A stretch of DNA of 64,000 bases from Ensifer sp. LC11 (lineage in GTDB: Bacteria; Pseudomonadota; Alphaproteobacteria; Rhizobiales; Rhizobiaceae): the NCBI RefSeq assembly GCF_001695835.1, contig NZ_MBSO01000014.1:1-64000 (forward strand), read 5' to 3'. Within the stretch, counting starts at the first letter, position 1. Each line of letters begins with the position of its first letter. Below the pieces are notes generated by a model that was not told where the DNA came from, did no database searches, and was given only the letters and a program-made list of their open reading frames with translations. Made by a program: the position numbers and the translations under genes. Of this stretch, positions 1 through 64,000 are shown one piece after another.

Positions 1-515
1 GCGATGCAATTCTTTCTGCGACATGACAATCAAACAAGACATGACGACTCCGAACACAGATGGCCTTGGCCACGATGCAAGTCGCTGATCTTGCTTCCCA
101 ACGCTGACCTTCGACCAGCATCCCAAGAGGCGACGACTGTCGCATCTCTAACTGGCCTATATGTCGCATTTCTAAAATGTCGCTACACACGAAGATCGCA
201 TAAGCTGAATTATGGAACTAACCGGAGCGGTACGCGGATCACTTTGGACGCCGAAACGGAGTAATCATCTGCCGCATAGGTCCGCCGCGAAACGAGGTTG
301 CACAGCACCCTTGAGCCGAGGTCGCCACGCTATTCATCAGCTTGCTCGAAAACGCTTCATTTGCAGCACCCTCGACATCATCAATCGCAGAGAATAGCGG
401 CACATAAAACACGGCGCCCGACCGCCACTCTCTATAGTTGAAGAAGTGCGAGGCCTCGCTTTAGTTCAAGCTAATTCGTGTTATAGTTGAGCGATGAGAC
501 CTGAAAGGGGCCAAA
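1..515. other. Gene-poor left edge
   Basis: No convincing gene is visible in the first 515 bases. The two short open frames here have no recognisable domain, no clear ribosome binding site and overlap each other. The only structure seen is a set of short direct repeats at 138-187, listed separately. Base composition is less GC-rich than the rest of the window, which fits an insertion scar or acquired DNA. Confidence 0.5.
138..187. repeat. Direct repeats resembling insertion-sequence end
   Basis: TGTCGCATCTCTAA at 138-151 and TGTCGCATTTCTAA at 162-175 differ at one base, and a third partial copy TGTCGCTACA lies at 178-187. Closely spaced repeats starting with TGTCGC are typical of the transposase-binding ends of IS21-family elements; this comparison is from memory. 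No transposase gene is present, so this would be an end left behind after decay or deletion. Confidence 0.35.
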
Positions 516-1535
516 ATGAGGTACGCCGCGACAATTCTCATTCCCGCAATCTTGGCAGTCATTTGTTCCCTTCCACCCACGAAGGCTCTCGCGTGGGGTG
601 AATACGGCCACCTGACGGTGTGCGACCTCGCCTATCGGAATCTGACAGACACATCAAAGGAAGAACTGAAGCGTCTGTTTCATGTAAATCAAGGCGGTAT
701 CACCGTACAAAATAGGGAGGGCGTGGAGCTGCGGCACTACACCTCTTTCAATGTCGGCTGCCTGGAAGAGGATGCCTTTCCCCGTAGACACCAGGATGAT
801 CACTTCATCAACGTAGATCGAGCGACGCAGTCGATCTCCGACGCAAATTGCCCAACCGCAGGCACGTGTATATTTGCTGGCATTCGGCGAGATCTCGGCA
901 TTCTGAAAGACACGTCGAAGCCAGACGAAGACAGAGTTTTCGCCCTCATGGCCGTCGGTCATTGGATCGGAGACGTTCATCAACCACTTCACATTTCGTT
1001 TGCCGACGATCGCGGCGGCAATTTGATCAAGGCAAGAGTGGTTGGCGATTGCGGCACTGGTGGCCTACCGGCGCCCCGCGATCTCCATGCTGTTTGGGAC
1101 AAGTGCCTACTTGAAGCCGGGATGTTCGAACGCGTACGGCAGCGCGACGATTATCGTAGCAGTTGGGGCAAACGAACAATCACTTACCGCGCAGTTGATA
1201 CATTGCTCGTCAACACGACACTAACTGAAGAAAAGACGATTGTTGGAACTGATCCGGCGCTGTGGGCAAGCGAGTCGTTCGCGATTACGTTGAAGCCGGA
1301 GGTTCTGTACTGCAAGAAAATCGGGGACGTTTGCCAATACTCGGAAACGGAACGAGAGTTGGTCGAGGGCGGACAACAGAAGCGGGTTGTAGTTGACCAG
1401 GATTACCGCCGGTTACATGCGCCAACAGCGCAGGAACGACTTCGCTATGCGGGATTTCGTTTGGCTCACCTGATCAACCTTGCGCTTGACCCAAATTACA
1501 GCGAGCCGATCCAGAACTCGACGCAGTTGCCCTAG
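516..1535 (+). CDS. S1/P1-family nuclease, secreted
   Basis: A 339-residue protein of the S1/P1 nuclease family, zinc-dependent enzymes that cut single-stranded DNA and RNA to 5'-mononucleotides. A signal peptide (residues 1-26, ending ALA) would expose Trp27 as the first mature residue, which in this family is itself a zinc ligand. Further ligand-type residues are visible: His32 in the WGxxGH start, the HWIGDVHQPLH block at 149-159 (His149, Asp153, His159) and LHxxWD at 190-195 (His191, Asp195). It is therefore expected in the periplasm or outside the cell. The start is supported by AAAGGGG just upstream. The gene looks less GC-rich than its neighbours and lies beside the repeats at 138-187, so lateral transfer is likely. 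It has no operon partner. A role in nucleic-acid scavenging is an inference. Confidence 0.88.
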   Translation: MRYAATILIPAILAVICSLPPTKALAWGEYGHLTVCDLAYRNLTDTSKEELKRLFHVNQGGITVQNREGVELRHYTSFNVGCLEEDAFPRRHQDDHFINVDRATQSISDANCPTAGTCIFAGIRRDLGILKDTSKPDEDRVFALMAVGHWIGDVHQPLHISFADDRGGNLIKARVVGDCGTGGLPAPRDLHAVWDKCLLEAGMFERVRQRDDYRSSWGKRTITYRAVDTLLVNTTLTEEKTIVGTDPALWASESFAITLKPEVLYCKKIGDVCQYSETERELVEGGQQKRVVVDQDYRRLHAPTAQERLRYAGFRLAHLINLALDPNYSEPIQNSTQLP

Positions 1536-1694
1536 AGGCAGCCGAGGGCCAGCATCGATCCGGTCAGGTGCCTTTTTGGACCGGGACAATGGGGTTGGAG
1601 CGATATGGTTTCTGTTCCTGCAAGCGTTTGCTGTCTCGAAGGCGAGACTGCCTCGCGGTGACGTCCCGCGTGCTTTGAAATCGCTTGTCAGGTC

Positions 1695-2882
1695 TCACGA
1701 CTGCGCGGCTTCGGGCACGATTTCGGGCATCCTCGGGAGCAGCAGCAATAGTGCCACTGACAGGAAATGGATCACGCTCACCACGGCTGCGAGCGCCGGC
1801 AGCCCGATGGTGATGATCGGCGCAGCAATCACGGTTCCAAGCGTCGTCGTCATGAAGATGAAAAAGACGATCAGTGCGGAGCCGCGTGCATTGTTGGCGC
1901 CGGAAGCAACGATGCCGCGATAGAAGCCGATCGGGCCGCGCAAGCCCAGTCCGATGGCCATGGGCGTGAAGAGCAAGGGAAGCATCGTGGTGTTCGTGCC
2001 GCCAAGCAGGCCATAGACGAGCAGAGCGAGCGCACTGAGAGCCGCGATCGCGGTACCGAACAGGATGACCGGCTCAGCCCCAAAGCGTTCAGCAATCCGC
2101 GCGGTGAGATTGGCCGCGACAATGAAGCCGGCAATGTTGATGATCTGCATGATGATGAAGTCATGGAGCGAACCACCCATGGTCGCGACGATGATGGTTG
2201 GGGCGCCGAAGACGAAAGTGAGGAGCCCGCCAAGCGTCATCGCCTGGCTCAGCGCATAGCGCATGAATATACGATCCTTCAGCAATTGCGCGTAGTTGCC
2301 GCGAGCCTTGCCAGACTTTTCCTCGCGAGGGAGCCCGAACAGAAGGATGAGAATGGCGGCGATCGCCGTCAGAGCGGCAAGCAGCTCGAACGAAGAACGC
2401 CATCCGAAATGCGCAAGCAGCGCCACACCCAAGATGGGCGCCAATGCGGGGACCAGCGATTCCACACTGCCGAGGAAACCGACGGCACGGACCGCCGCGC
2501 GGTCGCTGAACAACTGCCTGATAAGACCGGGGCCGAAGACCGGGGCCGCGGCCGACGCCACGCCCTGAACGAACCGTAGCGCAATGAGCGCAGCTATGCT
2601 GGGCGCAAAAGCGCAAGCGAACGAAGCGATGGCGAAGGCGGCGAGCGAGGACACCAGCAGGGTTTTGCGCTCGAAATGATCTGCCAGTCGCCCGAACAGG
2701 AGCAGGCCGAAACCGCTGCCGCAGACATAGGCGGCAAGGACCAGCTGCACTGTCGCTTCGTTGCTGGCGAAGACTTCAGGCAGTTGTGGTACGGCCGGCA
2801 ATATGAGGTTTGTTCCGGCCAGCGAGAGTGCTGCACAAAGGATGAGAAGCGAGAAGGCAATGGCGCGGCGCGACGTTGTCAT
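1695..2882 (-). CDS. MFS drug-type efflux transporter (Bcr/CflA-like)
   Basis: A 395-residue major facilitator with about twelve hydrophobic segments. The N-terminal half carries the MFS loop motif in the form GRLADHFERKTLL, and the overall pattern (NLILPAVPQLPEVF after the first helix, GPGLIRQLF after helix 5) matches the Bcr/CflA drug-resistance subgroup. It would sit in the inner membrane and export small molecules with proton exchange; the substrate cannot be read from sequence. I chose the Met at 2882 (MTTSRRAIAF, leading into the first helix). The frame stays open to an earlier Met at 2972, but that extension is hydrophilic and unlike the family. The XRE regulator at 3043-3612 is upstream on the same strand and may control it. 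Confidence 0.8.
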   Translation of the reverse strand: MTTSRRAIAFSLLILCAALSLAGTNLILPAVPQLPEVFASNEATVQLVLAAYVCGSGFGLLLFGRLADHFERKTLLVSSLAAFAIASFACAFAPSIAALIALRFVQGVASAAAPVFGPGLIRQLFSDRAAVRAVGFLGSVESLVPALAPILGVALLAHFGWRSSFELLAALTAIAAILILLFGLPREEKSGKARGNYAQLLKDRIFMRYALSQAMTLGGLLTFVFGAPTIIVATMGGSLHDFIIMQIINIAGFIVAANLTARIAERFGAEPVILFGTAIAALSALALLVYGLLGGTNTTMLPLLFTPMAIGLGLRGPIGFYRGIVASGANNARGSALIVFFIFMTTTLGTVIAAPIITIGLPALAAVVSVIHFLSVALLLLLPRMPEIVPEAAQS

Positions 2883-3042
2883 GTTGGAAGAACTCTTGGC
2901 GGTGATCCTTGACCCGATTTGGTGGATGGCGGCCGCGGTCTGTCCGTCCGTCAATTGCCGTCCGGCGTGCATGAAAAACTGATGGTCGCGGAGATGCTAG
3001 CAAGCGCGTCCTTGCCTGGGCAACGAATGAAATATTCGCGCT

Positions 3043-3612
3043 TCACAAGGCTTCGACGGCGGAGACCAGCCGACCGATGCGTCCGCCGGAAATCCCGATT
3101 CTTTCCCATCGAACAATACCTGGAGGGATCGGCATCTCGGGATCGTCACTGCCACTGGTCGGAAACTGAACAGACCCCGATGCGACCTCGTCGAACCAGC
3201 CGAGTTCCAGCAACTGCAACTCGCTCTCGATGATTTCCGGTGTTGCATATCGCCACAAGGAGACGCCACGAACAGATGCCGCAGAGACGCGCCACTGCGC
3301 TTGCCTCGCCGGCGATGCCGAAAGGAGCGCGTGAGTATCGTCACAGACAAGATGGACTGGAAACGGCGCGTGCTCGATGAGGTGGCGGAGCGTATCGTCG
3401 ATGCCGACATTTTCATGCCGCGCAAGCAACATTTCAACCCGGGCCCGGGTTTCAGCCGAGGGCTCGTGCAGCCCGGCCTCCCACCGGGACAGAAGGCCCT
3501 GCGAGACCCCGAGATCCGCCGCCAGCGTTTCCTGCTTGATCTGCCTTAATCTGCGGAAGCGGCGAAGCCTGCGCCCCAAGGGCAATGCGGGAGGTTTCAA
3601 AGCGGGCGCCAT
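3043..3612 (-). CDS. XRE-family helix-turn-helix regulator
   Basis: A 189-residue protein with a Cro/C1-type helix-turn-helix at about residues 13-66; the sequence LAADLGVSQGLLSRWEAG is the characteristic recognition segment. The remaining about 120 residues have no domain I recognise; they include many Trp and acidic residues and might sense a ligand. The start has GAGAGAAC upstream. It lies 160 bases upstream of the MFS exporter on the same strand, so local control of efflux is plausible but unproven. Confidence 0.75.
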   Translation of the reverse strand: MAPALKPPALPLGRRLRRFRRLRQIKQETLAADLGVSQGLLSRWEAGLHEPSAETRARVEMLLARHENVGIDDTLRHLIEHAPFPVHLVCDDTHALLSASPARQAQWRVSAASVRGVSLWRYATPEIIESELQLLELGWFDEVASGSVQFPTSGSDDPEMPIPPGIVRWERIGISGGRIGRLVSAVEAL

Positions 3613-3760
3613 AACGTTCTCTCGACGATTGCTTCTCCCGCTTTAGATAGCAGAGGCGCACAGCGTCCCGTCAACACGTCTCTCGGTGTTTTTTGGCTGG
3701 CCCGCACTGGCAGCCGGTGGCGTCAGGTGCGTGTCCGTGACGAGGCGGGCGTCGGCAGCT

Positions 3761-4726
3761 TCACAGCCAGCCAGCCTTCCTGAACCGGTAGAACAGAAGT
3801 GAGCAGAGTATCGCGATGGTACCGAGAACTGCGAAATAGCCGTAGTGCGTTTTCAGCTCAGGCATGTTCTCGAAGTTCATTCCGTAGATCCCGGCAATTG
3901 CCGTCGGCACCGCAAGAATGGCGGCCCAGGCTGCCAGTTGCCGGGTGATGGTCCCCTGCCGTTGCTGCTCCAAGAGATTGCTTGCCTCGAAGACAGAGGT
4001 GATGACGTCTCGCAGACCACCAACGGTGCCTTCGACGCGTCTTACATGGTCGAGCACATCGCGGAAATAGGGTTTGGCGTGATCGTCGATGCACGGCAGG
4101 TCCAGGTTTGAGAGCTTGCTTGCAACTTCCGACATCGGCCCGAGAATGCGTTGAAACAGGATCACCTGTCGTCTCAGGCGAAAGATGCGCCGGATTTCCT
4201 CCCGTTCGAGAAACGCGACCAGCATGTGCTTTTCCATCGCCAGCACCTTGTCTTCGATCGTCTGAACGATCGGCAGATAGCCGTCGACGACGAAGTCGAT
4301 GATTGCGTGCAGCACATAATCGGTCCCCTTCTGCAACAATTGCGGCGACGCCTCCAGTTGCGCGCGCAGATCGCTGTGGGCACGGGCGGAGCCCTGCCGG
4401 ACGGAAATGATGTGATGGCGCCCGACGAACAGCGCGGTCTGACCGTAGGCGATCTTGTCACCTTCGAGATGCGCCGTTTTGGCGATCACGAACAGTTGCT
4501 CGCCGTAGATCTCCACCTTCGCCAGCTGTTGCGTGCTGAGCGCGTCTTCGACGGCGAGCTGATGAAGCCCGAACCTCTTTTGCAGTGTCGCCATTTCTTC
4601 GGCGGTCGGAGCGTGCAGGCCGATCCATGCGAATTCGTTGTCGGCCAAGGGTCTGGGCGTTGAGGAAATTGGCAGTTCCTCTAAGCGTTTTCCATCCCGA
4701 TACAGGAACGAGGCGACGACTGGCAT
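3761..4726 (-). CDS. corA: CorA-family magnesium/divalent cation transporter
   Basis: A 321-residue CorA-type channel, close to the usual length of about 316. It has a long cytoplasmic N-terminal domain and two C-terminal membrane segments. The signature GMN is present in IYGMNFENMPEL immediately after the first membrane segment, which identifies the family and forms the selectivity loop. The protein acts as an inner-membrane pentamer importing Mg2+, sometimes Co2+ or Ni2+. I chose the Met at 4726 (MPVVASFLYRDG) because GAGAGAAAG precedes it; the frame extends further upstream to 4843 with an unlike-family extension. It is flanked by unrelated genes and probably monocistronic. Confidence 0.9.
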   Translation of the reverse strand: MPVVASFLYRDGKRLEELPISSTPRPLADNEFAWIGLHAPTAEEMATLQKRFGLHQLAVEDALSTQQLAKVEIYGEQLFVIAKTAHLEGDKIAYGQTALFVGRHHIISVRQGSARAHSDLRAQLEASPQLLQKGTDYVLHAIIDFVVDGYLPIVQTIEDKVLAMEKHMLVAFLEREEIRRIFRLRRQVILFQRILGPMSEVASKLSNLDLPCIDDHAKPYFRDVLDHVRRVEGTVGGLRDVITSVFEASNLLEQQRQGTITRQLAAWAAILAVPTAIAGIYGMNFENMPELKTHYGYFAVLGTIAILCSLLFYRFRKAGWL

Positions 4727-4931
4727 GGGTTCTTTCTCTCGGTCGGGCGGGCACGGTTGCCGGGTGGCATTGAGATCTGCCTGCGTTTGCAGAGCTTGGC
4801 GCAGCCTCCCGTCGGCGTTGAGCAAACAGGCGGCGACAAGCAACTAACACAACGGAACTCAGGACGAAAAGCCGCTCGTCGCAATATCCGCCAGTTGCCA
4901 GCCAGCGCGAATTCAATGCGCCGATAGCGCG

Positions 4932-5225
4932 CTAAAAGATATTGCTGGCCCAATCTTCGTGTCCGTGACGAACTCGGACAATGAAAATGTCGTCGCCGGG
5001 CTCGATCCGGTAGACGACGAGATGCGCCTTGAAGGGATGGATGCGCATTGGCGGAGACAGTTCGTGGCGTTCGCGTGCCATGCGCGGGTTTGCGGCAATG
5101 AGGGCGAAGATGCCGAAAAGCTCGTCATGATAGTGACGAGCCTGCGCAGGCCCAAAAAGGCGTATGCCTTGTTCGGCGATGGCGATAATGTCTTCTTCTG
5201 CTGCGCGTGACAGGATGAATCCCAT
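4932..5225 (-). CDS. parE: ParE/RelE-superfamily toxin
   Basis: A 97-residue toxin. The start FILSRAAEEDIIAI and the end GDDIFIVRVRHGHEDW match the ParE branch of the RelE/ParE superfamily, whose characterised members poison DNA gyrase. The start codon overlaps the antitoxin stop by one base (TAATG), giving tight translational coupling. It would be held inactive by the ParD product and released when the antitoxin is degraded. Length and the final VRxxH element are intact, so the toxin looks functional. Confidence 0.88.
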   Translation of the reverse strand: MGFILSRAAEEDIIAIAEQGIRLFGPAQARHYHDELFGIFALIAANPRMARERHELSPPMRIHPFKAHLVVYRIEPGDDIFIVRVRHGHEDWASNIF

Positions 5226-5479
5226 TATCCACGATCACGCGGCGTTCCGGCGCGATTGAGAGCCGCCGAAAACAGCTCGTCCTTGGAACGGCTCCCAGGG
5301 CCACTTTTCAGTCCGTCGTCGACAAAACGCTGCATGACGGCAATCTTGTCGTTCCGCTCCTGATCCCTGCGGATGAGATCGCGCACATAGTCGCTGGCGT
5401 TCGCATAGCGACCTGTCCGTGTCTGCGCTTCCACCCAATCCTTCATCGGGTCGGGCAAGGATACATTCATCGTCGCCAT
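5225..5479 (-). CDS. parD: ParD-type antitoxin
   Basis: An 84-residue antitoxin. The N-terminal MNVSLPDPMKDWVEAQ begins a ribbon-helix-helix DNA-binding fold, followed by GRYANASDYVRDLIRRDQ, the ParD family pattern. The C-terminal half would wrap and neutralise ParE. The open frame extends upstream to 5998, but the Met at 5479 has a good GGAGG ribosome binding site and gives the normal family length. ParD proteins usually repress their own operon; a matching inverted repeat is found at 5516-5542. Confidence 0.9.
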   Translation of the reverse strand: MATMNVSLPDPMKDWVEAQTRTGRYANASDYVRDLIRRDQERNDKIAVMQRFVDDGLKSGPGSRSKDELFSAALNRAGTPRDRG

Positions 5480-5515
5480 ATCAGCCTCCGTTTCCATCGC
5501 TGAGAATGACATAAT

Positions 5516-5542
5516 TTGGCAAAGATTGTCAAGGTTTGCCAA
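5516..5542. promoter_or_regulatory. Inverted repeat upstream of parDE, probable operator
   Basis: TTGGCAAA at 5516-5523 and TTTGCCAA at 5535-5542 form a perfect 8-base inverted repeat with an 11-base spacer, starting 37 bases upstream of the parD start. Autoregulatory ParD or ParDE operators are typically palindromes in this position. Assignment to ParD is inference. Confidence 0.5.
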
Positions 5543-5837
5543 GGTATTGTATGCGCACTGGAGCCGGCAGAACCGCATCGTCACCGTAGTATGCGGCGAA
5601 GACGGCAGTATTGCCGCTCCCTGCGATGCAACCGATTGCGGTTGCGGGGTCGCAGCAGACAACTGTGGATCATTCTCGGCGAGCTGAAAGGGCGAAAAAA
5701 CGGCGATTTTGGCACGTTTTCGCGGTTGGAAAGCAAAATTTAACCATACTTGTCCATCTTTTCTCAATCCGTCGTCAAGAAGGGGACAATCCGGAAGTCG
5801 CGCAGAGGTGGTCGCTCGTCGGCCCGAAGGTCTTTGC
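5543..5837. other. Divergent intergenic region
   Basis: This stretch separates parDE (minus strand) from the DUF2778 gene (plus strand). The frame of the downstream gene stays open back to about 5709, so part of it could be coding if a more upstream start is used. Apart from the parDE palindrome at its left edge I see no repeat or terminator. Confidence 0.4.
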
Positions 5838-7202
5838 GTGGTTTGCTGGCTTGATTTTGCGTTGTTGAGTAAGATCGCTCGTTCACAGTTTTTGCACCGT
5901 CTGTTGCGCCCATTGCTGATCACTTGCTGCGGCACCGCCCTTGCCGGCACGGCTGCGTGGTCGATGGTCGGCATGCTCGCGATGGGCAGTTCCCACACGC
6001 ACGGTTCCGGTTACCTGCTGCCCAAGCCGCAGCTATACCTGACGGAGCGGGCAAAGGAGCGTCCGTGGGAAAAGCATGCGCGGGTTATCCCGGCGCAGAA
6101 GCTGGTCGCCACTGCGTCGCAGCCCGCAGTCTTCGCAAGCCTTTCTGCCAGCGAAGCAAAATCCGGTCGTAGTTATGTGCTTCCAGGAGAAGCCGAGCTG
6201 AGCGCGGCGCGCTTCGACGCGCTGGCGAAGCAGGCCGGCCTGACGCCCGAGCTGCTCGTCACCCGTTTCAAACACACCGCTGCTGCCAAGTCGCTTCAGA
6301 TCGCAGCAAGGGCCGAAGTTCCTGCGCCGGAACGCTTCGGACCGCCGATTGGTGGCGAGACCGACAAACCTCTCACCCAGCTTGCCTATGCCACCCCTGC
6401 CCAGAGCGGAGCGACGGGCGCTGCATTCTCGGCTGTGCTGACTGAACCGCTCGAGGATGATCTTGCGGCATCGCCGGAGCCCGACGTCGACGATGAGGCC
6501 GCTGCATTGCCGGACTATGAGGCTACGCCGTCTTCCGGCCCCTTGCCGCAAATCCGTCCGCGTGATGAACAAGCTCGGAAGCCAGAGGTCGAGGCGGAAA
6601 AGCCGGCAGAGGACGCTGCGGCAGCAAAGGTCGAGGAGGCCGGCACGGCCAACGAGCGCGAAGCGCAGAAACAGAAGAAGGTCGCCTATGCGCGCCCGGA
6701 CGATCCGACGAAGAGCAGCTCGGGTACCGGTTTCGGCCAGGCGCTGCGCAATGTGTTCGGCGGTGGCGCTAAGGCGGGAAATGGCGTTGCCGTTTACGAT
6801 ATCACCGCGGCAAAGGTCTATATGCCCGACGGCACCGTGCTTGAGGCGCATTCCGGCATCGGAAAAATGGCCGACAATCCGCGTTATGCGAACGTCAAAA
6901 TGACCGGACCAACCCCACCGCACACCTATAATCTGAGGATGCGCGAAACGCGCTTCCACGGGGTCGAGGCGATCCGCATGTTGCCGATCGATGGCAAGAA
7001 CAAGCACGGTCGCGACGGGTTCCTCACCCACAGCTACCTGCTGCGCGGCGGCCGGGCGGAATCGCACGGCTGCGTCGCCTTCAAGGATTACCCGCGTTTC
7101 CTCACCGCTTTTAAACAGGGCAAGGTCAAGCAGATCGTCGTGGTGCCGAGCGGCGGACGCGCTGCCGGTACGCGCATCGCGTCGAACGGCAGGAGCAGCT
7201 GA
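5838..7202 (+). CDS. Membrane-anchored DUF2778 (Tlde1/L,D-transpeptidase-like) protein
   Basis: A protein of about 454 residues. After a short N-terminus comes one membrane segment (LLRPLLITCCGTALAG onward). It is followed by a long low-complexity, Ala/Glu/Pro-rich region with DEQARKPEVEAEKPAEDA, probably a periplasmic spacer. The C-terminal 150 residues form a DUF2778/Tlde1-type domain with the catalytic signature RAESHGCVAF, where the Cys and preceding His match L,D-transpeptidase chemistry on peptidoglycan. It should act in the periplasm on cell-wall peptides. The start is uncertain: GTG at 5838 has AAGG upstream, TTG codons at 5862 and 5865 are possible, and the frame is open to 5709. It stands alone and no immunity gene is evident, so a housekeeping cell-wall role is more likely than a toxin role. 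Confidence 0.75.
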   Translation: MVCWLDFALLSKIARSQFLHRLLRPLLITCCGTALAGTAAWSMVGMLAMGSSHTHGSGYLLPKPQLYLTERAKERPWEKHARVIPAQKLVATASQPAVFASLSASEAKSGRSYVLPGEAELSAARFDALAKQAGLTPELLVTRFKHTAAAKSLQIAARAEVPAPERFGPPIGGETDKPLTQLAYATPAQSGATGAAFSAVLTEPLEDDLAASPEPDVDDEAAALPDYEATPSSGPLPQIRPRDEQARKPEVEAEKPAEDAAAAKVEEAGTANEREAQKQKKVAYARPDDPTKSSSGTGFGQALRNVFGGGAKAGNGVAVYDITAAKVYMPDGTVLEAHSGIGKMADNPRYANVKMTGPTPPHTYNLRMRETRFHGVEAIRMLPIDGKNKHGRDGFLTHSYLLRGGRAESHGCVAFKDYPRFLTAFKQGKVKQIVVVPSGGRAAGTRIASNGRSS

Positions 7203-7291
7203 CAAGGCCCGCTGCTCTTCCTTGCTGCGGGCGACGACCTATGTTGAGATCTCGACTTCACGGCGAATGCGAAGAGGATCGGGAGCCCGTC

Positions 7292-7558
7292 ATGTGCCGA
7301 AACATAAAGCCGCTGTTCAACTTCGAACCACCAGCGACCGACGATGAGATCCGCGACGCGGCGCTGCAATTCGTGCGCAAGCTGAGCGGAGCGACCAAAC
7401 CATCCAAGCGCAATGAGGCGGCCTTCGAGCACGCCGTCGATTCCATCGCGGCATGCGCCCGCGAGCTTATTGATGCCCTTGAGACGTCGCAGCCCCCGCG
7501 CAACCGGGAAGAAGAGGCCGCCAAGGCGCGCGCAAGATCCGCGCTTCGTTTTGCCTGA
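7292..7558 (+). CDS. DUF2277 family small protein
   Basis: An 88-residue protein beginning MCRNIKPLFNFEPPATDDEI, the near-invariant start of DUF2277 proteins, a family of unknown function common in proteobacteria and actinobacteria. An internal LDGLVAPL-like element of other members is not evident, but the helix-rich middle (IRDAALQFVRKLSGATKPS) is well conserved. The Met at 7292 is chosen over one at 7241 because family members start exactly there. No operon partner is obvious. The function is unknown. Confidence 0.85.
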   Translation: MCRNIKPLFNFEPPATDDEIRDAALQFVRKLSGATKPSKRNEAAFEHAVDSIAACARELIDALETSQPPRNREEEAAKARARSALRFA

Positions 7559-7705
7559 TGCGAACGCGACAGGCCTGTTTCCGTGCTCCCAGCCTATGTG
7601 CTGCTGGCGCCGGCAGGCTATTCATAGGCTCTCGAGCGCAATGAATTCATGGGATCGTCGCCCTGATCGATGCCGTTGACCTCCGTCAACGGCGGGACCA
7701 ATCGG

Positions 7706-8332
7706 TCATTTCCGCCGTACGTCGAGACCCAGGGCCTCAGCGATGACGATGGTCTGATCGATCGTGATGATCGCCTCCTTGAGGCGGACGTTTTCCGGAT
7801 CGATCGCGCTGAGGTCGCTCCCCCGCAGATCGCAGGCCGTGAAGTCTGCCCCATGCAGCCAGGCGCCGGAAAGATCGACGTCCCTCAGCGAGCCGCCCTT
7901 CAAGGATGCGCCGGTAAGATCCGCTTCCCGCAGGCGGGCTTCCTTGAAGGATGCACGGCCGAGAGCAGCGCCGGGCAAGCCGGTAAAGGACCAGTCACCG
8001 CCCGTAACCTGCATCTGGTCGAAGTCGCAGGCATCGAACATGCTGCCGACGAACTTGCACTCCAAGAAGCGGCTATCGAAGAACTTGCAGGCGACGAAGG
8101 TACAATTCACAAAGGCGCTTGCCTGATGCGACGAGGCGTTGAAGCGGGCCCGTCGGAAGGTGCACTCGTGGAAAACCACGCCGACGGTCTGTGCCTCGGT
8201 CAGGTCGAGGTCGACAAACAGCGTGTTCTGATGACGCTCGCGCTCGATCTGCCGGCCATACCAGTCGGCGCCGGCAATCGTGACTTCGGTTTTCGGTGCC
8301 GCTTCGCCGTATCGTCGTTCAGCCATCGTCAT
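7706..8332 (-). CDS. Pentapeptide-repeat protein
   Basis: A 208-residue protein made largely of pentapeptide repeats of the A(D/N)LXX type, clear in ADLTGASLKGGSLRDVDLSG and again in ADFTACDLRGSDLS; the N-terminal half has the related F-rich form (TFRRARFN, CKFFDSRFLECKF). Such repeats fold into a right-handed quadrilateral beta-helix. Length and organisation resemble Qnr/MfpA proteins (about 185-218 residues), which mimic DNA and protect gyrase from quinolones, but many pentapeptide proteins have other or unknown jobs. No neighbour suggests a function. Confidence 0.85.
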   Translation of the reverse strand: MTMAERRYGEAAPKTEVTIAGADWYGRQIERERHQNTLFVDLDLTEAQTVGVVFHECTFRRARFNASSHQASAFVNCTFVACKFFDSRFLECKFVGSMFDACDFDQMQVTGGDWSFTGLPGAALGRASFKEARLREADLTGASLKGGSLRDVDLSGAWLHGADFTACDLRGSDLSAIDPENVRLKEAIITIDQTIVIAEALGLDVRRK

Positions 8333-8399
8333 CCCTTAGGCACGCGCACGCACTGCGGACGCGTGCTGTTTCTTTATCCGGCCAGCATTTCTAACTTCG

Positions 8400-8981
8400 T
8401 CATGATCGGCAATGCGAAAAGAGCAGGATGCCGGAACTCTCCGCAATCTGCGATCGGGGCGATCGTCTTGAACTTTCGGCGCGTGGGCGGGCGGCGATTG
8501 CGCCACCCGGAGAAACCAGCGCTATTCCACCAGCCGGACGTCGCCTGCTCTGGCAAAACCGTTGGGGACGAAACCTCCCCTCCTGCCGTCGGTTTCTTGA
8601 AGTACGCCGTTCCCGACACATAGAGGTTCAAGACCTTGGCGATCAGCGCCGCCGTGGACAGCAATGTGCGACGCTGAGAACTTACCCTGGTTTTCCATGT
8701 AGAAAGCACGCTGCGTATGCGACGAGTTCACCTGGAATCCGCATTCATTGGTCACGGAATTTGAGTTCACGATCTTGAGTGCGTCGGACCTGCTGGGGTC
8801 GAGGATCAGGACGCAGGCGGTGCCGCCGGACGTTCAGTGCGGCGGCGAAATCGATCGCGACACCGGCGGCAGCAATGAGCGGGATTGTGATCAGCGCTGC
8901 CAGCAGGCCGAAATTGCCGGACTGGCAATGCAGCAGCGCCGAGGCACTGCGTACGAACGGGAGCAGGTTCAGGATGGTCAT
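8400..8981 (-). pseudogene. Decayed TadG-like Flp pilus assembly gene
   Basis: Read on the minus strand, the first frame starts at 8981 and encodes FGLLAALITIPLIAAAGVAIDFAAALNVRR, the classic N-terminal membrane anchor of TadG/TadE-like pilus proteins. Directly after this the matching sequence continues in another frame with CVLILDPSRSDALKIVNSNS, a motif that normally lies much further into the protein. The intervening part appears deleted and the reading frame is lost. A third frame continues around 8700 with AALIAKVLNLYVSGTAYF. At least two frame breaks plus the internal deletion make this a remnant. No other tad genes are in the window. Confidence 0.65.
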
Positions 8982-9743
8982 GGCGAGTTCTTTGCAGCTG
9001 GATAGACAGTCCTCCGCCTCTTCCCGCAGCCAACCATGCCAACCCTTTAATTCATGGCGCCAGTTAACGGTATGCACATGACCCCTGGGTGGGCGCGGAT
9101 CCCGGGCCCACCCAGGGGTCTCCCATGTCCGGCTTTGGTCGGCGGCTGCTCAGATGCTGGCACCAGCCTGTTTGCGGTATACACCAGGCTGACGGGGCCG
9201 GCGTTTGAGCGAAACCTAACCCATTTGCGCGTCCGCCTAATCCTTGACTGAAACGTGCATTGTGAGACGCTACGGCTTCATGGTTGTAGTGCGTGAGGGG
9301 CGAACGATGAAGTTCTCAAAGGCGAAGAGGAAGCATCCCGGAAAAGCGTACAAAATGAGCGGAGCCGACAGAAGTGCCTACGACGGGTTCGTTGGCACGG
9401 CGCGTGCCGCCCCTGGTTTCTCCTATCGAGGGAGATGGACCAGCGAAGGGTGTCCGGGCACCTTCGAGGGATGGCTCCTCACCAAGGGTGTCATGCCCAA
9501 GCAGTGAACCTTCCAGCCATTCCCGCGGCACATCATACGATGATCCTGCGCGCGCGTGGGTAAAACGGATGGCGTTGCAAATGGCGTCAAGCGCTGCGCT
9601 GCCGTAGCGCTTGACACCCACCCGCTCATACGGACCGTTTTCGTCGTCGCCTGCTGAAGGCTGTCGCGCCCCTGAGACGTTCCCCGACACGTCTCCAGGA
9701 TCACCATTTTTCCGGAATTCATCTCCATCACCGCCCGCGGGCG
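8982..9743. other. Non-coding or unrecognised stretch
   Basis: About 760 bases between the TadG remnant and the histidine phosphatase. It contains a strong hairpin at 9080-9120 and a possible short plus-strand frame (Met at 9307, about 66 residues, ending 9507) with no recognisable family. No rRNA, tRNA or mobile gene is visible. Confidence 0.4.
9080..9120. repeat. Perfect 15-bp inverted repeat (hairpin)
   Basis: GACCCCTGGGTGGGC at 9080-9094 is the exact reverse complement of 9106-9120, with an 11-base GC-rich spacer. No T-run follows on either strand, so it is not a textbook intrinsic terminator. It stands isolated between the TadG remnant and the phosphatase gene and may be a small dispersed repeat or a cruciform-forming site. 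Confidence 0.55.
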
Positions 9744-10349
9744 TCAGTCTGCGACGGAATTGTCGGGGGCGACGGAGCCGATGTTGTAGCCTTCGAGCTG
9801 CGCGGCGGTGCTGTCGCGTCGCGGGAAATGCAGGATGGTTGCGGTGCCCGGCGTTACGGGGACGACCCGCGAGGGAGGAAGATCCAGGAACTCGTGGCAG
9901 GCCGCCCGCACGACGCCGCCGTGGGCGACGATCAGCAGGTCCCCTTCCGTGCGGGACATCCAGTCGCGCACGCCTTCCGCCACCCGACCCCGGAAGGCGC
10001 CCCAGGTTTCACCGTTTTCCGGCGTGAAGGTTCCAGCGCGCCAGGCGGCATATTCCTCCGGTCGCTCGGCGATCAGGTCCGGCTTGTGGCGTCCGGTCCA
10101 CTCGCCCATGTCCAGCTCGCGAAACCGCTCGTCGGTCGGTGCGTCCGGATGGCCGATGAGCGCGACCGTCTGTCGGGTCCGGCCGAGATCGGACGCGATG
10201 ATGCGAACCGGCTTGAGTGCCTTGGCATAGGGGCGGAACCGTCTCACCTGCGCGACACCGCGCTCGGACAGGAGAGAGTTGTCCTGGCCCTGGAGGCGTT
10301 GTTCGGCGTTCCACTCCGTTTCGCCGTGGCGCATGAGGATGAGCCTCAT
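9744..10349 (-). CDS. Histidine phosphatase (phosphoglycerate mutase-like)
   Basis: A 201-residue member of the histidine phosphatase superfamily. The N-terminal LMRHGETEWN carries the phospho-accepting His8 next to Arg7. Arg57 in LGRTRQT, Glu78 in FRELDMGEW and His143 in VAHGG complete the usual active site. It has no signal peptide, so it should act in the cytoplasm on a small phosphoester. The start overlaps the stop of the upstream ABC ATPase by four bases (ATGA), so the two are translationally coupled. It is the last gene of the operon rpiR-binding protein-permease-ATPase-phosphatase. The arrangement suggests that the imported ligand is a phosphoester that this enzyme hydrolyses. Confidence 0.85.
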   Translation of the reverse strand: MRLILMRHGETEWNAEQRLQGQDNSLLSERGVAQVRRFRPYAKALKPVRIIASDLGRTRQTVALIGHPDAPTDERFRELDMGEWTGRHKPDLIAERPEEYAAWRAGTFTPENGETWGAFRGRVAEGVRDWMSRTEGDLLIVAHGGVVRAACHEFLDLPPSRVVPVTPGTATILHFPRRDSTAAQLEGYNIGSVAPDNSVAD

Positions 10350-11446
10350 TGATGGATCCTTTCTCCGGTGGCGGCAAAGACCGCATCGGGTGTGCGAATG
10401 AAGGAAAGGGGGATGGGTTCCCCCGGTGTGGCGGTGAAATAACCGTCAGCCATCGCGGTGACGCGCAGCTCGCCGATCATGGCGGTCACCATCGTGCGGC
10501 CGGCGATCGGCGCGGCTTCGGCGAAACGAGCGACAAGCGAAGGCGCTCCGGCAACCGATCCGACACAGACATCCTCTGCGCGATAGAGAAGCTGGACCGC
10601 GTCGTGGCCGGCGGCAAGGGCGGCCGGCGCGAGCGTGGTCTCACCGAAGACCAGCCCGTCGCCCAGGCGACGGACCCCTATCAGATTTGCCGGCGGCGTA
10701 CCAAGAAATGTCGCCACGAAGGTGGTTTGCGGATTGCGCAGGAGGTCGATGGGCTTGCCGAATTGCTCGACGCGACCGTTGTTGAGCACCGCGACATGGG
10801 TCGCCATGGTCATCGCCTCGACCTGATCGTGCGTGACATAGACCGACGTGGCGCCGGTTGCCCGGTGGATACGCATCAGTTCGCTGCGCATTTCGATGCG
10901 CAGCTTGGCGTCGAGGTTCGACAGCGGCTCGTCGAAGAGCAGGATGCTCGGTTCCGGCGCAATCGTGCGGGCAATCGCCACGCGCTGCTGCTGGCCGCCG
11001 GAGATCTCTGCGGGATAGCGTTCGGCGAGCGCATCGATGCCGAGAAGCGAAAGCACTTCCCGGACACGCTTTTCACGTTTCTCTCGCGGCCATTTGGCGA
11101 CCTTCAGCGGCCAGGCGATGTTGCCGGCAACCGTCATGTGCGGCCAGAGCGCATAGCTCTGGAAGACAAGGCCTGCATTGCGCCGGCCGGCATCGGCGAT
11201 CACGCCCCCTGCTCCGCTCGAAACAGTCTGGCCGACGAAGGCGATCTCCCCTTCGCTGGGACCCTCAAGCCCCGCCAGCATGCGCAAGAGGGTGGACTTG
11301 CCGCAACCCGAGGGACCGACGAGCACCAGGAAGGAGCCGGCAGGCACCGAGAGATTGACATCCTTGACGGCGGTGAAGGCACCGAACCGTTTGACGAGAC
11401 TGCGGATGTTGATGGCGTCCGCGGCGCCGGTTGCAAGGGCGTTCAT
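10346..11446 (-). CDS. Iron-type ABC importer ATPase
   Basis: A 366-residue ATP-binding subunit with Walker [10 protein letters not shown], signature SGGQQQRVAIARTIA, Walker [16 protein letters not shown] and the switch His in VTHD. A C-terminal regulatory domain of about 130 residues follows. The type is that of FbpC/PotA ATPases, which serve a single fused permease. The Met at 11446 is preferred over 11458 because it forms an ATGA overlap with the permease stop and has GGAAAAG upstream. It would power import of the ligand bound by the 13248-14369 protein. Confidence 0.88.
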   Translation of the reverse strand: MNALATGAADAINIRSLVKRFGAFTAVKDVNLSVPAGSFLVLVGPSGCGKSTLLRMLAGLEGPSEGEIAFVGQTVSSGAGGVIADAGRRNAGLVFQSYALWPHMTVAGNIAWPLKVAKWPREKREKRVREVLSLLGIDALAERYPAEISGGQQQRVAIARTIAPEPSILLFDEPLSNLDAKLRIEMRSELMRIHRATGATSVYVTHDQVEAMTMATHVAVLNNGRVEQFGKPIDLLRNPQTTFVATFLGTPPANLIGVRRLGDGLVFGETTLAPAALAAGHDAVQLLYRAEDVCVGSVAGAPSLVARFAEAAPIAGRTMVTAMIGELRVTAMADGYFTATPGEPIPLSFIRTPDAVFAATGERIHQ

Positions 11447-13188
11447 GGGCTTTTCCATTTCTGCACGCGGTTCTGCAGGCTGTGGGCGAGGAGCGAGGCT
11501 GCCAGACAGACGACGAGAATGACGAGGGTGATGGCGTTGGCGAACTGCATGAAGCCTTCGGCCGCATAGCGGTAGGCGACCATGCTGAGCACCGGCGAGG
11601 TGGCCGTGAACAGCAGCACGACCAGCGAAAGATCCCGCACCATCTTCACGAAAACGAGGATCGCGCCGGCAAACAGGCCGCGGATCGCCAGCGGGAAGAT
11701 GATCGCGAACAGACGGCGGATCAGTCCCGCACCGGTCAACCGGGCGCTTTCCTCGATATCGGCGGATATCTGGCCGAGCACGGAGCGGCCGGATTGCACG
11801 GCAAAGGGCAGGTTATGGGCGGATGCCGCGATCACGAGCAAGGCGAAGGTACCGTAGAGCGAGGGCAGCGGTCCGATCGGTGCCCCGAAGAGCGCGATAT
11901 AGGCAGCGGCAAAGGCGATGCTCGGCACCAGAAGCGGCAGGAAGGCAAGCTGGCTGAGCACCGTCGCAAGCAGACTGCCGCGCCGTTGCACGATGGTGTA
12001 GGCAAGCGCCAGGCCGAGCAGCATCGTCGTGAAGGCGACGACCAGGCCGAGGCGGATGGTGTTCCAGAGGGCTTCGATCAGCACCGGGTTGCGGAAGATG
12101 CCCGCCTGACCCTGTGCGATCTCGCCGCCGCCCTCCCCGATCCAGAAATGCAGCGTCCAGTTGGAAAACAGCGCTCCGCTCTGCGGCGCGAGGCTTGACG
12201 CGGCAAGCACGAGGACCGGCAGGACGGTTGTGAGGAGTCCGATCACGGCTGCGACCACAAACAGCGGCCAGCGCCAGGCGCCGAGCGGGAAGCGTTTGGT
12301 CCGGCCGCCCTTGCCCGTCACGGTGACGAAGGCCTTGCGGCCCGAGACGATACGGTCCGAGAGCCAGAGGAACAGCGCCGAGACGGCGATGAGCAGCAAT
12401 GCCAGGACAAAGCCGCGCTCGTTCTGCCCCGTCTCGATCATGCCGAACAGGCGGGTGGAGAGCGTTTGCATGCGCACCGGCAGGCCAAGCAGCGCGGGTG
12501 CGGCGAAATTGGCGACGGCGCCGGCAAAGGTCAAGGACGCGGCGGCGATCAGCGCCGGAGTGACGACCGGCAGGATGATGCCGAAAAAGATGCGCGGGCG
12601 CTTGGCGCCGGCCATCTGCCCGGCCTCCACGAGATCGGCGCCGACCGAGCTGAGCGCTGCGGCGATGATCGTGTAGGCGAGCGAATAATAGTGCGCGATC
12701 AGCACAATCGCCGTCGGGATAAGACCCCAGGCCAGCCAATCGGGAATGCCAAGGCCGCCGGTTTCAAAGAAACCGGCCGAGCCGCCGAGCCGGGAATTGC
12801 GAAACAGCGTCCCCCAGGCGAGCGCTGCGGCGAAGCTCGGGATCATATAGGGAAGCGTCGCCATCAGGCCGAGGAAGCGGCGCCCCGGGACGTCGGTCAT
12901 CACCACCAGCCAGGCAAGAAAGCCGCCGATCAGCAGACAGCCGCCGCCGACGCTGAAGCCGAGGATCATGGTGTTGAGGAGCGGCCGCCACCAGAGATTG
13001 GCGGACAACGGGCTGACGAGCACCGCCTTCCAGGCGGCGATCCCGTCTGGGGTCAGTGTGGTAACAAGGATGCGCAGCAGCGGCGCCACCACGAGCACGG
13101 CGACGATGGCAACCAGGATGGCCGGCAGGAGAAAGCCTGATCGGAGCAGCCGGCTGCCCGATGGCGCTGATATCGATATGGATGTCAT
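11443..13188 (-). CDS. Fused iron-type ABC permease
   Basis: A 581-residue inner-membrane permease made of two fused halves of about six membrane segments each, as in FbpB/AfuB/ThiP-type systems. Each half has its ATPase-docking EAA-like loop: DLVEAGQMAGAKRPRIFFG in the first and DIEESARLTGAGLIRRLFA in the second. The Met at 13188 is chosen because the sequence before it is hydrophilic and short. It lies between its binding protein and its ATPase in one minus-strand operon. Confidence 0.87.
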   Translation of the reverse strand: MTSISISAPSGSRLLRSGFLLPAILVAIVAVLVVAPLLRILVTTLTPDGIAAWKAVLVSPLSANLWWRPLLNTMILGFSVGGGCLLIGGFLAWLVVMTDVPGRRFLGLMATLPYMIPSFAAALAWGTLFRNSRLGGSAGFFETGGLGIPDWLAWGLIPTAIVLIAHYYSLAYTIIAAALSSVGADLVEAGQMAGAKRPRIFFGIILPVVTPALIAAASLTFAGAVANFAAPALLGLPVRMQTLSTRLFGMIETGQNERGFVLALLLIAVSALFLWLSDRIVSGRKAFVTVTGKGGRTKRFPLGAWRWPLFVVAAVIGLLTTVLPVLVLAASSLAPQSGALFSNWTLHFWIGEGGGEIAQGQAGIFRNPVLIEALWNTIRLGLVVAFTTMLLGLALAYTIVQRRGSLLATVLSQLAFLPLLVPSIAFAAAYIALFGAPIGPLPSLYGTFALLVIAASAHNLPFAVQSGRSVLGQISADIEESARLTGAGLIRRLFAIIFPLAIRGLFAGAILVFVKMVRDLSLVVLLFTATSPVLSMVAYRYAAEGFMQFANAITLVILVVCLAASLLAHSLQNRVQKWKSP

Positions 13189-13202
13189 GTGAGAGCCTCG
13201 GC

Positions 13203-13239
13203 GCAGGTCGGCAGGCATGACAATGCATTGCCGACCTGC
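13203..13239. repeat. Intercistronic hairpin after binding-protein gene
   Basis: GCAGGTCGGCA at 13203-13213 is the exact reverse complement of 13229-13239. On the minus strand it follows the stop codon of the binding protein and precedes the permease start, where a stem-loop could protect the upstream mRNA and reduce permease expression. Confidence 0.55.
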
Positions 13240-13247
13240 GGCTTTCG

Positions 13248-14369
13248 TTATTGGAGCGTGATGATCAGGTCGGCGATGCGACCGCGTGCAGCTGCCGTCT
13301 TGGCCGGGTCGATGGTCCAGGCTTTCAACTCCCCGAGTTTGACCGAGTCCGGATGGTCGGCGATCGTCTTGCGGGTCGCGTAATCACCGGGAACATTGAA
13401 GGGTTCGAAGCCAGGGCCACCGCTCGGCGTGTCGTCGCCAAACATGAAATCGACCAGCAGTCGCGCCGCCGCCGGATGGGGAGCCTTGTCCGCGACCGTC
13501 AGCACCGCCGGAAAGAGAATTCCGTTGGCCGGTTCGACGTTGTTGGCGATCTGCAGCGCCCAGCCTTCCTTCTCGTTGTCACGCCGGTCGGAATAGGTGC
13601 CGAAACCGACAGGCGGGTTCTTGGCATTGACGTCGCCGATCGACTTGTTCAGCACGTCGCTGTTGGGAAGGAGGATCAGATCATTGGCGAACAGGTTCCT
13701 GATGAATTGCTCGCCGGCGCCCTGAAGGTCCGCATCCACTTCGATCTCCTTGCCGAAATGCGCCCTGTAGGCGGCGGCCATCTCGTCCGGATGCAGCGCG
13801 ATCTCGGTCAAGAGGTCGAGCAGCTCGCCGCGCTGGCTCGGGTCGACCATCAGCACCCGGCCCTGCCATTCCGGTTGCGTGAGTTGCCACAGGTTGGTGA
13901 CGGGCGAACCATCAGGAAAGGCCTTTTCGTTGTACATCAGCACCTTGGTCGAAAGACGCTGCGTGAGAAGCGGCCCCTTGTAGCGATCCTCCAATTCATT
14001 CGCCACGCGCGGCGGCACGTAGTTCACGATCCGCTTCCCTTCCAGGAGCTTGGTGAAGACGACGGGCGTATCGGCGATATAGAGCACGTCGACCGCGTGG
14101 ACGCCGGCCTGCTGCTCGGCCTCGAGGCGAGCGATCTGCTTGGTCGAGCTCATGTCGAGGCCGATCAGGTCGATGCCCGGATATGCATCCTCGAAGGCCT
14201 TCTCGATCTTGGCGATGCGGCTCGACAAGGAAAAGACGGTGACGCTCCCCTCCTTCTGCGCGAGCGGCAACAACTGTTGTGGCGTCATGCCGTCGAGATC
14301 GGACGCCATCGCAAACGACGGCAGGACGAAACACGCGGCAAGCGCGGCATTGCTCAGTCTTTTCAACAT
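13248..14369 (-). CDS. Iron-type ABC substrate-binding protein
   Basis: A 373-residue periplasmic binding protein with a clear signal peptide (ending AMA, near residue 22). The fold is that of the FbpA/AfuA group (TKQIARLEAEQQAGVHAVDVLYIAD, later SPVTNLWQLTQPEWQGRV). It contains no adjacent Tyr-Tyr pair, the dyad that holds ferric iron in true FbpA proteins, so iron is unlikely as ligand. It is the second gene of the operon, 26 bases after the RpiR regulator, and ends before the hairpin at 13203-13239. Because the operon ends with a cytoplasmic phosphatase, a phosphorylated ligand is my inference. Confidence 0.85.
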   Translation of the reverse strand: MLKRLSNAALAACFVLPSFAMASDLDGMTPQQLLPLAQKEGSVTVFSLSSRIAKIEKAFEDAYPGIDLIGLDMSSTKQIARLEAEQQAGVHAVDVLYIADTPVVFTKLLEGKRIVNYVPPRVANELEDRYKGPLLTQRLSTKVLMYNEKAFPDGSPVTNLWQLTQPEWQGRVLMVDPSQRGELLDLLTEIALHPDEMAAAYRAHFGKEIEVDADLQGAGEQFIRNLFANDLILLPNSDVLNKSIGDVNAKNPPVGFGTYSDRRDNEKEGWALQIANNVEPANGILFPAVLTVADKAPHPAAARLLVDFMFGDDTPSGGPGFEPFNVPGDYATRKTIADHPDSVKLGELKAWTIDPAKTAAARGRIADLIITLQ

Positions 14370-14395
14370 GTTCTTCTCCTCCCTTATAATTCCCC

Positions 14396-15232
14396 TCAGT
14401 CGAAGTCGTTGAACAGCTCCGACAGCTTCTCCAGCCTGCCGATCACCTGCCCCTGGTGGCGGCCGGCAATGGTCAGGACGATGGCATTGACGATCGCAAA
14501 GGGGATCGTCGGTGTCTGGAATTCGCTGCCCGAACGCCCACGTGGTGCCGAGAGCATCAGATCCGCGGCGGGCTCCATCAGCGGGCCGGCGAGATCGGAA
14601 ACGAGGATCGATTGCGCACTGACGCGGTTCGCATGTCGCACCAGCGGTCCATAGCTTTGCGGCTGCTTGCGAAACGCCAGCGCCACCACCAGGTCACCGG
14701 CGTCCATGCCGACCAAACGTTCAGCAATGTCCCGGCCGCGACCGGTCAATAGGATCGTGGTCATGCCGAAGCGATCGAGCCGGCGCTGCAGGAAGCCAGC
14801 GACCGATTGCGCGTGGCCCTGTCCGAAGATGTAGACGCGACGTGCGGCAAAGATCAGATCCGCTGCCCTGTCGATCTCCGCTTGCTCTACCGATCTTGCA
14901 AGCGTTTCGAGTGCGGCGATCTCGGCCGCAATCAGATCCGTCAGGTAGTCGCCGTGCTCGACCTTCGAGACCGAGCGACGCATCCGGTTTGCGGCATCCT
15001 GATCGTCCAGGACTTCCCTCTGCAGCTGCGCGCGAAGGTCCGGAAAGCCCTTGTAACCGAGCTTTTGCGCAAGCCGCGTGGCGGTCGCCTCATGGACGGT
15101 TGCCCGCTGCGAAAGCTGCGGGCCGGACAAAAACGCCGCTTCCGCCCTGTTTTCCAGCATGGTGGCGATCAGTCTCTGGTCGGCCTCGGTCAGCCGTCTG
15201 GAATGCGCCTTTATGCGATCGAGTATCGTCAT
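14396..15232 (-). CDS. MurR/RpiR-family regulator with SIS domain
   Basis: A 278-residue regulator. Residues 1-77 are the RpiR helix-turn-helix domain (LSQRATVHEATATRLAQKLGYKGFPDLRAQL); residues about 125-260 are a sugar-isomerase (SIS) domain starting RRVYIFGQGHAQSVAGFL. SIS domains of this family bind phosphosugars or related phosphorylated compounds. It heads the operon containing the binding protein, permease, ATPase and histidine phosphatase, so it is the likely local regulator. Two palindromes at 15312-15327 and 15456-15471 upstream are operator candidates. Confidence 0.87.
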   Translation of the reverse strand: MTILDRIKAHSRRLTEADQRLIATMLENRAEAAFLSGPQLSQRATVHEATATRLAQKLGYKGFPDLRAQLQREVLDDQDAANRMRRSVSKVEHGDYLTDLIAAEIAALETLARSVEQAEIDRAADLIFAARRVYIFGQGHAQSVAGFLQRRLDRFGMTTILLTGRGRDIAERLVGMDAGDLVVALAFRKQPQSYGPLVRHANRVSAQSILVSDLAGPLMEPAADLMLSAPRGRSGSEFQTPTIPFAIVNAIVLTIAGRHQGQVIGRLEKLSELFNDFD

Positions 15233-15311
15233 GACGTCCCTGCAATTTCATTTGCTGGACGTATGGTTTCTGCAAACTTCACTGCCGTCAATGATGCTGG
15301 TGCAAGAATCT

Positions 15312-15327
15312 TTGCAAAGGCCTGCAA
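15312..15327. promoter_or_regulatory. Palindrome upstream of rpiR, operator candidate
   Basis: TTGCAAAGGCCTGCAA: the half-sites TTGCA and TGCAA form a perfect palindrome with a six-base centre, 80 bases upstream of the RpiR start. A related palindrome lies at 15456. Binding by the RpiR protein is inference. Confidence 0.45.
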
Positions 15328-15455
15328 GGCGCCCAAACCTCGGTGCAGGGCGGCGCCATTTGCTGTCTGCAGGCGGACAAGACAACGGGTTTCAGCTATC
15401 CTTGCGTGCCAATTTCAAGCGGCAATACAACCTTTGATGATCGCGGCAAAATACT

Positions 15456-15471
15456 TTGCAAGGCCCCGCAA
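15456..15471. promoter_or_regulatory. Second palindrome related to 15312 site
   Basis: TTGCAAGGCCCCGCAA; with one flanking base on each side the outer arms TTTGC and GCAAA are perfectly symmetric. It resembles the site at 15312 and lies between that operon and the end of the phosphatase gene at 15503. It could act as an auxiliary operator. Confidence 0.4.
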
Positions 15472-15502
15472 ATCGTTCTCAGCCGGGTGGCGCCTTTCCG
15501 GA

Positions 15503-16153
15503 TCAGGTTTCACCCGCTTCGATCGCGCGCGCCCATGCGGCCGCGCGTCGGGCGGACTCGGCCAAGACAGGCTTGGGTGCCTTGTACCATTCGTCCTCGA
15601 GGAGGCCTCGCCTGTCGCGAACAAAGGCGATCGCGGCCTCCAGCGTTGGAAATTCGGACGGCAGCGTCAGATGCAGAAACAGCGACACGACGACGACCGA
15701 GCGCGAGCGCCCGCCCCGGCAGTTGACGAGGATGCCGCCGCGCTCGCGCCGCGGATAGGACGGTTTCTCCGGCAGGATCTGCTCCAGCGCGGCCCGCAGG
15801 ATGTAGTGCGCCGCGAGCATCTGGGTGTCCGGATTTCCATCGCCGTCGATAAGCCCGATCTTGTAATAGCGGATCTCGCCGGGACCATGGACGCTGTTGC
15901 GATGGTCGGAGACAAGCTGCGGCTGGCAGACGAAGTTGAAATCCAGGTTGACCGCGCAATTGACGACGGTGGTGATGCCATTGCTGCGCAGGAGCTCAAG
16001 GTCGCTTGCACCTTCCTTGCCGGCGATGAAGATGTCGACGCCATAAGCCGGATGCTGGGCGTAGATGAGGCTAAGCCTCGCAAGCTCTCTGCTGGTCTTG
16101 CCGGCGGTCACCGCATCGGACGGGCTGTCGTGCACGCTGTCCTTATGCGTCAT
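15503..16153 (-). CDS. Dual-specificity-type phosphatase (copy 1)
   Basis: A 216-residue protein with the Cys-phosphatase signature VNCRGGRSRS: Cys145, five residues, then Arg151, as in dual-specificity and protein-tyrosine phosphatases. A candidate general acid is in GLIDGDGNPD (about residues 100-109). There is no signal peptide, so action in the cytoplasm is expected. Members of this fold dephosphorylate proteins but also inositol phosphates and phosphoinositides. Its ATG overlaps the stop of the inositol-monophosphatase gene by four bases (ATGA), and both close the ABC operon that starts at 22457. A paralog in the same partnership is at 26132-26752. I infer a small-molecule substrate from the context. 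Confidence 0.82.
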   Translation of the reverse strand: MTHKDSVHDSPSDAVTAGKTSRELARLSLIYAQHPAYGVDIFIAGKEGASDLELLRSNGITTVVNCAVNLDFNFVCQPQLVSDHRNSVHGPGEIRYYKIGLIDGDGNPDTQMLAAHYILRAALEQILPEKPSYPRRERGGILVNCRGGRSRSVVVVSLFLHLTLPSEFPTLEAAIAFVRDRRGLLEDEWYKAPKPVLAESARRAAAWARAIEAGET

Positions 16154-17061
16154 GGGGTCGGTGTCCTGGCCGTCCGGCCATCGGAGATGGCTTGGGCGAC
16201 GCGATTTAATGTCGGATAATCGGCGCCGGCACCATAGGCGAGGTAGCCGGGGCAGAGGTAATCGGCTGAATCGGCTGGCACTTTGCCAAGCGTCAGCGGC
16301 TGATAGCGACCGCCGGCATTCTTCAGGATGAGCGTGGCAGCGGCGACGTCCCAGGCGTTGACACCGAAACCGGCGGCCGCGTCGACGAACCCTGCCGCCA
16401 CATGGGCGATGCTGAGAGCGGCGCTGCCGGGCCGGCGCACGGTCGAGAAGGTTTCGACCAGTTCGCCGAAGCGGCTGAGCGCGACAACCCGGCCATCAAG
16501 GCGAAAGTCGCGCGAAACGGGATAGCCGGTGATCAGGGTTGCGCGGCTCTCCTCGCTCACCGACTTCGAGGCGATGACCTTTCCGTTGAGATAGGAGCGC
16601 CTGATATCGCTTGAAAAGAGCAGGTCGGCGACTGGGTCGTAGACCACTCCCGCCACGACGGCGCCCTGTTCGACCGCGGCGATCGAAACGCACCAGAAGG
16701 CGAGACCCCGCGCGAAGTTCGCCGTGCCGTCGATGGGGTCGACATACCACTGGATCTCACCCTCCCCGACCTGGCCGCCTTCCTCGCCGAGCATGGCCGA
16801 GTTCGGTTCGCTCTCAAAGATGAAGTCGCGGATCAGGGCTTCGGCGTTTCTGTCGTGGATCGTCACCACGTCGTGCAGATCGCGCTTGTAGTCGACTGTC
16901 ATCTCCGAGCGAAAGGCCGCAAGCAGTGGTGCCCCGGCGGCACGGGCTGCACCCTCGGCGATCCTCGTCAGGTGGCGTGAGCGGTTGAGCCCGTCCTCGT
17001 CAACCGAGGTCCGCAGGCCCACCGCCGGATTGGCGTTGTTCATGCTTTTCTTTCCGTTCAT
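16150..17061 (-). CDS. Inositol-monophosphatase-family protein (copy 1)
   Basis: A 303-residue member of the Mg2+-dependent, Li+-sensitive phosphatase family. The metal-binding motifs are all present: GEE at 92-94, DPIDGT at 108-113 and the C-terminal NAWDVAA with Asp238. Family members hydrolyse inositol phosphates, fructose 1,6-bisphosphate, histidinol phosphate or PAP, so the exact substrate is open. Two Met codons (1 and 7) are possible starts. The gene follows the binding-protein gene after a strong hairpin (17069-17109) and is translationally coupled to the dual-specificity phosphatase downstream. The location inside an importer operon implies processing of the imported compound. Confidence 0.86.
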   Translation of the reverse strand: MNGKKSMNNANPAVGLRTSVDEDGLNRSRHLTRIAEGAARAAGAPLLAAFRSEMTVDYKRDLHDVVTIHDRNAEALIRDFIFESEPNSAMLGEEGGQVGEGEIQWYVDPIDGTANFARGLAFWCVSIAAVEQGAVVAGVVYDPVADLLFSSDIRRSYLNGKVIASKSVSEESRATLITGYPVSRDFRLDGRVVALSRFGELVETFSTVRRPGSAALSIAHVAAGFVDAAAGFGVNAWDVAAATLILKNAGGRYQPLTLGKVPADSADYLCPGYLAYGAGADYPTLNRVAQAISDGRTARTPTP

Positions 17062-17068
17062 GCCGAAA

Positions 17069-17109
17069 CGGCCGGCGCGACCTTTCCTCGTGAGAGGTCG
17101 CGCCGGCCG
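17069..17109. repeat. 15-bp perfect hairpin after binding-protein gene
   Basis: CGGCCGGCGCGACCT at 17069-17083 is the exact reverse complement of 17095-17109, with an 11-base loop. It separates the second binding-protein gene from the phosphatase genes in the same operon. It has no T-run, so it more likely stabilises the binding-protein mRNA or partly attenuates transcription. Confidence 0.6.
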
Positions 17110-17115
17110 AGGTTG

Positions 17116-18243
17116 CTATTTGCTGTAATTTACCCGCCAGAAATCCTGCCATTCCTCGCGCCGGTCGAAATCGTCGAGACCGGTGGCAGCATCGTAGGGG
17201 AACAGGCGGTCCGCCACTTCCATGATCCCCGCCGGCTCGTCTTCAGGCATCTTGATGTCGGTATTGGTCGGCAGCTTGCCGTCCTTCATCTGCGGCGCGA
17301 TGCCTTCTTCCGTCAGCACGTAGTGGATAAAGAGCTTTGCGGCATTGGGGCTCGCAGATTTCGAGGCGATCAGGCCGAGCTTGGTATAGGTCCAGCCGAC
17401 CCACGGCTGCAGCTCGGTGCACAGTCCGAGCTTATAGCCCTTGCCCTCGTTGTCGCGGAACTTGGCCGAACTCAAGAGCCCGAAGAAGGGCTCCTTCTGG
17501 CCGGCGGCGCCGACCGCTTCGGCAACCGGATCGTCGCCATCAGTCACGAGCGGCCCGTTCTGCGCGAGTGCCTTGATCCAGGCAGCCGCAGCACTCTTCT
17601 CAGCGGTTTCGAGATCCTTGCCGAAGTGGACCTTGTAGGCTTCCTTCACCGCGCTGTCGGCGTGCTTTTCCAGCTGGTTGAACCAGTCGGTGTAGATGCT
17701 CTTGGTCAAGGGGTCGACCAGCGCGATCTTGCCCTTCCACTTCGCTTCTGTCAGTTCCCAGATATTGCTCACCGGGCATTTGTCATAGGCCTCGGTGTTA
17801 TAGGCCCAGACATTGGCGTTGGTCGAAATCGCCAGCGGGTTCTGGAAAGCGGCCGGTATCTTGTCCTTCATGTCGCCGGGCAGGTAGCTTTCGACGAAGC
17901 CTTGCGGCAGCAGCTGCGCCAGTGCTGCCGGTGCGTCGGTGATCAGCGCGACATCGCCCTGGACGTTGCCGGCCTGCGCCTCGCGGATGATCATTTCCAG
18001 CTGGCTGTTGGCCGAGACTTTAACGCCCGTCGCCTTGACGCCGTACTTGGCTGTGAAGGCCTCGGCCATCTCGACGATCTTGCCGGTGCTGTCATAGACA
18101 TTGATCGGCTTTTCTTTTCTTGCGGCCTCGATGAGCGCGTCGAGATTAAACGCCTCTTCCGCGCGCGCCTCGATTGCGATGGCCGTCGTCAGGGCGGCAA
18201 ACGCCGCCCCCAATGCCAGATACCTGCTCTTGCCTTTTTTCAT
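17116..18243 (-). CDS. Iron-type ABC substrate-binding protein, tandem copy 2
   Basis: A 375-residue periplasmic protein with a signal peptide (MKKGKSRYLALGAAFAAL onward, cleaved near EARAEE). It is clearly paralogous to the next upstream gene: both share LIEAARKE, VYDSTGKIVEMA, QLEMIIREA, CPVxNIWxLTEAxWKGK and FGKDLET-like blocks. No Tyr-Tyr dyad of the FbpA iron site is present. Two binding proteins behind one permease and ATPase suggest that the importer accepts two related ligands. It starts 40 bases after the first copy. Confidence 0.85.
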   Translation of the reverse strand: MKKGKSRYLALGAAFAALTTAIAIEARAEEAFNLDALIEAARKEKPINVYDSTGKIVEMAEAFTAKYGVKATGVKVSANSQLEMIIREAQAGNVQGDVALITDAPAALAQLLPQGFVESYLPGDMKDKIPAAFQNPLAISTNANVWAYNTEAYDKCPVSNIWELTEAKWKGKIALVDPLTKSIYTDWFNQLEKHADSAVKEAYKVHFGKDLETAEKSAAAAWIKALAQNGPLVTDGDDPVAEAVGAAGQKEPFFGLLSSAKFRDNEGKGYKLGLCTELQPWVGWTYTKLGLIASKSASPNAAKLFIHYVLTEEGIAPQMKDGKLPTNTDIKMPEDEPAGIMEVADRLFPYDAATGLDDFDRREEWQDFWRVNYSK

Positions 18244-18283
18244 GGTTCCCCTCCCAGGGAGACCGTTTCAGCAGTTCCCGTGC

Positions 18284-19420
18284 TTACTTCTGGTAGCTGA
18301 TCCGCCAGAGATCCTGCCAGGTCTCGCGTGCGTCCCAGTCGTCGAGGCTGGTCGCCATCTGGTAGGGCATGACCTGATCGAGGACCGCGCCGATGCCTGA
18401 CGGCTCGTCTGCAGGCAGCGAGACATCCTTGTTGGTGGACATCTTCCCGTCCTCCGCTTGCGGCGCGATGCCTTCGGCCGTCATCACATAATGGATGAAG
18501 AGCTTCGACGCGTTGGGGCTGTTGGTGCCTTTGGTGATCAGCCCGACGCCCGGATACATCCAGCCGAGCCATGGCTTCAGGTCCTTGCAAAGGCCAAGTT
18601 TCATGCCCTTTTCGGCATTGTCGCGGAACTTTGCCGAGCTCATCAGCCCCATGAACGGCTGCGATTGGCCGGGCGCCCCGACGGCATCGGCAGCGGCCGC
18701 ATCGGCGTCGGTCAGGAGCGGCGCATTGGCGGCGAGCGCTTTCACCCAGGCGGCCGTGGCGCTGCCATCGTCAGTCTCGAGATCCTTGCCGTAGAGGTCC
18801 TTGTAGGCTGCGGCCACCTTGTCGTCGCCGTGCTTGGCCATCTGGTTGAACCAGTCGACATAGGACGCCTTGCCGAGCGGATCCTGCATCGCGACCTTGC
18901 CCTTCCATTGGGCTTCGGTCAGCTGCCAGATGTTGGTGACCGGGCACTTGTCGAAAAGCTCTGTGTTGTAGGCCCAGACGTTGGCGCTGGTGACCACCGT
19001 CAGCGGATCCTGGTATTCGGCAGCGATCTTCGGTGCGAGGTCCGGCGGCAGCCAGCTCTCGGCAAAGCCTTGCGGAATGAGCTGCGCCATCGCAGCCGGT
19101 GCGTCGCTGATGATCGAGACGTCGCCCTGGATGTTGTTGGCGCGGGCTTCGCGGATGATCATCTCGAGCTGGGCGGTCGCCTTGACCTTGGAGCCCTCGG
19201 CGCCGACGCCGTATTTCTCGGCAAAGGCCTTGGCCATCTCGACGATCTTGCCGGTGCTGTCATAGACCGTGATCGGCGCTTCCTTGCGTGCCGCTTCGAT
19301 CAGGGCATTCAGGTCGAATGGCTCCTCCGCCAGCGTCGGTCCTGCGATTGCGACGATGGTCGTTGCCAGCAGCGTGCGCCTGATCGCAGGTTGTCTCCTG
19401 TCAGTTGTCCGAAAATGCAT
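18284..19420 (-). CDS. Iron-type ABC substrate-binding protein, tandem copy 1
   Basis: A 378-residue periplasmic binding protein. The frame is open far upstream, but the Met at 19420 is chosen: it has GGGAGG upstream and begins a normal signal peptide (RRTLLATTIVAIAGPTLA). Strong similarity to the 17116-18243 protein runs the whole length. No Tyr-Tyr dyad is seen. It follows the ATPase gene by 53 bases in the operon permease-ATPase-binding protein-binding protein-IMPase-phosphatase. Confidence 0.86.
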   Translation of the reverse strand: MHFRTTDRRQPAIRRTLLATTIVAIAGPTLAEEPFDLNALIEAARKEAPITVYDSTGKIVEMAKAFAEKYGVGAEGSKVKATAQLEMIIREARANNIQGDVSIISDAPAAMAQLIPQGFAESWLPPDLAPKIAAEYQDPLTVVTSANVWAYNTELFDKCPVTNIWQLTEAQWKGKVAMQDPLGKASYVDWFNQMAKHGDDKVAAAYKDLYGKDLETDDGSATAAWVKALAANAPLLTDADAAAADAVGAPGQSQPFMGLMSSAKFRDNAEKGMKLGLCKDLKPWLGWMYPGVGLITKGTNSPNASKLFIHYVMTAEGIAPQAEDGKMSTNKDVSLPADEPSGIGAVLDQVMPYQMATSLDDWDARETWQDLWRISYQK

Positions 19421-19473
19421 CGTCTGTTCCTCCCTCAGAGCGTGTTTCGGTATGTCTTTGGCGCCGCAGCGCC

Positions 19474-20607
19474 TCAGTTCAACATGTTCTTGCGCAAAAG
19501 CGCGTCCGCCTCGGTGATGCGCTGGCCGTCCTTGTCGAAGACGTGCAGCGCCTCGGGTGGAGCAAAGAAAGAGACCTTGGATCCGGTCTCGACGTGCGGC
19601 AGGGCGCTGGTCGTCAGGAAGAGCGTATCGCTGTCGTTCCTGAGCTCCAGGATCCAGCTGCCGCCGGTCGGCAGAACGCCGGTCACCGTCATTTCGCCGG
19701 AAAAGCTCCCCGCTGGCACATGCTCGCGATTGACCAGGTAGCCGATTGCCTCCGGCCGGATGCCGATCGAGCCGATGCCGCGCAGCGACGGATGGCGCGC
19801 GCCGAGAAAGGCTTCGGCGGCGCGTGACAGCTCCGAGGCCGCCGGCGATCCGACGGTCAGGATGTTGATCGGCGGGCTGCCGACGAACTCCGCAACGAAA
19901 CGGTTTGCCGGACGGTCGTAGATATCGTTCGGCGTTCCCATCTGCTGCAGCGTGCCCTCGTCCATGACCGCGATCGTCGTTGCCAGCGTCATCGCCTCCC
20001 ACTGGTCGTGGGTCACAAAGACGATCGTCGTCTTGAACTCCTTGTGGATGCGCTTGAGCTCGGCGCGCATTTCGAGGCGCAGCCGCGCGTCGAGGTTCGA
20101 AAGCGGTTCGTCGAGCAAGAGCACGCCCGGATTGACTGCAAGCATTCGAGCGAGCGCCACGCGCTGCTGCTGTCCGCCGGAAAGCTGCGACGGGTAGCGA
20201 TCGCGATACTTGGCGATGTCGAGGGCCTGCATAACCTTCTCGACTCGTTGCTCGCGTTCCTCCTTCGGCAGCTTGCGCAGGCGCAGCCCGAAGTCGGTGT
20301 TGCGTTCGATCGTCAGGTGCGGCCAGAGCGCATAGCTTTGGAAGACGAGCCCCATCTCGCGCTTTTCGGGCGGAACGAACACCCCTGCCCTCACCGAGTC
20401 GACCACCCGCTCGCCGATGCGGATTTCACCGTCGGAGAGGTTTTCAAGGCCGGCGATCATTCTGAGGGTTGTGGTCTTGCCACAGCCTGAGGGGCCGAGA
20501 AGGCACATGAATTCGCCGTCGCGGATTTCAAGGTCGAGATTGGAAACTGCGTTAGCCGAATTGACGCCGTAGTTCTTCTGGGCGCCGCTGAGATTGATGG
20601 TGGGCAT
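19474..20607 (-). CDS. Iron-type ABC importer ATPase
   Basis: A 377-residue ATP-binding subunit: Walker A GPSGCGKTT, signature SGGQQQRVALARMLA, Walker [15 protein letters not shown], switch His in VTHDQWEAM, then a C-terminal regulatory domain. Its start overlaps the permease stop by one base. It is the partner of the fused permease at 20607-22457 and serves both tandem binding proteins. Confidence 0.88.
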   Translation of the reverse strand: MPTINLSGAQKNYGVNSANAVSNLDLEIRDGEFMCLLGPSGCGKTTTLRMIAGLENLSDGEIRIGERVVDSVRAGVFVPPEKREMGLVFQSYALWPHLTIERNTDFGLRLRKLPKEEREQRVEKVMQALDIAKYRDRYPSQLSGGQQQRVALARMLAVNPGVLLLDEPLSNLDARLRLEMRAELKRIHKEFKTTIVFVTHDQWEAMTLATTIAVMDEGTLQQMGTPNDIYDRPANRFVAEFVGSPPINILTVGSPAASELSRAAEAFLGARHPSLRGIGSIGIRPEAIGYLVNREHVPAGSFSGEMTVTGVLPTGGSWILELRNDSDTLFLTTSALPHVETGSKVSFFAPPEALHVFDKDGQRITEADALLRKNMLN

Positions 20608-22457
20608 CAGCTTCCGAGTCCTTCTGCGAGATTGGTCTTGGTCAGCTTCTGGGCTGCCAGCGTTCCGAGATAGGCGATGGCCGCGATGATCAGTACGACG
20701 GCGTTGGCGGCTTGCGTGTAGTGGTAGTCGACGAGCCTGAGCGAATAGGTGGTCAGAACATCGGTGCTCGGCACGGCGAGGATGACGAAGAGGCTCAGCC
20801 CCTTGATGCCGGAGATGAAGGGCAGCAGCACACCGGTGACGAGCGAGCCCTTCTGGATCGGGATGACGATCGAGATCATTCGCCGGAACCAGCCCGCGCC
20901 GGCGATCTGGGCCGCTTCTTCGGGGTCCTTGCCGAGCTGCGTCATGGCGGAAATGCCGGCCCGCGAGGCATAGGGCATCTGGTCGGCGATCAGCGCCAAG
21001 ATGAGGATGGTAACCGTGCCGTAGAGCGCGGGCATCGGTCCGCGCGGCACGGCAAAGAGCGAGAGATAGGCGGCGGCAAAGGCGATGCCGGGCACCAGAT
21101 AGGGCAGGAAAGTGACCTGCCGTAGATAGACCGACAGGGCCTTTACCGGTGTGCGGATGACGACGTAGCCGACGAGCAGCCCGAGAATGCCGGAGGTCAG
21201 CGACGCGAGGCCGACGATGACAAGCGTGTTCTTGGCGGCTGCCCAGAGGTCGGGGCTCAACAGCACCCCGGTCTGCAGGGCCACCGTGTGGAGATCACGG
21301 CCGATCCAGTAGTCCAGCGTGAAGTTGTCGAGCGTGAATTGCGCTGGCAGCTTCATGACGGTGGACAGGAACAGGGTGAGCAACGGCAGCCCGACGCTCA
21401 AAAGGAAGATCAACGCGGCAAAGCCCGTTGCCGGCAGGCGATATTTTCCGAGCCGGCTCTGGCGGTTCATCGAACCCTTGGAGCCGACGGTCACGAAGCG
21501 TCTGGCCTCGCGGACAAGTCGGGCGTCGATCATCAGGGTGATGATGCCGATCAGCATGATCGAGGCCGCAACGACACCGGCAACGCCGGTCTGGCGCGAC
21601 GCGATGCTGCGGAAGAGCGAGGTGGAGAGCACCTCGAACTTCACCGGCAGCCCGAGCACATAGGGCACACCAAACTCGCCGAGGCACTTGGCGAAGATCA
21701 GCACCATCGAGGACAGCAGTGCCGGCCGCATCAGCGGCAGGATGATCTGCAGCGCCACCTGGTAACGCTTCGCGCCAAGGATGCGGGCCGAGTCCTCAAG
21801 TTGGGAATCGAAGCGGCGAAGCGCCGAGCCGAACAGCAGGATGACGAACGGGGTATAGTGCAACGCCAGGATGACGATGATCGGGAAGCGGCCATAGGCA
21901 ACCCAGTCCGGCGGCGTCAGCCCCATGGCCTCGAACCAGCCCGGCTGGCCGCCGACCGTGCGGTTCTTGAAAAGTGTGGTCCAAGCGAGCGCGAAGGTCC
22001 AGGCCGGCAGCATATAGGGCACGATCAGCGCGGTTGCGAACCAGCGCCGCCCGAACATGTCGGTTCGGCTGATCAGCCAGGCCAGCACCGTGCCGATCAG
22101 GAGCGACAGGCTGATCGCCCCCATTGCCACCGACAATGTGTTGAGAAGCGGCCGCCAGAAGAGGTCGACCGAAACCGGCGACAGGAACGCCCGGTCGAGA
22201 TAGTAAAGCGTAAGGTCCCCGAAATCCTTACCGAGCCGCCGCTCATGCCCGAACTGGACCCGGACAGCGTCGAGCACGATCGAGATGATCGGCACGACGA
22301 TGAGATAGGTGAACAAAAGGGCGGTCAAAACGCCGATCAGCGTTGTCGGTTCCCGGGAGGCGACCTTCATGCGATAGCGCCAGCGCTGCCATGTCGTCGG
22401 CGCCATTGCCTCGACCGGCACTGCGGATCCCTTGGCTGTTTCTGTCACTAAGGCCAT
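20607..22457 (-). CDS. Fused iron-type ABC permease
   Basis: A 616-residue permease with two six-helix halves; the ATPase-docking loops are QLEDSARILGAKRYQVALQ and DPEEAAQIAGAGWFRRM. The Met at 22457 is preferred because AAGGGGAAG precedes it; the frame stays open to 22532. This is the first gene of a six-gene minus-strand operon reaching 15503. The 590-base upstream region contains the operator-like sites at 22711-22757. Confidence 0.87.
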   Translation of the reverse strand: MALVTETAKGSAVPVEAMAPTTWQRWRYRMKVASREPTTLIGVLTALLFTYLIVVPIISIVLDAVRVQFGHERRLGKDFGDLTLYYLDRAFLSPVSVDLFWRPLLNTLSVAMGAISLSLLIGTVLAWLISRTDMFGRRWFATALIVPYMLPAWTFALAWTTLFKNRTVGGQPGWFEAMGLTPPDWVAYGRFPIIVILALHYTPFVILLFGSALRRFDSQLEDSARILGAKRYQVALQIILPLMRPALLSSMVLIFAKCLGEFGVPYVLGLPVKFEVLSTSLFRSIASRQTGVAGVVAASIMLIGIITLMIDARLVREARRFVTVGSKGSMNRQSRLGKYRLPATGFAALIFLLSVGLPLLTLFLSTVMKLPAQFTLDNFTLDYWIGRDLHTVALQTGVLLSPDLWAAAKNTLVIVGLASLTSGILGLLVGYVVIRTPVKALSVYLRQVTFLPYLVPGIAFAAAYLSLFAVPRGPMPALYGTVTILILALIADQMPYASRAGISAMTQLGKDPEEAAQIAGAGWFRRMISIVIPIQKGSLVTGVLLPFISGIKGLSLFVILAVPSTDVLTTYSLRLVDYHYTQAANAVVLIIAAIAYLGTLAAQKLTKTNLAEGLGS

Positions 22458-23046
22458 GCTCTTCCCCTTGGAACCCAACATGCGCAATGTGCCGCGGCGC
22501 TTGACGCCGGACACAACGTTCAGAAATGCCAACGGGGAAACAGAAATCAGGCGCTACGGGATGGCGCTGACATCGGCAAAAAAACGCGCGCAGACCCAGT
22601 GCAATCGGGTCTGACGGGCATCCACTCCTCCCCGTTCGCAGGCAGGCGCCGATGGCCTGTCAATGTCGGCTCCGGCTCCTCAACCGTGCCGCCGTCGCTA
22701 CGAACATAGATGGAACAAGCATTCCAAATTGGCGCCATCTATGGAATGCATGATCCAATGAGGAGGTCTCCTTGTCAACAAAAAAATGCACACGTGAGCA
22801 ATGATCTAATTTATTGTTTTATTTGATATTTTTTCATAGGTGATATATCGGTTTACGAACACGTGATCACAGTGGGTTCGGCGCAATATTCCGGAACTCT
22901 CGGTTGTCAAGAATTCGCAGCGATCCGCGGGGGTGTTTCAGGGCGGCTGTTCGGGTTGGCTGAGGGCGCTCGCTCGCACTTTTTCGTTGGAATGGGTCGG
23001 CTTTTGTGGCCCTGATGGAAACTGTCTGATTCTGCAGGGGAAAGGC
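22458..23046. other. Divergent regulatory region, AT-rich centre
   Basis: The region between the permease operon (minus) and the LacI gene (plus) holds no gene. It has an AT-rich core at about 22800-22860, two CACGTG hexamers at 22791-22796 and 22860-22865, and paired operator-like palindromes at 22711-22757. This is the layout of a controlled divergent promoter. Confidence 0.6.
22705..22757. promoter_or_regulatory. Paired GGAA-N6-TTCC type operator candidates
   Basis: TGGAACAAGCATTCCA at 22711-22726 is a palindrome with the form GGAA-N6-TTCC. TGGAATGCATGATCCA at 22742-22757 has the same form with one mismatch and matches the reverse complement of the first at 14 of 16 bases. Their centres are 31 bases apart, about three helical turns. 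A perfect 9-base inverted repeat (CATAGATGG at 22705-22713 and CCATCTATG at 22735-22743) overlaps both. GGAA-N6-TTCC is the motif described for IolR, the RpiR-family repressor of inositol catabolism in S. meliloti. Confidence 0.55.
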
Positions 23047-24036
23047 ATGGCAAGAGGCTTCGTGACGGCTGAAGAGGTTGCAAAACGCGCGGGCGTTTCG
23101 CGTTCTGCCGTATCGAGAACCTTTACACCCGGCGCGAGCGTCTCTCAGACGGTGCGGCGCAAGGTGCTGAAGGCCGCGCGGGAACTCGGCTACCGGGTCA
23201 ACCGGCTGGCGCAGGGGCTCAACAACGACCGCTCCAACCTCATCGGCGTCGTCGGCGCCAATCTCAGCGCGCCCTTCCATGCCAAGCAGCTTGATCTCTT
23301 AAGCATCGGTCTGCTGCGCCGCGGCTTGCAATGCCTGCTCCTCAATGCCGCAGACGCGCGCAAGGACATCGCGCCGCTGATCGAGCTTCTCTTCGAATTC
23401 CGGGCGCAGGCCATCATCGTCCTCTCGGGCGAGCCGCCGGAATCGATCGTCGACCAGTGCATCGCCAATGGAGTCAGGCTGATCCTCATCAACCAGAAAA
23501 TTGATCGCACCGACACCAGCATGGTGCTGAGCGACGATTCCCGCGGTGCGGATCTTGCTGCGCTGCGCCTGATTGAGGCGCGATGTAAGAAGGTGGCGGT
23601 CGTTTCGAGCGGCAGCCACACGCCTGCGCAGGTTCGCCGCACCACCGCATTCAAGCAGAAGATGGCAACGGCCGGCATCGAGGTGGTGGCCTGGTCGGGC
23701 GGCACGACGAGCTACGAGAGCGGTTATCAGGCCGGTTGCGAACTGCTCGTGGACGAGGCGATCGACGGCGCTTTCTGTGTCACCGACCTCTTGGCGCTCG
23801 GTTTTCTCGATGCGGCGCGCACCGAAATGCACCGGCGCGTTCCGGCCGATCTTTCCGTCGTCGGCTTCGACGACATCCCGCAGGCGGGCTGGAAGAGTTA
23901 TGAACTGACCACCGTCGCTCAATCCTTCACCGCGCTGACGGACCACGTTCTGACGGCGCTTGAGTCCGATGAAATGGAAACCCGGCTTCAGGTGGTGCCC
24001 GTCACCATGGTCGAGCGCAAGACCGCCCGCCGCTAG
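23047..24036 (+). CDS. LacI-family transcriptional regulator
   Basis: A 329-residue regulator. The N-terminal LacI helix-turn-helix is clear (TAEEVAKRAGVSRSAVSRTF, then the hinge region RKVLKAARELGYRVN), followed by a periplasmic-binding-protein-like sensor domain that ends with VVGFDDIPQAGWKSYELTTVAQ. The Met at 23047 is chosen because AGGGGAAAGG precedes it and it starts the DNA-binding domain; the frame extends upstream to 22933. It is divergent from the permease operon at 15503-22457 and is a likely regulator of it. The ligand is unknown. Confidence 0.88.
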   Translation: MARGFVTAEEVAKRAGVSRSAVSRTFTPGASVSQTVRRKVLKAARELGYRVNRLAQGLNNDRSNLIGVVGANLSAPFHAKQLDLLSIGLLRRGLQCLLLNAADARKDIAPLIELLFEFRAQAIIVLSGEPPESIVDQCIANGVRLILINQKIDRTDTSMVLSDDSRGADLAALRLIEARCKKVAVVSSGSHTPAQVRRTTAFKQKMATAGIEVVAWSGGTTSYESGYQAGCELLVDEAIDGAFCVTDLLALGFLDAARTEMHRRVPADLSVVGFDDIPQAGWKSYELTTVAQSFTALTDHVLTALESDEMETRLQVVPVTMVERKTARR

Positions 24037-24076
24037 TTTACGCCGCTTCAAGTGATTTCACCCTGAGCGGGATACT

Positions 24077-24427
24077 CTAGGTGCGGTGACCGAGGGTCTG
24101 GTCCGCCGGATATGGTTCTCGACCGGGAGCCGCCTTGTTCCTGCCGCGCAGCAACTCCGTGCGGAAAAGCTGCTGAAAGGACGCATAGCTTTCAAAGCCG
24201 AGATCGCCGACGAAGCGCATAACCGTCGTCGTCGAGACGCCGCTGCAACTGGCCACTTCCCGCGCGCTGGCAAAGGCGACGTCGTAGGGATGGGAGAGCA
24301 CAAATTTCGCCACCTCCAGACGGCCGCCCTTCAGCCGGCTTGCACCGATGCGGCAGGTTTCCCTCAACGCGACGAAGGTCTGCGGCGGAGCGTCGGAGGG
24401 GAGCAGGACGGAAGCGTGTTGCTCCAT
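24077..24427 (-). CDS. HTH-only RpiR-like protein
   Basis: A 116-residue protein holding only the RpiR-type helix-turn-helix domain (residues about 30-95: GGRLEVAKFVLSHPYDVAFA, SCSGVSTTTVMRFVGDLGF, SYASFQQLFRTELL). The SIS sensor domain that normally follows is missing; the frame ends after a short basic tail. It starts two bases after the stop of the metallophosphoesterase gene and so is the last gene of the operon beginning at 27647. It may be a truncated regulator, or a genuine small DNA-binding protein that recognises GGAA-N6-TTCC-type sites such as those at 22711. Confidence 0.7.
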   Translation of the reverse strand: MEQHASVLLPSDAPPQTFVALRETCRIGASRLKGGRLEVAKFVLSHPYDVAFASAREVASCSGVSTTTVMRFVGDLGFESYASFQQLFRTELLRGRNKAAPGREPYPADQTLGHRT

Positions 24428-24429
24428 GA

Positions 24430-26139
24430 TCAGGCGGCCTCCTCTTTGCCAGATGCGCCTTCGATGACGATGCGAAGGCTGCCGGCCTCCGCGCGATTGA
24501 GGAAGGCACCGAAGGCGCCGAAGAAGATTGAAAGGAAGCCTGATGTCGACCCGTCCCAGCCCATCTCGGGAGGACGACCGAAGCGCTCTGCGAGCGCCCG
24601 ATAGAGCCGGCGGCGCGTCTCAGGGATCTTGTCGAGCGCCAGCACCGCCGCCTGGCGCAGGCAGTACCAATCGGCGATCACTTCGAGCATGTCGAGGCGC
24701 GCCAACGACGGCGCATCCTTCGGCGCGCCCGGCGAGATCGTGCGAAGTACGCTCTCGAATGCGCCCGCACCGGCCAAGAGTTCGCAGACCTCCTCCACAG
24801 CAAGTTCGGAGACGGCGTCGACGACGGCCTTCGGCCATTCCTTCGGGAAGTATCGATGCTCGACGAGGGCACGCTTGTGCGCCTTCAGGAACGATCCGTA
24901 GTCAGAGGCGTCGAAGGCGCGATCCCGCCCCTCGCCTGACCGGACCATTTCGCGCTGATAAGCAAACAGGACTCGCGGGTCGATCGCTGTGGACGACAGC
25001 TCGACTGTTTCGATGGAGGAGCCCGTCATCGATGGCTCGACGATCTTGAAGGCCGACGGAAAGGCCACAAGCGACGGCACGGCGATGTTGGTGAGAGAGC
25101 GGCCGCCCCATTCTCGACGGGTCACACCCTCGACATGCAGATGACCGCTGAAATGCACGGTCATGTCCGCGCCGATAAGGGCTTGAGCAACGGCTTCGCG
25201 CGGCGTTCGGCGGGCAATATTTGTCTCGCCGAAAAGCACGCCTTCGGCTCCGGTTGCTCCGTCGAAGGGATCAAGCACCGGATAATGCGAGAACGCGAGA
25301 AGCGTTTTGCCGAGGGTTTCTGCCCGCGCCGACACGTCGGCAATCCAGTCGATGATGAACGGCTTCAGAAGAACGAGCGCGTTCCAGCCGGCGGCGGTGC
25401 TGTCGACGAAGGCTGCCTCGTCACCGATTTCGAACTTGCCGTCGCGTGGCTCGAATACGTTGGCGTCGATCATCATCAGCCATAGGCCAGGCTCCGGCTC
25501 GACCAGATAGGACGCGTCCATCAGCGTGTAGCGATTGAGGCCATCGGGCGATGAGACGGCGTAAAGGCGGTCCTCGACCTTGTCGGACTGGCCAAACGGC
25601 GTTTCCCAGTGAATATCGTCGGCTCTTCGAAAATAGCCGAAAGCGGCCATGGGGGTCAGCCCCGCCGGATAGCCTTCGCAATACATGCCGGGCGTAACGT
25701 AGGTTCCGTGGCCAGCTTTCTCCTCATCGCTGGTGACGAAGACCCTGGCGCCGCTCGCATCGAGGAACTGTTTCGTGTGGTGCCGTCCCTTCGGGCCGAA
25801 GATGTCGTGGTTACCGGGAAGCGCATAAAAACGCGTCCCATGCAGACGTTCGTGTCGGTTGAGGATGATGCGGGTGCGTTCGGTCGCCACCCTCTGCCCG
25901 TCATCGGTGTAATCGCCGAGGAGAACGACGTGGCGAATGCCGCGCCGGGATACTTCCGCCAGCGCCTCGTCCAGCGCCCTGGCGCTCTCGTTGAAAACAC
26001 GGGTGGATTCACGCGTGTCGGCCCAGCTCCTGACGGCCAGCTTTTCGCCATCGATCTCGATGGCGGGAAACGCGAAGTCGCCCTCCAGATCATGAAAATG
26101 GGCATCGGCGATGACGGCGATCCGTGGAAAATCAGACAT
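24430..26139 (-). CDS. Metallophosphoesterase, calcineurin-like
   Basis: A 569-residue enzyme with the full calcineurin-like set of metal motifs: IADAHFHD (about residues 9-16), LLGDYTDDG, LPGNHDIFG, AFSHYP and the C-terminal FSGHLHVEG. There is no signal peptide, so it should be cytoplasmic. The catalytic domain takes up the first about 360 residues; the last about 200 have no domain I recognise. The frame extends upstream to 26442, but that part is the antisense of the neighbouring phosphatase gene; the Met at 26139 begins the catalytic motif. It overlaps the stop of the phosphatase gene at 26132 by eight bases. Phosphodiesterase activity, for example on a glycerophospho-compound, would fit the operon but is not shown by sequence. 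Confidence 0.85.
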   Translation of the reverse strand: MSDFPRIAVIADAHFHDLEGDFAFPAIEIDGEKLAVRSWADTRESTRVFNESARALDEALAEVSRRGIRHVVLLGDYTDDGQRVATERTRIILNRHERLHGTRFYALPGNHDIFGPKGRHHTKQFLDASGARVFVTSDEEKAGHGTYVTPGMYCEGYPAGLTPMAAFGYFRRADDIHWETPFGQSDKVEDRLYAVSSPDGLNRYTLMDASYLVEPEPGLWLMMIDANVFEPRDGKFEIGDEAAFVDSTAAGWNALVLLKPFIIDWIADVSARAETLGKTLLAFSHYPVLDPFDGATGAEGVLFGETNIARRTPREAVAQALIGADMTVHFSGHLHVEGVTRREWGGRSLTNIAVPSLVAFPSAFKIVEPSMTGSSIETVELSSTAIDPRVLFAYQREMVRSGEGRDRAFDASDYGSFLKAHKRALVEHRYFPKEWPKAVVDAVSELAVEEVCELLAGAGAFESVLRTISPGAPKDAPSLARLDMLEVIADWYCLRQAAVLALDKIPETRRRLYRALAERFGRPPEMGWDGSTSGFLSIFFGAFGAFLNRAEAGSLRIVIEGASGKEEAA

Positions 26140-26752
26140 CGGTACTGGTCTCCGCGCGAGATGCTTCCACGAGATCGATCCAGGCCGAAGCACGGTGCGC
26201 GGCTTCATAGAGCATCGGCTTTGGCGTCTCGAACCACTCGTCCGGCCGCAGCTCCCTGTGCTCGCGGATATGGCTGACGGCGGCGTCGAGCGTCGGAAAC
26301 AGATGCGGCTGCTGCTTGTGCAGGAAAAGGGCGACCAGGGAGACGGAACGGCTGCGGCCGCCGCGGCAGTTGACAAGGACGTTGCCGCCGTCGGTGAAAG
26401 GATAGGTCGCGCGCTTCGGCATCCTCTGACGCAGGGCGCCATCGAGAATGTAATAGGCGCCGAGCATCATCGTGTCGGGACTGCCGTCTCCGTCAATCAT
26501 GCCGAGCTTGTAGTAGCGAATGTCGGCATAGCCGCTCGCACACAGATCGTCATTGACGGCTATTTCCTCTTCACGAACGAGATTGATGTCCAGATTGATC
26601 GCGCAGTTGACGACTATGGTAATGCCGTGGCGCTTGAGCAGGTCCAGATCACGCGCGCCATCGCTGCCGCCGATATAGAGATCGGCGTTGTGGGGCCTGA
26701 GGCCGGTGGCAATCAGGCTGATCGCGGGCCGCGGATAAACCGGTGCATCCAT
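26132..26752 (-). CDS. Dual-specificity-type phosphatase (copy 2)
   Basis: A 206-residue paralog of the 15503-16153 phosphatase. The signature VNCRGGRSRS places Cys129 and Arg135 in the active site; GITIVVNCAINLDIN and YYKLGMIDGDGSPDT are shared with copy 1 almost word for word. It lies between an inositol-monophosphatase gene (55 bases upstream) and the metallophosphoesterase. The repeated pairing with an IMPase-family enzyme suggests the two act in sequence on the same compound. Confidence 0.82.
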   Translation of the reverse strand: MDAPVYPRPAISLIATGLRPHNADLYIGGSDGARDLDLLKRHGITIVVNCAINLDINLVREEEIAVNDDLCASGYADIRYYKLGMIDGDGSPDTMMLGAYYILDGALRQRMPKRATYPFTDGGNVLVNCRGGRSRSVSLVALFLHKQQPHLFPTLDAAVSHIREHRELRPDEWFETPKPMLYEAAHRASAWIDLVEASRAETSTDV

Positions 26753-26807
26753 TACAAATTCCTCTTCATCGGCGAAGGCGCCGTCCGCCCGCTTGTCTCA
26801 CGGTCGT

Positions 26808-27647
26808 TCATGCCAGCTGAAGCTTAGCGCCGTGTTCCCGGCCCTCGATCGGAATGCCCGAGGCTTCACTCACGCCGCGCGCGATCGCTGGGGTCGAAGC
26901 AAGAACAGGCCCACCATCGCGAAGGTTGCCGATCTCCATGAACGGACACACGACGCCGCCGGCTTCAGCGACAAGCAAGAGCCCGGCCAGGCAATCCCAG
27001 GCGTTCATATGCAGTTCGACATAGGCGTCCGAGCGCCCGTCGGCGACATAGGCGAGCGCCATGGCCCCCGAAGCGCCGCGACGCACATTGGCACCCTTGT
27101 CGAGCATCTGCCGCATCGTTTCGAGAAAAGTTTCGTCGGGCACCCGCCGTGACCATCCCATTTCAACGGAAGCGGCATCGAAGGCTGCCGTCGGCGAGAC
27201 CTTGATCGGCTTGTCGTTGAGCGTTGCTCCGGCGCCCCGTCGGCAAAAATAGAGCTCGTCCTGGGCCGGATTGTAGATCGCGCCGATCTCCGCCCTGTCC
27301 TCCTCGACATAGGTGATCGAGATGCAGAAATGGGGGATTCCGCGGGCAAAGTTTGCTGTGCCATCTACCGGATCCACGACCCATACGCGCTCGGCGATCG
27401 AGCCGCCGCCCTCCTCTCCCCAAAATGCATCGCCCGGAAAATGTTCGGCGATTGCCTGGCGGATGTGGGCTTCGGACGCCGCGTCGGTTTCCGTCAGAAA
27501 ATCCTGCGGCCCCTTCATCGAGAAGCCGCGCTGTCTGCTTTGCCTGAAACCACTAAGCACGACAGCGCCGGCGGAGCGAATGACGTCTCTGCATAGCGAC
27601 GCTCGCCCCGCGAGGTCATTCGAATAGCGCGGCTTGAAGTCGTTCAT
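26808..27647 (-). CDS. Inositol-monophosphatase-family protein (copy 2)
   Basis: A 279-residue Mg2+-dependent phosphatase. Motifs: WGEEGG (Glu78, Glu79), WVVDPVDGTANFARG (Asp92, Asp95) and MNAWDCLAGLLLVAEAGG near the end. It is the first gene of a four-gene minus-strand operon (IMPase, dual-specificity phosphatase, metallophosphoesterase, HTH protein). Its start has GGAG upstream, and a perfect 14-base inverted repeat lies only 13 bases from the start codon. It is a more distant paralog of 16150-17061. Confidence 0.86.
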   Translation of the reverse strand: MNDFKPRYSNDLAGRASLCRDVIRSAGAVVLSGFRQSRQRGFSMKGPQDFLTETDAASEAHIRQAIAEHFPGDAFWGEEGGGSIAERVWVVDPVDGTANFARGIPHFCISITYVEEDRAEIGAIYNPAQDELYFCRRGAGATLNDKPIKVSPTAAFDAASVEMGWSRRVPDETFLETMRQMLDKGANVRRGASGAMALAYVADGRSDAYVELHMNAWDCLAGLLLVAEAGGVVCPFMEIGNLRDGGPVLASTPAIARGVSEASGIPIEGREHGAKLQLA

Positions 27648-27660
27648 CGGTTAGCTCCGT

Positions 27661-27692
27661 TGCACACGCGTGCATATTTGCACGCGTGTGCA
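27661..27692. promoter_or_regulatory. Perfect 14+14 palindrome at IMPase promoter
   Basis: TGCACACGCGTGCA at 27661-27674 is the exact reverse complement of 27679-27692, with the four-base centre TATT. It begins 13 bases upstream of the IMPase start, just before its ribosome binding site. It may be an operator for a dimeric repressor or, if transcribed, a hairpin affecting translation. Confidence 0.55.
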
Positions 27693-27938
27693 TGGCACGC
27701 AAGCCGAAAGTGCCGGTATCAGAGCGGCAAGATGGATGATGGGTGGCCAGGCCAGTCTATACAAAGCGGGCTGGACAGCCTGTCAATCGACCGCGTCGCG
27801 CCTCCGGCGCCATGATTACCTGGCGATAACCTCGCCTCCTCCGAAGCGGCTCGTCCGTCCGGCCCAGAGATTTCTGCGGTGTTCAAATTCAGTCGTCCGA
27901 CGTAGTGTCCGCGCCGTGAACCCTGAAGGCAGGACGGC

Positions 27939-29253
27939 ATGACAACAATTACCATTCAGGAAGCGCTCGAACCGTGCGGGCACGGGACGCTATCAGCAGC
28001 GATTGATCGGCGTTTTCGGCCTGGTCTGGACCGCCGATGCCATGCAGGTTCTTGCCGTCGGCTTCACGGCGGCGTCGATTGCCGGAACGTTCGGCCTGAC
28101 AGTGCCGCAGGCGCTCCAGACGGGCACGCTGTTTTTCCTGGGCATGCTGATCGGCGCTGTCGGCTTCGGCAGATTGGCGGATCGGATCGGCCGCCGGCGG
28201 GTGCTCATCGTTACGGTCGCTTGCGATGCGGTCTTCGGCCTGTTGTCGATCTTCGCTCCCAATTTCGGGATCCTGCTGCTCCTGCGCTTCTTAACGGGCG
28301 CAGCCGTCGGCGGCACCCTTCCTGTCGACTATGCCATGATGTCGGAGTTCCTGCCTGCGCGCAGCCGCGGACGGTGGCTGGTCATGCTCGAGGGTTTCTG
28401 GGCCGTCGGCACGTTGATCGTGGCCTTGGCGGCATGGCTCGTCGCTCTTGCCGAGCTCGCGGATGGGTGGCGCTACATTTTCGCTGTGACCGCCGTACCG
28501 GCGGCATTCGGCGTCTGGCTTCGTTTCCTCGTGCCGGAATCGCCGCTCTATCTTCTGCGATCGGGCAAGGCCGTCGAAGCGAAGGCCATCATCGATCAAA
28601 TGCTCACTGCCAATGGCCGCCCGGTGCTCGAAACGGCCGTGTCCATTGCTCAGCCCGCGTCTTCGCCAAGCGCCGGCATCTTCTCGACAGGTCTGCGCCG
28701 GCGCAGCCTTCTGATCCTGGCGGTCTGGTTTCTCGTCTCGGTCTCCTATTATGGTGTCTTCACCTGGATGCCGCCACGGCTTGCAGGTGAAGGGTTCGGC
28801 TTCGTGCGCGGCTACGGCTTCCTCGTCCTCATCGCTCTGGCGCAGATCCCAGGCTATGCCCTGGCCGCCTATGGCGTTGAGGCGTGGGGACGCCGCCCAA
28901 CATTGGTCGGCTTCTGCCTGCTGTCCGCCTTCAGTTGCCTGCTTTTCGTCGTCGCTCATGACGCCTAGCTTATCGCAACCGCTCTGCTCGTCATGAGCTT
29001 TGCGCTGCTCGGAACCTGGGGCGCGCTTTACGCCTACACGCCGGAGCTTTATCCGACCTCATCGCGCGCGACAGGCATGGGGGCAGCGGGCGGGATGGCG
29101 AGGCTCGGTGGCCTACTTGCCCCGTCGCTCATCGGACTTTTGGTGGCGAAAGGTTTTGGGCTGGCGATCGGCACGTTTGCCGGCCTGCTGTTTGTCGCCG
29201 CGATGGCCGCCTTGCTGATCGACGCAGAAACCCGCCAGGTATCGCTGAGCTGA
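27939..29253 (+). pseudogene. MFS transporter broken by frameshift and stop codon
   Basis: The intended product is an MFS transporter of the sugar/organic-acid type, about 437 residues. It starts at 27939 with MTTITIQEALE, then an extra C near 27972 shifts the frame; the true continuation RAGTGRYQQRLIGVFGLVW is in the next frame. That frame runs through GRLADRIGRRRVLI (the MFS loop motif) to a TAG at 28966-28968, after VVAHDA, and resumes in the same frame with LIATALLVMSFALLGTWGALYAYTPELYPT to 29253. Two separate lesions make loss of function near certain unless they are sequencing errors. It is divergent from the phosphatase operon and shares its promoter region. Confidence 0.85.
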
Positions 29254-29639
29254 GCGGTCGGCCCGTTGCGGCTACCGTGGACTGCGGGGGGCAATACAAC
29301 CCTTGTCCTGCCGTTCTTGGGCGTTCGTCCATCTGGCGCCACTCTAGTCACAGTTCGGCAAAACCGGTGTGCCGCCAAGGCGTTAGCCTGATCCGATCCT
29401 GTGAACAACCGGTGGATTGCCTGGGAACAACCGAAACGCGCGGAGCGCCGGCTTTTCGATCGCGAAAGTGCTCTTAGAATGAACCGGCGGCCAAGCTCAC
29501 CGGCCGTTAGTGTAGCAACTATCTCATCGGGGCCGGTGTTTCCAGCCGGTCCCGATTGTTTGTTGAGACACCCCGACAAAACCAGGCAGGGCTGAGCTTG
29601 GGTGTGCCTCAATCGGCGTGCCCATCGAAATGTGCATAG

Positions 29640-29811
29640 CTGCATTGCACAATAAATGTTTTCCAGATGGTCAAAAATCAGGCATAAAGCACACAGCTGA
29701 TGCACATGGCGGCTCTCCTCCCAGTCCGCCGCAGCAGCTGTTCCCCTCTGGAGGTTTTAGACCTTCACACCTTATGGGCCGCGGTTTTCCGCTGGCCCTT
29801 TTTTCTTTTCT
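29640..29811 (+). ncRNA. Candidate trans-acting small RNA
   Basis: An intergenic stretch ending in an intrinsic terminator has no coding frame to serve. Before the terminator it contains CTCCTCCC (29715-29722), an anti-Shine-Dalgarno motif typical of alphaproteobacterial regulatory RNAs, and a second helix region around TCCCCTCTGGAGG. The 3' end is placed at the T-run after 29798. The 5' end is only a guess; no clear promoter was identified. Family membership was not established. Confidence 0.4.
29776..29811 (+). terminator. Intrinsic terminator
   Basis: GGGCCGCGG pairs with CCGCTGGCCC (one bulged base) around a TTTT loop, followed directly by TTTTTTCTTTTCT. This is a textbook rho-independent terminator on the plus strand. 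The nearest plus-strand gene upstream ends more than 500 bases away, which is why a small RNA is proposed. Confidence 0.8.
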
Positions 29812-29954
29812 GGCCGGCGCGAAGCGCGGCCGATCAACTCGTGTTCCCAGCCACCTGACACACCCGCCCACCAGACGCAGGGCAGCAATTGCGTTTCTGC
29901 AAAAACGCGTTCTGTGTTAGGGCCGATCGTTACATCGCACGGAGGCTAGGGCTG

Positions 29955-31538
29955 GTGGGACCGACACATTTGTTCGAGCTGGTGATCGGCATGTTCGTGG
30001 CGATCATCGCGCTTAACTATGTCGCCCACAGGCTCGGCCTGCCGCCCTCTGTGGCTCTTCTGACCGGCGGCGCCCTGCTTGCCTTCGTCCCGAGCCTGCC
30101 GACGATCGAGGTCGATCCCGAATTGGTTCTTGTGATCTTTTTGCCGCCATTGCTGATGGACGGAGCGTGGACGATCGCCGTCGGCCGCCTGCGCCGTCAC
30201 CTGATCGGCATTGCGTCGCTCGCGATCGGGGCTGTGTTCTTCACCTGTGTTGTCGTCGCAATGGTGACGCACCTGCTCTTCCCATCGCTCCCTTTGGCGG
30301 CCTGTGCCGCACTCGGCGCGATCGTCTCGCCACCGGATGCGGTTTCGGCCCGCGCTGTGCTGCAGCGCGTGCAGCTGCCACGACGGCTGCAGATCCTGCT
30401 CGAAGGCGAAAGCCTGCTGAACGACGCGAGCGGCCTGGTGTTGTTCCGTATTGCCATCACCGCCGGCGTCACCGGCGCCTTCAGCGCGAGCGAGGCTGTG
30501 GGCAATTTCTTCCTCTTGGCGATCGGCGGCGCTGCCGTCGGCATTGCCATCGGTACGACGTGGGTTCTGCTCGCGCGTCGCCTCGGCGACGAATATCTGA
30601 TCATCGCGGCCACGGCGCTGCTCTCCTGGACTTCCTATCTGCTCGGTGAATTCCTGCATGTTTCGGGTGTGATTGCGACCGTCACCACCGGCCTCATCGC
30701 CAGCTGGCACCAGCACACGGTGCTTTCGGCTGCAACCCGCATACGTGGCTCTTCGTTCTGGACGGTCATTGTTTTCCTGATGGAGGCCGCGGTCTTCATC
30801 CTGATCGGCCTGTCGCTTCGAGGCGTCGTCGAACGTGGCGGCGGTTTCGATGTCGTCGCCGCAACCATGGGATGGCCGATCCTTGCGATCCTTCTCGCGC
30901 TTTCGCTGGCGCGCTTTGTCTGGGTGTTTGGATCCGATCTCGTCATCCGGTTCGGCAACATCCTGGGAATTCGGCGCTACACGCCGATCGGAGCGCGCGG
31001 CGCGACCGTGCTTTCCTGGGCTGGCGTTCGCGGCGTGGTGACGCTTGCGCTTGCGCTGAGCGTGCCTGACGGCTTCCCGGGCCGCGACTTCATCCTGGTG
31101 ACATCCTTTGCCGTGATCCTCGGAACCGTATTGCTCCAGGGCACGACGCTCGGGCGGGTGATCGAATGGGCGCGGCTGGTCGAGCCTCAATCGGAGATGG
31201 CACGCCTCACCTTGAGCCAGGCCGAAGCTGCCATGGCCCAGGTTCAGCTCGTGACCATCGAGAGCCGCGCCTATGACGCGGCGGGCAATCTCATACATCC
31301 GCAGTTGCTGGAGAGGTATCGGCGGCGGGCGGTCTCGATCGTCGACTATGCCGAGCGCACCGAACACTATACGCCCATCCTTCATGCCCATTTCGACGTC
31401 GTCCTGGCGGCGGTCGCCACCGGCCGGCGCGAACTCATCCGGCTTCATCGCGCCGGCGAAATCGATGACGAGACGTTGCATGAGCTGGAGCGGGACCTCG
31501 ACCTTGAAGAGTTGAGTGCCATCGCCGCCAAAGCATGA
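29955..31538 (+). CDS. CPA1-family Na+/H+ antiporter
   Basis: A 527-residue inner-membrane antiporter with about twelve hydrophobic segments. Family signatures are ALGAIVSPPDAVSARAVL and LLEGESLLNDASGLVLF, the latter holding the conserved Asn-Asp of the ion-binding site, and WAGVRGVVTLALALSVP. A hydrophilic tail of about 110 residues follows. I chose GTG at 29955 because GGAGG lies nine bases upstream; the frame extends to 29889 without a good site. It should exchange Na+ (or K+) for protons in pH and salt homeostasis. The long open frame on the opposite strand is a shadow. Confidence 0.87.
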   Translation: MGPTHLFELVIGMFVAIIALNYVAHRLGLPPSVALLTGGALLAFVPSLPTIEVDPELVLVIFLPPLLMDGAWTIAVGRLRRHLIGIASLAIGAVFFTCVVVAMVTHLLFPSLPLAACAALGAIVSPPDAVSARAVLQRVQLPRRLQILLEGESLLNDASGLVLFRIAITAGVTGAFSASEAVGNFFLLAIGGAAVGIAIGTTWVLLARRLGDEYLIIAATALLSWTSYLLGEFLHVSGVIATVTTGLIASWHQHTVLSAATRIRGSSFWTVIVFLMEAAVFILIGLSLRGVVERGGGFDVVAATMGWPILAILLALSLARFVWVFGSDLVIRFGNILGIRRYTPIGARGATVLSWAGVRGVVTLALALSVPDGFPGRDFILVTSFAVILGTVLLQGTTLGRVIEWARLVEPQSEMARLTLSQAEAAMAQVQLVTIESRAYDAAGNLIHPQLLERYRRRAVSIVDYAERTEHYTPILHAHFDVVLAAVATGRRELIRLHRAGEIDDETLHELERDLDLEELSAIAAKA

Positions 31539-31622
31539 AACAACACCCGATGCTTTGTAGTTTCCTCTTTCGGTCCGGCGGTCAGATGGCTTAGAAGCAT
31601 TTCTCATGACTGGCGCCGAGCG

Positions 31623-32141
31623 TTGAGGAGCTTGAGGGCGATCGAGAAATCAAAGGCGCAGAAATCACCCAGGCCGAAGACCTTGCTGCAAAAGCTGGCG
31701 GCTTCCCCCGAGAAACTCTTCTCGGGCGCGTTTCGCCAGCAGTATGCAGCCCTCTGCTTTCGTCGCACGCCCGATCAATCAGCAATCGAGATCCTCGTTG
31801 TGACCTCGCGCGACAGTGGCCGATGGCTTATCCCGAAAGGGTGGCCCATGAAACAGAAGGAACCGCATGAGGCCGCGGCAGTCGAAGCGCTGCAGGAGGC
31901 TGGCGTGCGCGGCAAGGTTCGAAAGAAGCCGGTCGGAAGCTACACCTACCTGAAGATGCTGGATGATGGTGAGGTGGTGCCCTGTGTCGTTGACGTGTTT
32001 CAGATCGAAGTCACGAAGCAGGCGGAGAAATACAAGGAGAAAGGCGAGCGCGCGCTCGCCTGGGTGAGCCCCGACGAGGCGGCGCGGCGGGTTCGCGAAG
32101 TCGAGCTCAAATCACTCCTCGTCGACTTCAAGCCACGGTGA
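31623..32141 (+). CDS. NUDIX hydrolase, DIPP-like
   Basis: A protein of about 172 residues, of the NUDIX type seen in diphosphoinositol-polyphosphate phosphohydrolases: CFRRTPDQSAIEILVVTSRDSGRWLIPKGWPMK followed by the NUDIX box HEAAAVEALQEAGV. In the box the usual REUxEE reads VEALQE, so one of the two metal-binding glutamates is Gln. The start codon is unclear; TTG at 31623 is possible and no ATG lies upstream in frame before the domain. It stands 84 bases after the antiporter. If it hydrolyses diphosphoinositols or nucleoside polyphosphates it would fit the phosphatase-rich surroundings, but this is inference. Confidence 0.78.
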   Translation: MRSLRAIEKSKAQKSPRPKTLLQKLAASPEKLFSGAFRQQYAALCFRRTPDQSAIEILVVTSRDSGRWLIPKGWPMKQKEPHEAAAVEALQEAGVRGKVRKKPVGSYTYLKMLDDGEVVPCVVDVFQIEVTKQAEKYKEKGERALAWVSPDEAARRVREVELKSLLVDFKPR

Positions 32142-32234
32142 CGCCACTGGCTCAACCGGCAGTTGGTGTAATTGACGATTTGTGAACACCTGTGGCGCAG
32201 ACTTGCCCGACGATCCAATTTGCTCGGGGCCGCA

Positions 32235-32425
32235 ATGAAATCGCTCGGACGCGCCTTTGTGCACCGGTTCGAGATCGGAAGCGAGGTGACGTTGCTGCAA
32301 CTGCCGACCAGCCACCTGATGAACTGCATGTGTGGGGCGATTGCAACGAACTCGTGCTGGCGATTGGAAAGGTGGCCCTTGAGCGAGCCGACTATGGTCA
32401 GGTGACGGTTCAGATCACCAACTGA
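32235..32425 (+). pseudogene. Decayed small gene, copy 1
   Basis: The remains of a small protein of about 65 residues: FEIGSEVTLLQLPTSH in the frame from 32235, then after a frame break near 32315 DELHVWGDCNELVLAIGKVA and LERADYGQVTVQITN to the stop at 32425. The same two blocks recur at 36930-37130. The family is not recognised. It lies 15 bases past the end of ugpC, on the other strand. Confidence 0.55.
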
Positions 32426-32440
32426 CGTTTCGCACCCCTT

Positions 32441-33499
32441 CTACCACCCTCTCCCGCGCCTCTCGCCGCCTGCGCCGAAGATATGGAGCGCGTCGGCCTT
32501 CGCGCCCACCTTCACGGTGTCGGCGATTTCGTGGCGGGCCCGGCCGGAGACGCGGAAGACCAGGTCTGTGCCGTTTTCCAGCTTTCCATGCATCAGGCTT
32601 TCTGCCCCGACCAGTTCGATCCCGTCGATGCGCACCGTAGCCTCGAACGGCAACGTTGCGCCGTCCGCAGGAAGCGGAGAAAGATCCTCCGGCCGCACGC
32701 CGAGGGTATACTCGCCGCTCGGTCGCGGCACATCAGGCGCGAGAGACCATCCGGCCGTCATGTCTGTGCCTTTGAGCAGGTTCATGGACGGCGAGCCGAT
32801 GAACGTAGCGACGAAGGTCGTGGCGGGCCGCTCATAAAGCTCGATCGGCGTGCCAACCTGCTCGATCCGGCCCGCATTGACGACCACCAGGCGATCGGCG
32901 AGCGTCATCGCCTCCATCTGATCGTGTGTGACATAGACGCTGGTCGTCCCAAGCGAACGCTGGAGCCGCTTGATTTCAATGCGCATCTGTCCGCGCAGCT
33001 TTGCATCCAGGTTGGAAAGCGGCTCGTCGAAAAGGAAGGCGGCCGGCTGTCGCACGATCGCCCGCCCCATGGCGACGCGCTGGCGCTGGCCGCCGGAAAG
33101 CTGCCGGGGCTTGCGCTCGAGATAAGGTTCGATCTCCAGCGTCCTGGCAGCTGTGATAATGCGTCGATCGATCTCGGCGGCCGGGGTGTTGCGGTTCTTC
33201 AGCCCATAGGCGAGGTTCTGGCGCACCGTCATGTGTGGGTAAAGCGCATAATTCTGGAAGACCATCGCGATGTCGCGCTCGGCCGGTTCGACATCGTTGA
33301 CCCGTCGTCCGCCGATATGGATGTCGCCACCGGTTATGCCCTCCAGCCCTGCGATCATCCGCAGCAGCGTGGACTTGCCGCAGCCGGACGGGCCGACCAG
33401 AACGACGAACTCGCCGTCGGCAATGCCGAGCGAGACGCCTTTGATCGCCTCCACTGTGCCATAGGCCTTGCGGACGTCTTTCAGAGTGATCTCAGCCAT
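32441..33499 (-). CDS. ugpC: Glycerol-3-phosphate ABC importer ATPase UgpC
   Basis: A 352-residue ATPase of the carbohydrate-uptake CUT1 type: Walker [10 protein letters not shown], signature [15 protein letters not shown], Walker [15 protein letters not shown], switch VTHDQMEAM, then a C-terminal TOBE region with LGVRPEDL. It begins with an ATG overlapping the ugpE stop by one base (TAATG). As the last gene of ugpBAEC it energises uptake of sn-glycerol-3-phosphate or glycerophosphodiesters. Specific naming relies on the neighbouring ugpB, A and E genes. Confidence 0.9.
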
Positions 33500-34347
33500 T
33501 ACTTTTCTGTCTCCACAAGGCCTTTGACGAACCAGCGCTGCATCAGCACGACGACGAGGATAGGGGGGATGATCGCGAGGATCGCAGTCACCATGACATA
33601 GTTCCAGGGGGTAGAGGCGTCGGTGAAATCGATCATCCGCCTGAGCCCGATGATGATCGTGTTCATCTTCGCGTCGTTGGTGACGAGCAGAGGCCAGAGA
33701 TACTGGGTCCAGCCATAGATGAAGAGGATGACGAAGAGCGCGGCGATGTTCGTCGCCGAGAGCGGCAGCAGGATGTCCCGCATGAAGCGGAATGGACCGG
33801 CGTTGTCGATGCGCGCGGCCTCCACCAGCTCTCCCGGTATTGTCAGGAAAAACTGGCGAAAAAGGAACGTCGCCGTCGCCGAAGCCATCAGCGGCAGGGT
33901 CAGGCCCGCATAGGTGTCGATCAGCCCGAGATCGACGATCACCTTGTAGGTCGGCAGGATGCGCACTTCGACCGGCAGCATAAGGGTGATGAAGATCATC
34001 CAGAAGAACAGCATCTTCAGCGGAAAGCGGAAGAAGACGATCGCAAAGGCCGACAGGAACGAGATGACGATCTTGCCGACGGCAATCGCAAGCGCCACCA
34101 CCGTGGAGTTGAACAGCAGCCGCTCGAGGCTGACGCCGACAACACGCTCGACGCCGCCACCAACAGCCTCCTTGTAGTTCTCCACCAAATGGCCACCGAC
34201 CGTGAGAGACATCGGCGGGCGCACGATCTCGATGGACGTGTGCGTCGACGCGACGAAGGTGTAGTAGATCGGCAGCGCGACGATGATGATCCCGATCACA
34301 AGCACCAAGTGGCTGATCAGGGTCGAAATGGGACGGTTCTCGATCAT
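33499..34347 (-). CDS. ugpE: Glycerol-3-phosphate ABC permease UgpE
   Basis: A 282-residue permease with six membrane segments and the docking loop [26 protein letters not shown]. The N-terminus ([22 protein letters not shown]) and the periplasmic [15 protein letters not shown] match UgpE rather than generic CUT1 permeases. It starts seven bases after ugpA and overlaps ugpC by one base. Confidence 0.9.
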
Positions 34348-34354
34348 CGGCGTC

Positions 34355-35236
34355 TCACGAATAGTGGACCCGCTTCTCGACGAAGCGGAACTGGAAGGCT
34401 GTCAACGCGACGACGATTGCCATCAGGATCACGGACTGGGCCGCCGAGCTGCCGAGGTCGAGATTGACGAAACCGTCATTGTAGACCTTGTAGACGAGCG
34501 TCTCGGTCGCTTTCGCGGGCCCGCCCCCGGTCACGGCGTGAATGATCCCGAAGGTATCGAAGAACGCATAGACGGTGTTGACGACAAGCAGGAAGAAGGT
34601 CGTCGGCGCGAGCAGCGGGAAGACGATGGTCCAGAACCGCTTGGTGCCGCGAGCCCCGTCAATTGCGGCCGCCTCGATCAGCGATTTCGGGATCGCCTGC
34701 AGGCCGGCAACGAAGAAGAGGAAGTTGTAGCTGATCTGTTTCCAGGCTGCCGCGACGACAACCAGCAACATCGCCTGGTCGCCGTTCAGCAGTGGATCCC
34801 AGGTGAAGCCGTTTCGGCGCAAGATATAGGCGAAGGTCCCCATCGCCGGGTTGAACATGAACAGCCACAGCATGCCCGCGACTGCGGGAGCAACCGCATA
34901 GGGCCAGATCAGCAGCGTTCGATAGACATTTCGCCCGCGCACGACCCGGTCGACCGAAGTCGCGAGCAAAAGGGCGATGGCCATCGACAGAAGCGCGGTT
35001 GCAAGGCTGAAGACGACCGTAACTTGAAGCGAATGCAAGTAGTCCGGATTGGAAAGGATGGCGCGGAAATTGGCGAGGCCGACAAAGCCGGATTTCAGGC
35101 CGAATGGATCCTCGCGCAATACCGACTGGTAGAGCGCCTGGCTTGCCGGCCAGAAGAAGAACACCACGGTCAGCACGATCTGCGGCGCAAGCAGCAGATA
35201 CGGCAGGACCTTGTTGGGAAAGACGACGGACTGCAT
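34355..35236 (-). CDS. ugpA: Glycerol-3-phosphate ABC permease UgpA
   Basis: A 293-residue permease with six membrane segments. The start [27 protein letters not shown] and the docking loop [26 protein letters not shown] are characteristic of UgpA. It is separated from ugpB by a 66-base gap with a GC-rich hairpin (GGGCCCG at 35262-35268 and CGGGCCC at 35284-35290), which may lower its expression relative to the binding protein. Confidence 0.9.
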
Positions 35237-35302
35237 GGCGTTCCCCTTCCGTGAAAGATGGGGCCCGCGCGGCGACGCGGCACGGGCCCGCTGGTTGGGG
35301 GA

Positions 35303-36607
35303 TTAGTTGCCGACCGCCGCGGCGATCGCCGCGTTGGCTTTCTCGACACCCTCGCTGAGCGCGGCCTTTGCGTCCTTCTGGCCGGCGAGCATGGCTTCGA
35401 ACTGCTCGTTGAGGATATCGCGGACCTGCGGCAGGTTGACGAGGCGGACACCCCTGGAGTTTTCCGTCGGCGCCTTGCCCATCATCTGCTTGATCGGGGT
35501 TTCGCGGCCAGGATTCTTTTCATAGAAGCCGGATTTCTTCGTTTCCTCATAGGCGGCGATCGTCACCGGCAGGTAGCCCGAGACCTGGTGAAGCTGAGCC
35601 TGGGTTTCCGTTTTCGAGAGGAAATGGAAGAACTCCGCAACACCCTTGTATTCTGCGTCTTCCTTGCCGGCGAAGACCCAGAGGCTCGCGCCGCCGGGAA
35701 TGGTGTTCTGCGGGCCGCTGCCGTCGTAGTAGGGAAGCTGGCCGACGCCGTAGTTGATGCCGGACTTCACGATGTCGCCGAGGCCGCCGGAAGATTCCGT
35801 CAAGATGGCGCACTCGCCCGACATGAACAGTTGCTTGGCTTCCGACGTGCGGCCGCCATAGCGGAACGTGCCGTCCTTGGCGAGGTCGGCGATCGACTGG
35901 AAGTGTTCGACGAAGAGCGGTGCATCGATCTTCAGTTCCACGTCCAGGCCGGCAAGCCCGTTTTCATGCGTGCCATAGGGCACGTTGTTCCAGGCGGCAA
36001 AATTCTCGGTCTGGATCCAGGTCAGCCAGGTGGACGTGAAACCGCAATTGGCAGCGCCGCTTGCCTTGATCTTCTTGGCGGCCTCAAAGACTTCGGGCCA
36101 GGTCGCCGGGGGCTTCTCCGCATCGAGGCCGGCCTTCGAGAAGGCGTCCTTGTTGTAATAGAGGATCGGCGAGGACGAATTGAACGGGAAGGACAGCATC
36201 GTGCCGTCAGGCTTGGAATAGTAGGCGACGATGCCCGGCAGGTACTGATCCTTGTTGAATTCGTAGCCGCCCTTCTTAAGGACGTCCACCACGGGGACCA
36301 CGGCCCCCTCGGCACCCAGCATCACGCCGCTACCGGCATCGAAGACCTGCAGGATGGCCGGCGCCTGCCTGGAGCGGAAGGCGGCAATGCCCGCGTTCAG
36401 CGTTTCGGCATAGGTGCCTTTGAACACCGGAACGATCTTGTACTCCGATTGGCTCCCGTTGAACTCCTTGGCGAGCCTTTCGACTGTTTCGTTATTGGCG
36501 CCGGTCATTGCGTGCCACCAGGAAAGCTCCGTCGCGGCGAGGGCGTCAGAGGCGGCAACGATCGAAAGCGCGGATGTGGCCGCAAGGGTCCACTGGAATA
36601 CTCTCAT
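35303..36607 (-). CDS. ugpB: Glycerol-3-phosphate binding protein UgpB
   Basis: A 434-residue periplasmic binding protein with a signal peptide (MRVFQWTLAATSALSIVAAS...ALA). Family-typical blocks: LSWWHAMTGANNETVERLA at the mature start, VPVFKGTYAETLNAGIAAF, LQVFDAGSGVMLGAEGAV and LSFPFNSSSPILYYNKDAF. The Met at 36607 is chosen because GGGAGGAA precedes it. It is the first gene of ugpBAEC. Such operons are often phosphate-starvation controlled, but I did not find a convincing Pho box upstream. Confidence 0.92.
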   Translation of the reverse strand: MRVFQWTLAATSALSIVAASDALAATELSWWHAMTGANNETVERLAKEFNGSQSEYKIVPVFKGTYAETLNAGIAAFRSRQAPAILQVFDAGSGVMLGAEGAVVPVVDVLKKGGYEFNKDQYLPGIVAYYSKPDGTMLSFPFNSSSPILYYNKDAFSKAGLDAEKPPATWPEVFEAAKKIKASGAANCGFTSTWLTWIQTENFAAWNNVPYGTHENGLAGLDVELKIDAPLFVEHFQSIADLAKDGTFRYGGRTSEAKQLFMSGECAILTESSGGLGDIVKSGINYGVGQLPYYDGSGPQNTIPGGASLWVFAGKEDAEYKGVAEFFHFLSKTETQAQLHQVSGYLPVTIAAYEETKKSGFYEKNPGRETPIKQMMGKAPTENSRGVRLVNLPQVRDILNEQFEAMLAGQKDAKAALSEGVEKANAAIAAAVGN

Positions 36608-36929
36608 GGCGGTTCCTCCCATCATTATGACGAAAATGTTTGTCCCCGGACGCGTCGGCTCTCCTCAGCAGGCGCGTCTGACTTTCGTGGCGAAAGTGCG
36701 CTGATTAAAAACGAACGAGAACGAACCTGCAAGGGAAAAATAGAATGAGTAAATCGAAGATATTGGGGACTGGAATATTCGTTCTGATTCATATGTGCGC
36801 GGGCTAAATTAATAGGCGGCAATATGGAGTCGTCGCGACGATGACGCGCAGCCACCGCGCGCTGCCTTTGGGATGGCGGGCAAGGGTCGAAGAGCGGGTG
36901 TCTTTGGCGTGCAGCGGGAAATGGGAGCC
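36608..36929. other. Promoter region of ugpBAEC
   Basis: An AT-rich stretch upstream of ugpB, particularly 36700-36830. It contains no gene. I searched by eye for two adjacent CTGTCAT-like units (Pho box) and saw none. The decayed small gene copy 2 begins at its right edge. Confidence 0.4.
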
Positions 36930-37130
36930 ATGCAGGACGGTTACGCTCGCGAGTTTGCGACCGGCAGCGCGGCGACGCTGCGGCAACTGCCGACCGCCGT
37001 CTGACGACCTGGACCTGAGGCGAGGCCTACGACCTCGTGCTCACGATCGAGACGGCTGCCCTCGGTCGGGCCGATTTCGGTAGGGTAAAATTCCAGACCA
37101 CAAACGGAAGGTGGCGCTACCGTGAACCCG
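36930..37130 (+). pseudogene. Decayed small gene, copy 2
   Basis: A second remnant of the gene at 32235: FATGSAATLRQLPT in the frame starting at 36930, then stops, then in another frame YDLVLTIETAALGRADFGRV and KFQTTNGRWRY. Matches to copy 1 are 9 of 14 residues in the first block and 14 of 24 in the second. Both copies are on the plus strand, and together they bracket ugpBAEC. Confidence 0.55.
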
Positions 37131-37140
37131 GCACGACGGT

Positions 37141-37401
37141 TCACCGCAAAACGCAACGGACCGGCGGGTGATATCCACGCTTCCGCTTGCTCTTGAGGAC
37201 ATCGAGGAACAGCGTGACTGCTTCCATTTCATCTTCAAAGTGATGGACCATCGACTGCCCCGTGACGCCGATCCTGCCCCAGCGCCGCGTCAGGCATGCC
37301 TGTCCAAACAGCGTCTGCTCGATCGACATCGCATAAAAGCGAGCCATGTTTTCGCGCGGATCCGTTCTCTCGACATAGAGGTGGTAGGGCTGACTAAGCA
37401 T
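37141..37401 (-). CDS. Stand-alone WGR-domain protein
   Basis: An 86-residue protein consisting of one WGR domain: YHLYVERTDPRENMARFYAM, QACLTRRWGRIGVTGQSMVH (the WGR motif itself) and the C-terminal helix region AVTLFLDVLKSKRKRGYHP. WGR domains occur in PARP-like enzymes and in DNA-metabolism proteins, and as single-domain proteins in rhizobia, where their role is unknown. The Met at 37401 gives the usual length; the frame extends to 37473. Confidence 0.78.
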   Translation of the reverse strand: MLSQPYHLYVERTDPRENMARFYAMSIEQTLFGQACLTRRWGRIGVTGQSMVHHFEDEMEAVTLFLDVLKSKRKRGYHPPVRCVLR

Positions 37402-37527
37402 CTGAGGACGATGGCTGAGGAGGCACAGCGCGTCCAACGAGAGTTTTGAATCGATCGCAGCCGATCGATTCAAAACCGTGATGTGTGCTGCGACGCCAAA
37501 CTGCGCCGCAGAGCCGGATTGACCGCG

Positions 37528-38841
37528 CTATTGCACCGCGACCGTTCCGTAGACGAGATTCGGCAGCCACAGCGACAACTGCGGAAACATGCTGAGCGCC
37601 ACGAGAAGAACCATCATCATTGCGAGATAGGGCAGCACCTCGCGCGCATAGGCCATCATCGGCACCTTCAGCACCATGGACGAGATGTACATGAGGCCCC
37701 CGACCGGTGGCGTGATGCCGGCAATCGTCAGGTTGGTGATGAAGACGACGCCGAAATGTACGCGGTCGATGCCGACGCCGTCGATGATCGGGATTAGCAT
37801 CGGCGTAAGGATGATCAGTGCCGCCGAGCCTTCGATTGCCGTGCCGATGACGATCAAAAGCACGTTGATGAGAAGCAGCATCAACAGCGGATTGTCGGTG
37901 GCGCCGCCGAGCCATCCCGACATCGCCTGCGGCACCTGCTCCCAGGCGAGATAGAAGCCGAAGGCGGCGGCCGCGCAGATCATGATCATGACCACCGAGG
38001 AATCGCGCACCGCCTCGGCCAGCACTTCAGGAATCTGCCGGAAGGTGAATTCGCGGTAGCCGAAGACGGCGACGAACAGCACGTAGACGACGACAACCGC
38101 GCCGGCCTCGGTGGTGGTGAAAAGGCCGTAGCGCGTGCCGGCAAAGATGACGACCGGGATCGACAGCGCCCAGAGGCCGTCGACCAGCGCCCGGCTTGCC
38201 TCCGCCCGGCTGGCGCGCTCCTTGCGGAGCGGCTTGTAGCCACGCTTGCGCGCAATGAAATAGGTGGTGACCATCAGGCCGGCCGCAAGCACAAGGCCGG
38301 GAACGACGCCGGCTGCAAACAGGCGGCCGATCGAGGTCTCGGCCAGGAAGCCATAGACGATGAGGCCAATCGAGGGCGGGATCAGGCTGGTGATGATGGA
38401 GGCTGACGAGGTGATCACCGCCGCAAACGCGCGGCTGTAGCCCCTTTCCGTCATTTCGACGCCAAGCGTCTTTGCCAGCATCGCCGCATCGGCGTTGGCA
38501 GAGGCCGTCAGCCCGCCGAGCAAGGTACCGAGCACGGTGCACATCTGCGCCAGCGCGCCGGTCATGTGGCCGACCAGCACATCGGCAAGCGTCAGCAGCC
38601 GGCGGGTGATGCCCGAGGCGTTCATGATGCAACCGGCGAGCACGAAGAGCGGCAGTGCCAGCAGAGACACGGACTGGCTGCCTTCCGCCATCTCCTGGGC
38701 GAAGTTGGCAAGCGGGATTATGTCCATGTTGATGAAGAAGAAGGCGAGCGCCCCGATCGCCATCGCCCAGGTGATCGGTGTCGACAACAGGAAGAGGACG
38801 ACGACCAGGAGCGAGGGGCCGGCGAGATGAAAGAAGGTCAT
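37528..38841 (-). CDS. TRAP transporter large permease (DctM-type)
   Basis: A 437-residue membrane protein with about twelve hydrophobic segments, the large subunit of a TRAP transporter. Family patterns include PLANFAQEMAEGSQSVSLLALPLFVLAG near the start and ITPPVGGLMYISSMVLKVPM near the end. It moves an organic acid or sugar acid into the cell using an ion gradient. The Met at 38841 overlaps the stop of the small-subunit gene by four bases (ATGA). It is the last gene of a DctP-DctQ-DctM operon next to the fucose cluster. Confidence 0.9.
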   Translation of the reverse strand: MTFFHLAGPSLLVVVLFLLSTPITWAMAIGALAFFFINMDIIPLANFAQEMAEGSQSVSLLALPLFVLAGCIMNASGITRRLLTLADVLVGHMTGALAQMCTVLGTLLGGLTASANADAAMLAKTLGVEMTERGYSRAFAAVITSSASIITSLIPPSIGLIVYGFLAETSIGRLFAAGVVPGLVLAAGLMVTTYFIARKRGYKPLRKERASRAEASRALVDGLWALSIPVVIFAGTRYGLFTTTEAGAVVVVYVLFVAVFGYREFTFRQIPEVLAEAVRDSSVVMIMICAAAAFGFYLAWEQVPQAMSGWLGGATDNPLLMLLLINVLLIVIGTAIEGSAALIILTPMLIPIIDGVGIDRVHFGVVFITNLTIAGITPPVGGLMYISSMVLKVPMMAYAREVLPYLAMMMVLLVALSMFPQLSLWLPNLVYGTVAVQ

Positions 38842-39350
38842 ATCAGCGATTCCACTTTGCGGTGCAGGCGGACGGTCCACGGCCTCTCGACGATCAGGTG
38901 CTGGACGAACATGCCGGCCGACGCCAGCGCCAGCGGCCCGTAGGAAAGACTGCGCGACAGATCCATCGCGATCGTGTGCACATGCCGCGACGTCCAGGCC
39001 TGCCAGCCGAAGAGCACCGTCATGACGATGAAGAACAGCGCGAGCAGCAGGTAGTTGAACCAGGCGATCCCGCGCTGGCAGCTGTCGGGCAATGCTGCGA
39101 CGAGGACATCGATCGCCGCATGGGTGCCGAGACGGACGCCGGCGACGGCGCCAAAGAAGACGAGATAGGCGAAGGCCATGATCGCCAGTTCGTAGGTCCA
39201 GGCGGCCGGCTGCGGGAAGATGTAGCGGCTGACGACGCCCCAGAGGATCGAGAAGACGATGACGAGGAGGGCAGCGACACCGATCGCTTCATCGGCGCGC
39301 TGCAGGCTGAACAGAGGAACGGTCTCTTCGGACGAGCGTGAGATTTCCAT
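38838..39350 (-). CDS. TRAP transporter small permease (DctQ-type)
   Basis: A protein of about 170 residues with four membrane segments: the helix IGVAALLVIVFSILWGVVSRYIF is followed by the family-typical WTYELAIMAFAYLVFFGAV and the GTHAAIDVLV loop. The Met at 39350 is favoured by GGGGCC upstream; an alternative start lies at 39365. The frame extends to 39638 without family similarity. Confidence 0.86.
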   Translation of the reverse strand: MEISRSSEETVPLFSLQRADEAIGVAALLVIVFSILWGVVSRYIFPQPAAWTYELAIMAFAYLVFFGAVAGVRLGTHAAIDVLVAALPDSCQRGIAWFNYLLLALFFIVMTVLFGWQAWTSRHVHTIAMDLSRSLSYGPLALASAGMFVQHLIVERPWTVRLHRKVESLI

Positions 39351-39451
39351 GATGGCCCCAATCATTTGAAAGGCGGAACAAGGCCGGCGCGCACGTCGGC
39401 CTGATGGCTTTCCTTCGCGGCCGCCTGGCTGAGTGCGGCCGACGCGATCGC

Positions 39452-39476
39452 GACGCGGCACCCTTATGGCCGCGTC
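39452..39476. repeat. Intercistronic hairpin after TRAP binding-protein gene
   Basis: GACGCGG at 39452-39458 pairs with CCGCGTC at 39470-39476. It lies between the DctP and DctQ genes, in the same position as the hairpins after ABC binding proteins elsewhere in the window. Confidence 0.4.
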
Positions 39477-39489
39477 CCGCCGTCGCCCG

Positions 39490-40470
39490 CTACTGCGCCA
39501 TCGCCTTCTGCACCTGGTCGTACATTCCAGGCGTGATGTTCGGCACTTTCTCGTAGGCCGCGCGCGAGGCTTCGATGAAGGCCGAGATGTCGATATCGGT
39601 GACAATCTCGACGCCGGAAGCAGCAAGCTGCTTGGCATAGGCGTCGTCCGTTTCGAGCGTCATCTCCGTCAGTTCCTTGGCGATCGTCTGGCCTTCTTCA
39701 AGAACGATCTTCTGCAGGTCTTCCGGCAGGCCGTTGAAGAACTGGCTGGAGGCGACCCAGGCGGTAAACATGATCTGGTGACCGGTCTTGGAGATGACCT
39801 TGCGCGTCTCGTTCAGCTTGGCGCCGGCGATCGAGCCGAAGGGGCCTTCGGCCGCATCGACGACGCCGGTCTGAAGCGCGTTGTAGACGTCGCCCCACGG
39901 CAGTTCCGTCGGGCGTGCGCCGTAATTGCCGAAGGTCGCCATCATGATCGGCGACGCGGGCACGCGAATGGTGACGCCGGCGAGATCCGCCGGCGAGCGG
40001 ACCGGCTTGTTGGCGATGATGTGGCGGTAGCCGAAAAGCCCGTTCGGCATGATGATCTTGATGCCTTGGGCCTCGAGCTTGCCCGAAAGTTCCTTGTAAA
40101 GGTCCGATGCGAACAGGCGGTCGGTCGCGACCAGGTCCGGATAGACATAGGGACCGGCCAGAATGGAGAGATCCGGCACGAACTGGCCGAGCTGGCCATA
40201 ATCCGTGGCACTGAGCAGGCTTGCACCGCTCATGACCATCTCGTTGACCTTTTTCTGCGCACCCAGCTGATCACCCGTCATGACCGTGATGGCGATGCGG
40301 CCGCCCGAACGTTCGCCGACACGCTCGGCATAGGTCTTCATCGCTTTGACGATCGGCTCGTTGGGATTCACCTGCGAGGTCGAGAACCGCAGGCTGTATT
40401 CCTGCGCTTGGGCGACGCCACAAAAGGACAGGGCAGCCATTGTGGCGGCCAGAAGCAAGGTCTTCATCAA
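39490..40470 (-). CDS. TRAP transporter binding protein (DctP-type)
   Basis: A 326-residue periplasmic protein with signal peptide MMKTLLLAATMAALSFCGVAQA. The DctP fold is marked by EYSLRFSTSQVNPNEPIVKAM at the start and by RSPADLAGVTIRVPASP, whose Arg in IRVP normally holds the ligand carboxylate. The ligand is therefore probably an acid, perhaps a sugar acid such as fuconate given the adjacent cluster (inference). The upstream region has the palindrome at 40515-40531. Confidence 0.88.
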   Translation of the reverse strand: MMKTLLLAATMAALSFCGVAQAQEYSLRFSTSQVNPNEPIVKAMKTYAERVGERSGGRIAITVMTGDQLGAQKKVNEMVMSGASLLSATDYGQLGQFVPDLSILAGPYVYPDLVATDRLFASDLYKELSGKLEAQGIKIIMPNGLFGYRHIIANKPVRSPADLAGVTIRVPASPIMMATFGNYGARPTELPWGDVYNALQTGVVDAAEGPFGSIAGAKLNETRKVISKTGHQIMFTAWVASSQFFNGLPEDLQKIVLEEGQTIAKELTEMTLETDDAYAKQLAASGVEIVTDIDISAFIEASRAAYEKVPNITPGMYDQVQKAMAQ

Positions 40471-40501
40471 TTCCTCCTCTTTTTTCCGGACTCCCCTCCG
40501 G

Positions 40502-40531
40502 AATTCATATGCGAATGAATAAACTATTCAT
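40502..40531. promoter_or_regulatory. Palindrome and box upstream of TRAP operon
   Basis: ATGAATA at 40515-40521 and TATTCAT at 40525-40531 form a perfect palindrome. Overlapping it, AATTCATATGCGAAT at 40502-40516 matches 12 of 15 bases with 51011-51025 upstream of the fucose ABC operon. It lies 32-61 bases before the DctP start, in operator or promoter position. Confidence 0.4.
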
Positions 40532-40641
40532 GAATGATTCCGTGCCGTCAAGGGAAATGAACTTTGAACACGCAGAAGATCGCCGCACCGTTCATCAATT
40601 ACCAATTGCTTGCCACGCTTTGCAGGTGACAGAACAAACGA

Positions 40642-40669
40642 AGCCGGCGCGGTTCGCACCGCGCCGGCT
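40642..40669 (-). terminator. Terminator hairpin at end of fucose operon
   Basis: AGCCGGCGCGGT at 40642-40653 is the exact reverse complement of 40658-40669 with a four-base loop. On the minus strand it follows the fuconate dehydratase stop and is trailed by TTCGTTTGTT, so it can end the fucose operon before the TRAP operon. Confidence 0.65.
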
Positions 40670-40711
40670 GTTTGTGAATACTGAATTCTCTTATAAATGT
40701 CTTCGGATCGA

Positions 40712-41995
40712 TCAGCCGTGGAACGTGTAGTCGGCAATCGACTGCGGCTTCATCTCGATCGAGAAGCCCGGCCGCTGCGGCGGCATATAGGCCGCGTTCT
40801 CGATCACGCAGGCATCGAAGAAGTGCTCGTGCAGATGGTCGACATATTCGATGACGCGGCCCTCTTTCGTGCCGGAGATGGCGACATAGTCGATCATCGA
40901 CAGATGCTGCACATATTCGCAAAGGCCGACGCCGCCGGCATGCGGCCAGACCGGCAGCCCGTATTTGGCAGCAACGAGCAGCACCGCAAGCACCTCGTTC
41001 AGGCCGCCCATGCGGCACGAGTCGATCTGGACGATATCGATCGCACCCTCGGCGATGAACTGTTTGAACATGATGCGGTTCTGGCACATCTCGCCGGTCG
41101 CGACCTTCACCGGTCCGATCGCCTCGCGGATCTTCCGGTGACCGGCGACATCGTCGGGGCTCGTCGGCTCCTCGATGAAGAACGGTTTGGCAAAGGCGAG
41201 CTGTTTGACCCAGTCGATCGCCTCGCCGACCTCCCAGACCTGGTTGGCGTCGATCATCAGATAGCGGTCGGGCCCGATCACTTCGCGTGCGATCGTCAGC
41301 CGCCTGATATCGTCGGCAAGATCGCGCCCGACCTTCATCTTGATATGATTGAAGCCCTCGTCGATCGCTTCCTGGGCGAGCCGCCGGAGCTTGTCGTCGT
41401 CATAACCGAGCCAGCCGGCCGAGGTCGTGTAGCAGGCATAGCCCTCCTTCTGGAGCGTTACGATGCGCTCGGCCTTGCCGGGCTCTGCCTTGCGCAGGAT
41501 GGCGACGGCCTCGTCGCGCGTGAGCACGTCGGTCATGTAGCGATAGTCGACGATGTCGGCGATCTCTTCCGGCGACATGTCAGCGACCAGACGCCAGACA
41601 GGCTTGCCCGCCTCCTTGGCGAGCAGGTCCCAGACGGCGTTGACGACGGCGCCGGTCGCCAGATGCATCGCGCCTTTCTCTGGGCCGATCCAGCGCAACT
41701 GGCTGTCACTCGTCAGATGCCGCCAGAAGCGGCCGGGATGGGCGAGGATGTCGGCGGTATCCTGGCCGACGATCAGATGCCGCATGGCTTTGATCGCCAT
41801 GCAGCAGATGTCGTTGCCGCGGCCGATGGTGAAGGTAAGACCATGGCCCGCAACACCGGGCCTGTCCGTGTCGAGGATGACATAGGCCGCGGAGTAATCC
41901 GGGTCCGGGTTCATCGCATCGGAACCGTCAAGGCTCTGCGAGGTCGGGAAGCGCAGGTCGAAGACGCGCAGATCAGTGATGCGGGTCATGGTCAC
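40712..41995 (-). CDS. L-fuconate dehydratase
   Basis: A 427-residue enolase-superfamily enzyme, closely resembling characterised L-fuconate dehydratases (start ITDLRVFDLRFPTSQSLDGSDAMNPDPDYSAAYV). Catalytic residues are in place: Lys219 and Lys221 (HIKMKVG), metal ligands Asp249 (IDANQVW), Glu275 (IEEPT) and Glu302 (TGEMC), Asp325 and His352 (WPHAGG). It converts L-fuconate to 2-keto-3-deoxy-L-fuconate in the cytoplasm. It is the last gene of the eleven-gene minus-strand operon starting at 50950 and is followed by the terminator at 40642. Confidence 0.92.
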   Translation of the reverse strand: MTMTRITDLRVFDLRFPTSQSLDGSDAMNPDPDYSAAYVILDTDRPGVAGHGLTFTIGRGNDICCMAIKAMRHLIVGQDTADILAHPGRFWRHLTSDSQLRWIGPEKGAMHLATGAVVNAVWDLLAKEAGKPVWRLVADMSPEEIADIVDYRYMTDVLTRDEAVAILRKAEPGKAERIVTLQKEGYACYTTSAGWLGYDDDKLRRLAQEAIDEGFNHIKMKVGRDLADDIRRLTIAREVIGPDRYLMIDANQVWEVGEAIDWVKQLAFAKPFFIEEPTSPDDVAGHRKIREAIGPVKVATGEMCQNRIMFKQFIAEGAIDIVQIDSCRMGGLNEVLAVLLVAAKYGLPVWPHAGGVGLCEYVQHLSMIDYVAISGTKEGRVIEYVDHLHEHFFDACVIENAAYMPPQRPGFSIEMKPQSIADYTFHG

Positions 41996-42010
41996 TCCAG
42001 TCGACGGTAA

Positions 42011-42856
42011 TCAATCGTCCGCGCGGACGGACTGCTTCTGGCTGCCGAGGCCCTCGATGCCGAGTTCGACGACGTCGCCGGCCTTGAGGTAACGCGGCGG
42101 CTTCATGCCCATGCCGACGCCGGGCGGCGTGCCGGTGGAGATGATGTCGCCCGGCTGCAGCGACATGAACTGCGACAGGTAGGAAACGAGATAGGCGACG
42201 CCATAGACCATGGTTTTCGACGAACCATTCTGCATCGTCTCGCCATTGACCTTCAGCCACATCGGCAGGTTCTGCGGATCGGCAATCTCATCCTTGGTCA
42301 CGAGCCAGGGGCCGGTGGGGCCGAAGGTGTCGCAGGACTTGCCCTTGGTCCACTGGCCCTGGCGCTCGATCTGGAAGGCGCGCTCGGAGACATCGTGCAC
42401 GGTGCAATAGCCGGCGACATAGTCGAGGGCTTCGGCCTCGGTGACGTACTTCGCCTTGCGGCCGATGACGACGCCGAGTTCCACTTCCCAGTCGGTCTTG
42501 GTCGAGCCGCGCGGAATGATCAGATCGTCGTTCGGACCGACGATCGCCGACGTCGCCTTCATGAAGATGATCGGCTCCGGCGGGACCGTGGCGCCGGTCT
42601 CGGCGGCGTGGTCGGAGTAGTTGAGGCCAATGCAAATGAACTTGCCGGTGCCGGCGACGCAAGGGCCGAGCCGCTGGTTGCCGTCGACAACAGGCAGGCC
42701 GGCGAGATCGAGTGCCTTGAGCTCCGAGAGCTTGTCGGGGTCGAGGGCGGCGCCCGAGAAATCGGCAACGTGGCCGGAGAGATCGCGCAAGGTGCCATTT
42801 GCATCGAGGACGCTCGGCTTTTCCTGGCCCGGGAGGCCATAACGAAGAAGTTTCAT
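42011..42856 (-). CDS. FAH-family hydrolase, probable 2,4-diketo-3-deoxy-L-fuconate hydrolase
   Basis: A 281-residue fumarylacetoacetate-hydrolase-fold enzyme. The metal site is visible in the EVELGVVIGRKAK block (about residues 126-138) with the upstream GLNYSDHAAE. It lies 15 bases before L-fuconate dehydratase and 25 bases after an SDR. In the known non-phosphorylative fucose route an enzyme of this family splits 2,4-diketo-3-deoxy-L-fuconate into pyruvate and lactate, and position supports that role. The open frame runs on upstream through the SDR gene; the Met at 42856 is the family start (MKLLRYG). Confidence 0.87.
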   Translation of the reverse strand: MKLLRYGLPGQEKPSVLDANGTLRDLSGHVADFSGAALDPDKLSELKALDLAGLPVVDGNQRLGPCVAGTGKFICIGLNYSDHAAETGATVPPEPIIFMKATSAIVGPNDDLIIPRGSTKTDWEVELGVVIGRKAKYVTEAEALDYVAGYCTVHDVSERAFQIERQGQWTKGKSCDTFGPTGPWLVTKDEIADPQNLPMWLKVNGETMQNGSSKTMVYGVAYLVSYLSQFMSLQPGDIISTGTPPGVGMGMKPPRYLKAGDVVELGIEGLGSQKQSVRADD

Positions 42857-42881
42857 GTGTCTGCTTCCTGCTTGTGGGTTG

Positions 42882-43616
42882 TCAGATGGTCCAGCCGCCA
42901 TCGATGGCATAGGCCTGGCCGGTCGTATAGGTCGCACCGGCGAGATGAACGGCAAGGTCCGCAATCTCTTCCGGCGTGCCGAGGCGCCCCATCGGCTGGC
43001 GGGCGATGAAGGCCGCGCGCGCCGTTTCATAGTCGCCCTGGGCACGCATGCGGTCCTGCAAGGACGGGCTTTCGACGGTGCCGGGGCAGATGGCGTTGCA
43101 GCGAATGCCCTCTGACACATAGTCGGCCGCAACGGCCTTTGTGAGGCCGATGACGGCGGCCTTGGTGACGCCATAGGCAAACCGGTTCGGCACGCCTTTG
43201 ATGCTGGAAGCGACCGAAGCCATGTTGATGATCGCGCCGTCCTTGCGCGCAAGCATGCCTGGCAGCACCGCGCGGATGGTGCGGATCATCGCCTTGACGT
43301 TAAGGTCGAGGGCGAATTCGAGGTCGGAATCCTTCATCTCCAGGATCGACCCGGCATGAACGAAGCCGGCGCAGTTGAAGAGGATATCGATGGCGCCGAT
43401 CTTCGCGACGAGCGCTTCGACGGCCTGCGTATCGAGCACGTCCAGCCGGTGCGTCGCAACGTCCGCTTCCGCAGCGAGCGCCGCAAGCGCATCGGCGTTG
43501 ATATCCGTCGCGTGCACTTTCGCGCCGGCCTTTGCAAAGGCCAAAGCCGAAGCGCGGCCGATGCCCTGGGCTGCAGCCGTAATCAGGACGACCTTGCCTT
43601 TAAGATCCGCTGTCAT
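42882..43616 (-). CDS. SDR dehydrogenase, probable 2-keto-3-deoxy-L-fuconate dehydrogenase
   Basis: A 244-residue classical short-chain dehydrogenase. NAD-binding GxxxGxG is seen as TAAAQGIG near residue 13, the structural NxAG-type motif as FNCAG, and the catalytic Ser, Tyr and Lys lie in NMASVASSIKG and YGVTKAA. It fits the step from 2-keto-3-deoxy-L-fuconate to the 2,4-diketo compound, given the next two genes. It could instead oxidise L-fucose itself. The Met at 43616 is the natural start; the frame extends to 43712. Confidence 0.85.
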   Translation of the reverse strand: MTADLKGKVVLITAAAQGIGRASALAFAKAGAKVHATDINADALAALAAEADVATHRLDVLDTQAVEALVAKIGAIDILFNCAGFVHAGSILEMKDSDLEFALDLNVKAMIRTIRAVLPGMLARKDGAIINMASVASSIKGVPNRFAYGVTKAAVIGLTKAVAADYVSEGIRCNAICPGTVESPSLQDRMRAQGDYETARAAFIARQPMGRLGTPEEIADLAVHLAGATYTTGQAYAIDGGWTI

Positions 43617-43626
43617 TCTCGATCCC

Positions 43627-44073
43627 TCATGCTTTGCGTTCGACGACCAGGATATGGTCGGCGGCGAGGACGACCTCGCCACGCTGGTTGATAACTTCGC
43701 ATCGTTCGACAACGCGTCCGGCCTTCGGCCGCTTCGGATCGTCCTCCTTGGCAGCGACGGTCACGCGGGTGCGGATCGTATCGCCGATATGAACGGGACG
43801 CACGAAGCGCAGACGATCATAGCCGTAGGAAAAGGCAACCGGATTGATCAGCGATGCGGTGAGGCCGACGCCGATCGAAAAGACCATGGTGCCGTGGGCG
43901 ATGCGCTGGCCGCCCGGCAGGGTCTTGGCGAACTCCGCGTCCATGTGGTGCGGAAAGAAATCGCCGGTGTGGCCGGCATGAACGACGAAGTCGGTCTCTG
44001 TAATCGTGCGGCCGGTCGTCAGGCGCTCATGCCCCAACACGTAGTCTTCAAAGTGGATGATCTGTTCAGCCAT
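43627..44073 (-). CDS. MaoC-family hydratase-like protein
   Basis: A 148-residue hot-dog-fold protein. The hydratase motif reads [19 protein letters not shown], with Asp and His in the catalytic spacing, and [20 protein letters not shown] is the second family block. It is co-transcribed with fucose enzymes (one base after the Gfo/Idh/MocA gene, 10 bases before the SDR). The known fucose route has no need for a MaoC enzyme. A relative occurs at 55184-55744, sharing [20 protein letters not shown]. Confidence 0.8.
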
Positions 44074-44074
44074 G

Positions 44075-45157
44075 TCACTGTCCCGGAAGGGTCGCGATCG
44101 CCGTTGCCGGCGCGGCACTCGATTGATAGGCGGCCTCGACCAGGGCCATCGTCTGCCAGGCGTCCTCCACCGAGCCGATCAGTTCTTGGTCCTCGCCCGC
44201 AGCAAAACGCTGCAGATTGGCCATGCGGTTGACGAAGGCATCGGGGAACCAGGCGCCCTCGAGCGGCACGGACACCCAGTCGCTGCCACCGGCCGGCCGG
44301 ATCCAGAGCTCGTCCGGCTCGCCCTTGGGATAGTCGAGGTTGACGCCGAGCTTCACATAGGCCGCACCCGAGGTGCCGGAAATTCGGAACTCGCAGGCCT
44401 GGAACTTGCGGCCGAAATCATGGTCGTGATTGACCGAAAGCGCGCAGCGGACGCGATCGCCATAATCGAGGATCGCAGACGTCCGCGTCTGGGCGACGTC
44501 ATGGTTCGGATGGCCGATTGACTTGGCATGGACTCCTGAGGGATTGCCGAGCAGGTCGCGGAGCAGGTCGAGATAGTGGATCGAGTGCATGGCGATCTCG
44601 ATGCGCGGCAGACCTTTGAGGAACGGCCAAAGGCCCCAGGGGGTGGCAAGCGCCAGCCAGGCGTCAAAGTCGACGACCTCGCCGAGATGCCCCTTAACGA
44701 TGGCGTCTTTGAGGGCCAGCATCATCGGCGCAAAACGGAGCTGGAAGTTGACGGCCGCCTTGAGCTTGCGCGTCCGGCAGATCTGAAGAATGGCGGTCGC
44801 CGCGTCGAGGTCCGACCCCATCGGCTTCTGGATCAATGCGGCAGCACCCACCGGCAACCGGCCAAGGATTGCGGCATGGGCGGCGGGCGGGATCGCGAGG
44901 TCGAAGATCGCATCGGCGACCGCAAGCGCGTCCGCCTCCGTCTCGAAGGCGCGAATGCCCCAGGTCTCGGCAAGGCGAGACGCTTTGGCGTGATCCGGAT
45001 CATAAATCCCGGCAACGGGGAAACCCGCCTTGCGATAGGCCGGCAGATGCGCGTCGCCGACGATGCTGCCGGCGCCAAAGATAACGATCGGCCGTGGCTT
45101 GCTTGGCTTCGGCCACCATTGTCTCAGCGCACCGGGATCGAAGCTCTCAGTCATCAC
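44075..45157 (-). CDS. Gfo/Idh/MocA-family oxidoreductase
   Basis: A 360-residue NAD(P)-dependent oxidoreductase. The N-terminal Rossmann fold has [34 protein letters not shown]; the middle has the family QKPM form of the EKP motif ([10 protein letters not shown]) at about residues 90-99, where the Lys is catalytic. It follows the mutarotase with an 8-11 base overlap. No separate L-fucose dehydrogenase is evident in the cluster, so this enzyme is a candidate for oxidising L-fucose to the lactone; this is inference. Confidence 0.83.
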
Positions 45158-45497
45158 GGGATACCTTGCCGTCGTGATGAAACACTTCTTCCATCATCGC
45201 CCACCACTCGCCTTCCTTGCGCGTTTCGAGCGGTCTCTGGCAGGGCATGCAGACCGACCACCATTCCTGGTTCTTCGGATGCGCCGCCATCTTGGCCATA
45301 TCCGCCGCGAAGTCAGAGCCGACATACTCCCAGTAGCCGAACAGCAGGTTTTCCGGCTCCTTGAGGAAGATCGAATAGTTGGTGACGTTGCAGTCGGAAA
45401 TCAGTGCAAGGATTGCCGGCCAGACGGCGGCGTGCAACGCCTTGTATTCGGCAATCTTTTCGGCTTCGAGACCGATCACCATTCCCATTCGCTGCAT
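45147..45497 (-). CDS. L-fucose/L-rhamnose mutarotase family protein
   Basis: A 116-residue protein of the L-rhamnose mutarotase family: MQRMGMVIGLEAEKIAEYKA, NYSIFLKEPENLLFGYWEYVG and WWSVCMPCQRPLE. The family interconverts anomers of 6-deoxy sugars, preparing the form used by the dehydrogenase. Its operon position makes L-fucose the likely substrate. The Met at 45497 is the normal family start. Confidence 0.86.
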   Translation of the reverse strand: MQRMGMVIGLEAEKIAEYKALHAAVWPAILALISDCNVTNYSIFLKEPENLLFGYWEYVGSDFAADMAKMAAHPKNQEWWSVCMPCQRPLETRKEGEWWAMMEEVFHHDGKVSRDD

Positions 45498-45568
45498 GAG
45501 GCCCTCCGTCTTATTGGTATTCCGCAATTCCGAACGCAAAACCGCTCCGCATTTTTGCTGGAATTGCT

Positions 45569-46681
45569 CTAGCCACGAAACTCACGGGTGAATTCGCCGA
45601 TCGAGCGGGCGCGGACAGCGTCCCAGTCCCAGGAAATCCCGATGCCCGGCTCGCACGGCGCGATCGCGCGACCGCTCCGGATCTCCATCCCCATCGTCGT
45701 CAGGTCGTCGAGCTGCGGAATGTACTCGACATATTTGCCGTTGGGCACGGCGCAGACGAGGCTCACATGCAGCTCCATCAGGAAATGCGGGCAGACCGGG
45801 ATATCGAACGCTTCCGCCGCATGCGCGACCTTCAGCCAGGGCGTGATGCCACCGATGCGGGCGACATCGACCTGCACGATCGAGCAGCCGCCCTTCTGCA
45901 TATATTCGCGGAAATGGCGGATCGAATACATCGATTCACCAACCGCGATCGGCGTCGGCGTCGAGCGCGTCAGCCGGATATGACCATCGAGATCGTCGGC
46001 CGGCAGCGGCTCCTCGATCCAGGCGAGATCGAGCTCCTTCAGCCGCGACGCCCGGCGGATCGCCTCGTCGACGGTGAAACCTTGATTGCAATCGGTCATG
46101 ATCTCGAAGCCGTCGCCGAGCGCCATGCGCATCGCCGACAGGCGATCGTAATCCTCCGACCCATGCGGCTTGCCGATCTTCACCTTCGAACCGGAAAAGC
46201 CCTTCGCCTTGGCGGCAAGTGCGTCCTCGACCAGCGCCTCCTTGTCGATATGCAGCCAGCCGCCTTCGGTGGTGTAGAGCGGGCAGCTCTCCTTGGCACC
46301 GCCGGCAAGCTTCCAGAGCGGCAGCTTCTGCTTCCTGGCGCGCAGGTCCCAAAGCGCGGTATCGACGGCGGCCAGCGCCAGCGCCGTGATTGCGCCGATG
46401 GTCGTCGCGTGGGTTGCGAACTCCATCTTGTGCCAGATCGCCTCGATGCAATCGGCATCCTCGCCGATCAGGATCGGAACGAGGTGATCGGAAAGCAGCC
46501 GCATCACGGAGGAGCCGCCGGTGCCGATGGTGTAGCTGTAGCCGGTGCCGGTCGCGCCATCGCTGTCGGTGATGGTGACGATGGGCGTTTCCTGACTCAC
46601 GAAGCTCTGGATCGCATCGGTCCGCTTCACCTTCGGCGGCAGATCGACCATGCGCAGTTCAATTTTCTCGATTCTTGCCAT
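45569..46681 (-). CDS. Mandelate racemase-type enolase-superfamily enzyme
   Basis: A 370-residue enzyme distinct from the fuconate dehydratase at 40712. Catalytic elements: Lys166 and Lys168 in SKVKIGKP, metal ligands Asp197 (TDCNQ), Glu223 (WIEEPL) and Glu249 (VGESM), Asp272 and His299 (CPHF). These mark the mandelate racemase subgroup, which abstracts a proton next to a sugar-acid carboxylate. The substrate may be another aldonate dehydrated in parallel. It starts one base after the ABC ATPase and is 71 bases before the mutarotase. Confidence 0.84.
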   Translation of the reverse strand: MARIEKIELRMVDLPPKVKRTDAIQSFVSQETPIVTITDSDGATGTGYSYTIGTGGSSVMRLLSDHLVPILIGEDADCIEAIWHKMEFATHATTIGAITALALAAVDTALWDLRARKQKLPLWKLAGGAKESCPLYTTEGGWLHIDKEALVEDALAAKAKGFSGSKVKIGKPHGSEDYDRLSAMRMALGDGFEIMTDCNQGFTVDEAIRRASRLKELDLAWIEEPLPADDLDGHIRLTRSTPTPIAVGESMYSIRHFREYMQKGGCSIVQVDVARIGGITPWLKVAHAAEAFDIPVCPHFLMELHVSLVCAVPNGKYVEYIPQLDDLTTMGMEIRSGRAIAPCEPGIGISWDWDAVRARSIGEFTREFRG

Positions 46682-46682
46682 G

Positions 46683-47780
46683 TCAGCCTTCCAGAGCCTT
46701 GCCGGTATCGATGTCGAAGAGATGGGCGCGCGACAGATCGAAGCTCATGCGCACCTTTTCGCCTGACGTAAGCGGGCGCGGGTTGAGCATGCGCGAGACC
46801 CAGTCGCGGCCGTTGAACTGGATGAAGACGAGCGTCTCGTTGCCGAGCGGTTCGGTGATCGACACCGGCAGCTCCACCTCGTGCACGGCCGCCGGATCGC
46901 CGGCATGCAGGCCGTGGCCGCTCGGATAGATATCGTCGGGCCGGAGGCCGAACGTCACCTTCTGGCCCGGACGCAGCGCACTTGCGAACCGCGGCGGGAT
47001 CGGCAGCCGGACGCCGCTTGCAAGGACCAGCGCGCCGTTGTCGACGATCGCCTCGTCCATGTTCATCGGCGGCGAGCCGATGAAGCCGGCGACGAACTTG
47101 GTGGCCGGCCGCTGGAACACCTCTTCCGGCGTGCCGACCTGCTCGATATGGCCATCGCGCATGATGACGATGCGGTCCGACAGCGTCATCGCCTCGACCT
47201 GGTCGTGGGTCACGTAGATCATCGTCGCCTGCATGCGGGCATGCAGCTTCTTGATCTCCGTGCGCACCTGCGTGCGCAGCTTCGCGTCGAGGTTCGACAG
47301 CGGCTCGTCGAACAGGAAGACATCCGGCTGGCGCACGATCGCCCGGCCCATGGCGACGCGCTGGCGCTGGCCGCCGGAAAGCTGCGACGGCCGGCGCTCA
47401 AGCAGGTGGCCGAGGTCGAGGATAACAGCTGCTTCGTCGACGCGGGCCTTGATTTCGTCCGGCTTACGCCCGGCGATCTTCAGCGAAAAGCCCATGTTTT
47501 CGGCGACCGTCATATGCGGGTAGAGCGCGTAGGACTGGAAGACCATGGAGATGTTGCGCGCTCGCGGCGGCAGCTCGTTGACCTTGCGGCCGCCGATCTC
47601 GATCGCGCCGTCGCTGACATCCTCGAGGCCGGCGATCATGCGCAGTGTCGTCGACTTGCCGCAGCCGGACGGGCCGACGAGCGCGATGAACTCGCGATCT
47701 TTCACTTCGAGGTCGATGCCGTGGACGACCTCGAGCGCGCCGTAGCGCTTGACCAGTTTCCTGAGGGTGACAGGAGCCAT
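46683..47780 (-). CDS. CUT1 sugar ABC importer ATPase
   Basis: A 365-residue UgpC/MsmK-type ATPase: Walker [10 protein letters not shown], signature [15 protein letters not shown], Walker [27 protein letters not shown], and the C-terminal FGLRPDDIYPSG. It is translated six bases after the second permease gene and completes the importer at 46683-50950, which very likely carries L-fucose. Confidence 0.88.
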   Translation of the reverse strand: MAPVTLRKLVKRYGALEVVHGIDLEVKDREFIALVGPSGCGKSTTLRMIAGLEDVSDGAIEIGGRKVNELPPRARNISMVFQSYALYPHMTVAENMGFSLKIAGRKPDEIKARVDEAAVILDLGHLLERRPSQLSGGQRQRVAMGRAIVRQPDVFLFDEPLSNLDAKLRTQVRTEIKKLHARMQATMIYVTHDQVEAMTLSDRIVIMRDGHIEQVGTPEEVFQRPATKFVAGFIGSPPMNMDEAIVDNGALVLASGVRLPIPPRFASALRPGQKVTFGLRPDDIYPSGHGLHAGDPAAVHEVELPVSITEPLGNETLVFIQFNGRDWVSRMLNPRPLTSGEKVRMSFDLSRAHLFDIDTGKALEG

Positions 47781-47786
47781 GAACGA

Positions 47787-48653
47787 TTATCCTTTCACCG
47801 CGCCGAAGGTGAGGCCCGAAACGAGGTGCTTCTGAATGATGAAGGTGAGGGTCAGCGCCGGGACGATCATCACGACGGCGAGCGCGCACATGCCGCGCCA
47901 GTCGATGGTGAATTCGGCGGTGTAGTCGAGAAGCCCGACCGGCAGGGTCTTGGAATTGACCGAGCGGGTGATCTGAGAGGCGAGCGCATACTCGTTCCAG
48001 GACGTGAGGAACGCGAAGATACCGGCGGATGCGATGCCGGGACCGGCGAGCGGAAACTCCACTTGCCAGAAGGCCTGCCAAGGTGTGCAGCCGTCGATCT
48101 GGGCGGCCTCCGCGAGATCCTTCGGCACCTGGCGGAAAAAGCCGTCGATCAGCCAGATGGTGAAGGGCACGTTGAGCGCGACATAGGTCAGGATCAGCGA
48201 GAAGTGGGTGTCGATGATGCCGGTGCGGGCATAGAGCATGAAGAGCGGCAGCGACAAGGCGATGCCGGGCACCGCCCGCGTCAGCATGAAGCCGAGGAAG
48301 ATCGCCGACTTCGCCTTGAAACGGTAGCGGGCAAAGGCATAGCCGCCGGCCATGCCGATCGCGAGCGCGATCACCGTCGATGTCACCGAGATGATCAGCG
48401 AATTGCGGAAATAGTCCCAGACGGGAACACCCCCCTGCCCCGCGCCCGAAAACATGGCGCGATAGGCATCGAGCGATACGCTCTCCGGGATCCAGACCGG
48501 CGGCTTGGCCATGATCTCGACGGTCGGGCGCAGCGACGACAGCACGATCCAGAGGCCTGGCAGGCAGATCACGGCCATTGCGAGAAACAGGCCGATCAAG
48601 TGCGCGACCTTCAGGACGCGACGGCGCAGGCGGTGCGAGGCGTTGATATCCAT
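47787..48653 (-). CDS. CUT1 sugar ABC permease (MalG-type)
   Basis: A 288-residue permease with six membrane segments and the docking loop KDLAEAAQIDGCTPWQAFWQVEFPLAGPG. The Met at 48653 overlaps the upstream permease stop by one base (TAATG). The periplasmic segment after the first helix (SLRPTVEIMAKPPVWIPES) is typical of the second permease of CUT1 systems. Confidence 0.87.
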   Translation of the reverse strand: MDINASHRLRRRVLKVAHLIGLFLAMAVICLPGLWIVLSSLRPTVEIMAKPPVWIPESVSLDAYRAMFSGAGQGGVPVWDYFRNSLIISVTSTVIALAIGMAGGYAFARYRFKAKSAIFLGFMLTRAVPGIALSLPLFMLYARTGIIDTHFSLILTYVALNVPFTIWLIDGFFRQVPKDLAEAAQIDGCTPWQAFWQVEFPLAGPGIASAGIFAFLTSWNEYALASQITRSVNSKTLPVGLLDYTAEFTIDWRGMCALAVVMIVPALTLTFIIQKHLVSGLTFGAVKG

Positions 48654-49549
48654 TACCACTCGGCTCCGATCTGCTGGCGCGCCGCGGCGAGCTTGCGGAA
48701 GAAATAGACGGTGAAGACGATCGACAAGAGGATGGCGACATAGGCCATGGCGTTGGCGAGCCCCATGCGGGCATCGGCGTAAGCCGTGCGGCCGACGAGC
48801 GTCCAAAGCAGTTCGGTGCGCTTGGCAGGGCCGCCATCGGTCATGATCTTGACGATGTCATAGGCCCGCGCCACGTCCAGCGAACGGATCGTCATGGCGA
48901 TGAAGGCAAAGGGCATGAGATAGGGCCAGGTGACATAGCGGAAGGTCTGCCAGGGCGTGCAGCCGTCGACATGGGCGGCTTCGACCGGATCCTTCGGCAT
49001 GGCGAGCAGGCCGGCAAGGATCAGGATCGCAAACACTGCGGTCGAGGACCAGACTTCGGCGATGATGATCGACAGCAGCGCCAGATTGCCGTCGATCAGC
49101 CACGGGATCGCCTGGTTCGTCAGCCCCAGCGACTGCAGCGCATTGTTGACGAAGCCGATGTTGTCGTTGAACAGGAACTTGAACTGGAAGCCGACCAGCA
49201 CCGGCGAGAACATCATCGGGAACATCATGGCCGTGCGCAGCAGGCGCTGGCCATGGGTCGCCTTGTTGACGAGCAGCGCCAGGCCGAGACCGAGCAGCAT
49301 CTCGGCGTTCAGGGCCACCGTCAGCAACAGTACGGTCCGGCCGAAGGCGACCCAGAACTCGGCGTTGCCGAGAACGGTCGCGTAGTTGCGCAGACCGACG
49401 AAGACACAGAGCGTCTCAGGCTTGGTGAGGCGGAACGGCGTGAAGCTCGAATAGAAGGAAAAGATGAGCGGCAATACGATCACCGCCGCGAGCACGACAA
49501 AGGCCGGAAGCAGAAGCAGGGCCGGTGCTGACAATGTCTTGAGCTTCAT
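48653..49549 (-). CDS. CUT1 sugar ABC permease (MalF-type)
   Basis: A 298-residue permease with six membrane segments; the docking loop is KDPVEAAHVDGCTPWQTFRYVTWPYLMP. It follows the binding-protein gene after a perfect 12-base hairpin (49581-49619), and is coupled to the second permease. Confidence 0.87.
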   Translation of the reverse strand: MKLKTLSAPALLLLPAFVVLAAVIVLPLIFSFYSSFTPFRLTKPETLCVFVGLRNYATVLGNAEFWVAFGRTVLLLTVALNAEMLLGLGLALLVNKATHGQRLLRTAMMFPMMFSPVLVGFQFKFLFNDNIGFVNNALQSLGLTNQAIPWLIDGNLALLSIIIAEVWSSTAVFAILILAGLLAMPKDPVEAAHVDGCTPWQTFRYVTWPYLMPFAFIAMTIRSLDVARAYDIVKIMTDGGPAKRTELLWTLVGRTAYADARMGLANAMAYVAILLSIVFTVYFFRKLAAARQQIGAEW

Positions 49550-49580
49550 CGGGCAGTCCTGAGGATTGCATGAAATGGTC

Positions 49581-49619
49581 GAGGCGGCGCCGGCGCCCTC
49601 AAGGCATCGGCGCCGCCTC
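49581..49619. repeat. Intercistronic hairpin after fucose binding-protein gene
   Basis: GAGGCGGCGCCG at 49581-49592 is the exact reverse complement of 49608-49619. It lies between the binding-protein stop (49631) and the first permease start (49549), where it may keep the binding-protein message abundant. Confidence 0.55.
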
Positions 49620-49630
49620 TTCGGTCACAT

Positions 49631-50950
49631 TCAGAGTTTGCCCGCGTCTTCCAGAATTCCGGTCGCCTTTTCGGCGGCGGCATCAAGTGCTTCCTTCGAC
49701 GTCTTGTCGCCGAGGATGGCGGCCTGCAGTTCCGGATAGACGGCGTTGGAGATCTCGATCCACTCGGCGGTCTTCGGAACCGGGAAGGCATGCTTGGCGG
49801 CTTCCTGGAAAGCCTGCAGAACCTCGGTCTTGTAGGCGTCGCCGGCAGCTTCCTTGATGTTGTATTCCCACACGGCGGTGCGGGTTGGCAGCGGACCGGC
49901 AGCCGATTCCAGCTTCTGGCTGTCCTCGTTGGTCAGCCACCAGACGAGTGATGCGGCTGCTTCCTTGTTGGCGCAATCCTCCGTCACCGAGAAGCCGTGA
50001 TGGCCCGACCAGCCCGTGCGCTTGCCGGAAGAACCGGCTGGCTGCACCTTCACGCCGACATTGCCGGCGACCTTGGACGACTTCGGATCGTTGAAGAAGC
50101 TCGCCCAGCCAGGCCAATCGAGGTTGACGGCGATCGAGCCCGAGGCAAAGCCCTGGCCGAGGTCGTCCCAGAGGTAGTTGGTGGTGCCCGGCGGCACCGC
50201 CTTGTCCTTGTAGAGCTTGACGAACCAGTCGAGCGCCCGCACGCCGGCTTCGGAATTGAAGGCCGGGCGACCATCCTTGTCGAGATACTCGCCACCTTCG
50301 GCGACCAGCATTTCATAGAAGCGACCGTTGATGGCCTCTTCCTTGCCGGCGAACTGTGTGCCGTAGAAATTCGGCGGTGCCGCGAAGAATTCGGCCTGGT
50401 CGCTGACCTGGGCCCAGGTGTCCGGCGGTGCGAGCTCGTAGCCGTATTTCGCCTTGAAGGCGGTCTTTTTCGCTTCGTCCTGGTAGAGGCTCTTCTGGTA
50501 GTAGAGCGCCGACACGTCGAACTGGGCGCGCGGCAGCATCACCAGCTTGCCTTCGAGCGTCGAGGCATCGATCAGCGCGGGCACGAACTTGGCGATCTCT
50601 TCCGGCGGCAGCAGCGCCAGCAGGTCGGTATAGATATCGGGGTATTGCGGGGCAAAGGAGGAATGGTTGGAGCCGACGCACCAGCTGACGCCGCCGGTCG
50701 CGATATCCGACTTGATCTCCTTGTCGAGTTCGAAGTGGTTCTTCTTCGACAGGATGTTGACCTTGGCGCCGGTGGCCTTCTCCCACTCGCCGATCCGCTC
50801 ATAGAGCTTCTCGTATTGCTGTCCGCCGATCAGCTTGGCGTCGATCGTGACGCCTTCGAACTTGCCGGGCAGGTCCGCGGCACTGGCCGCCCCCATCGCA
50901 CAGGCAAGCATGACAACGCCGGCAGAGACACCGGCAAGCAGCCTTTCCAT
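49631..50950 (-). CDS. Sugar ABC substrate-binding protein (probable L-fucose)
   Basis: A 439-residue periplasmic binding protein with signal peptide MERLLAGVSAGVVMLACAMG (cleaved after ASA). The fold is the CUT1 solute-binding type (YDVSALYYQKSLYQDEAKK-like region, GRPAFNSEAGVRALDWF). The Met at 50950 has GGGAGGAG upstream; the frame extends to 50998. It heads the operon that contains the fucose enzymes, and from memory the corresponding S. meliloti system is fucose-inducible, so L-fucose is the best guess. Confidence 0.84.
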   Translation of the reverse strand: MERLLAGVSAGVVMLACAMGAASAADLPGKFEGVTIDAKLIGGQQYEKLYERIGEWEKATGAKVNILSKKNHFELDKEIKSDIATGGVSWCVGSNHSSFAPQYPDIYTDLLALLPPEEIAKFVPALIDASTLEGKLVMLPRAQFDVSALYYQKSLYQDEAKKTAFKAKYGYELAPPDTWAQVSDQAEFFAAPPNFYGTQFAGKEEAINGRFYEMLVAEGGEYLDKDGRPAFNSEAGVRALDWFVKLYKDKAVPPGTTNYLWDDLGQGFASGSIAVNLDWPGWASFFNDPKSSKVAGNVGVKVQPAGSSGKRTGWSGHHGFSVTEDCANKEAAASLVWWLTNEDSQKLESAAGPLPTRTAVWEYNIKEAAGDAYKTEVLQAFQEAAKHAFPVPKTAEWIEISNAVYPELQAAILGDKTSKEALDAAAEKATGILEDAGKL

Positions 50951-51114
50951 ATCCACTCCTCCCAGGTTCACGCCCTCTTCCTGGCGCGATGCTCTCATGT
51001 GTGAGAAACTAATTCATATACAAACAACAAATTTATAGGGCGTCAAGGGAGAACTTTCTTTTGTCGGCGCCTTCTTCTGCGTATATGGATATCAATATTC
51101 ACCAAGGAGGCTTC
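50951..51114. promoter_or_regulatory. Divergent promoter of fucose operon and IclR gene
   Basis: The 164-base gap between the fucose binding-protein gene (minus) and the IclR gene (plus). It is AT-rich at 51000-51040 and contains AATTCATATACAAAC (51011-51025), similar to the box before the TRAP operon at 40502. An IclR operator is expected here but no single palindrome stands out. Confidence 0.45.
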
Positions 51115-51903
51115 ATGGACACCGAAGAGTCTGATCGCTATCGCGCACCCGCCCTCGATAAGGGACTCGACATTCTCGAGTTGCTCGCCAGCGTCGACGG
51201 TGGACTGACGCAGGCAGAGATTTCGAAGCGCCTGAACCGAAGCCCGAACGAGTTCTACCGGATGCTCGACCGGCTGGTGCGACGGGGATATGTCACCCGC
51301 ATCGACGGTGACCGCTATTCGCTGACGCTGAAGCTGTTCGGGCTTTCGCAACTGCACGCACCGGTGCGCCGGCTTGCCTCCTATGCGACGCCTTTGATGC
51401 GCGATCTGGCGCAGCGTTCGAAGCAGGCAAACCACCTCGCAGTGTTCGATCGCGGCTCGGCCGTGGTCATTGCCCAGCAGGAGGCGCCGGATTACTGGGG
51501 CATTTCGATCCGGGTCGGATCGCATATCAGCCTGTTCGATACCGGGTCGGGCCACATCCTGCTTGCCTTCCGCTCATCGGAAGAGCGCGAAATGATGATC
51601 GCGGAACATGCCAGGAGCAAAGACGAGGTGGTGCGCGGACCGGAATTCTACGCGCGGCTCGACCAGATCCGCGAGCGCGGCTACGAAATGATGGCAAGTG
51701 CGCAGACGGCAGGCGTTTATAATCTCTCGGCTCCGATCCTCGGCCCCGATGGCCGCGGTATCGCGGCGCTCACCGTGCCCTATATCGCACTGGTCAATGC
51801 GCCCTCGGCGCCGGATATCACCGAAACGATCGCTCTTTTGCTGAAGACCGCCGAGCAATTGTCGACGCTTGCTGGCTCGGACGTGGCGCCCGCAGCCGAT
51901 TGA
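51115..51903 (+). CDS. IclR-family regulator of the fucose cluster
   Basis: A 262-residue regulator: an N-terminal winged helix (ALDKGLDILELLASVDGGLT, EISKRLNRSPNEFYRMLDRLVRRGYV) and a C-terminal IclR effector domain with a GSHISLFDTGSGHILLAF region. The Met at 51115 has AAGGAGG upstream. It is divergent from the fucose operon and 76 bases before L-fuconolactonase, so control of both by a pathway intermediate is likely. Confidence 0.88.
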   Translation: MDTEESDRYRAPALDKGLDILELLASVDGGLTQAEISKRLNRSPNEFYRMLDRLVRRGYVTRIDGDRYSLTLKLFGLSQLHAPVRRLASYATPLMRDLAQRSKQANHLAVFDRGSAVVIAQQEAPDYWGISIRVGSHISLFDTGSGHILLAFRSSEEREMMIAEHARSKDEVVRGPEFYARLDQIRERGYEMMASAQTAGVYNLSAPILGPDGRGIAALTVPYIALVNAPSAPDITETIALLLKTAEQLSTLAGSDVAPAAD

Positions 51904-51979
51904 CGCCAGCTGGTGATGGCCTTACTTCTTATTTGAACAGTTCATTCTTATGTGAGCCGTCGTTCGGAGGAGAGGCGCC

Positions 51980-52816
51980 TTGATCATCGACACCCATCTT
52001 CACCTCATCGACAGGTCGAAGCTCGCCTATCCGTGGCTTGCGGACGTGCCGGCACTCGATCAGGACTTTCTCTATACGACTTACGCGCGCGAGGCCCGTC
52101 GGCTTGGCATCGAGGCGTCGCTGCACATGGAGGTGGATGTCGACCCTTCGGAGATCGAGCAGGAGACGGCTGAGATCGAACGGCTCGCGCAGGAGCCGGA
52201 TAGCCTGCTCAAAGGCGCCATTGCCGCTTGCCGACCCGAAGAGGATGGCTTTGCTGCCTATCTCGAACGCCAGGAGACGAACGGCTTCGTCAAGGGTTTC
52301 CGCCGGGTGCTGCATGTGATGCCGGACGACCTGTCCGAGCAGCAGACCTTTCGCGACAACGTTCGAAGGTTGAATGGGCGCCGCTTCACCTTCGACCTCT
52401 GCGTCCTGCCGCACCAGATTCCGACGGCGATCGCGCTTGTCGATCTTGCGCCCGACCTTCAATTCATCCTGGACCATTGCGGCGTCCCCGACATTCGTGC
52501 CGGTGCCGAGCACCCCTGGCGCGAGCACATGAGCGAGATCGCCCGGCGCCCGAATGTCACGGCAAAGATCTCCGGCGTCATCGCCTATGCGGACGAGGCC
52601 TGGCAGGTCGAGACGCTGCGCCCCTATGTCGAGCACACGATCGGCGTCTTCGGCTGGGACCGGGCGGTCTGGGGAAGTGACTGGCCGGTCTGCACCCTCG
52701 GCGGCAACCTTTCGACCTGGGTCGGAGCAACCCATGCCCTTCTGAAGGGCTGTAGCGCCGATGAAAAATGCAAGCTTCTCTCCGGCAATGCGCGCCGGAT
52801 CTGGAAGCTCGCGTAA
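51980..52816 (+). CDS. L-fuconolactonase (amidohydrolase family)
   Basis: A 278-residue amidohydrolase-superfamily lactonase. The start IIDTHLHLID carries the HxH metal motif, FILDHCGVPD the next His and WGSDWPVC the C-terminal Asp, with FKGFRRVLH-type sequence in between, all typical of L-fuconolactonase. It opens L-fuconolactone to L-fuconate, the substrate of the dehydratase at 40712. A GGAGAGGCG site precedes the ATG. It probably shares a transcript with the IclR gene. Confidence 0.9.
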   Translation: MIIDTHLHLIDRSKLAYPWLADVPALDQDFLYTTYAREARRLGIEASLHMEVDVDPSEIEQETAEIERLAQEPDSLLKGAIAACRPEEDGFAAYLERQETNGFVKGFRRVLHVMPDDLSEQQTFRDNVRRLNGRRFTFDLCVLPHQIPTAIALVDLAPDLQFILDHCGVPDIRAGAEHPWREHMSEIARRPNVTAKISGVIAYADEAWQVETLRPYVEHTIGVFGWDRAVWGSDWPVCTLGGNLSTWVGATHALLKGCSADEKCKLLSGNARRIWKLA

Positions 52817-52882
52817 AGCTCCGCTCTCAAGCGGAAACGCTTGGGGAAAGTCCGGGACGCCAAGGCGTCCCGGAGACAAGGA

Positions 52883-54019
52883 TCAGGCGGCGGCAAAGCT
52901 CTCCGCAAACAGACGATTGAGGTCGTCGACAACCTTGCGCGCGGCGTCCTTGCGCAGAAGGCCGTCATTGATCCTGTCCGAGCCCACCTGCTGGAAGGCC
53001 ATGTAGCCATCGTGCCTTGGGCGAACCCAGGCCGTCTCCAGCGTCTTTCGCGTAGCGCGGTAGAAGTCCAAGCTTGCGGCATTGACGCCGTCATCGTCCC
53101 AGGCGGCCGCATGGCCGGGCTGTCCGCCACCGGCGGCATAGGGACCGCGCTGGACTTCGCCGCTCGCGACAAAATAGGCGAAATCGATCGCAGCGGCGAC
53201 CGCGCTGGAGAACGCCGAGACCGCGATCCCCGTTCCGCCGAGCGCCGAACCAGAAGCTCCATTGCGCCCGGTCACCGGGATATCGCCGAACTTTACCAGC
53301 GTTGGCCGGAAACCCGCCATCGCGTAGCTGACATAGCCGTAGATCAGCGGCGCGCAGACGATTTTCGAGTGAGGCTCGCTCATCGTCTCGAGCACGGCGA
53401 TCGGATCCATCGAGAAGCACCTGGGGTCGATCAGGTCCGTCAGCTCACGCAGGCGTTCGAACGCTTCGATGCCTGCGTCGGCCTCGATCAGTTGCCCCGC
53501 CCCGTCGCTACGGCAGGCATGACCGAGATTGGCTGAGAGCGTGTAGAAGCACATCAGCGAATGCGGCGGGCGCATCGGCAGAGCGACCTTTCCCTGGCGC
53601 GCCAAAACCAGCATCTCAGACCAGTCCGCGGCGCGCTCAGCTTGGTCCGGGCGCCAGGCCTGGACTTGCGTCGCCGCGTCGATCGGAAACGCCCATTGCC
53701 GGCCCTGCCAGTTGTAGCTCGGATAGGAACGTCCCAAACTCGCATCGGCAAGCGCCTTGCGCTCCGCTTCACGGCCTTCGATATCGAGCGGCGTCAGGCA
53801 CTTTTCCTTGGTGATCTGGCCGACATGCGGATGGTCAATGACGATGAGGTCATAGGCCCGCGCCAGCTCTTCGACGGGATAGGTTTCGAAATCCTGCAGC
53901 GACCGCTTGTCCCATTCGACCGTGACACCGGTTCGCTCCTGCCAGAGCCGCGAACAGGCGATCATCGGATCGTGGCCGCGCGGGTGGCTCCAGGTCATGC
54001 CTTTCAACGTGACGCTCAC
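52883..54019 (-). CDS. Solute-binding-fold protein without signal peptide
   Basis: A 378-residue protein with the overall pattern of ABC extracellular solute-binding proteins (WSHPRGHDPMIACSRLWQERTG, YDLIVIDHPHVGQ, later YGYVSYAMAGFRPTLV). It starts directly with the mature fold (MSVTLKGMTWSHPRG), with no hydrophobic leader and no room for one: its ATG overlaps the CoA-transferase stop by four bases. It should therefore remain in the cytoplasm. It is the last gene of MaoC-CoA transferase-binding protein. No permease or ATPase accompanies it. A cytoplasmic ligand carrier, sensor or recruited enzyme subunit are possibilities. Confidence 0.8.
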   Translation of the reverse strand: MSVTLKGMTWSHPRGHDPMIACSRLWQERTGVTVEWDKRSLQDFETYPVEELARAYDLIVIDHPHVGQITKEKCLTPLDIEGREAERKALADASLGRSYPSYNWQGRQWAFPIDAATQVQAWRPDQAERAADWSEMLVLARQGKVALPMRPPHSLMCFYTLSANLGHACRSDGAGQLIEADAGIEAFERLRELTDLIDPRCFSMDPIAVLETMSEPHSKIVCAPLIYGYVSYAMAGFRPTLVKFGDIPVTGRNGASGSALGGTGIAVSAFSSAVAAAIDFAYFVASGEVQRGPYAAGGGQPGHAAAWDDDGVNAASLDFYRATRKTLETAWVRPRHDGYMAFQQVGSDRINDGLLRKDAARKVVDDLNRLFAESFAAA

Positions 54020-55176
54020 AGGCCGAACTCCTTGCGGATCGCAACACTGTGCTCGCCGATGCGTGGCGCGGCGCGATCCACCTGGGCGCGCTTGCCATTG
54101 ACCCGGAGCGGCGAGCGCGTGGTCAGGATGGAGACATCGTCCTCACGCACGACCGTTTGCAGCATGTCGAGGACGCGGAAGCCGTCGCTTTCGAGCAACT
54201 CGTTCCAGTTGAGGACACGCGCGCACCAGATGTCGGCGGGTTCAAGCACGCTTAGCCAATGGTCGATGTTGTTTTCGGCGATCCGCCTGGCAATCAGCGC
54301 CTTGATCTTGTCACGCTCGGAGAACCAGGAGGCCGGATCATCGCGATAGGTGTCCAGTTCGGGCATCTCCAGGAGGTCGGCAAGCTTCGGGATCGGCGTC
54401 ATGGCGATGGCGAGATAGCCGTCCTTGGCCGGATAGACGCCGTAAGGCGCCGACAGGTACGCATGGGCGCTGCGGAAACCGGAGCGTGCCGGCAGCCGGC
54501 GGCCGTCGTTCAAATGTGTCGTCAGCACTTCGAACTGGAAGTCGACGAGCGCTTCGAGCAGGCTGGTTTCGATCAGGCTGCCCTTGCCGGAAATGCCGCG
54601 GCGAACGAGCGCTGCGAGGATCCCTTGCGCGGCAGCTGCTCCGGCGAGCATGTCGCCGATCGCCAGGCCAAAGGGCACCGGCCCCTGCCCCTCGTCGCCG
54701 TTCAGCCACATCACGCCCGAGCGTGATTGGGCGAGCAGGTCCTGCCCCGGCCGCTTCACCCAAGGCCCCTCCTCGCCGTAGCCGCTGATCGAGGCATAGA
54801 CAATCTTCGGATTGATCGCCTTGACCGCTTCGTAGTCGAGCCCGAGGCGCTGGATGACGCCGGGACGGAAATTCTGGATGAGGACGTCGGCCTTGGCGAG
54901 CAACGTCTTCAGGGCCGCAAGATCAGCCTCGTTCTTGAGGTTGATCGCCAGACTTTCCTTGGCGCGGTTGATAGCATGGAAGATCGTCGAGTCGCCGCCG
55001 ATCTCGGTGTCGCTGAGATAGAGCCGGCGCGACAGGTCGCCGCCGTCAGGGCGCTCGATCTTGATGACACGTGCGCCGAGATCCATGAGGCGCAGCGAGC
55101 AATAGGGCCCCGAGAGAAACTGGCTCATGTCGACGACGACAAGGCCTGAGAGCGGCAGTTCGTTTTCTACGGTCAT
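54016..55176 (-). CDS. CaiB/BaiF family (class III) CoA-transferase
   Basis: A 386-residue class III CoA-transferase. Family markers are LPLSGLVVVDMSQFLSGPYCSLRLMDLGARVIKIERPDGGD, reading the typical G-P-x-RMLADLGAxVIKVE block, and FGLAIGDMLAGAAAAQGILAAL, whose Asp is in the position of the nucleophilic Asp that forms the acyl-anhydride. It moves CoA between organic acids. It lies between a MaoC hydratase gene and a binding-protein-like gene with four-base coupling to the latter. Confidence 0.87.
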   Translation of the reverse strand: MTVENELPLSGLVVVDMSQFLSGPYCSLRLMDLGARVIKIERPDGGDLSRRLYLSDTEIGGDSTIFHAINRAKESLAINLKNEADLAALKTLLAKADVLIQNFRPGVIQRLGLDYEAVKAINPKIVYASISGYGEEGPWVKRPGQDLLAQSRSGVMWLNGDEGQGPVPFGLAIGDMLAGAAAAQGILAALVRRGISGKGSLIETSLLEALVDFQFEVLTTHLNDGRRLPARSGFRSAHAYLSAPYGVYPAKDGYLAIAMTPIPKLADLLEMPELDTYRDDPASWFSERDKIKALIARRIAENNIDHWLSVLEPADIWCARVLNWNELLESDGFRVLDMLQTVVREDDVSILTTRSPLRVNGKRAQVDRAAPRIGEHSVAIRKEFGL

Positions 55177-55183
55177 CGGCGCA

Positions 55184-55744
55184 TTACTTCTCGGTCTTGC
55201 CGACGAAGTCGGCGGGGTTCTTGTATTTCACGGTCTGCAGGTGCTCGCAGTAGAGCACCAGTTCGCCTTCACCCTTGAAGACCTGATAGCTAGCGCGAAT
55301 AAGCCCGAGCTCCTGGTAGCGGGGCGTTTTGTCCATGTTGGTGCGGATCGTGTAGATGGTATCGCCGATGAAGACCGGCTTGATGAAACGCAGCTTGTCG
55401 TAGCCGTAGGAAAAGGCGTTGACGCAGTTGGTGGCGACGAGCCCGAGACCGGCGGAGAACACGAAGGCGCCGGCAACGAGACGCTTGCCGAAGATGCCTT
55501 CCCGCTCGGCGAACATCTGGTCCTGCACGTAAGGATGGATGTCGACCACCAGCGTGTTGAACAGGTGGCTGTCGCTCTCCGAGATCGTCCGCCGCAGGGA
55601 CCGGATGCGCTGGCCAACGGGCCAGTCCTCGTAAAACCAGTTCTCCGCATTCCAAACCGGCAAGGCAGCATGGTCCTGCGGCATATCCGTGGGCTGTGTC
55701 GAGGAAACCCCGACGGTGGGAGTGAAGTCGTCCATGATCAGCAC
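55184..55744 (-). CDS. MaoC-family acyl-CoA hydratase-like protein
   Basis: A protein of about 183-186 residues with a single hot-dog domain: [45 protein letters not shown] and [23 protein letters not shown]. The Met at 55735 (MDDFTP) is an equally good start. Followed at seven bases by the CoA-transferase, it resembles pairings that hydrate unsaturated acyl-CoAs, as in mesaconyl-CoA-type chemistry. It shares more than family-level similarity in one block with the MaoC protein at 43627. Confidence 0.82.
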
Positions 55745-56144
55745 CTGTGCAGAAGGTCGGCAATCGCAAGCTGCCTGCTGTTTCCGAGACCTTCGGCATC
55801 AAGCAGCTCTTATATAAATAGTATGTTCACATATGGATTACGTTTGCAACCGTCAACTGGCGCGCGATCGCCTTTCGCTGATGGGCGAAGCCGTTGCCCA
55901 GTCCGATCCGCGGCCGCTGTCGTCGCGGCAGAGCATGCCCTGCGGCATGTGAGGTACATCCGGTGCGGTTCGGATGCGCTGTCTTGAGATGCGCTGGCCT
56001 GCGCATGGAACAGGCCGCTGCCGATCGTTCTTTCAGTGGGCAGGCGGCCGCGTTGGCGGGTAAGATGCCGATGGCTGGCAAGGTGCGTTGACTTTTGTCA
56101 GCATTGATGAATTATGTCAGATCATCTCTTGTGAAAGACCACCA
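55745..56144. other. Divergent intergenic region
   Basis: About 400 bases between the MaoC operon (minus) and the SorC-type regulator (plus). AT-rich at 55811-55850, probably holding the MaoC promoter. Near the SorC gene, TTGACTTTTGTCA (56088-56100) and a second TGTCA about 20 bases on resemble half-sites of the palindrome at 61471-61497. No gene is seen. Confidence 0.45.
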
Positions 56145-57125
56145 ATGCCCATTCGCGCCAACGAGCAGATTATCCACAAAGCCGCCTGGCTCTATTATGC
56201 GCATGGATTGCGCCAGGACGAAGTTGCCCAGCGGCTGGAAATCTCCCGCGCATCGATCGCCATGTATCTGCGCAAGGCGCGCGAGATGGGCATCGTCACG
56301 ATCACCACGTCGACCGAACTGTTCTCAAGCGATGTGCTTGCGCGCGAGCTGGAGGATGCGACGGGGCTGACGAGCTGTTGGCTCGTGCCGGAAGATCGGC
56401 AGGCGATGGACCCGGCCGCCGAAATGCCTGTTGTCGCGGCTTCCGTCTTTCTTGAACTCATTAACAAGGGCGACCGTATCGGTGTTGCCTGGGGCCGCAC
56501 CGTATATCACATCGCTGACGTCATGCCTTTTGCGGATTTGCGCGGCGTCACGGTCGTCCAGCTTTGCGGGAACCTCGGCGCTCCCTATTCCTATCGCCCT
56601 GACCAGTGCACCACGGAAATCGCCCGTCGCCTCAATGCGGAAGGCATAAACTTTTACGCGCCTCTGGTGCTGTCCTCCGAGCGGCTTGCCGAGGAATTGC
56701 GTGGCGAGCCTGTCATCAAGGAGCAGCTCGCCACCATCTCCGACTGTGCGCTCGCGCTCTATTCCGTCGGCGGCATCGAGGACGACAGCCACCTCGTCAA
56801 GTGCGGTGCGCTATCAGCTGACGACATGCATGCGATGGGCGACCGGGGTGCTGCGGGCGTGATCGCCGGACAACTCATCGACCGCGACGGCCAATGGATG
56901 GATTGCGAGCACAATCGTCGCTGTATCTCCGCCGATCTCGATTCCATCCGCGCGATCAAGAAACGCATGCTGGTCGTGCAGGAGGACAGCAAGTTCGAGC
57001 CGCTGATGGCGGCCCTCAAGGGCGGCTTTGCCTCACATCTTGTCATTACCGAATCGATGGCGCGGCGGGTCATGGATCGCTGGAGCCGAGAAGGGCTCGC
57101 CAAGGGCGGCTCAGGCAGGATCTGA
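56145..57125 (+). CDS. SorC/DeoR-type sugar-responsive regulator
   Basis: A 326-residue regulator. The N-terminal HTH reads KAAWLYYAHGLRQDEVAQRLEISRASIAMYLRKAREMGIVTI, and the rest is a SorC sugar-binding domain (GVAWGRTVYHIADVMPFADLRGVTVVQLCGNLG, later GAAGVIAGQLIDRDGQWMDCEHNRRCI). Such domains bind phosphorylated sugars. The ATG at 56145 starts the HTH; the frame extends to 56088. The shared half-sites suggest that it governs the RbsABC-like importer and mtnKA operons to the right. Confidence 0.83.
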   Translation: MPIRANEQIIHKAAWLYYAHGLRQDEVAQRLEISRASIAMYLRKAREMGIVTITTSTELFSSDVLARELEDATGLTSCWLVPEDRQAMDPAAEMPVVAASVFLELINKGDRIGVAWGRTVYHIADVMPFADLRGVTVVQLCGNLGAPYSYRPDQCTTEIARRLNAEGINFYAPLVLSSERLAEELRGEPVIKEQLATISDCALALYSVGGIEDDSHLVKCGALSADDMHAMGDRGAAGVIAGQLIDRDGQWMDCEHNRRCISADLDSIRAIKKRMLVVQEDSKFEPLMAALKGGFASHLVITESMARRVMDRWSREGLAKGGSGRI

Positions 57126-57219
57126 GCATCGGGTTTGGGTCCGCCGATGCCGGCCGGGCCGGTTCATCGGGAGGCTGAGCATCCCCGAACGGGCAAGGGC
57201 AACGTGTGCGGGGTGGGGC

Positions 57220-57721
57220 ATGAAGATCAGACAAGCCACCGAAAAGGACACCTTCGGCGTCGAAGCGCTCCTTGCCCGGTGCTATCCGACCATGATGGCG
57301 ACGGCATATGACAGGGATGTTCTCTCCGTTGCCTTGCGACTGATGACAAAGGCGAAGCTCGATCTTCTGATCGTCGGGAACGTTCTATGTCGCTCAAGAG
57401 GTTGGCGAGGTTCTCGGCTGCGGCGGTTGGACCTTCGGCGAACCGGGCAACGGCAGGACGAGCGAAGGGCTGGCGCATCTGCGCCATTTTGCGGTCGACC
57501 CGGGCCGGGCACGACAGGGTGTCGGCCGGCTGCTGTTCGAGCAATGTTGCAAGGCCGCCTCGCAACGGGGCGCCTTGCGCTTCCAGGCACTTTCCAGCCT
57601 CAACGCAGAGCCCTTCTATGAGCATATGGGCCTGCGGCGGCTCGGACGCGTCACGATCCCGATGCCTGGGGACGTAGCCATTCCCGTCGTGCTGATGGAA
57701 GGGCCCGTCCGATTTCGATGA
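57220..57721 (+). pseudogene. GNAT acetyltransferase with frameshift
   Basis: The product starts MKIRQATEKDTFGVEALLARC at 57220 and is normal GNAT sequence to about 57378. There one extra G in GTCGGGA shifts the frame; the correct continuation is GTFYVAQEVGEVLGCGGWTF, then HLRHFAVDPGRARQGVGRLL (the acetyl-CoA binding motif) and FYEHMGLRRLG to a stop at 57721. The total length is three times 167 plus one base, as expected for one insertion. It may be a sequencing error; otherwise the gene is dead. Confidence 0.78.
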
Positions 57722-57727
57722 TGGACA

Positions 57728-57752
57728 AAGGGCGGCCCGATGGACCGCCCTT
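57728..57752. terminator. Bidirectional terminator candidate
   Basis: AAGGGCGG at 57728-57735 and CCGCCCTT at 57745-57752 form a perfect stem between two converging genes, with TTCTCTC after it on the plus strand and TTTGTCC on the minus. It probably ends the importer transcript and any read-through from the GNAT remnant. Confidence 0.55.
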
Positions 57753-57774
57753 CTCTCATTCTACTGGGTAGAAA

Positions 57775-58818
57775 TCAGGGCCTCGGCATCCACGCCGGCA
57801 TGGCGACGTCCGCATGGGCGAATTGCGGCAGTTTCACGCCGAGCTCCTCCATGTTCTTGATGTCCTGATCGTTCAGGTCCTTCTGGGTGATCAGCGTCGG
57901 CGGCACGATGACCTGGCGACCCGGATCTTCGCCGGCAAGCAGCATGGCGAGCGAGCGCACCGAGACCTGGCCGACGACGGCCGGATTGGTGGCGGCGGTG
58001 GCCGTCCAGGCAGAGCCGGATTCACGCATCGCGGCTATGTCCGAGGTCGAGATGTCGGCCGAGTAGATCTTCACGCTCGAGGAGAGGCCGGCCTCGTCAA
58101 CCGCGATCTTCACGCCCTTGGCGAACTCGTCGTAAGGGGCAAACATCACGGTGATATCCGGCTTGGCCGAGATCACCGCGCGGGCCTGGTTGGCAACCGA
58201 ATTGGCGATCGGGTTGTCCATCGTTCCGAACTGCGCGGCTTCCTCGATGCCGGAATACTTTGCCTTGAATTCCTTCCAGGTCTCGTCGCGACGGTCGAGA
58301 GGCGCGATGCCGGCGACATAGATGTAGCCCGCCTTGAAGCTTTCGCCGTTGTCCTTGACCGCCTGCTCAAGGGCAAGGCGCGCGAGGTCGCGGTCGGACT
58401 GCTCGACCTGCGGGATCTTCTCGTTCTCGACGTTGACGTCGAAAGCAACGACCTTGATGCCGGCGTCGACCGCGCGCTGGGCCGCTTCCTTCATCGATTC
58501 CGTCAGACCATGCTGGATGATGATGCCCTGCACGCCAAGCGCAATCGCCTGGTCGACCATGTCTGCCTGAAGGGCCGCGTCCTGACGGCTGTCGAAGACC
58601 TGAAGCTGCACGCCGAGCGCCTTGGACTGTGCCTCGACGCCGGCGAGGTAGGACTGGAAGAAGTCGCCGGTCGAAAGGTAGCGCACGAGCGCGATTTTCA
58701 CGTCGGCGGCCTTGTCGAACGGTTTTGGCATGTCGGCGGCAAAGGACGGCACGCCGAAGGCGGCAGCCCCCATCAACCCGAGCGTCCATCGGCTCAAGGT
58801 TCTGCGAGTCATGTTCAT
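57775..58818 (-). CDS. RbsB-like sugar ABC binding protein
   Basis: A 347-residue periplasmic binding protein of the ribose/galactose (CUT2) type. The signal peptide MNMTRRTLSRWTLGLMGAAAFGVPSFA has two arginines and a hydrophobic core, close to a Tat-type leader. The fold shows VDQAIALGVQGIIIQHG, GIKVVAFDVN and MFAPYDEFAKGVKIAV. The Met at 58818 has GGAGGAG upstream. It is the last gene of an ATPase-permease-binding protein operon divergent from mtnKA. Confidence 0.87.
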   Translation of the reverse strand: MNMTRRTLSRWTLGLMGAAAFGVPSFAADMPKPFDKAADVKIALVRYLSTGDFFQSYLAGVEAQSKALGVQLQVFDSRQDAALQADMVDQAIALGVQGIIIQHGLTESMKEAAQRAVDAGIKVVAFDVNVENEKIPQVEQSDRDLARLALEQAVKDNGESFKAGYIYVAGIAPLDRRDETWKEFKAKYSGIEEAAQFGTMDNPIANSVANQARAVISAKPDITVMFAPYDEFAKGVKIAVDEAGLSSSVKIYSADISTSDIAAMRESGSAWTATAATNPAVVGQVSVRSLAMLLAGEDPGRQVIVPPTLITQKDLNDQDIKNMEELGVKLPQFAHADVAMPAWMPRP

Positions 58819-58867
58819 GTCAGTCTCCTCCACTGGTGAACTTTTATTATCCGCCGAGGTTGCTGCC

Positions 58868-59917
58868 TCAGCGTTTGCCTCTTTTCGAGAGCGCAAAGGT
58901 GAAGATCAGGGCGATGACGAGCACCGCACCCTTGACGAAATCCTGCGTGTAGTAGGGCGCGTTCATCATCGTCAGCCCCTGAAGCAGGATGCCGACGAAA
59001 AGCGCGCCGATCGCCGTGCCGAAGGCGTTGGGTTTGGCGGCGCCGAGCACGGCGAAACCGATCAGCGCGGCCGCAACGGCATCGAGAAGCAGATTGTTGC
59101 CGGAGGCGATGTCGCCGCGGCCAAGACGCGCGGCGAGCAGGATGCCGCCGATCGAGGCAAAGACGCCGGAGATGATGTAGGCCGAAATCTTGTAGGCGTT
59201 GACCGGTGCCCCGGCGAGGCCGGCGGCGCGTTCGTTGGAGCCGACGGCATACATCATGCGACCGAAGCGGGTGTATTCGAGGAAGAACCAGATCAGGATC
59301 GCCAGCACGATCAGCACCACCACCGAGACCGGCACCAGGTTGGGCAGAACGAAATCGAAGCGGTGGCGGCCGAGTGCCAGGAAGCCGGGGCTGAAGGTGC
59401 CCGCAGCAACGGAGCCGTCGGGCAGCGTCAGGCCGGTCGCAATCGACCGGCCTTCCGTCGGGATGCGCTGAAGCCCGAGCAGCAGGAACATCATGCCGAG
59501 CGTTGCCAGGAGATCCGGCACGCGCATGTAGACGATGATGATGCCGTTGACGAGACCGACAAGCACGCCGATGGCAAGGCACACGAGTGTTGCCGTCAGC
59601 GCGTCGCCGCCCATCACCACCATGACGTAGGACGAAGCCATCATCGCCGTCGTGGCGACAGAGCCGATCGAAAGATCGAAACCGCCGACGACGAGCGTTG
59701 CCGTCACGCCCAGCGCCAAAATGCCGGTGATCGACACGGACTGCAGGATGAAAACGGCGCTTTGAGGTGAGGCAAAACCGCCGGTGACCAGGGAGAAGTA
59801 AAGGACCAACCCGACGAGGAGCGCCAGGAAGCCGTACTTGATCGCAGCCTCCCTGAAGGCCGGCGCATTCGAAGGGACCGGAACCGCCGTCGCGGGTTTG
59901 CTCTGTTCGCTGCTCAT
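58868..59917 (-). CDS. RbsC-like sugar ABC permease
   Basis: A 349-residue permease of the CUT2 type. Typical sequence includes LVVGGFDLSIGSVATTAMM, VNGIIIVYMRVPDLLATLGMM and FLEYTRFGRMMYAVGSNERAAGLAGAPVNAYKISAYIISG. The ATG at 59917 overlaps the ATPase stop by four bases (ATGA). The frame extends upstream to 60265 through the ATPase gene and is a shadow there. Confidence 0.88.
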   Translation of the reverse strand: MSSEQSKPATAVPVPSNAPAFREAAIKYGFLALLVGLVLYFSLVTGGFASPQSAVFILQSVSITGILALGVTATLVVGGFDLSIGSVATTAMMASSYVMVVMGGDALTATLVCLAIGVLVGLVNGIIIVYMRVPDLLATLGMMFLLLGLQRIPTEGRSIATGLTLPDGSVAAGTFSPGFLALGRHRFDFVLPNLVPVSVVVLIVLAILIWFFLEYTRFGRMMYAVGSNERAAGLAGAPVNAYKISAYIISGVFASIGGILLAARLGRGDIASGNNLLLDAVAAALIGFAVLGAAKPNAFGTAIGALFVGILLQGLTMMNAPYYTQDFVKGAVLVIALIFTFALSKRGKR

Positions 59918-61431
59918 GATGCATGGACCTGTTGATAGAATTGACCGGCGATCTCGGACAAAAGCCGCTCGACGTCGATGTCGGCATTGCGGTGCTCGCC
60001 GACCATGGTGTGCTCCGACATGACCAGGATGCGGTCGGCCACCTCGAAGGCTTCGTCGAGCTCGGTCAGAAACAGAATGGTGGCGCGTCCGGACGCCGAC
60101 GCGCGCAGCTTTTCGCCGATATCGCGGCGTGCGGCGATGTCGACGCCCTGGAAGGGTTCGTCGAGGATGAGAAGGCGCGAGGGCTCGGAAAGCCAACGTC
60201 CGACCATTACCTTCTGCTGGTTTCCGCCCGAAAGCGTTTGCAACTCGTCGCGCTCGCTGCGGCACACGACGCCGAGGGAAGCAATCTGCTGGCGCGCCTT
60301 GGCCTTTTCCGCCCGCCGGCTCGATATGCCGAACCGCGAGAGCCGGCGGAGAAACGGCAGGCTGATGTTCTCATAGATGTTGAAGTCGGGAACAATGCCG
60401 CTTTCGGCGCGGTCCTTGGCGACGAGAAAGACGCCGCGGACAATGGCCTGGCCGGTTGTCTTTGGTGCATACCGAACGCCGTCGAGCGTCATTTCGCCAG
60501 CGACGGGCGCCCGCGCTCCGAACAGGGTTTCGGCGAGCGCCGTCTTGCCGACCCCGACGAGACCGGTGACTGCGACGATTTCCCCATCACCGAGATCGAA
60601 ATCGAAGGGCCGCGCCTGATCCGTCAGCTTCAGGCCGCGGACCGCAAAGACCGGAGCGCCTCCCTCGCGCAGGTCAACCGCGCCGGCCGAGACCTTGCGA
60701 CCGAGCATCGCGTTGACGGCACCCTCATAGTCCAGCTCCGGTCCCTCGAAGCGACCGCTGATGCGGCCATCGCGGAGCGCGACGATGCTGTCGGCGAGGC
60801 GGCGGATATCCGACATGCGATGCGAGATATAAAGAATGGCGACGCCGCGCGCCTTCAGTCGGTCGACGAGATCAAAAAGGCGGTCGGCCTCAGCGCTCGA
60901 CAGCGACGAGGTCGGCTCGTCGAGGATCAGCACCTTCGGTTCGTGGGCCATGGCGCGGGCGATGGCCACCATCTGGCGATCGGCAAGCGTCAGGTCGTTG
61001 ATATTGGCGCCGAGATCAATCGCGAGCCCCATGCGGGAGGCAACGGTAGCGGCCTCGCGCCGCACCCGGCGGGGATTGAAGAACAGCCGCGCGCCGCGCC
61101 CGTTCAATCGGTCGAGGGTGAGATTGGTGGCCACGTCCAGATCGGCGACGACGCCGTCGTTGATGTTCTGGTGCACGGTCACGACACCGGCGCGGATCGC
61201 CTCGGCCGGCGTCGCCGGCTCGAATGGAAGCCCTGCGAGCACCATGGCGCCGGCATCGCGCGTGTAAACGCCGCTCAGGATGCGCACGAGCGTCGATTTT
61301 CCAGCGCCATTGGCACCCATCAGAACGGTAACCGCCCCGGCCTTGAGGTCGAGGTCCACCCCTCTGAGCACCGGCACCGGCCCAAAGGCTTTGCGCACGC
61401 CCTCAATGCGAAACACTGCCTGTTCGCTCAT
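59914..61431 (-). CDS. RbsA-like sugar ABC ATPase, two domains
   Basis: A 505-residue protein with two fused nucleotide-binding domains, as in RbsA/XylG. Domain 1 has Walker A GANGAGKST and LILDEPTSSLSSAEADRLF. Domain 2 has VTGLVGVGKTALAETLFG, signature LSGGNQQKVMVGRWL and LILDEPFQGVDIAAR. The Met at 61431 follows GGGAGGAG. It is the first gene of the importer operon; its promoter shares a 147-base gap with mtnK, containing the palindrome at 61471-61497. Confidence 0.89.
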   Translation of the reverse strand: MSEQAVFRIEGVRKAFGPVPVLRGVDLDLKAGAVTVLMGANGAGKSTLVRILSGVYTRDAGAMVLAGLPFEPATPAEAIRAGVVTVHQNINDGVVADLDVATNLTLDRLNGRGARLFFNPRRVRREAATVASRMGLAIDLGANINDLTLADRQMVAIARAMAHEPKVLILDEPTSSLSSAEADRLFDLVDRLKARGVAILYISHRMSDIRRLADSIVALRDGRISGRFEGPELDYEGAVNAMLGRKVSAGAVDLREGGAPVFAVRGLKLTDQARPFDFDLGDGEIVAVTGLVGVGKTALAETLFGARAPVAGEMTLDGVRYAPKTTGQAIVRGVFLVAKDRAESGIVPDFNIYENISLPFLRRLSRFGISSRRAEKAKARQQIASLGVVCRSERDELQTLSGGNQQKVMVGRWLSEPSRLLILDEPFQGVDIAARRDIGEKLRASASGRATILFLTELDEAFEVADRILVMSEHTMVGEHRNADIDVERLLSEIAGQFYQQVHAS

Positions 61432-61470
61432 TCTCTCCTCCCGTTGAAGGCAGGTTAGGATAGCCATCCG

Positions 61471-61497
61471 GCAAATGTCAAGGCCATTGACATTTGC
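61471..61497. promoter_or_regulatory. Perfect palindrome between importer and mtnKA operons
   Basis: GCAAATGTCAA at 61471-61481 is the exact reverse complement of 61487-61497, with a five-base centre. It lies 40 bases from the importer start and 82 from mtnK, so one dimer or tetramer bound here could control both operons. The half-site TTGACATTTGC matches 9 of 11 bases with TTGACTTTTGT before the SorC gene (56088), pointing to SorC as its binder. Confidence 0.65.
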
Positions 61498-61578
61498 TAG
61501 AATGCCGCCTTAGTTGTGGCCATACACGGCATGGCTGCGAGCGGTGGAGGCGCGCGCCATGCGCTGGAGGAGAGCGAT

Positions 61579-62850
61579 ATGGACAAGCAAGTCTTTGAGG
61601 CGCTGAATGCCGCGACCTTGCCGGCAAAACTTGGCGGCAACGTTGTTCTGAGGGAGAAGATCGGCGAGGATTCGGCGCGCTGGAGCGTCAAGGAAGTTGG
61701 CGACGGCAACCTCAACCTCGTTTTCATCGTCACCGGCGAAAAGGGCGCTGCGATCGTCAAGCAGGCGCTGCCCTACGTGCGCCTTGTCGGCGAAAGCTGG
61801 CCGCTGCCGCTCAAGCGCTCCTTCTTTGAATATCATGCATTGATACGCCAGGCCGCCCGCGATCCGGGCATGGTGCCGGAGATCTTCTTCTTCGACGAAG
61901 CCCAGGCGCTCATCGTCATGGAATTTCTGGCGCCGCACGTCATCTTGCGGCGGGCGCTGATCGATGGCCGGCAATTGCCGAGGATCGGCCGCGATCTCGG
62001 GCTCTTTGCCGCCCGGACCCTGTTTCGCGGCTCCGACCTTTCCATGGCCACACGGGAGAAGAAGGCGGATCTGGCGCTGTTTTCCGACAATGTCGAACTG
62101 TGCGACATCACCGAGAACCTGGTGTTTTCCGATCCTTACTTCGAGGCAGAGCTCAATCGTCACACGACGCCGCAGCTTGACCCGATCGTGACGGAACTGC
62201 GCGCCGACCGCGATCTCAAGGTCGAGGCGCAACGGCTGAAACATCTCTTCTCAGCCAAGGCCGAGACGCTCTGCCATGGCGACCTGCATACTGGCTCCGT
62301 CATGGTTACGGATGACGAGACCCGTGTGATCGACCCGGAATTTGCCTTCTATGGTCCGATCAGTTTCGACGTCGGCATGCTGCTTGCCAATTTCTGGATG
62401 AGCTACTTTTCGCAGAGCGGTCATGAGGTCGAGGCGGGTGCGCGCGACGGCATGCGGGTCTACCTGCTGGAGACGGTCGAGACGATCTGGGAGACCTTCC
62501 GCAGCGAATTCGCAAATCTGTGGCGGACGGAGCGCAAGGGCATCCTCTACCAGGCGAGCCTCTTCGAAGACCGCAACGACGCCTTTGGCGCAGAGCAGGC
62601 GCTCGACATCGTCATCGACGAGATCTGGCGCGAGATGCTCGGCTTTGCCGGCGTCGAGATGAATCGCCGCATCCTCGGCCTCGCCCACAACGCCGATTTC
62701 GAAACCATCGCCGATCCGGATCGCCGCGCCGTCTGCGAAACGAAAGCGCTGAAGCTCGGGCGCCATCTCGCCGTCAATAGGCATCACATCCACAGCCTCA
62801 AGGACATCCGCGCGATTGCGGAGCGCCTTCAGAAGGAGACATCAGCGTGA
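61579..62850 (+). CDS. mtnK: S-methyl-5-thioribose kinase
   Basis: A 423-residue kinase of the MtnK family, related to aminoglycoside/choline kinases. Motifs: [13 protein letters not shown] (nucleotide loop), [13 protein letters not shown] (HGDLH catalytic loop) and [11 protein letters not shown] (metal-binding DPE), with [14 protein letters not shown] in between. It phosphorylates 5-methylthioribose at C1. The Met at 61579 follows GGAGGAGAG. It overlaps mtnA by four bases (GTGA). In organisms with methylthioadenosine nucleosidase the substrate is made inside the cell; the importer next door suggests external supply as well. Confidence 0.92.
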
Positions 62851-63941
62851 AAGTCGGAGACCGCCACTACCATACGATCTGGCTCAACGCGGACGGCCAG
62901 TCCGTCGATGTCATCGACCAGCGCTGGTTGCCGCACAAGTTCCGCGTCGTGACCTTGAAAACCGTCGCGGACATCGCCGTCGCCATCCGTGACATGTGGG
63001 TGCGCGGTGCACCACTGATTGGTGTCACCGCCGCCTACGGCGTTGCAATTGCCATGGCGAAAGATCCATCGAACGCCCATCTCGATGCGGTTTGGGAAGA
63101 ACTCAACGAAACACGGCCGACCGCCATCAACCTGCGCTGGGCGCTGAACGCCATGCGTGACCACCTTCGCCCGTTGCCGGAAGACAAGCGCGCTGCGGCC
63201 GCCTACGCGCACGCCGCGGCGATTGCGAAAGAGGACGTCGAACTGAACCGTGCCATCGGAGCGAACGGCCTGAAGGTGATCCGCGAGATCGCTTCGCGGA
63301 AAGAGCCGGGCGAGCCCGTGCGTATCCTCACCCATTGCAATGCCGGCTGGCTTGCGACCGTCGACTACGGCACCGCGACTGCCCCGATCTACATGGCGGT
63401 GGAGGAAGGCATTCCGGTCCATGTCTATGTGGACGAGACGCGGCCGCGCAACCAGGGCGCCTATCTCACCGCCTGGGAAATGAACGGCCACGGCGTGCCG
63501 CACACGCTGATCGTCGACAATGCCGGCGGTCATCTGATGCAGCATGGCGATGTCGACATGGTGATCGTCGGCACCGACCGCACGACGGCCAATGGCGATG
63601 TCTGCAACAAGATCGGTACCTACCTCAAGGCGCTTGCCGCCCATGACAATGGTGTGCCGTTCTACGTTGCCCTCCCCTCGCCCACGATCGACTGGACGGT
63701 TCGTGACGGGGTCAAGGAAATCCCGATCGAAGAGCGGGCTGGCGACGAAGTGACCTTCGTTCAGGGGCTCGCAAGCGACGGTTCGATCGCTAGCGTGCGC
63801 ATCTCACCGGAAGGCAGCCCTGCCGCGAACCCCGCCTTCGACGTCACGCCCGCCCGGCTCATCACCGGACTGATCACGGAACGCGGCATCGCCACGCCTT
63901 CGCCCGAGGGACTGAAGGCGCTCTTTCCCGAACGGAGCTGA
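62847..63941 (+). CDS. mtnA: Methylthioribose-1-phosphate isomerase
   Basis: A 364-residue enzyme of the MtnA/eIF2B-like family, starting with GTG. Active-site elements: [33 protein letters not shown] (catalytic Cys) and [20 protein letters not shown] (catalytic Asp). It isomerises methylthioribose-1-phosphate to methylthioribulose-1-phosphate in methionine salvage. It is translationally coupled to mtnK. Confidence 0.93.
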
Positions 63942-63945
63942 GACG

Positions 63946-64000
63946 ATGAGCCTTGTGAACCGCAGGTCCACCGAAGAGATTGCGCTCGGTATCCGCCGGC
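63946..64000 (+). CDS. Start of a further gene in the mtn operon (partial)
   Basis: An ATG four bases after the mtnA stop, with GGAG upstream, opens a frame MSLVNRRSTEEIALGIRR that runs off the window. It is clearly the next gene of the same operon, but 18 residues are too few to name it. Confidence 0.7.
   Translation, partial: MSLVNRRSTEEIALGIRR

Follow-up and report, generated by a model that had tools for sequence, protein, structure and literature searches.

Operons B and C of Ensifer sp. LC11, a conserved ABC importer and phosphatase locus under predicted LacI control, as a candidate inositol phosphate uptake system

Plant phytate breaks down to inositol phosphates. The general view is that bacteria take off the phosphates outside the cytoplasm and then import free inositol, and the histidine acid phytases AppA and PhyK as well as MINPP act on phytate outside the cytoplasm. 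Among the matches listed in a literature search, which left most subscription journals outside, no title or abstract opening described a bacterial inositol-phosphate importer. AfuABC, earlier predicted to be an iron binder, is an ABC importer of hexose and heptose phosphates (PMC4546632), and P5PABC imports pyridoxal phosphate (PMC8427247). Free myo-inositol is taken up by the sugar-type ABC importer IbpA-IatA-IatP, described together with the IolR regulon; the same report speculated that a transporter of the HlyB family, which is of a different type from the one discussed here, carries inositol phosphates (PMC2597717). An etli regulator of the LacI family has also been linked to inositol, and two operators were predicted beside its E. 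aridi counterpart (PMC8877191).

In this study, we analysed a window of 64,000 nucleotides of Ensifer sp. LC11 (contig NZ_MBSO01000014.1), in which three operons, A, B and C, are adjacent. Operons B and C resemble AfuABC in the fold of the binding protein (4r72/4r74 are among the SBP2 matches) and in the proposed phosphorylated cargo, but SBP2 and AfuA are only about 20% identical, and phosphatases, LacI control and the linkage of relatives to myo-inositol catabolic (iol) genes do not figure in the available part of the AfuABC description (PMC4546632). P5PABC also has this fold (6wce) and a phosphorylated ligand; its ligand is a vitamin, however, and inositol genes do not figure in the available part of its description (PMC8427247). 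The GGAA-N6-TTCC palindromes are common to the Ensifer system and the IbpA-IatA-IatP/IolR system, and both would feed the iol pathway, whereas the cargo of IbpA-IatA-IatP is free myo-inositol (PMC2597717). The etli/E. aridi system, which may be the same locus, is similar in its LacI regulator, its inositol link and its paired operators within one intergenic region, but neither phosphatases nor inositol phosphates are mentioned in the accessible text of that report (PMC8877191). Finally, the Klebsiella and Vibrio modules have genes for relatives of AppA/PhyK and of MINPP next to them, and an Ensifer-type module would import the products of such enzymes.

The gene inventory of the initial annotation held up in profile searches, with all features at about the coordinates proposed, intact ORFs and the expected families. 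Operon B lies on the minus strand and encodes, in this order, Perm2 (20607..22445), a fused two-domain FbpA/PhnU2-type ABC permease of 612 aa with BPD_transp_1 in two stretches (PhnU2 140.8 bits, below cut-off), the ABC ATPase ATP2 (19474..20607), the solute-binding proteins SBP2 (18284..19420; SBP_bac_11 50.3 bits) and SBP3 (17116..18243; 68.2 bits, 61% identity to SBP2), the inositol-monophosphatase-family enzyme IMPase1 (16150..17046) and the dual-specificity-type phosphatase DSP1 (15503..16153). In the promoter alignment, the Perm2 ATG at 22445 is part of a conserved block. A fused two-domain permease with one ATPase is the architecture of the AfuABC/FbpABC type. Divergent from operon B, the LacI-family regulator is encoded on the plus strand (23047..24036). 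It is followed by operon C on the minus strand, which in order of transcription contains IMPase2 (26808..27647), DSP2 (26132..26752; DUSP fold, model pLDDT 78.7), a metallophosphoesterase of 569 aa (24430..26139; PF00149 Metallophos 36.4 bits) and an HTH-only RpiR-like protein of 116 aa (24077..24427; 25.9 bits, cut-off 28.3). Both IMPases exceed the PF00459 gathering score (164.9 and 194.2 bits for IMPase1 and IMPase2). For the two permeases and two ATPases of the window the top NCBIfam models were UgpC, PhnT2 and PhnU2; every match stayed below its curated cut-off, and these names were uninformative.

With DSPc scores of 27.7 bits for DSP1 and 33.7 bits for DSP2 against a cut-off of 33.5, DSP1 is sub-threshold, and the CX5R loop is intact in both (CRGGRSR in DSP1). 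The P-loop C-R-x-G-R-S-R occurs in 80 of 84 homologues, some of which share a genome, and is invariant in 26/26; the four homologues lacking the exact loop include that of the variant cluster L127, which has one extra loop residue. This CX5R loop carries basic residues at +1 and +4 and presumably resembles the PTEN/PTPMT1-like basic P-loop of inositol phosphatases. None of the 50 best matches in the DSP2 fold search was titled as an inositol-phosphate phosphatase.

Operons B and C with the LacI gene between them are one conserved unit. IMPase2 and/or DSP2 adjoin the metallophosphoesterase in 40/80 named loci fetched with that enzyme, far above chance, and LacI is divergent from the operon-B permease in 30/80. 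The initial annotation had made its idea depend on conserved co-occurrence of phosphatases and transporters in related genomes; for operons B and C a lack of co-occurrence was not found, and this check did not refute the idea. A full-length Na/Pi transporter lies within operon C of 25 of 30 comparable relatives and is absent from the window. Since IMPase2 and DSP2 are absent from the other 40 of the 80 metallophosphoesterase loci and several loci adjoin glycosyltransferase, polysaccharide-deacetylase and methyltransferase genes, the metallophosphoesterase family has other jobs. It was therefore dropped as a guide to the substrate, and the locus marker was changed to the DSP.

A LacI-type operator is common to the promoters of operons B and C. 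According to the motif scan, it reads CACGTGTGCA in the operon B promoter (22787..22796, minus strand); a copy that reads CACGCGTGCA precedes IMPase2 by about 20 nt (27665..27674, plus strand), and a second CACGCGTGCA upstream of this gene lies on the minus strand (27679..27688). Because L016-L029 are stretches of genomes of the same genus and several of them recur within the named loci L030-L037 and L063, promoter counts were limited to 31 regions, the window and 30 named loci in which LacI and the permease are neighbours. CACGNGTGCA is present in promoter B of 23/31 loci and upstream of IMPase2 in 25/39, against a background of 0.013 per 300 nt that includes the operator sites themselves. 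The best reading of these predicted operators is that operons B and C and the LacI gene form one regulon. The promoter alignment of operon B also contains an IolR-type palindrome GGAA-N6-TTCC (22712..22725; motif from PMC2597717) and a second, tandem palindrome that reads GGATCATGCATTCC towards operon B (22743..22756). The exact palindrome is present in 19/31 promoter-B regions, compared with a mean of 0.31 and at most 3 in shuffled sequences. On the other side, the window contains three GGAA-N6-TTCC matches where 1.2 are expected, a number reached by 9 of 100 shuffles; the exact palindrome is missing from the other 12 of the 31 promoters, is found upstream of IMPase2 in none of 87 stretches (0/87) and near host iolG nowhere within a 15-kb stretch; and a scan of the whole genome gave no enrichment of TGGAA-N6-TTCCA (7 sites versus 6 for the reversed control). 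A regulator other than IolR may therefore bind the operon-B palindrome.

Three lineages have iol genes next to the module or to its DSP. In one gammaproteobacterial genus, iol genes are near the DSP in 12 of 20 DSP genomes within the fetched stretch (12-20 kb), with the full module in 7 and a DSP without the module in 5, and none were found in the fetched stretch of the remaining 8; as genomes of one genus, these are not independent. The further lineages are Neorhizobium (L048) and genome G257 (L144). IolG, IolB and IolE score above curated cut-offs in L137, L048 and L144, as do IolG and IolB in L176; among the 80 named metallophosphoesterase loci, iolG, iolB and iolE occur together within about 10 kb in L048 only. 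The host genome encodes iolG (425.9 bits, cut-off 355) and iolB (337 bits, cut-off 205) on contigs other than that of the window, which itself contains no iol link. Furthermore, a phytase/MINPP-type histidine acid phosphatase and a porin adjoin the module on Klebsiella plasmids and in a Vibrio. The Klebsiella unit of 8.7 kb comprises the porin, an AppA-type phosphatase, the importer, a fused IMPase-DSP and LacI; four plasmid records cover at least 80% of it, all from Klebsiella pneumoniae and each covering 100%. Its phosphatase has the 3-phytase 2wnh as nearest solved relative and reaches 246.8 bits, below the AppA model cut-off of 585. The MINPP-type enzyme beside the module in Vibrio sp. HDW18 matched no NCBIfam model. 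No histidine-acid phosphatase (PF00328, the phytase type covered by the search) was found in the host, which may therefore depend on inositol phosphates produced by others.

The initial annotation had proposed that a phosphorylated polyol is imported and dephosphorylated inside the cell, and this is backed by the iol and phytase/MINPP linkage, the IolR-type palindromes and the DSP P-loop. The phosphorylated substrate of operons B and C is most likely an inositol phosphate. With a probability of roughly three in four, judged from sequence comparisons, operons B and C together with LacI would constitute a regulon for the import of lower inositol phosphates (or inositol phosphodiesters), their dephosphorylation in the cytosol and the supply of the iol pathway. 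The FbpA/AfuA-fold ABC importer with its two binding proteins would bring in these compounds, and the cytosolic DSP, IMPase and metallophosphoesterase would strip their phosphates; the direction and order of these reactions are proposed, and the free inositol thus released would enter the iol catabolic pathway. LacI and IolR would regulate by binding their candidate sites, and the Na/Pi transporter of most relatives might dispose of surplus phosphate. It is tempting to speculate, at about even odds, that this is a complete, horizontally spread system that consumes the breakdown products of phytate in intact form, with an importer for inositol (poly)phosphates and with inositol phosphates as source of both carbon and phosphorus. 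Such a system would include an outer porin and a phytase in some hosts, the basic-P-loop DSP would handle polyphosphates or the axial 2-phosphate within a cytosolic phosphatase cascade, and surplus phosphate would be exported by the Na/Pi transporter. If true, a dedicated importer backed by phosphatases inside the cell would offer a second route, in nitrogen-fixing symbionts, agrobacteria and some enterobacteria, and many operons annotated as 'iron ABC transporter' would be re-annotated. This reading also names the genes and the class of ligand and lends itself to simple growth tests.

In Rhizobiaceae and Shinella, the metallophosphoesterase shares an operon with the IMPase and the DSP; it would be superfluous if the substrates were simple monoesters. 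It is thus conceivable, if rather unlikely, that the system mainly serves an inositol phosphodiester, such as glycerophosphoinositol or a cyclic inositol phosphate, on which the metallophosphoesterase would act first, followed by IMPase and DSP. However, Klebsiella, Erwinia, Vibrio and Thioclava have compact modules without the metallophosphoesterase, and two of these are paired with phytase-type enzymes, which make monoesters.

The AlphaFold model of SBP2 (pLDDT 88.7) has the FbpA/AfuA/P5PA-type fold. In the fold search 7f6s was found with an E value of 5.4e-15, and 7f6s, 8x1a, 4r74 and 6wce all had probability 1.00; the top match was the metal-citrate binder MctA, and the matches span binders of iron, metal-citrate, hexose phosphate and PLP alike and do not discriminate the ligand. 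Since this fold is also that of AfuA/VcA0625, operons B and C might import a hexose or heptose phosphate as AfuABC does, with phosphatases that free the sugar and with iol and phytase neighbours that are coincidental. Members of the IMPase family can act broadly on sugar phosphates, LacI and RpiR family members are often sensors of sugars or sugar phosphates, and the variant cluster L127 contains an HAD enzyme whose closest models, at scores below cut-off, are those of beta-phosphoglucomutase and fructose-1-phosphatase. We nevertheless regard this as improbable, because the iol and phytase/MINPP linkage recurs in separate lineages, IolR-type palindromes are present in the operon-B promoter, and no recurrent hexose-phosphate catabolic gene was seen in the module regions as far as their incomplete annotation extends.

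Operon A, also on the minus strand, consists of an RpiR regulator with a SIS domain (14396..15232; HTH_6, weak SIS match of 21.7 bits, cut-off 25), SBP1 (13248..14369; SBP_bac_11 27.7 bits), the fused FbpA/PhnU2-type permease Perm1 (11443..13191; profile search), ATP1 (10346..11458; profile search) and a histidine phosphatase (9744..10349; His_Phos_1 156 bits; the closest model, CobC, scores 109 bits and stays below cut-off). The initial annotation had joined all three operons into one island, of which the B and C part stands, whereas operon A is a conserved operon separate from them. Within the genus, SBP1 is present in 14/16 genomes and the metallophosphoesterase in 15/16; in the 13 other genomes with both, they are close in none (0/13), being on different contigs in 8 and at least 0.38 Mb apart on one contig in 5. 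That A, B and C nevertheless form one functional island is very doubtful. The three are physically adjacent in the window, and an SBP1-like importer substitutes for the SBP2 type in a single LacI-IMPase-Perm-SBP-ATP-DSP-MPE operon (MPE, metallophosphoesterase) in L079, L088, L092 and L093. Against this, apart from the distances in 13/13 genomes, a search 3.4-8.7 kb past DSP1 turned up no gene of operon A in the 10 of 14 fetched stretches reaching there, the window has no match to the shared LacI operator in the vicinity of operon A, and operon A occurs without adjoining B/C in S. meliloti pSymA, Shinella, Nitratireductor and Devosia. Operon A is probably unrelated to B/C and encodes an AfuABC-like importer whose substrate is probably also phosphorylated.

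That operons B and C import ferric iron, or iron chelates such as Fe-inositol phosphate, as suggested by the annotation of relatives' permeases as 'iron ABC transporter permease' and by a fold search headed by MctA, which by itself accommodates an iron ligand, was rejected as most unlikely because the operon partners are phosphatases, the regulators are LacI and RpiR with no iron regulator seen in the operons of the window, and a weak profile alignment places Phe and a hydrophobic residue of the SBP2 family opposite the tyrosine pair of YfuA, the iron ligands in FbpA.

Few genomes encode the metallophosphoesterase: within the order it is present in 5 of 249, counting the host itself and one weak match (E 4e-4). 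The DSP is likewise sparse, with 6 of 398 genomes in Pseudomonadota, the host among them, and 6 of 390 in one gammaproteobacterial order. The Klebsiella unit gave no megablast match in E. coli. The compact form Perm-ATP-SBP-IMPase-DSP-LacI recurs across alpha- and gammaproteobacteria, and the core module was found in Klebsiella, Erwinia, Vibrio, Thioclava, Devosia and the gammaproteobacterial genus described above, and on Shinella plasmids. Nitrogen-fixing symbionts with the system include S. meliloti (pSymB) and S. medicae, and it is also present in agrobacteria and some plasmid-bearing enterobacteria.

In the window, operon B, operon C and the LacI gene between them probably form a system for the import of lower inositol phosphates and their dephosphorylation in the cytosol. 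The gene list of the initial annotation was correct, and all listed genes were found in the window. Operon C (IMPase2, the dual-specificity-type phosphatase DSP2, a metallophosphoesterase and an HTH-only RpiR-like protein, in this order) and operon B (permease, ATPase, the solute-binding proteins SBP2 and SBP3, IMPase1, DSP1) are encoded on the minus strand, as is operon A (RpiR-SIS, SBP1, permease, ATPase, histidine phosphatase); LacI lies on the plus strand between C and B. With the metallophosphoesterase as query, the best 80 of 107 relatives were kept as named loci. By sequence match, IMPase2 and/or DSP2 adjoin the metallophosphoesterase in 40 of these 80, and LacI is divergent from an operon-B permease in 30. 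The proposal that operon A belongs to one island with B and C was not borne out. The host genome has 6.2 Mb and its genus comprises 16 genomes, 14 of which contain SBP1; in all 13 other genomes with both genes SBP1 is far from the metallophosphoesterase, on different contigs in eight and at least 0.38 Mb apart in five. The five-gene operon A also occurs with no adjoining B or C in S. meliloti pSymA, Shinella, Nitratireductor and Devosia, and its neighbours include a fructose bisphosphate aldolase in Shinella and a class 1 fructose-bisphosphatase and a phosphogluconate dehydratase in Devosia. Because of these sugar-phosphate genes, the substrate of operon A may differ from that of B and C. In four loci (L079, L088, L092, L093) a single operon LacI-IMPase2-Perm-SBP-ATP-DSP2-MPE (MPE, metallophosphoesterase) was observed, in which the operon-B importer is replaced by one nearer operon A (permease and SBP 36-41%); this hints that operon A also transports a phosphorylated compound.

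For 31 loci, including the window, the regions between LacI and the permease were aligned. A LacI-type operator, CACGNGTGCA, was present in 23 of the 31 regions; in 25 of 39 loci it also precedes IMPase2, by about 20-50 nt, against a background of 0.013 per 300 nt. Motif matches in the window are located at 22787-22796 in promoter B and at 27665-27674 and 27679-27688 upstream of IMPase2. These common predicted operators suggest that operons B and C are one regulon. A further match at 8161 was judged unrelated. Promoter B of the window also harbors an exact palindrome, GGAA-N6-TTCC (22712-22725). This motif is exact in 19 of the 31 regions; 200 shuffled sets gave 0.31 on average and never more than 3. 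Many regions have another copy in tandem (GGAW-N6-TTCC at least once in 24/31 and twice in 11/31). The passages on this motif in PMC2597717 give it as the palindrome of the RpiR-family inositol regulator IolR of C. crescentus, found upstream of inositol genes also in S. meliloti, A. tumefaciens, M. loti and B. melitensis. According to passages of PMC8877191, IolR represses inositol catabolism; they also describe a LacI regulator with an inositol link in etli, whose E. aridi counterpart adjoins two predicted sites and may or may not be the present locus. In the window alone GGAA-N6-TTCC is not significant (3 matches versus 1.2 expected, a count attained in 9 of 100 shuffles), the IolR-type palindrome was found upstream of IMPase2 in 0 of 87 stretches, and its extended form is not enriched genome-wide (7 versus 6). 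No exact site was found in the host iolG stretch; an RpiR-type gene close to iolE/iolB, taken as iolR, is preceded by one. IolR is the likely, predicted regulator of promoter B.

With DSP as query, a compact module (Perm-ATP-SBP-IMPase-DSP-LacI) was detected in plasmids of Klebsiella, Erwinia, Vibrio, Thioclava, Devosia and Shinella, with IMPase and DSP fused into one protein in Klebsiella and Erwinia. The Klebsiella importer is preceded by genes for a KdgM-type porin and a histidine acid phosphatase. This phosphatase contains PF00328, its best solved match is the 3-phytase 2wnh (E 8.5e-82), and it scores 246.8 bits with the AppA phytase model, below the cut-off of 585. On the K. pneumoniae plasmid pKP121-2 (1849-10603) the order is KdgM-type porin, AppA-type phytase, FbpA-type importer, fused IMPase-DSP and LacI; the 8,755-base unit was found in four plasmid records with at least 80% coverage, all K. 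pneumoniae and each at 100%. Porin and phosphatase also adjoin the module in Vibrio sp. HDW18, in divergent orientation; this phosphatase contains PF00328, gave no match in the NCBIfam search and best matches 6rxd (histidine acid phosphatase) and 7zgf (multiple inositol-polyphosphate phosphatase). Neither phosphatase had a relative in the stretches fetched from Erwinia, Thioclava, Devosia and Shinella or from the further genomes surveyed around the DSP.

Myo-inositol catabolic (iol) genes were a further neighbour. In one gammaproteobacterial genus, 20 of 48 genomes contain the DSP; within the fetched 12-20 kb around it, iol genes are present in 12 of the 20 and absent in the remaining eight, genomes of one genus not being independent events in such counts. 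The full module adjoins iol genes in L170, L172, L174, L175, L176, L179 and L181, and a DSP without the module has them nearby in L137, L153, L154, L155 and L180. A full alphaproteobacterial module is flanked by iol genes in Neorhizobium sp. SHOUNA12A (L048) and genome G257 (L144). IolG, IolB and IolE are above curated cut-offs in L137, L048 and L144, and IolG and IolB in L176; calls in other loci were made by sequence match to these genes. As a control, iolG, iolB and iolE occurred together only in L048 among the 80 named loci (best 80 of 107) and in 0 of 40 loci with the metallophosphoesterase alone, a few of which had only distant aldehyde dehydrogenases. Thus, among the surveyed module and DSP loci, iol linkage extends over three lineages and phytase linkage over two. 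The host genome contains iolG and iolB.

The SBP2 model (pLDDT 88.7) has an FbpA fold and matches the metal-citrate binder MctA, ferric binders, the glucose-6-phosphate binder VcA0625, AfuA and P5PA; these matches of a predicted structure leave the ligand undecided. The SBP2 family lacks tyrosines in the columns aligned with the YfuA tyrosine pair, in a profile alignment that is weak. DSP2 was modelled with a DUSP fold (pLDDT 78.7). Of 84 homologues, 80 share its P-loop C-R-x-G-R-S-R, which does not vary across the 26 aligned rows. In PTEN and PTPMT1, basic residues occupy the two corresponding P-loop positions.

We infer every step of the following route. An extracellular phytase would free inositol phosphates, the own enzyme in Klebsiella and Vibrio and perhaps that of other organisms for Ensifer; a PF00328 gene was not found in the host genome. 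Inositol phosphates reaching the periplasm would be bound by SBP2/SBP3 and imported via Perm2-ATP2, DSP and IMPase would remove the phosphates in the cytosol, the metallophosphoesterase could open phosphodiesters, and the freed inositol would enter the iol pathway. Histidine acid phytases leave Ins(2)P, which would fit a second, non-IMPase phosphatase. YjbB-like Na/Pi transporters have an export role. In most relatives the Na/Pi transporter might act likewise, and this would fit a substrate used as carbon source. A full-length copy (TIGR01013; 350.9 bits in L112, cut-off 306.15) lies between metallophosphoesterase and LacI in 25 of the 30 LacI-permease loci (from the best 80 of 107), the others being L031, L033, L046, L048 and L063. 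None is present there in the window (24036-24077), only a fragment is left in L063 (12027-12500), and a 61%-identical relative is located on another contig of the host genome. From its absence in the window and L031 and the fragment in L063, the transporter seems to be decaying in this lineage. The operon-B importer belongs to the AfuA/FbpA-fold class and all component families are known; the putative novelty is an inositol-phosphate importer coupled to intracellular phosphatases, a combination not found among the matches listed in a full-text literature search.

Variant clusters were also observed. A Pannonibacter locus (L128) and three loci of the window's family (L140-L142) have the order LacI-ATP-SBP-Perm-(~1.1-kb gene)-DSP, where the ~1.1-kb gene encodes an MBL-fold hydrolase in L128 and the SBP is annotated in L128 and, by BLAST, matched only in L140. 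On R. leguminosarum pR132504 (L127, 1-9609), an FbpA-type permease and ATPase are accompanied by a HAD phosphatase, a LacI-type regulator, two NUDIX hydrolases, a YvcK-like gene, an IMPase and a DSP with a P-loop one residue longer. A second FbpA-type permease-ATPase pair (permease ~25%, ATPase 43-47% identical) adjoins the module in L124, L127, L185, L057 and L078; in all but one of these five loci an IMPase-like gene comes after the pair. Metallophosphoesterase relatives (45-52%) in Phyllobacterium and Shinella (L117, L118, L119, L120) adjoin glycosyltransferase, polysaccharide deacetylase and methyltransferase genes; neither this importer nor IMPase accompanies them.
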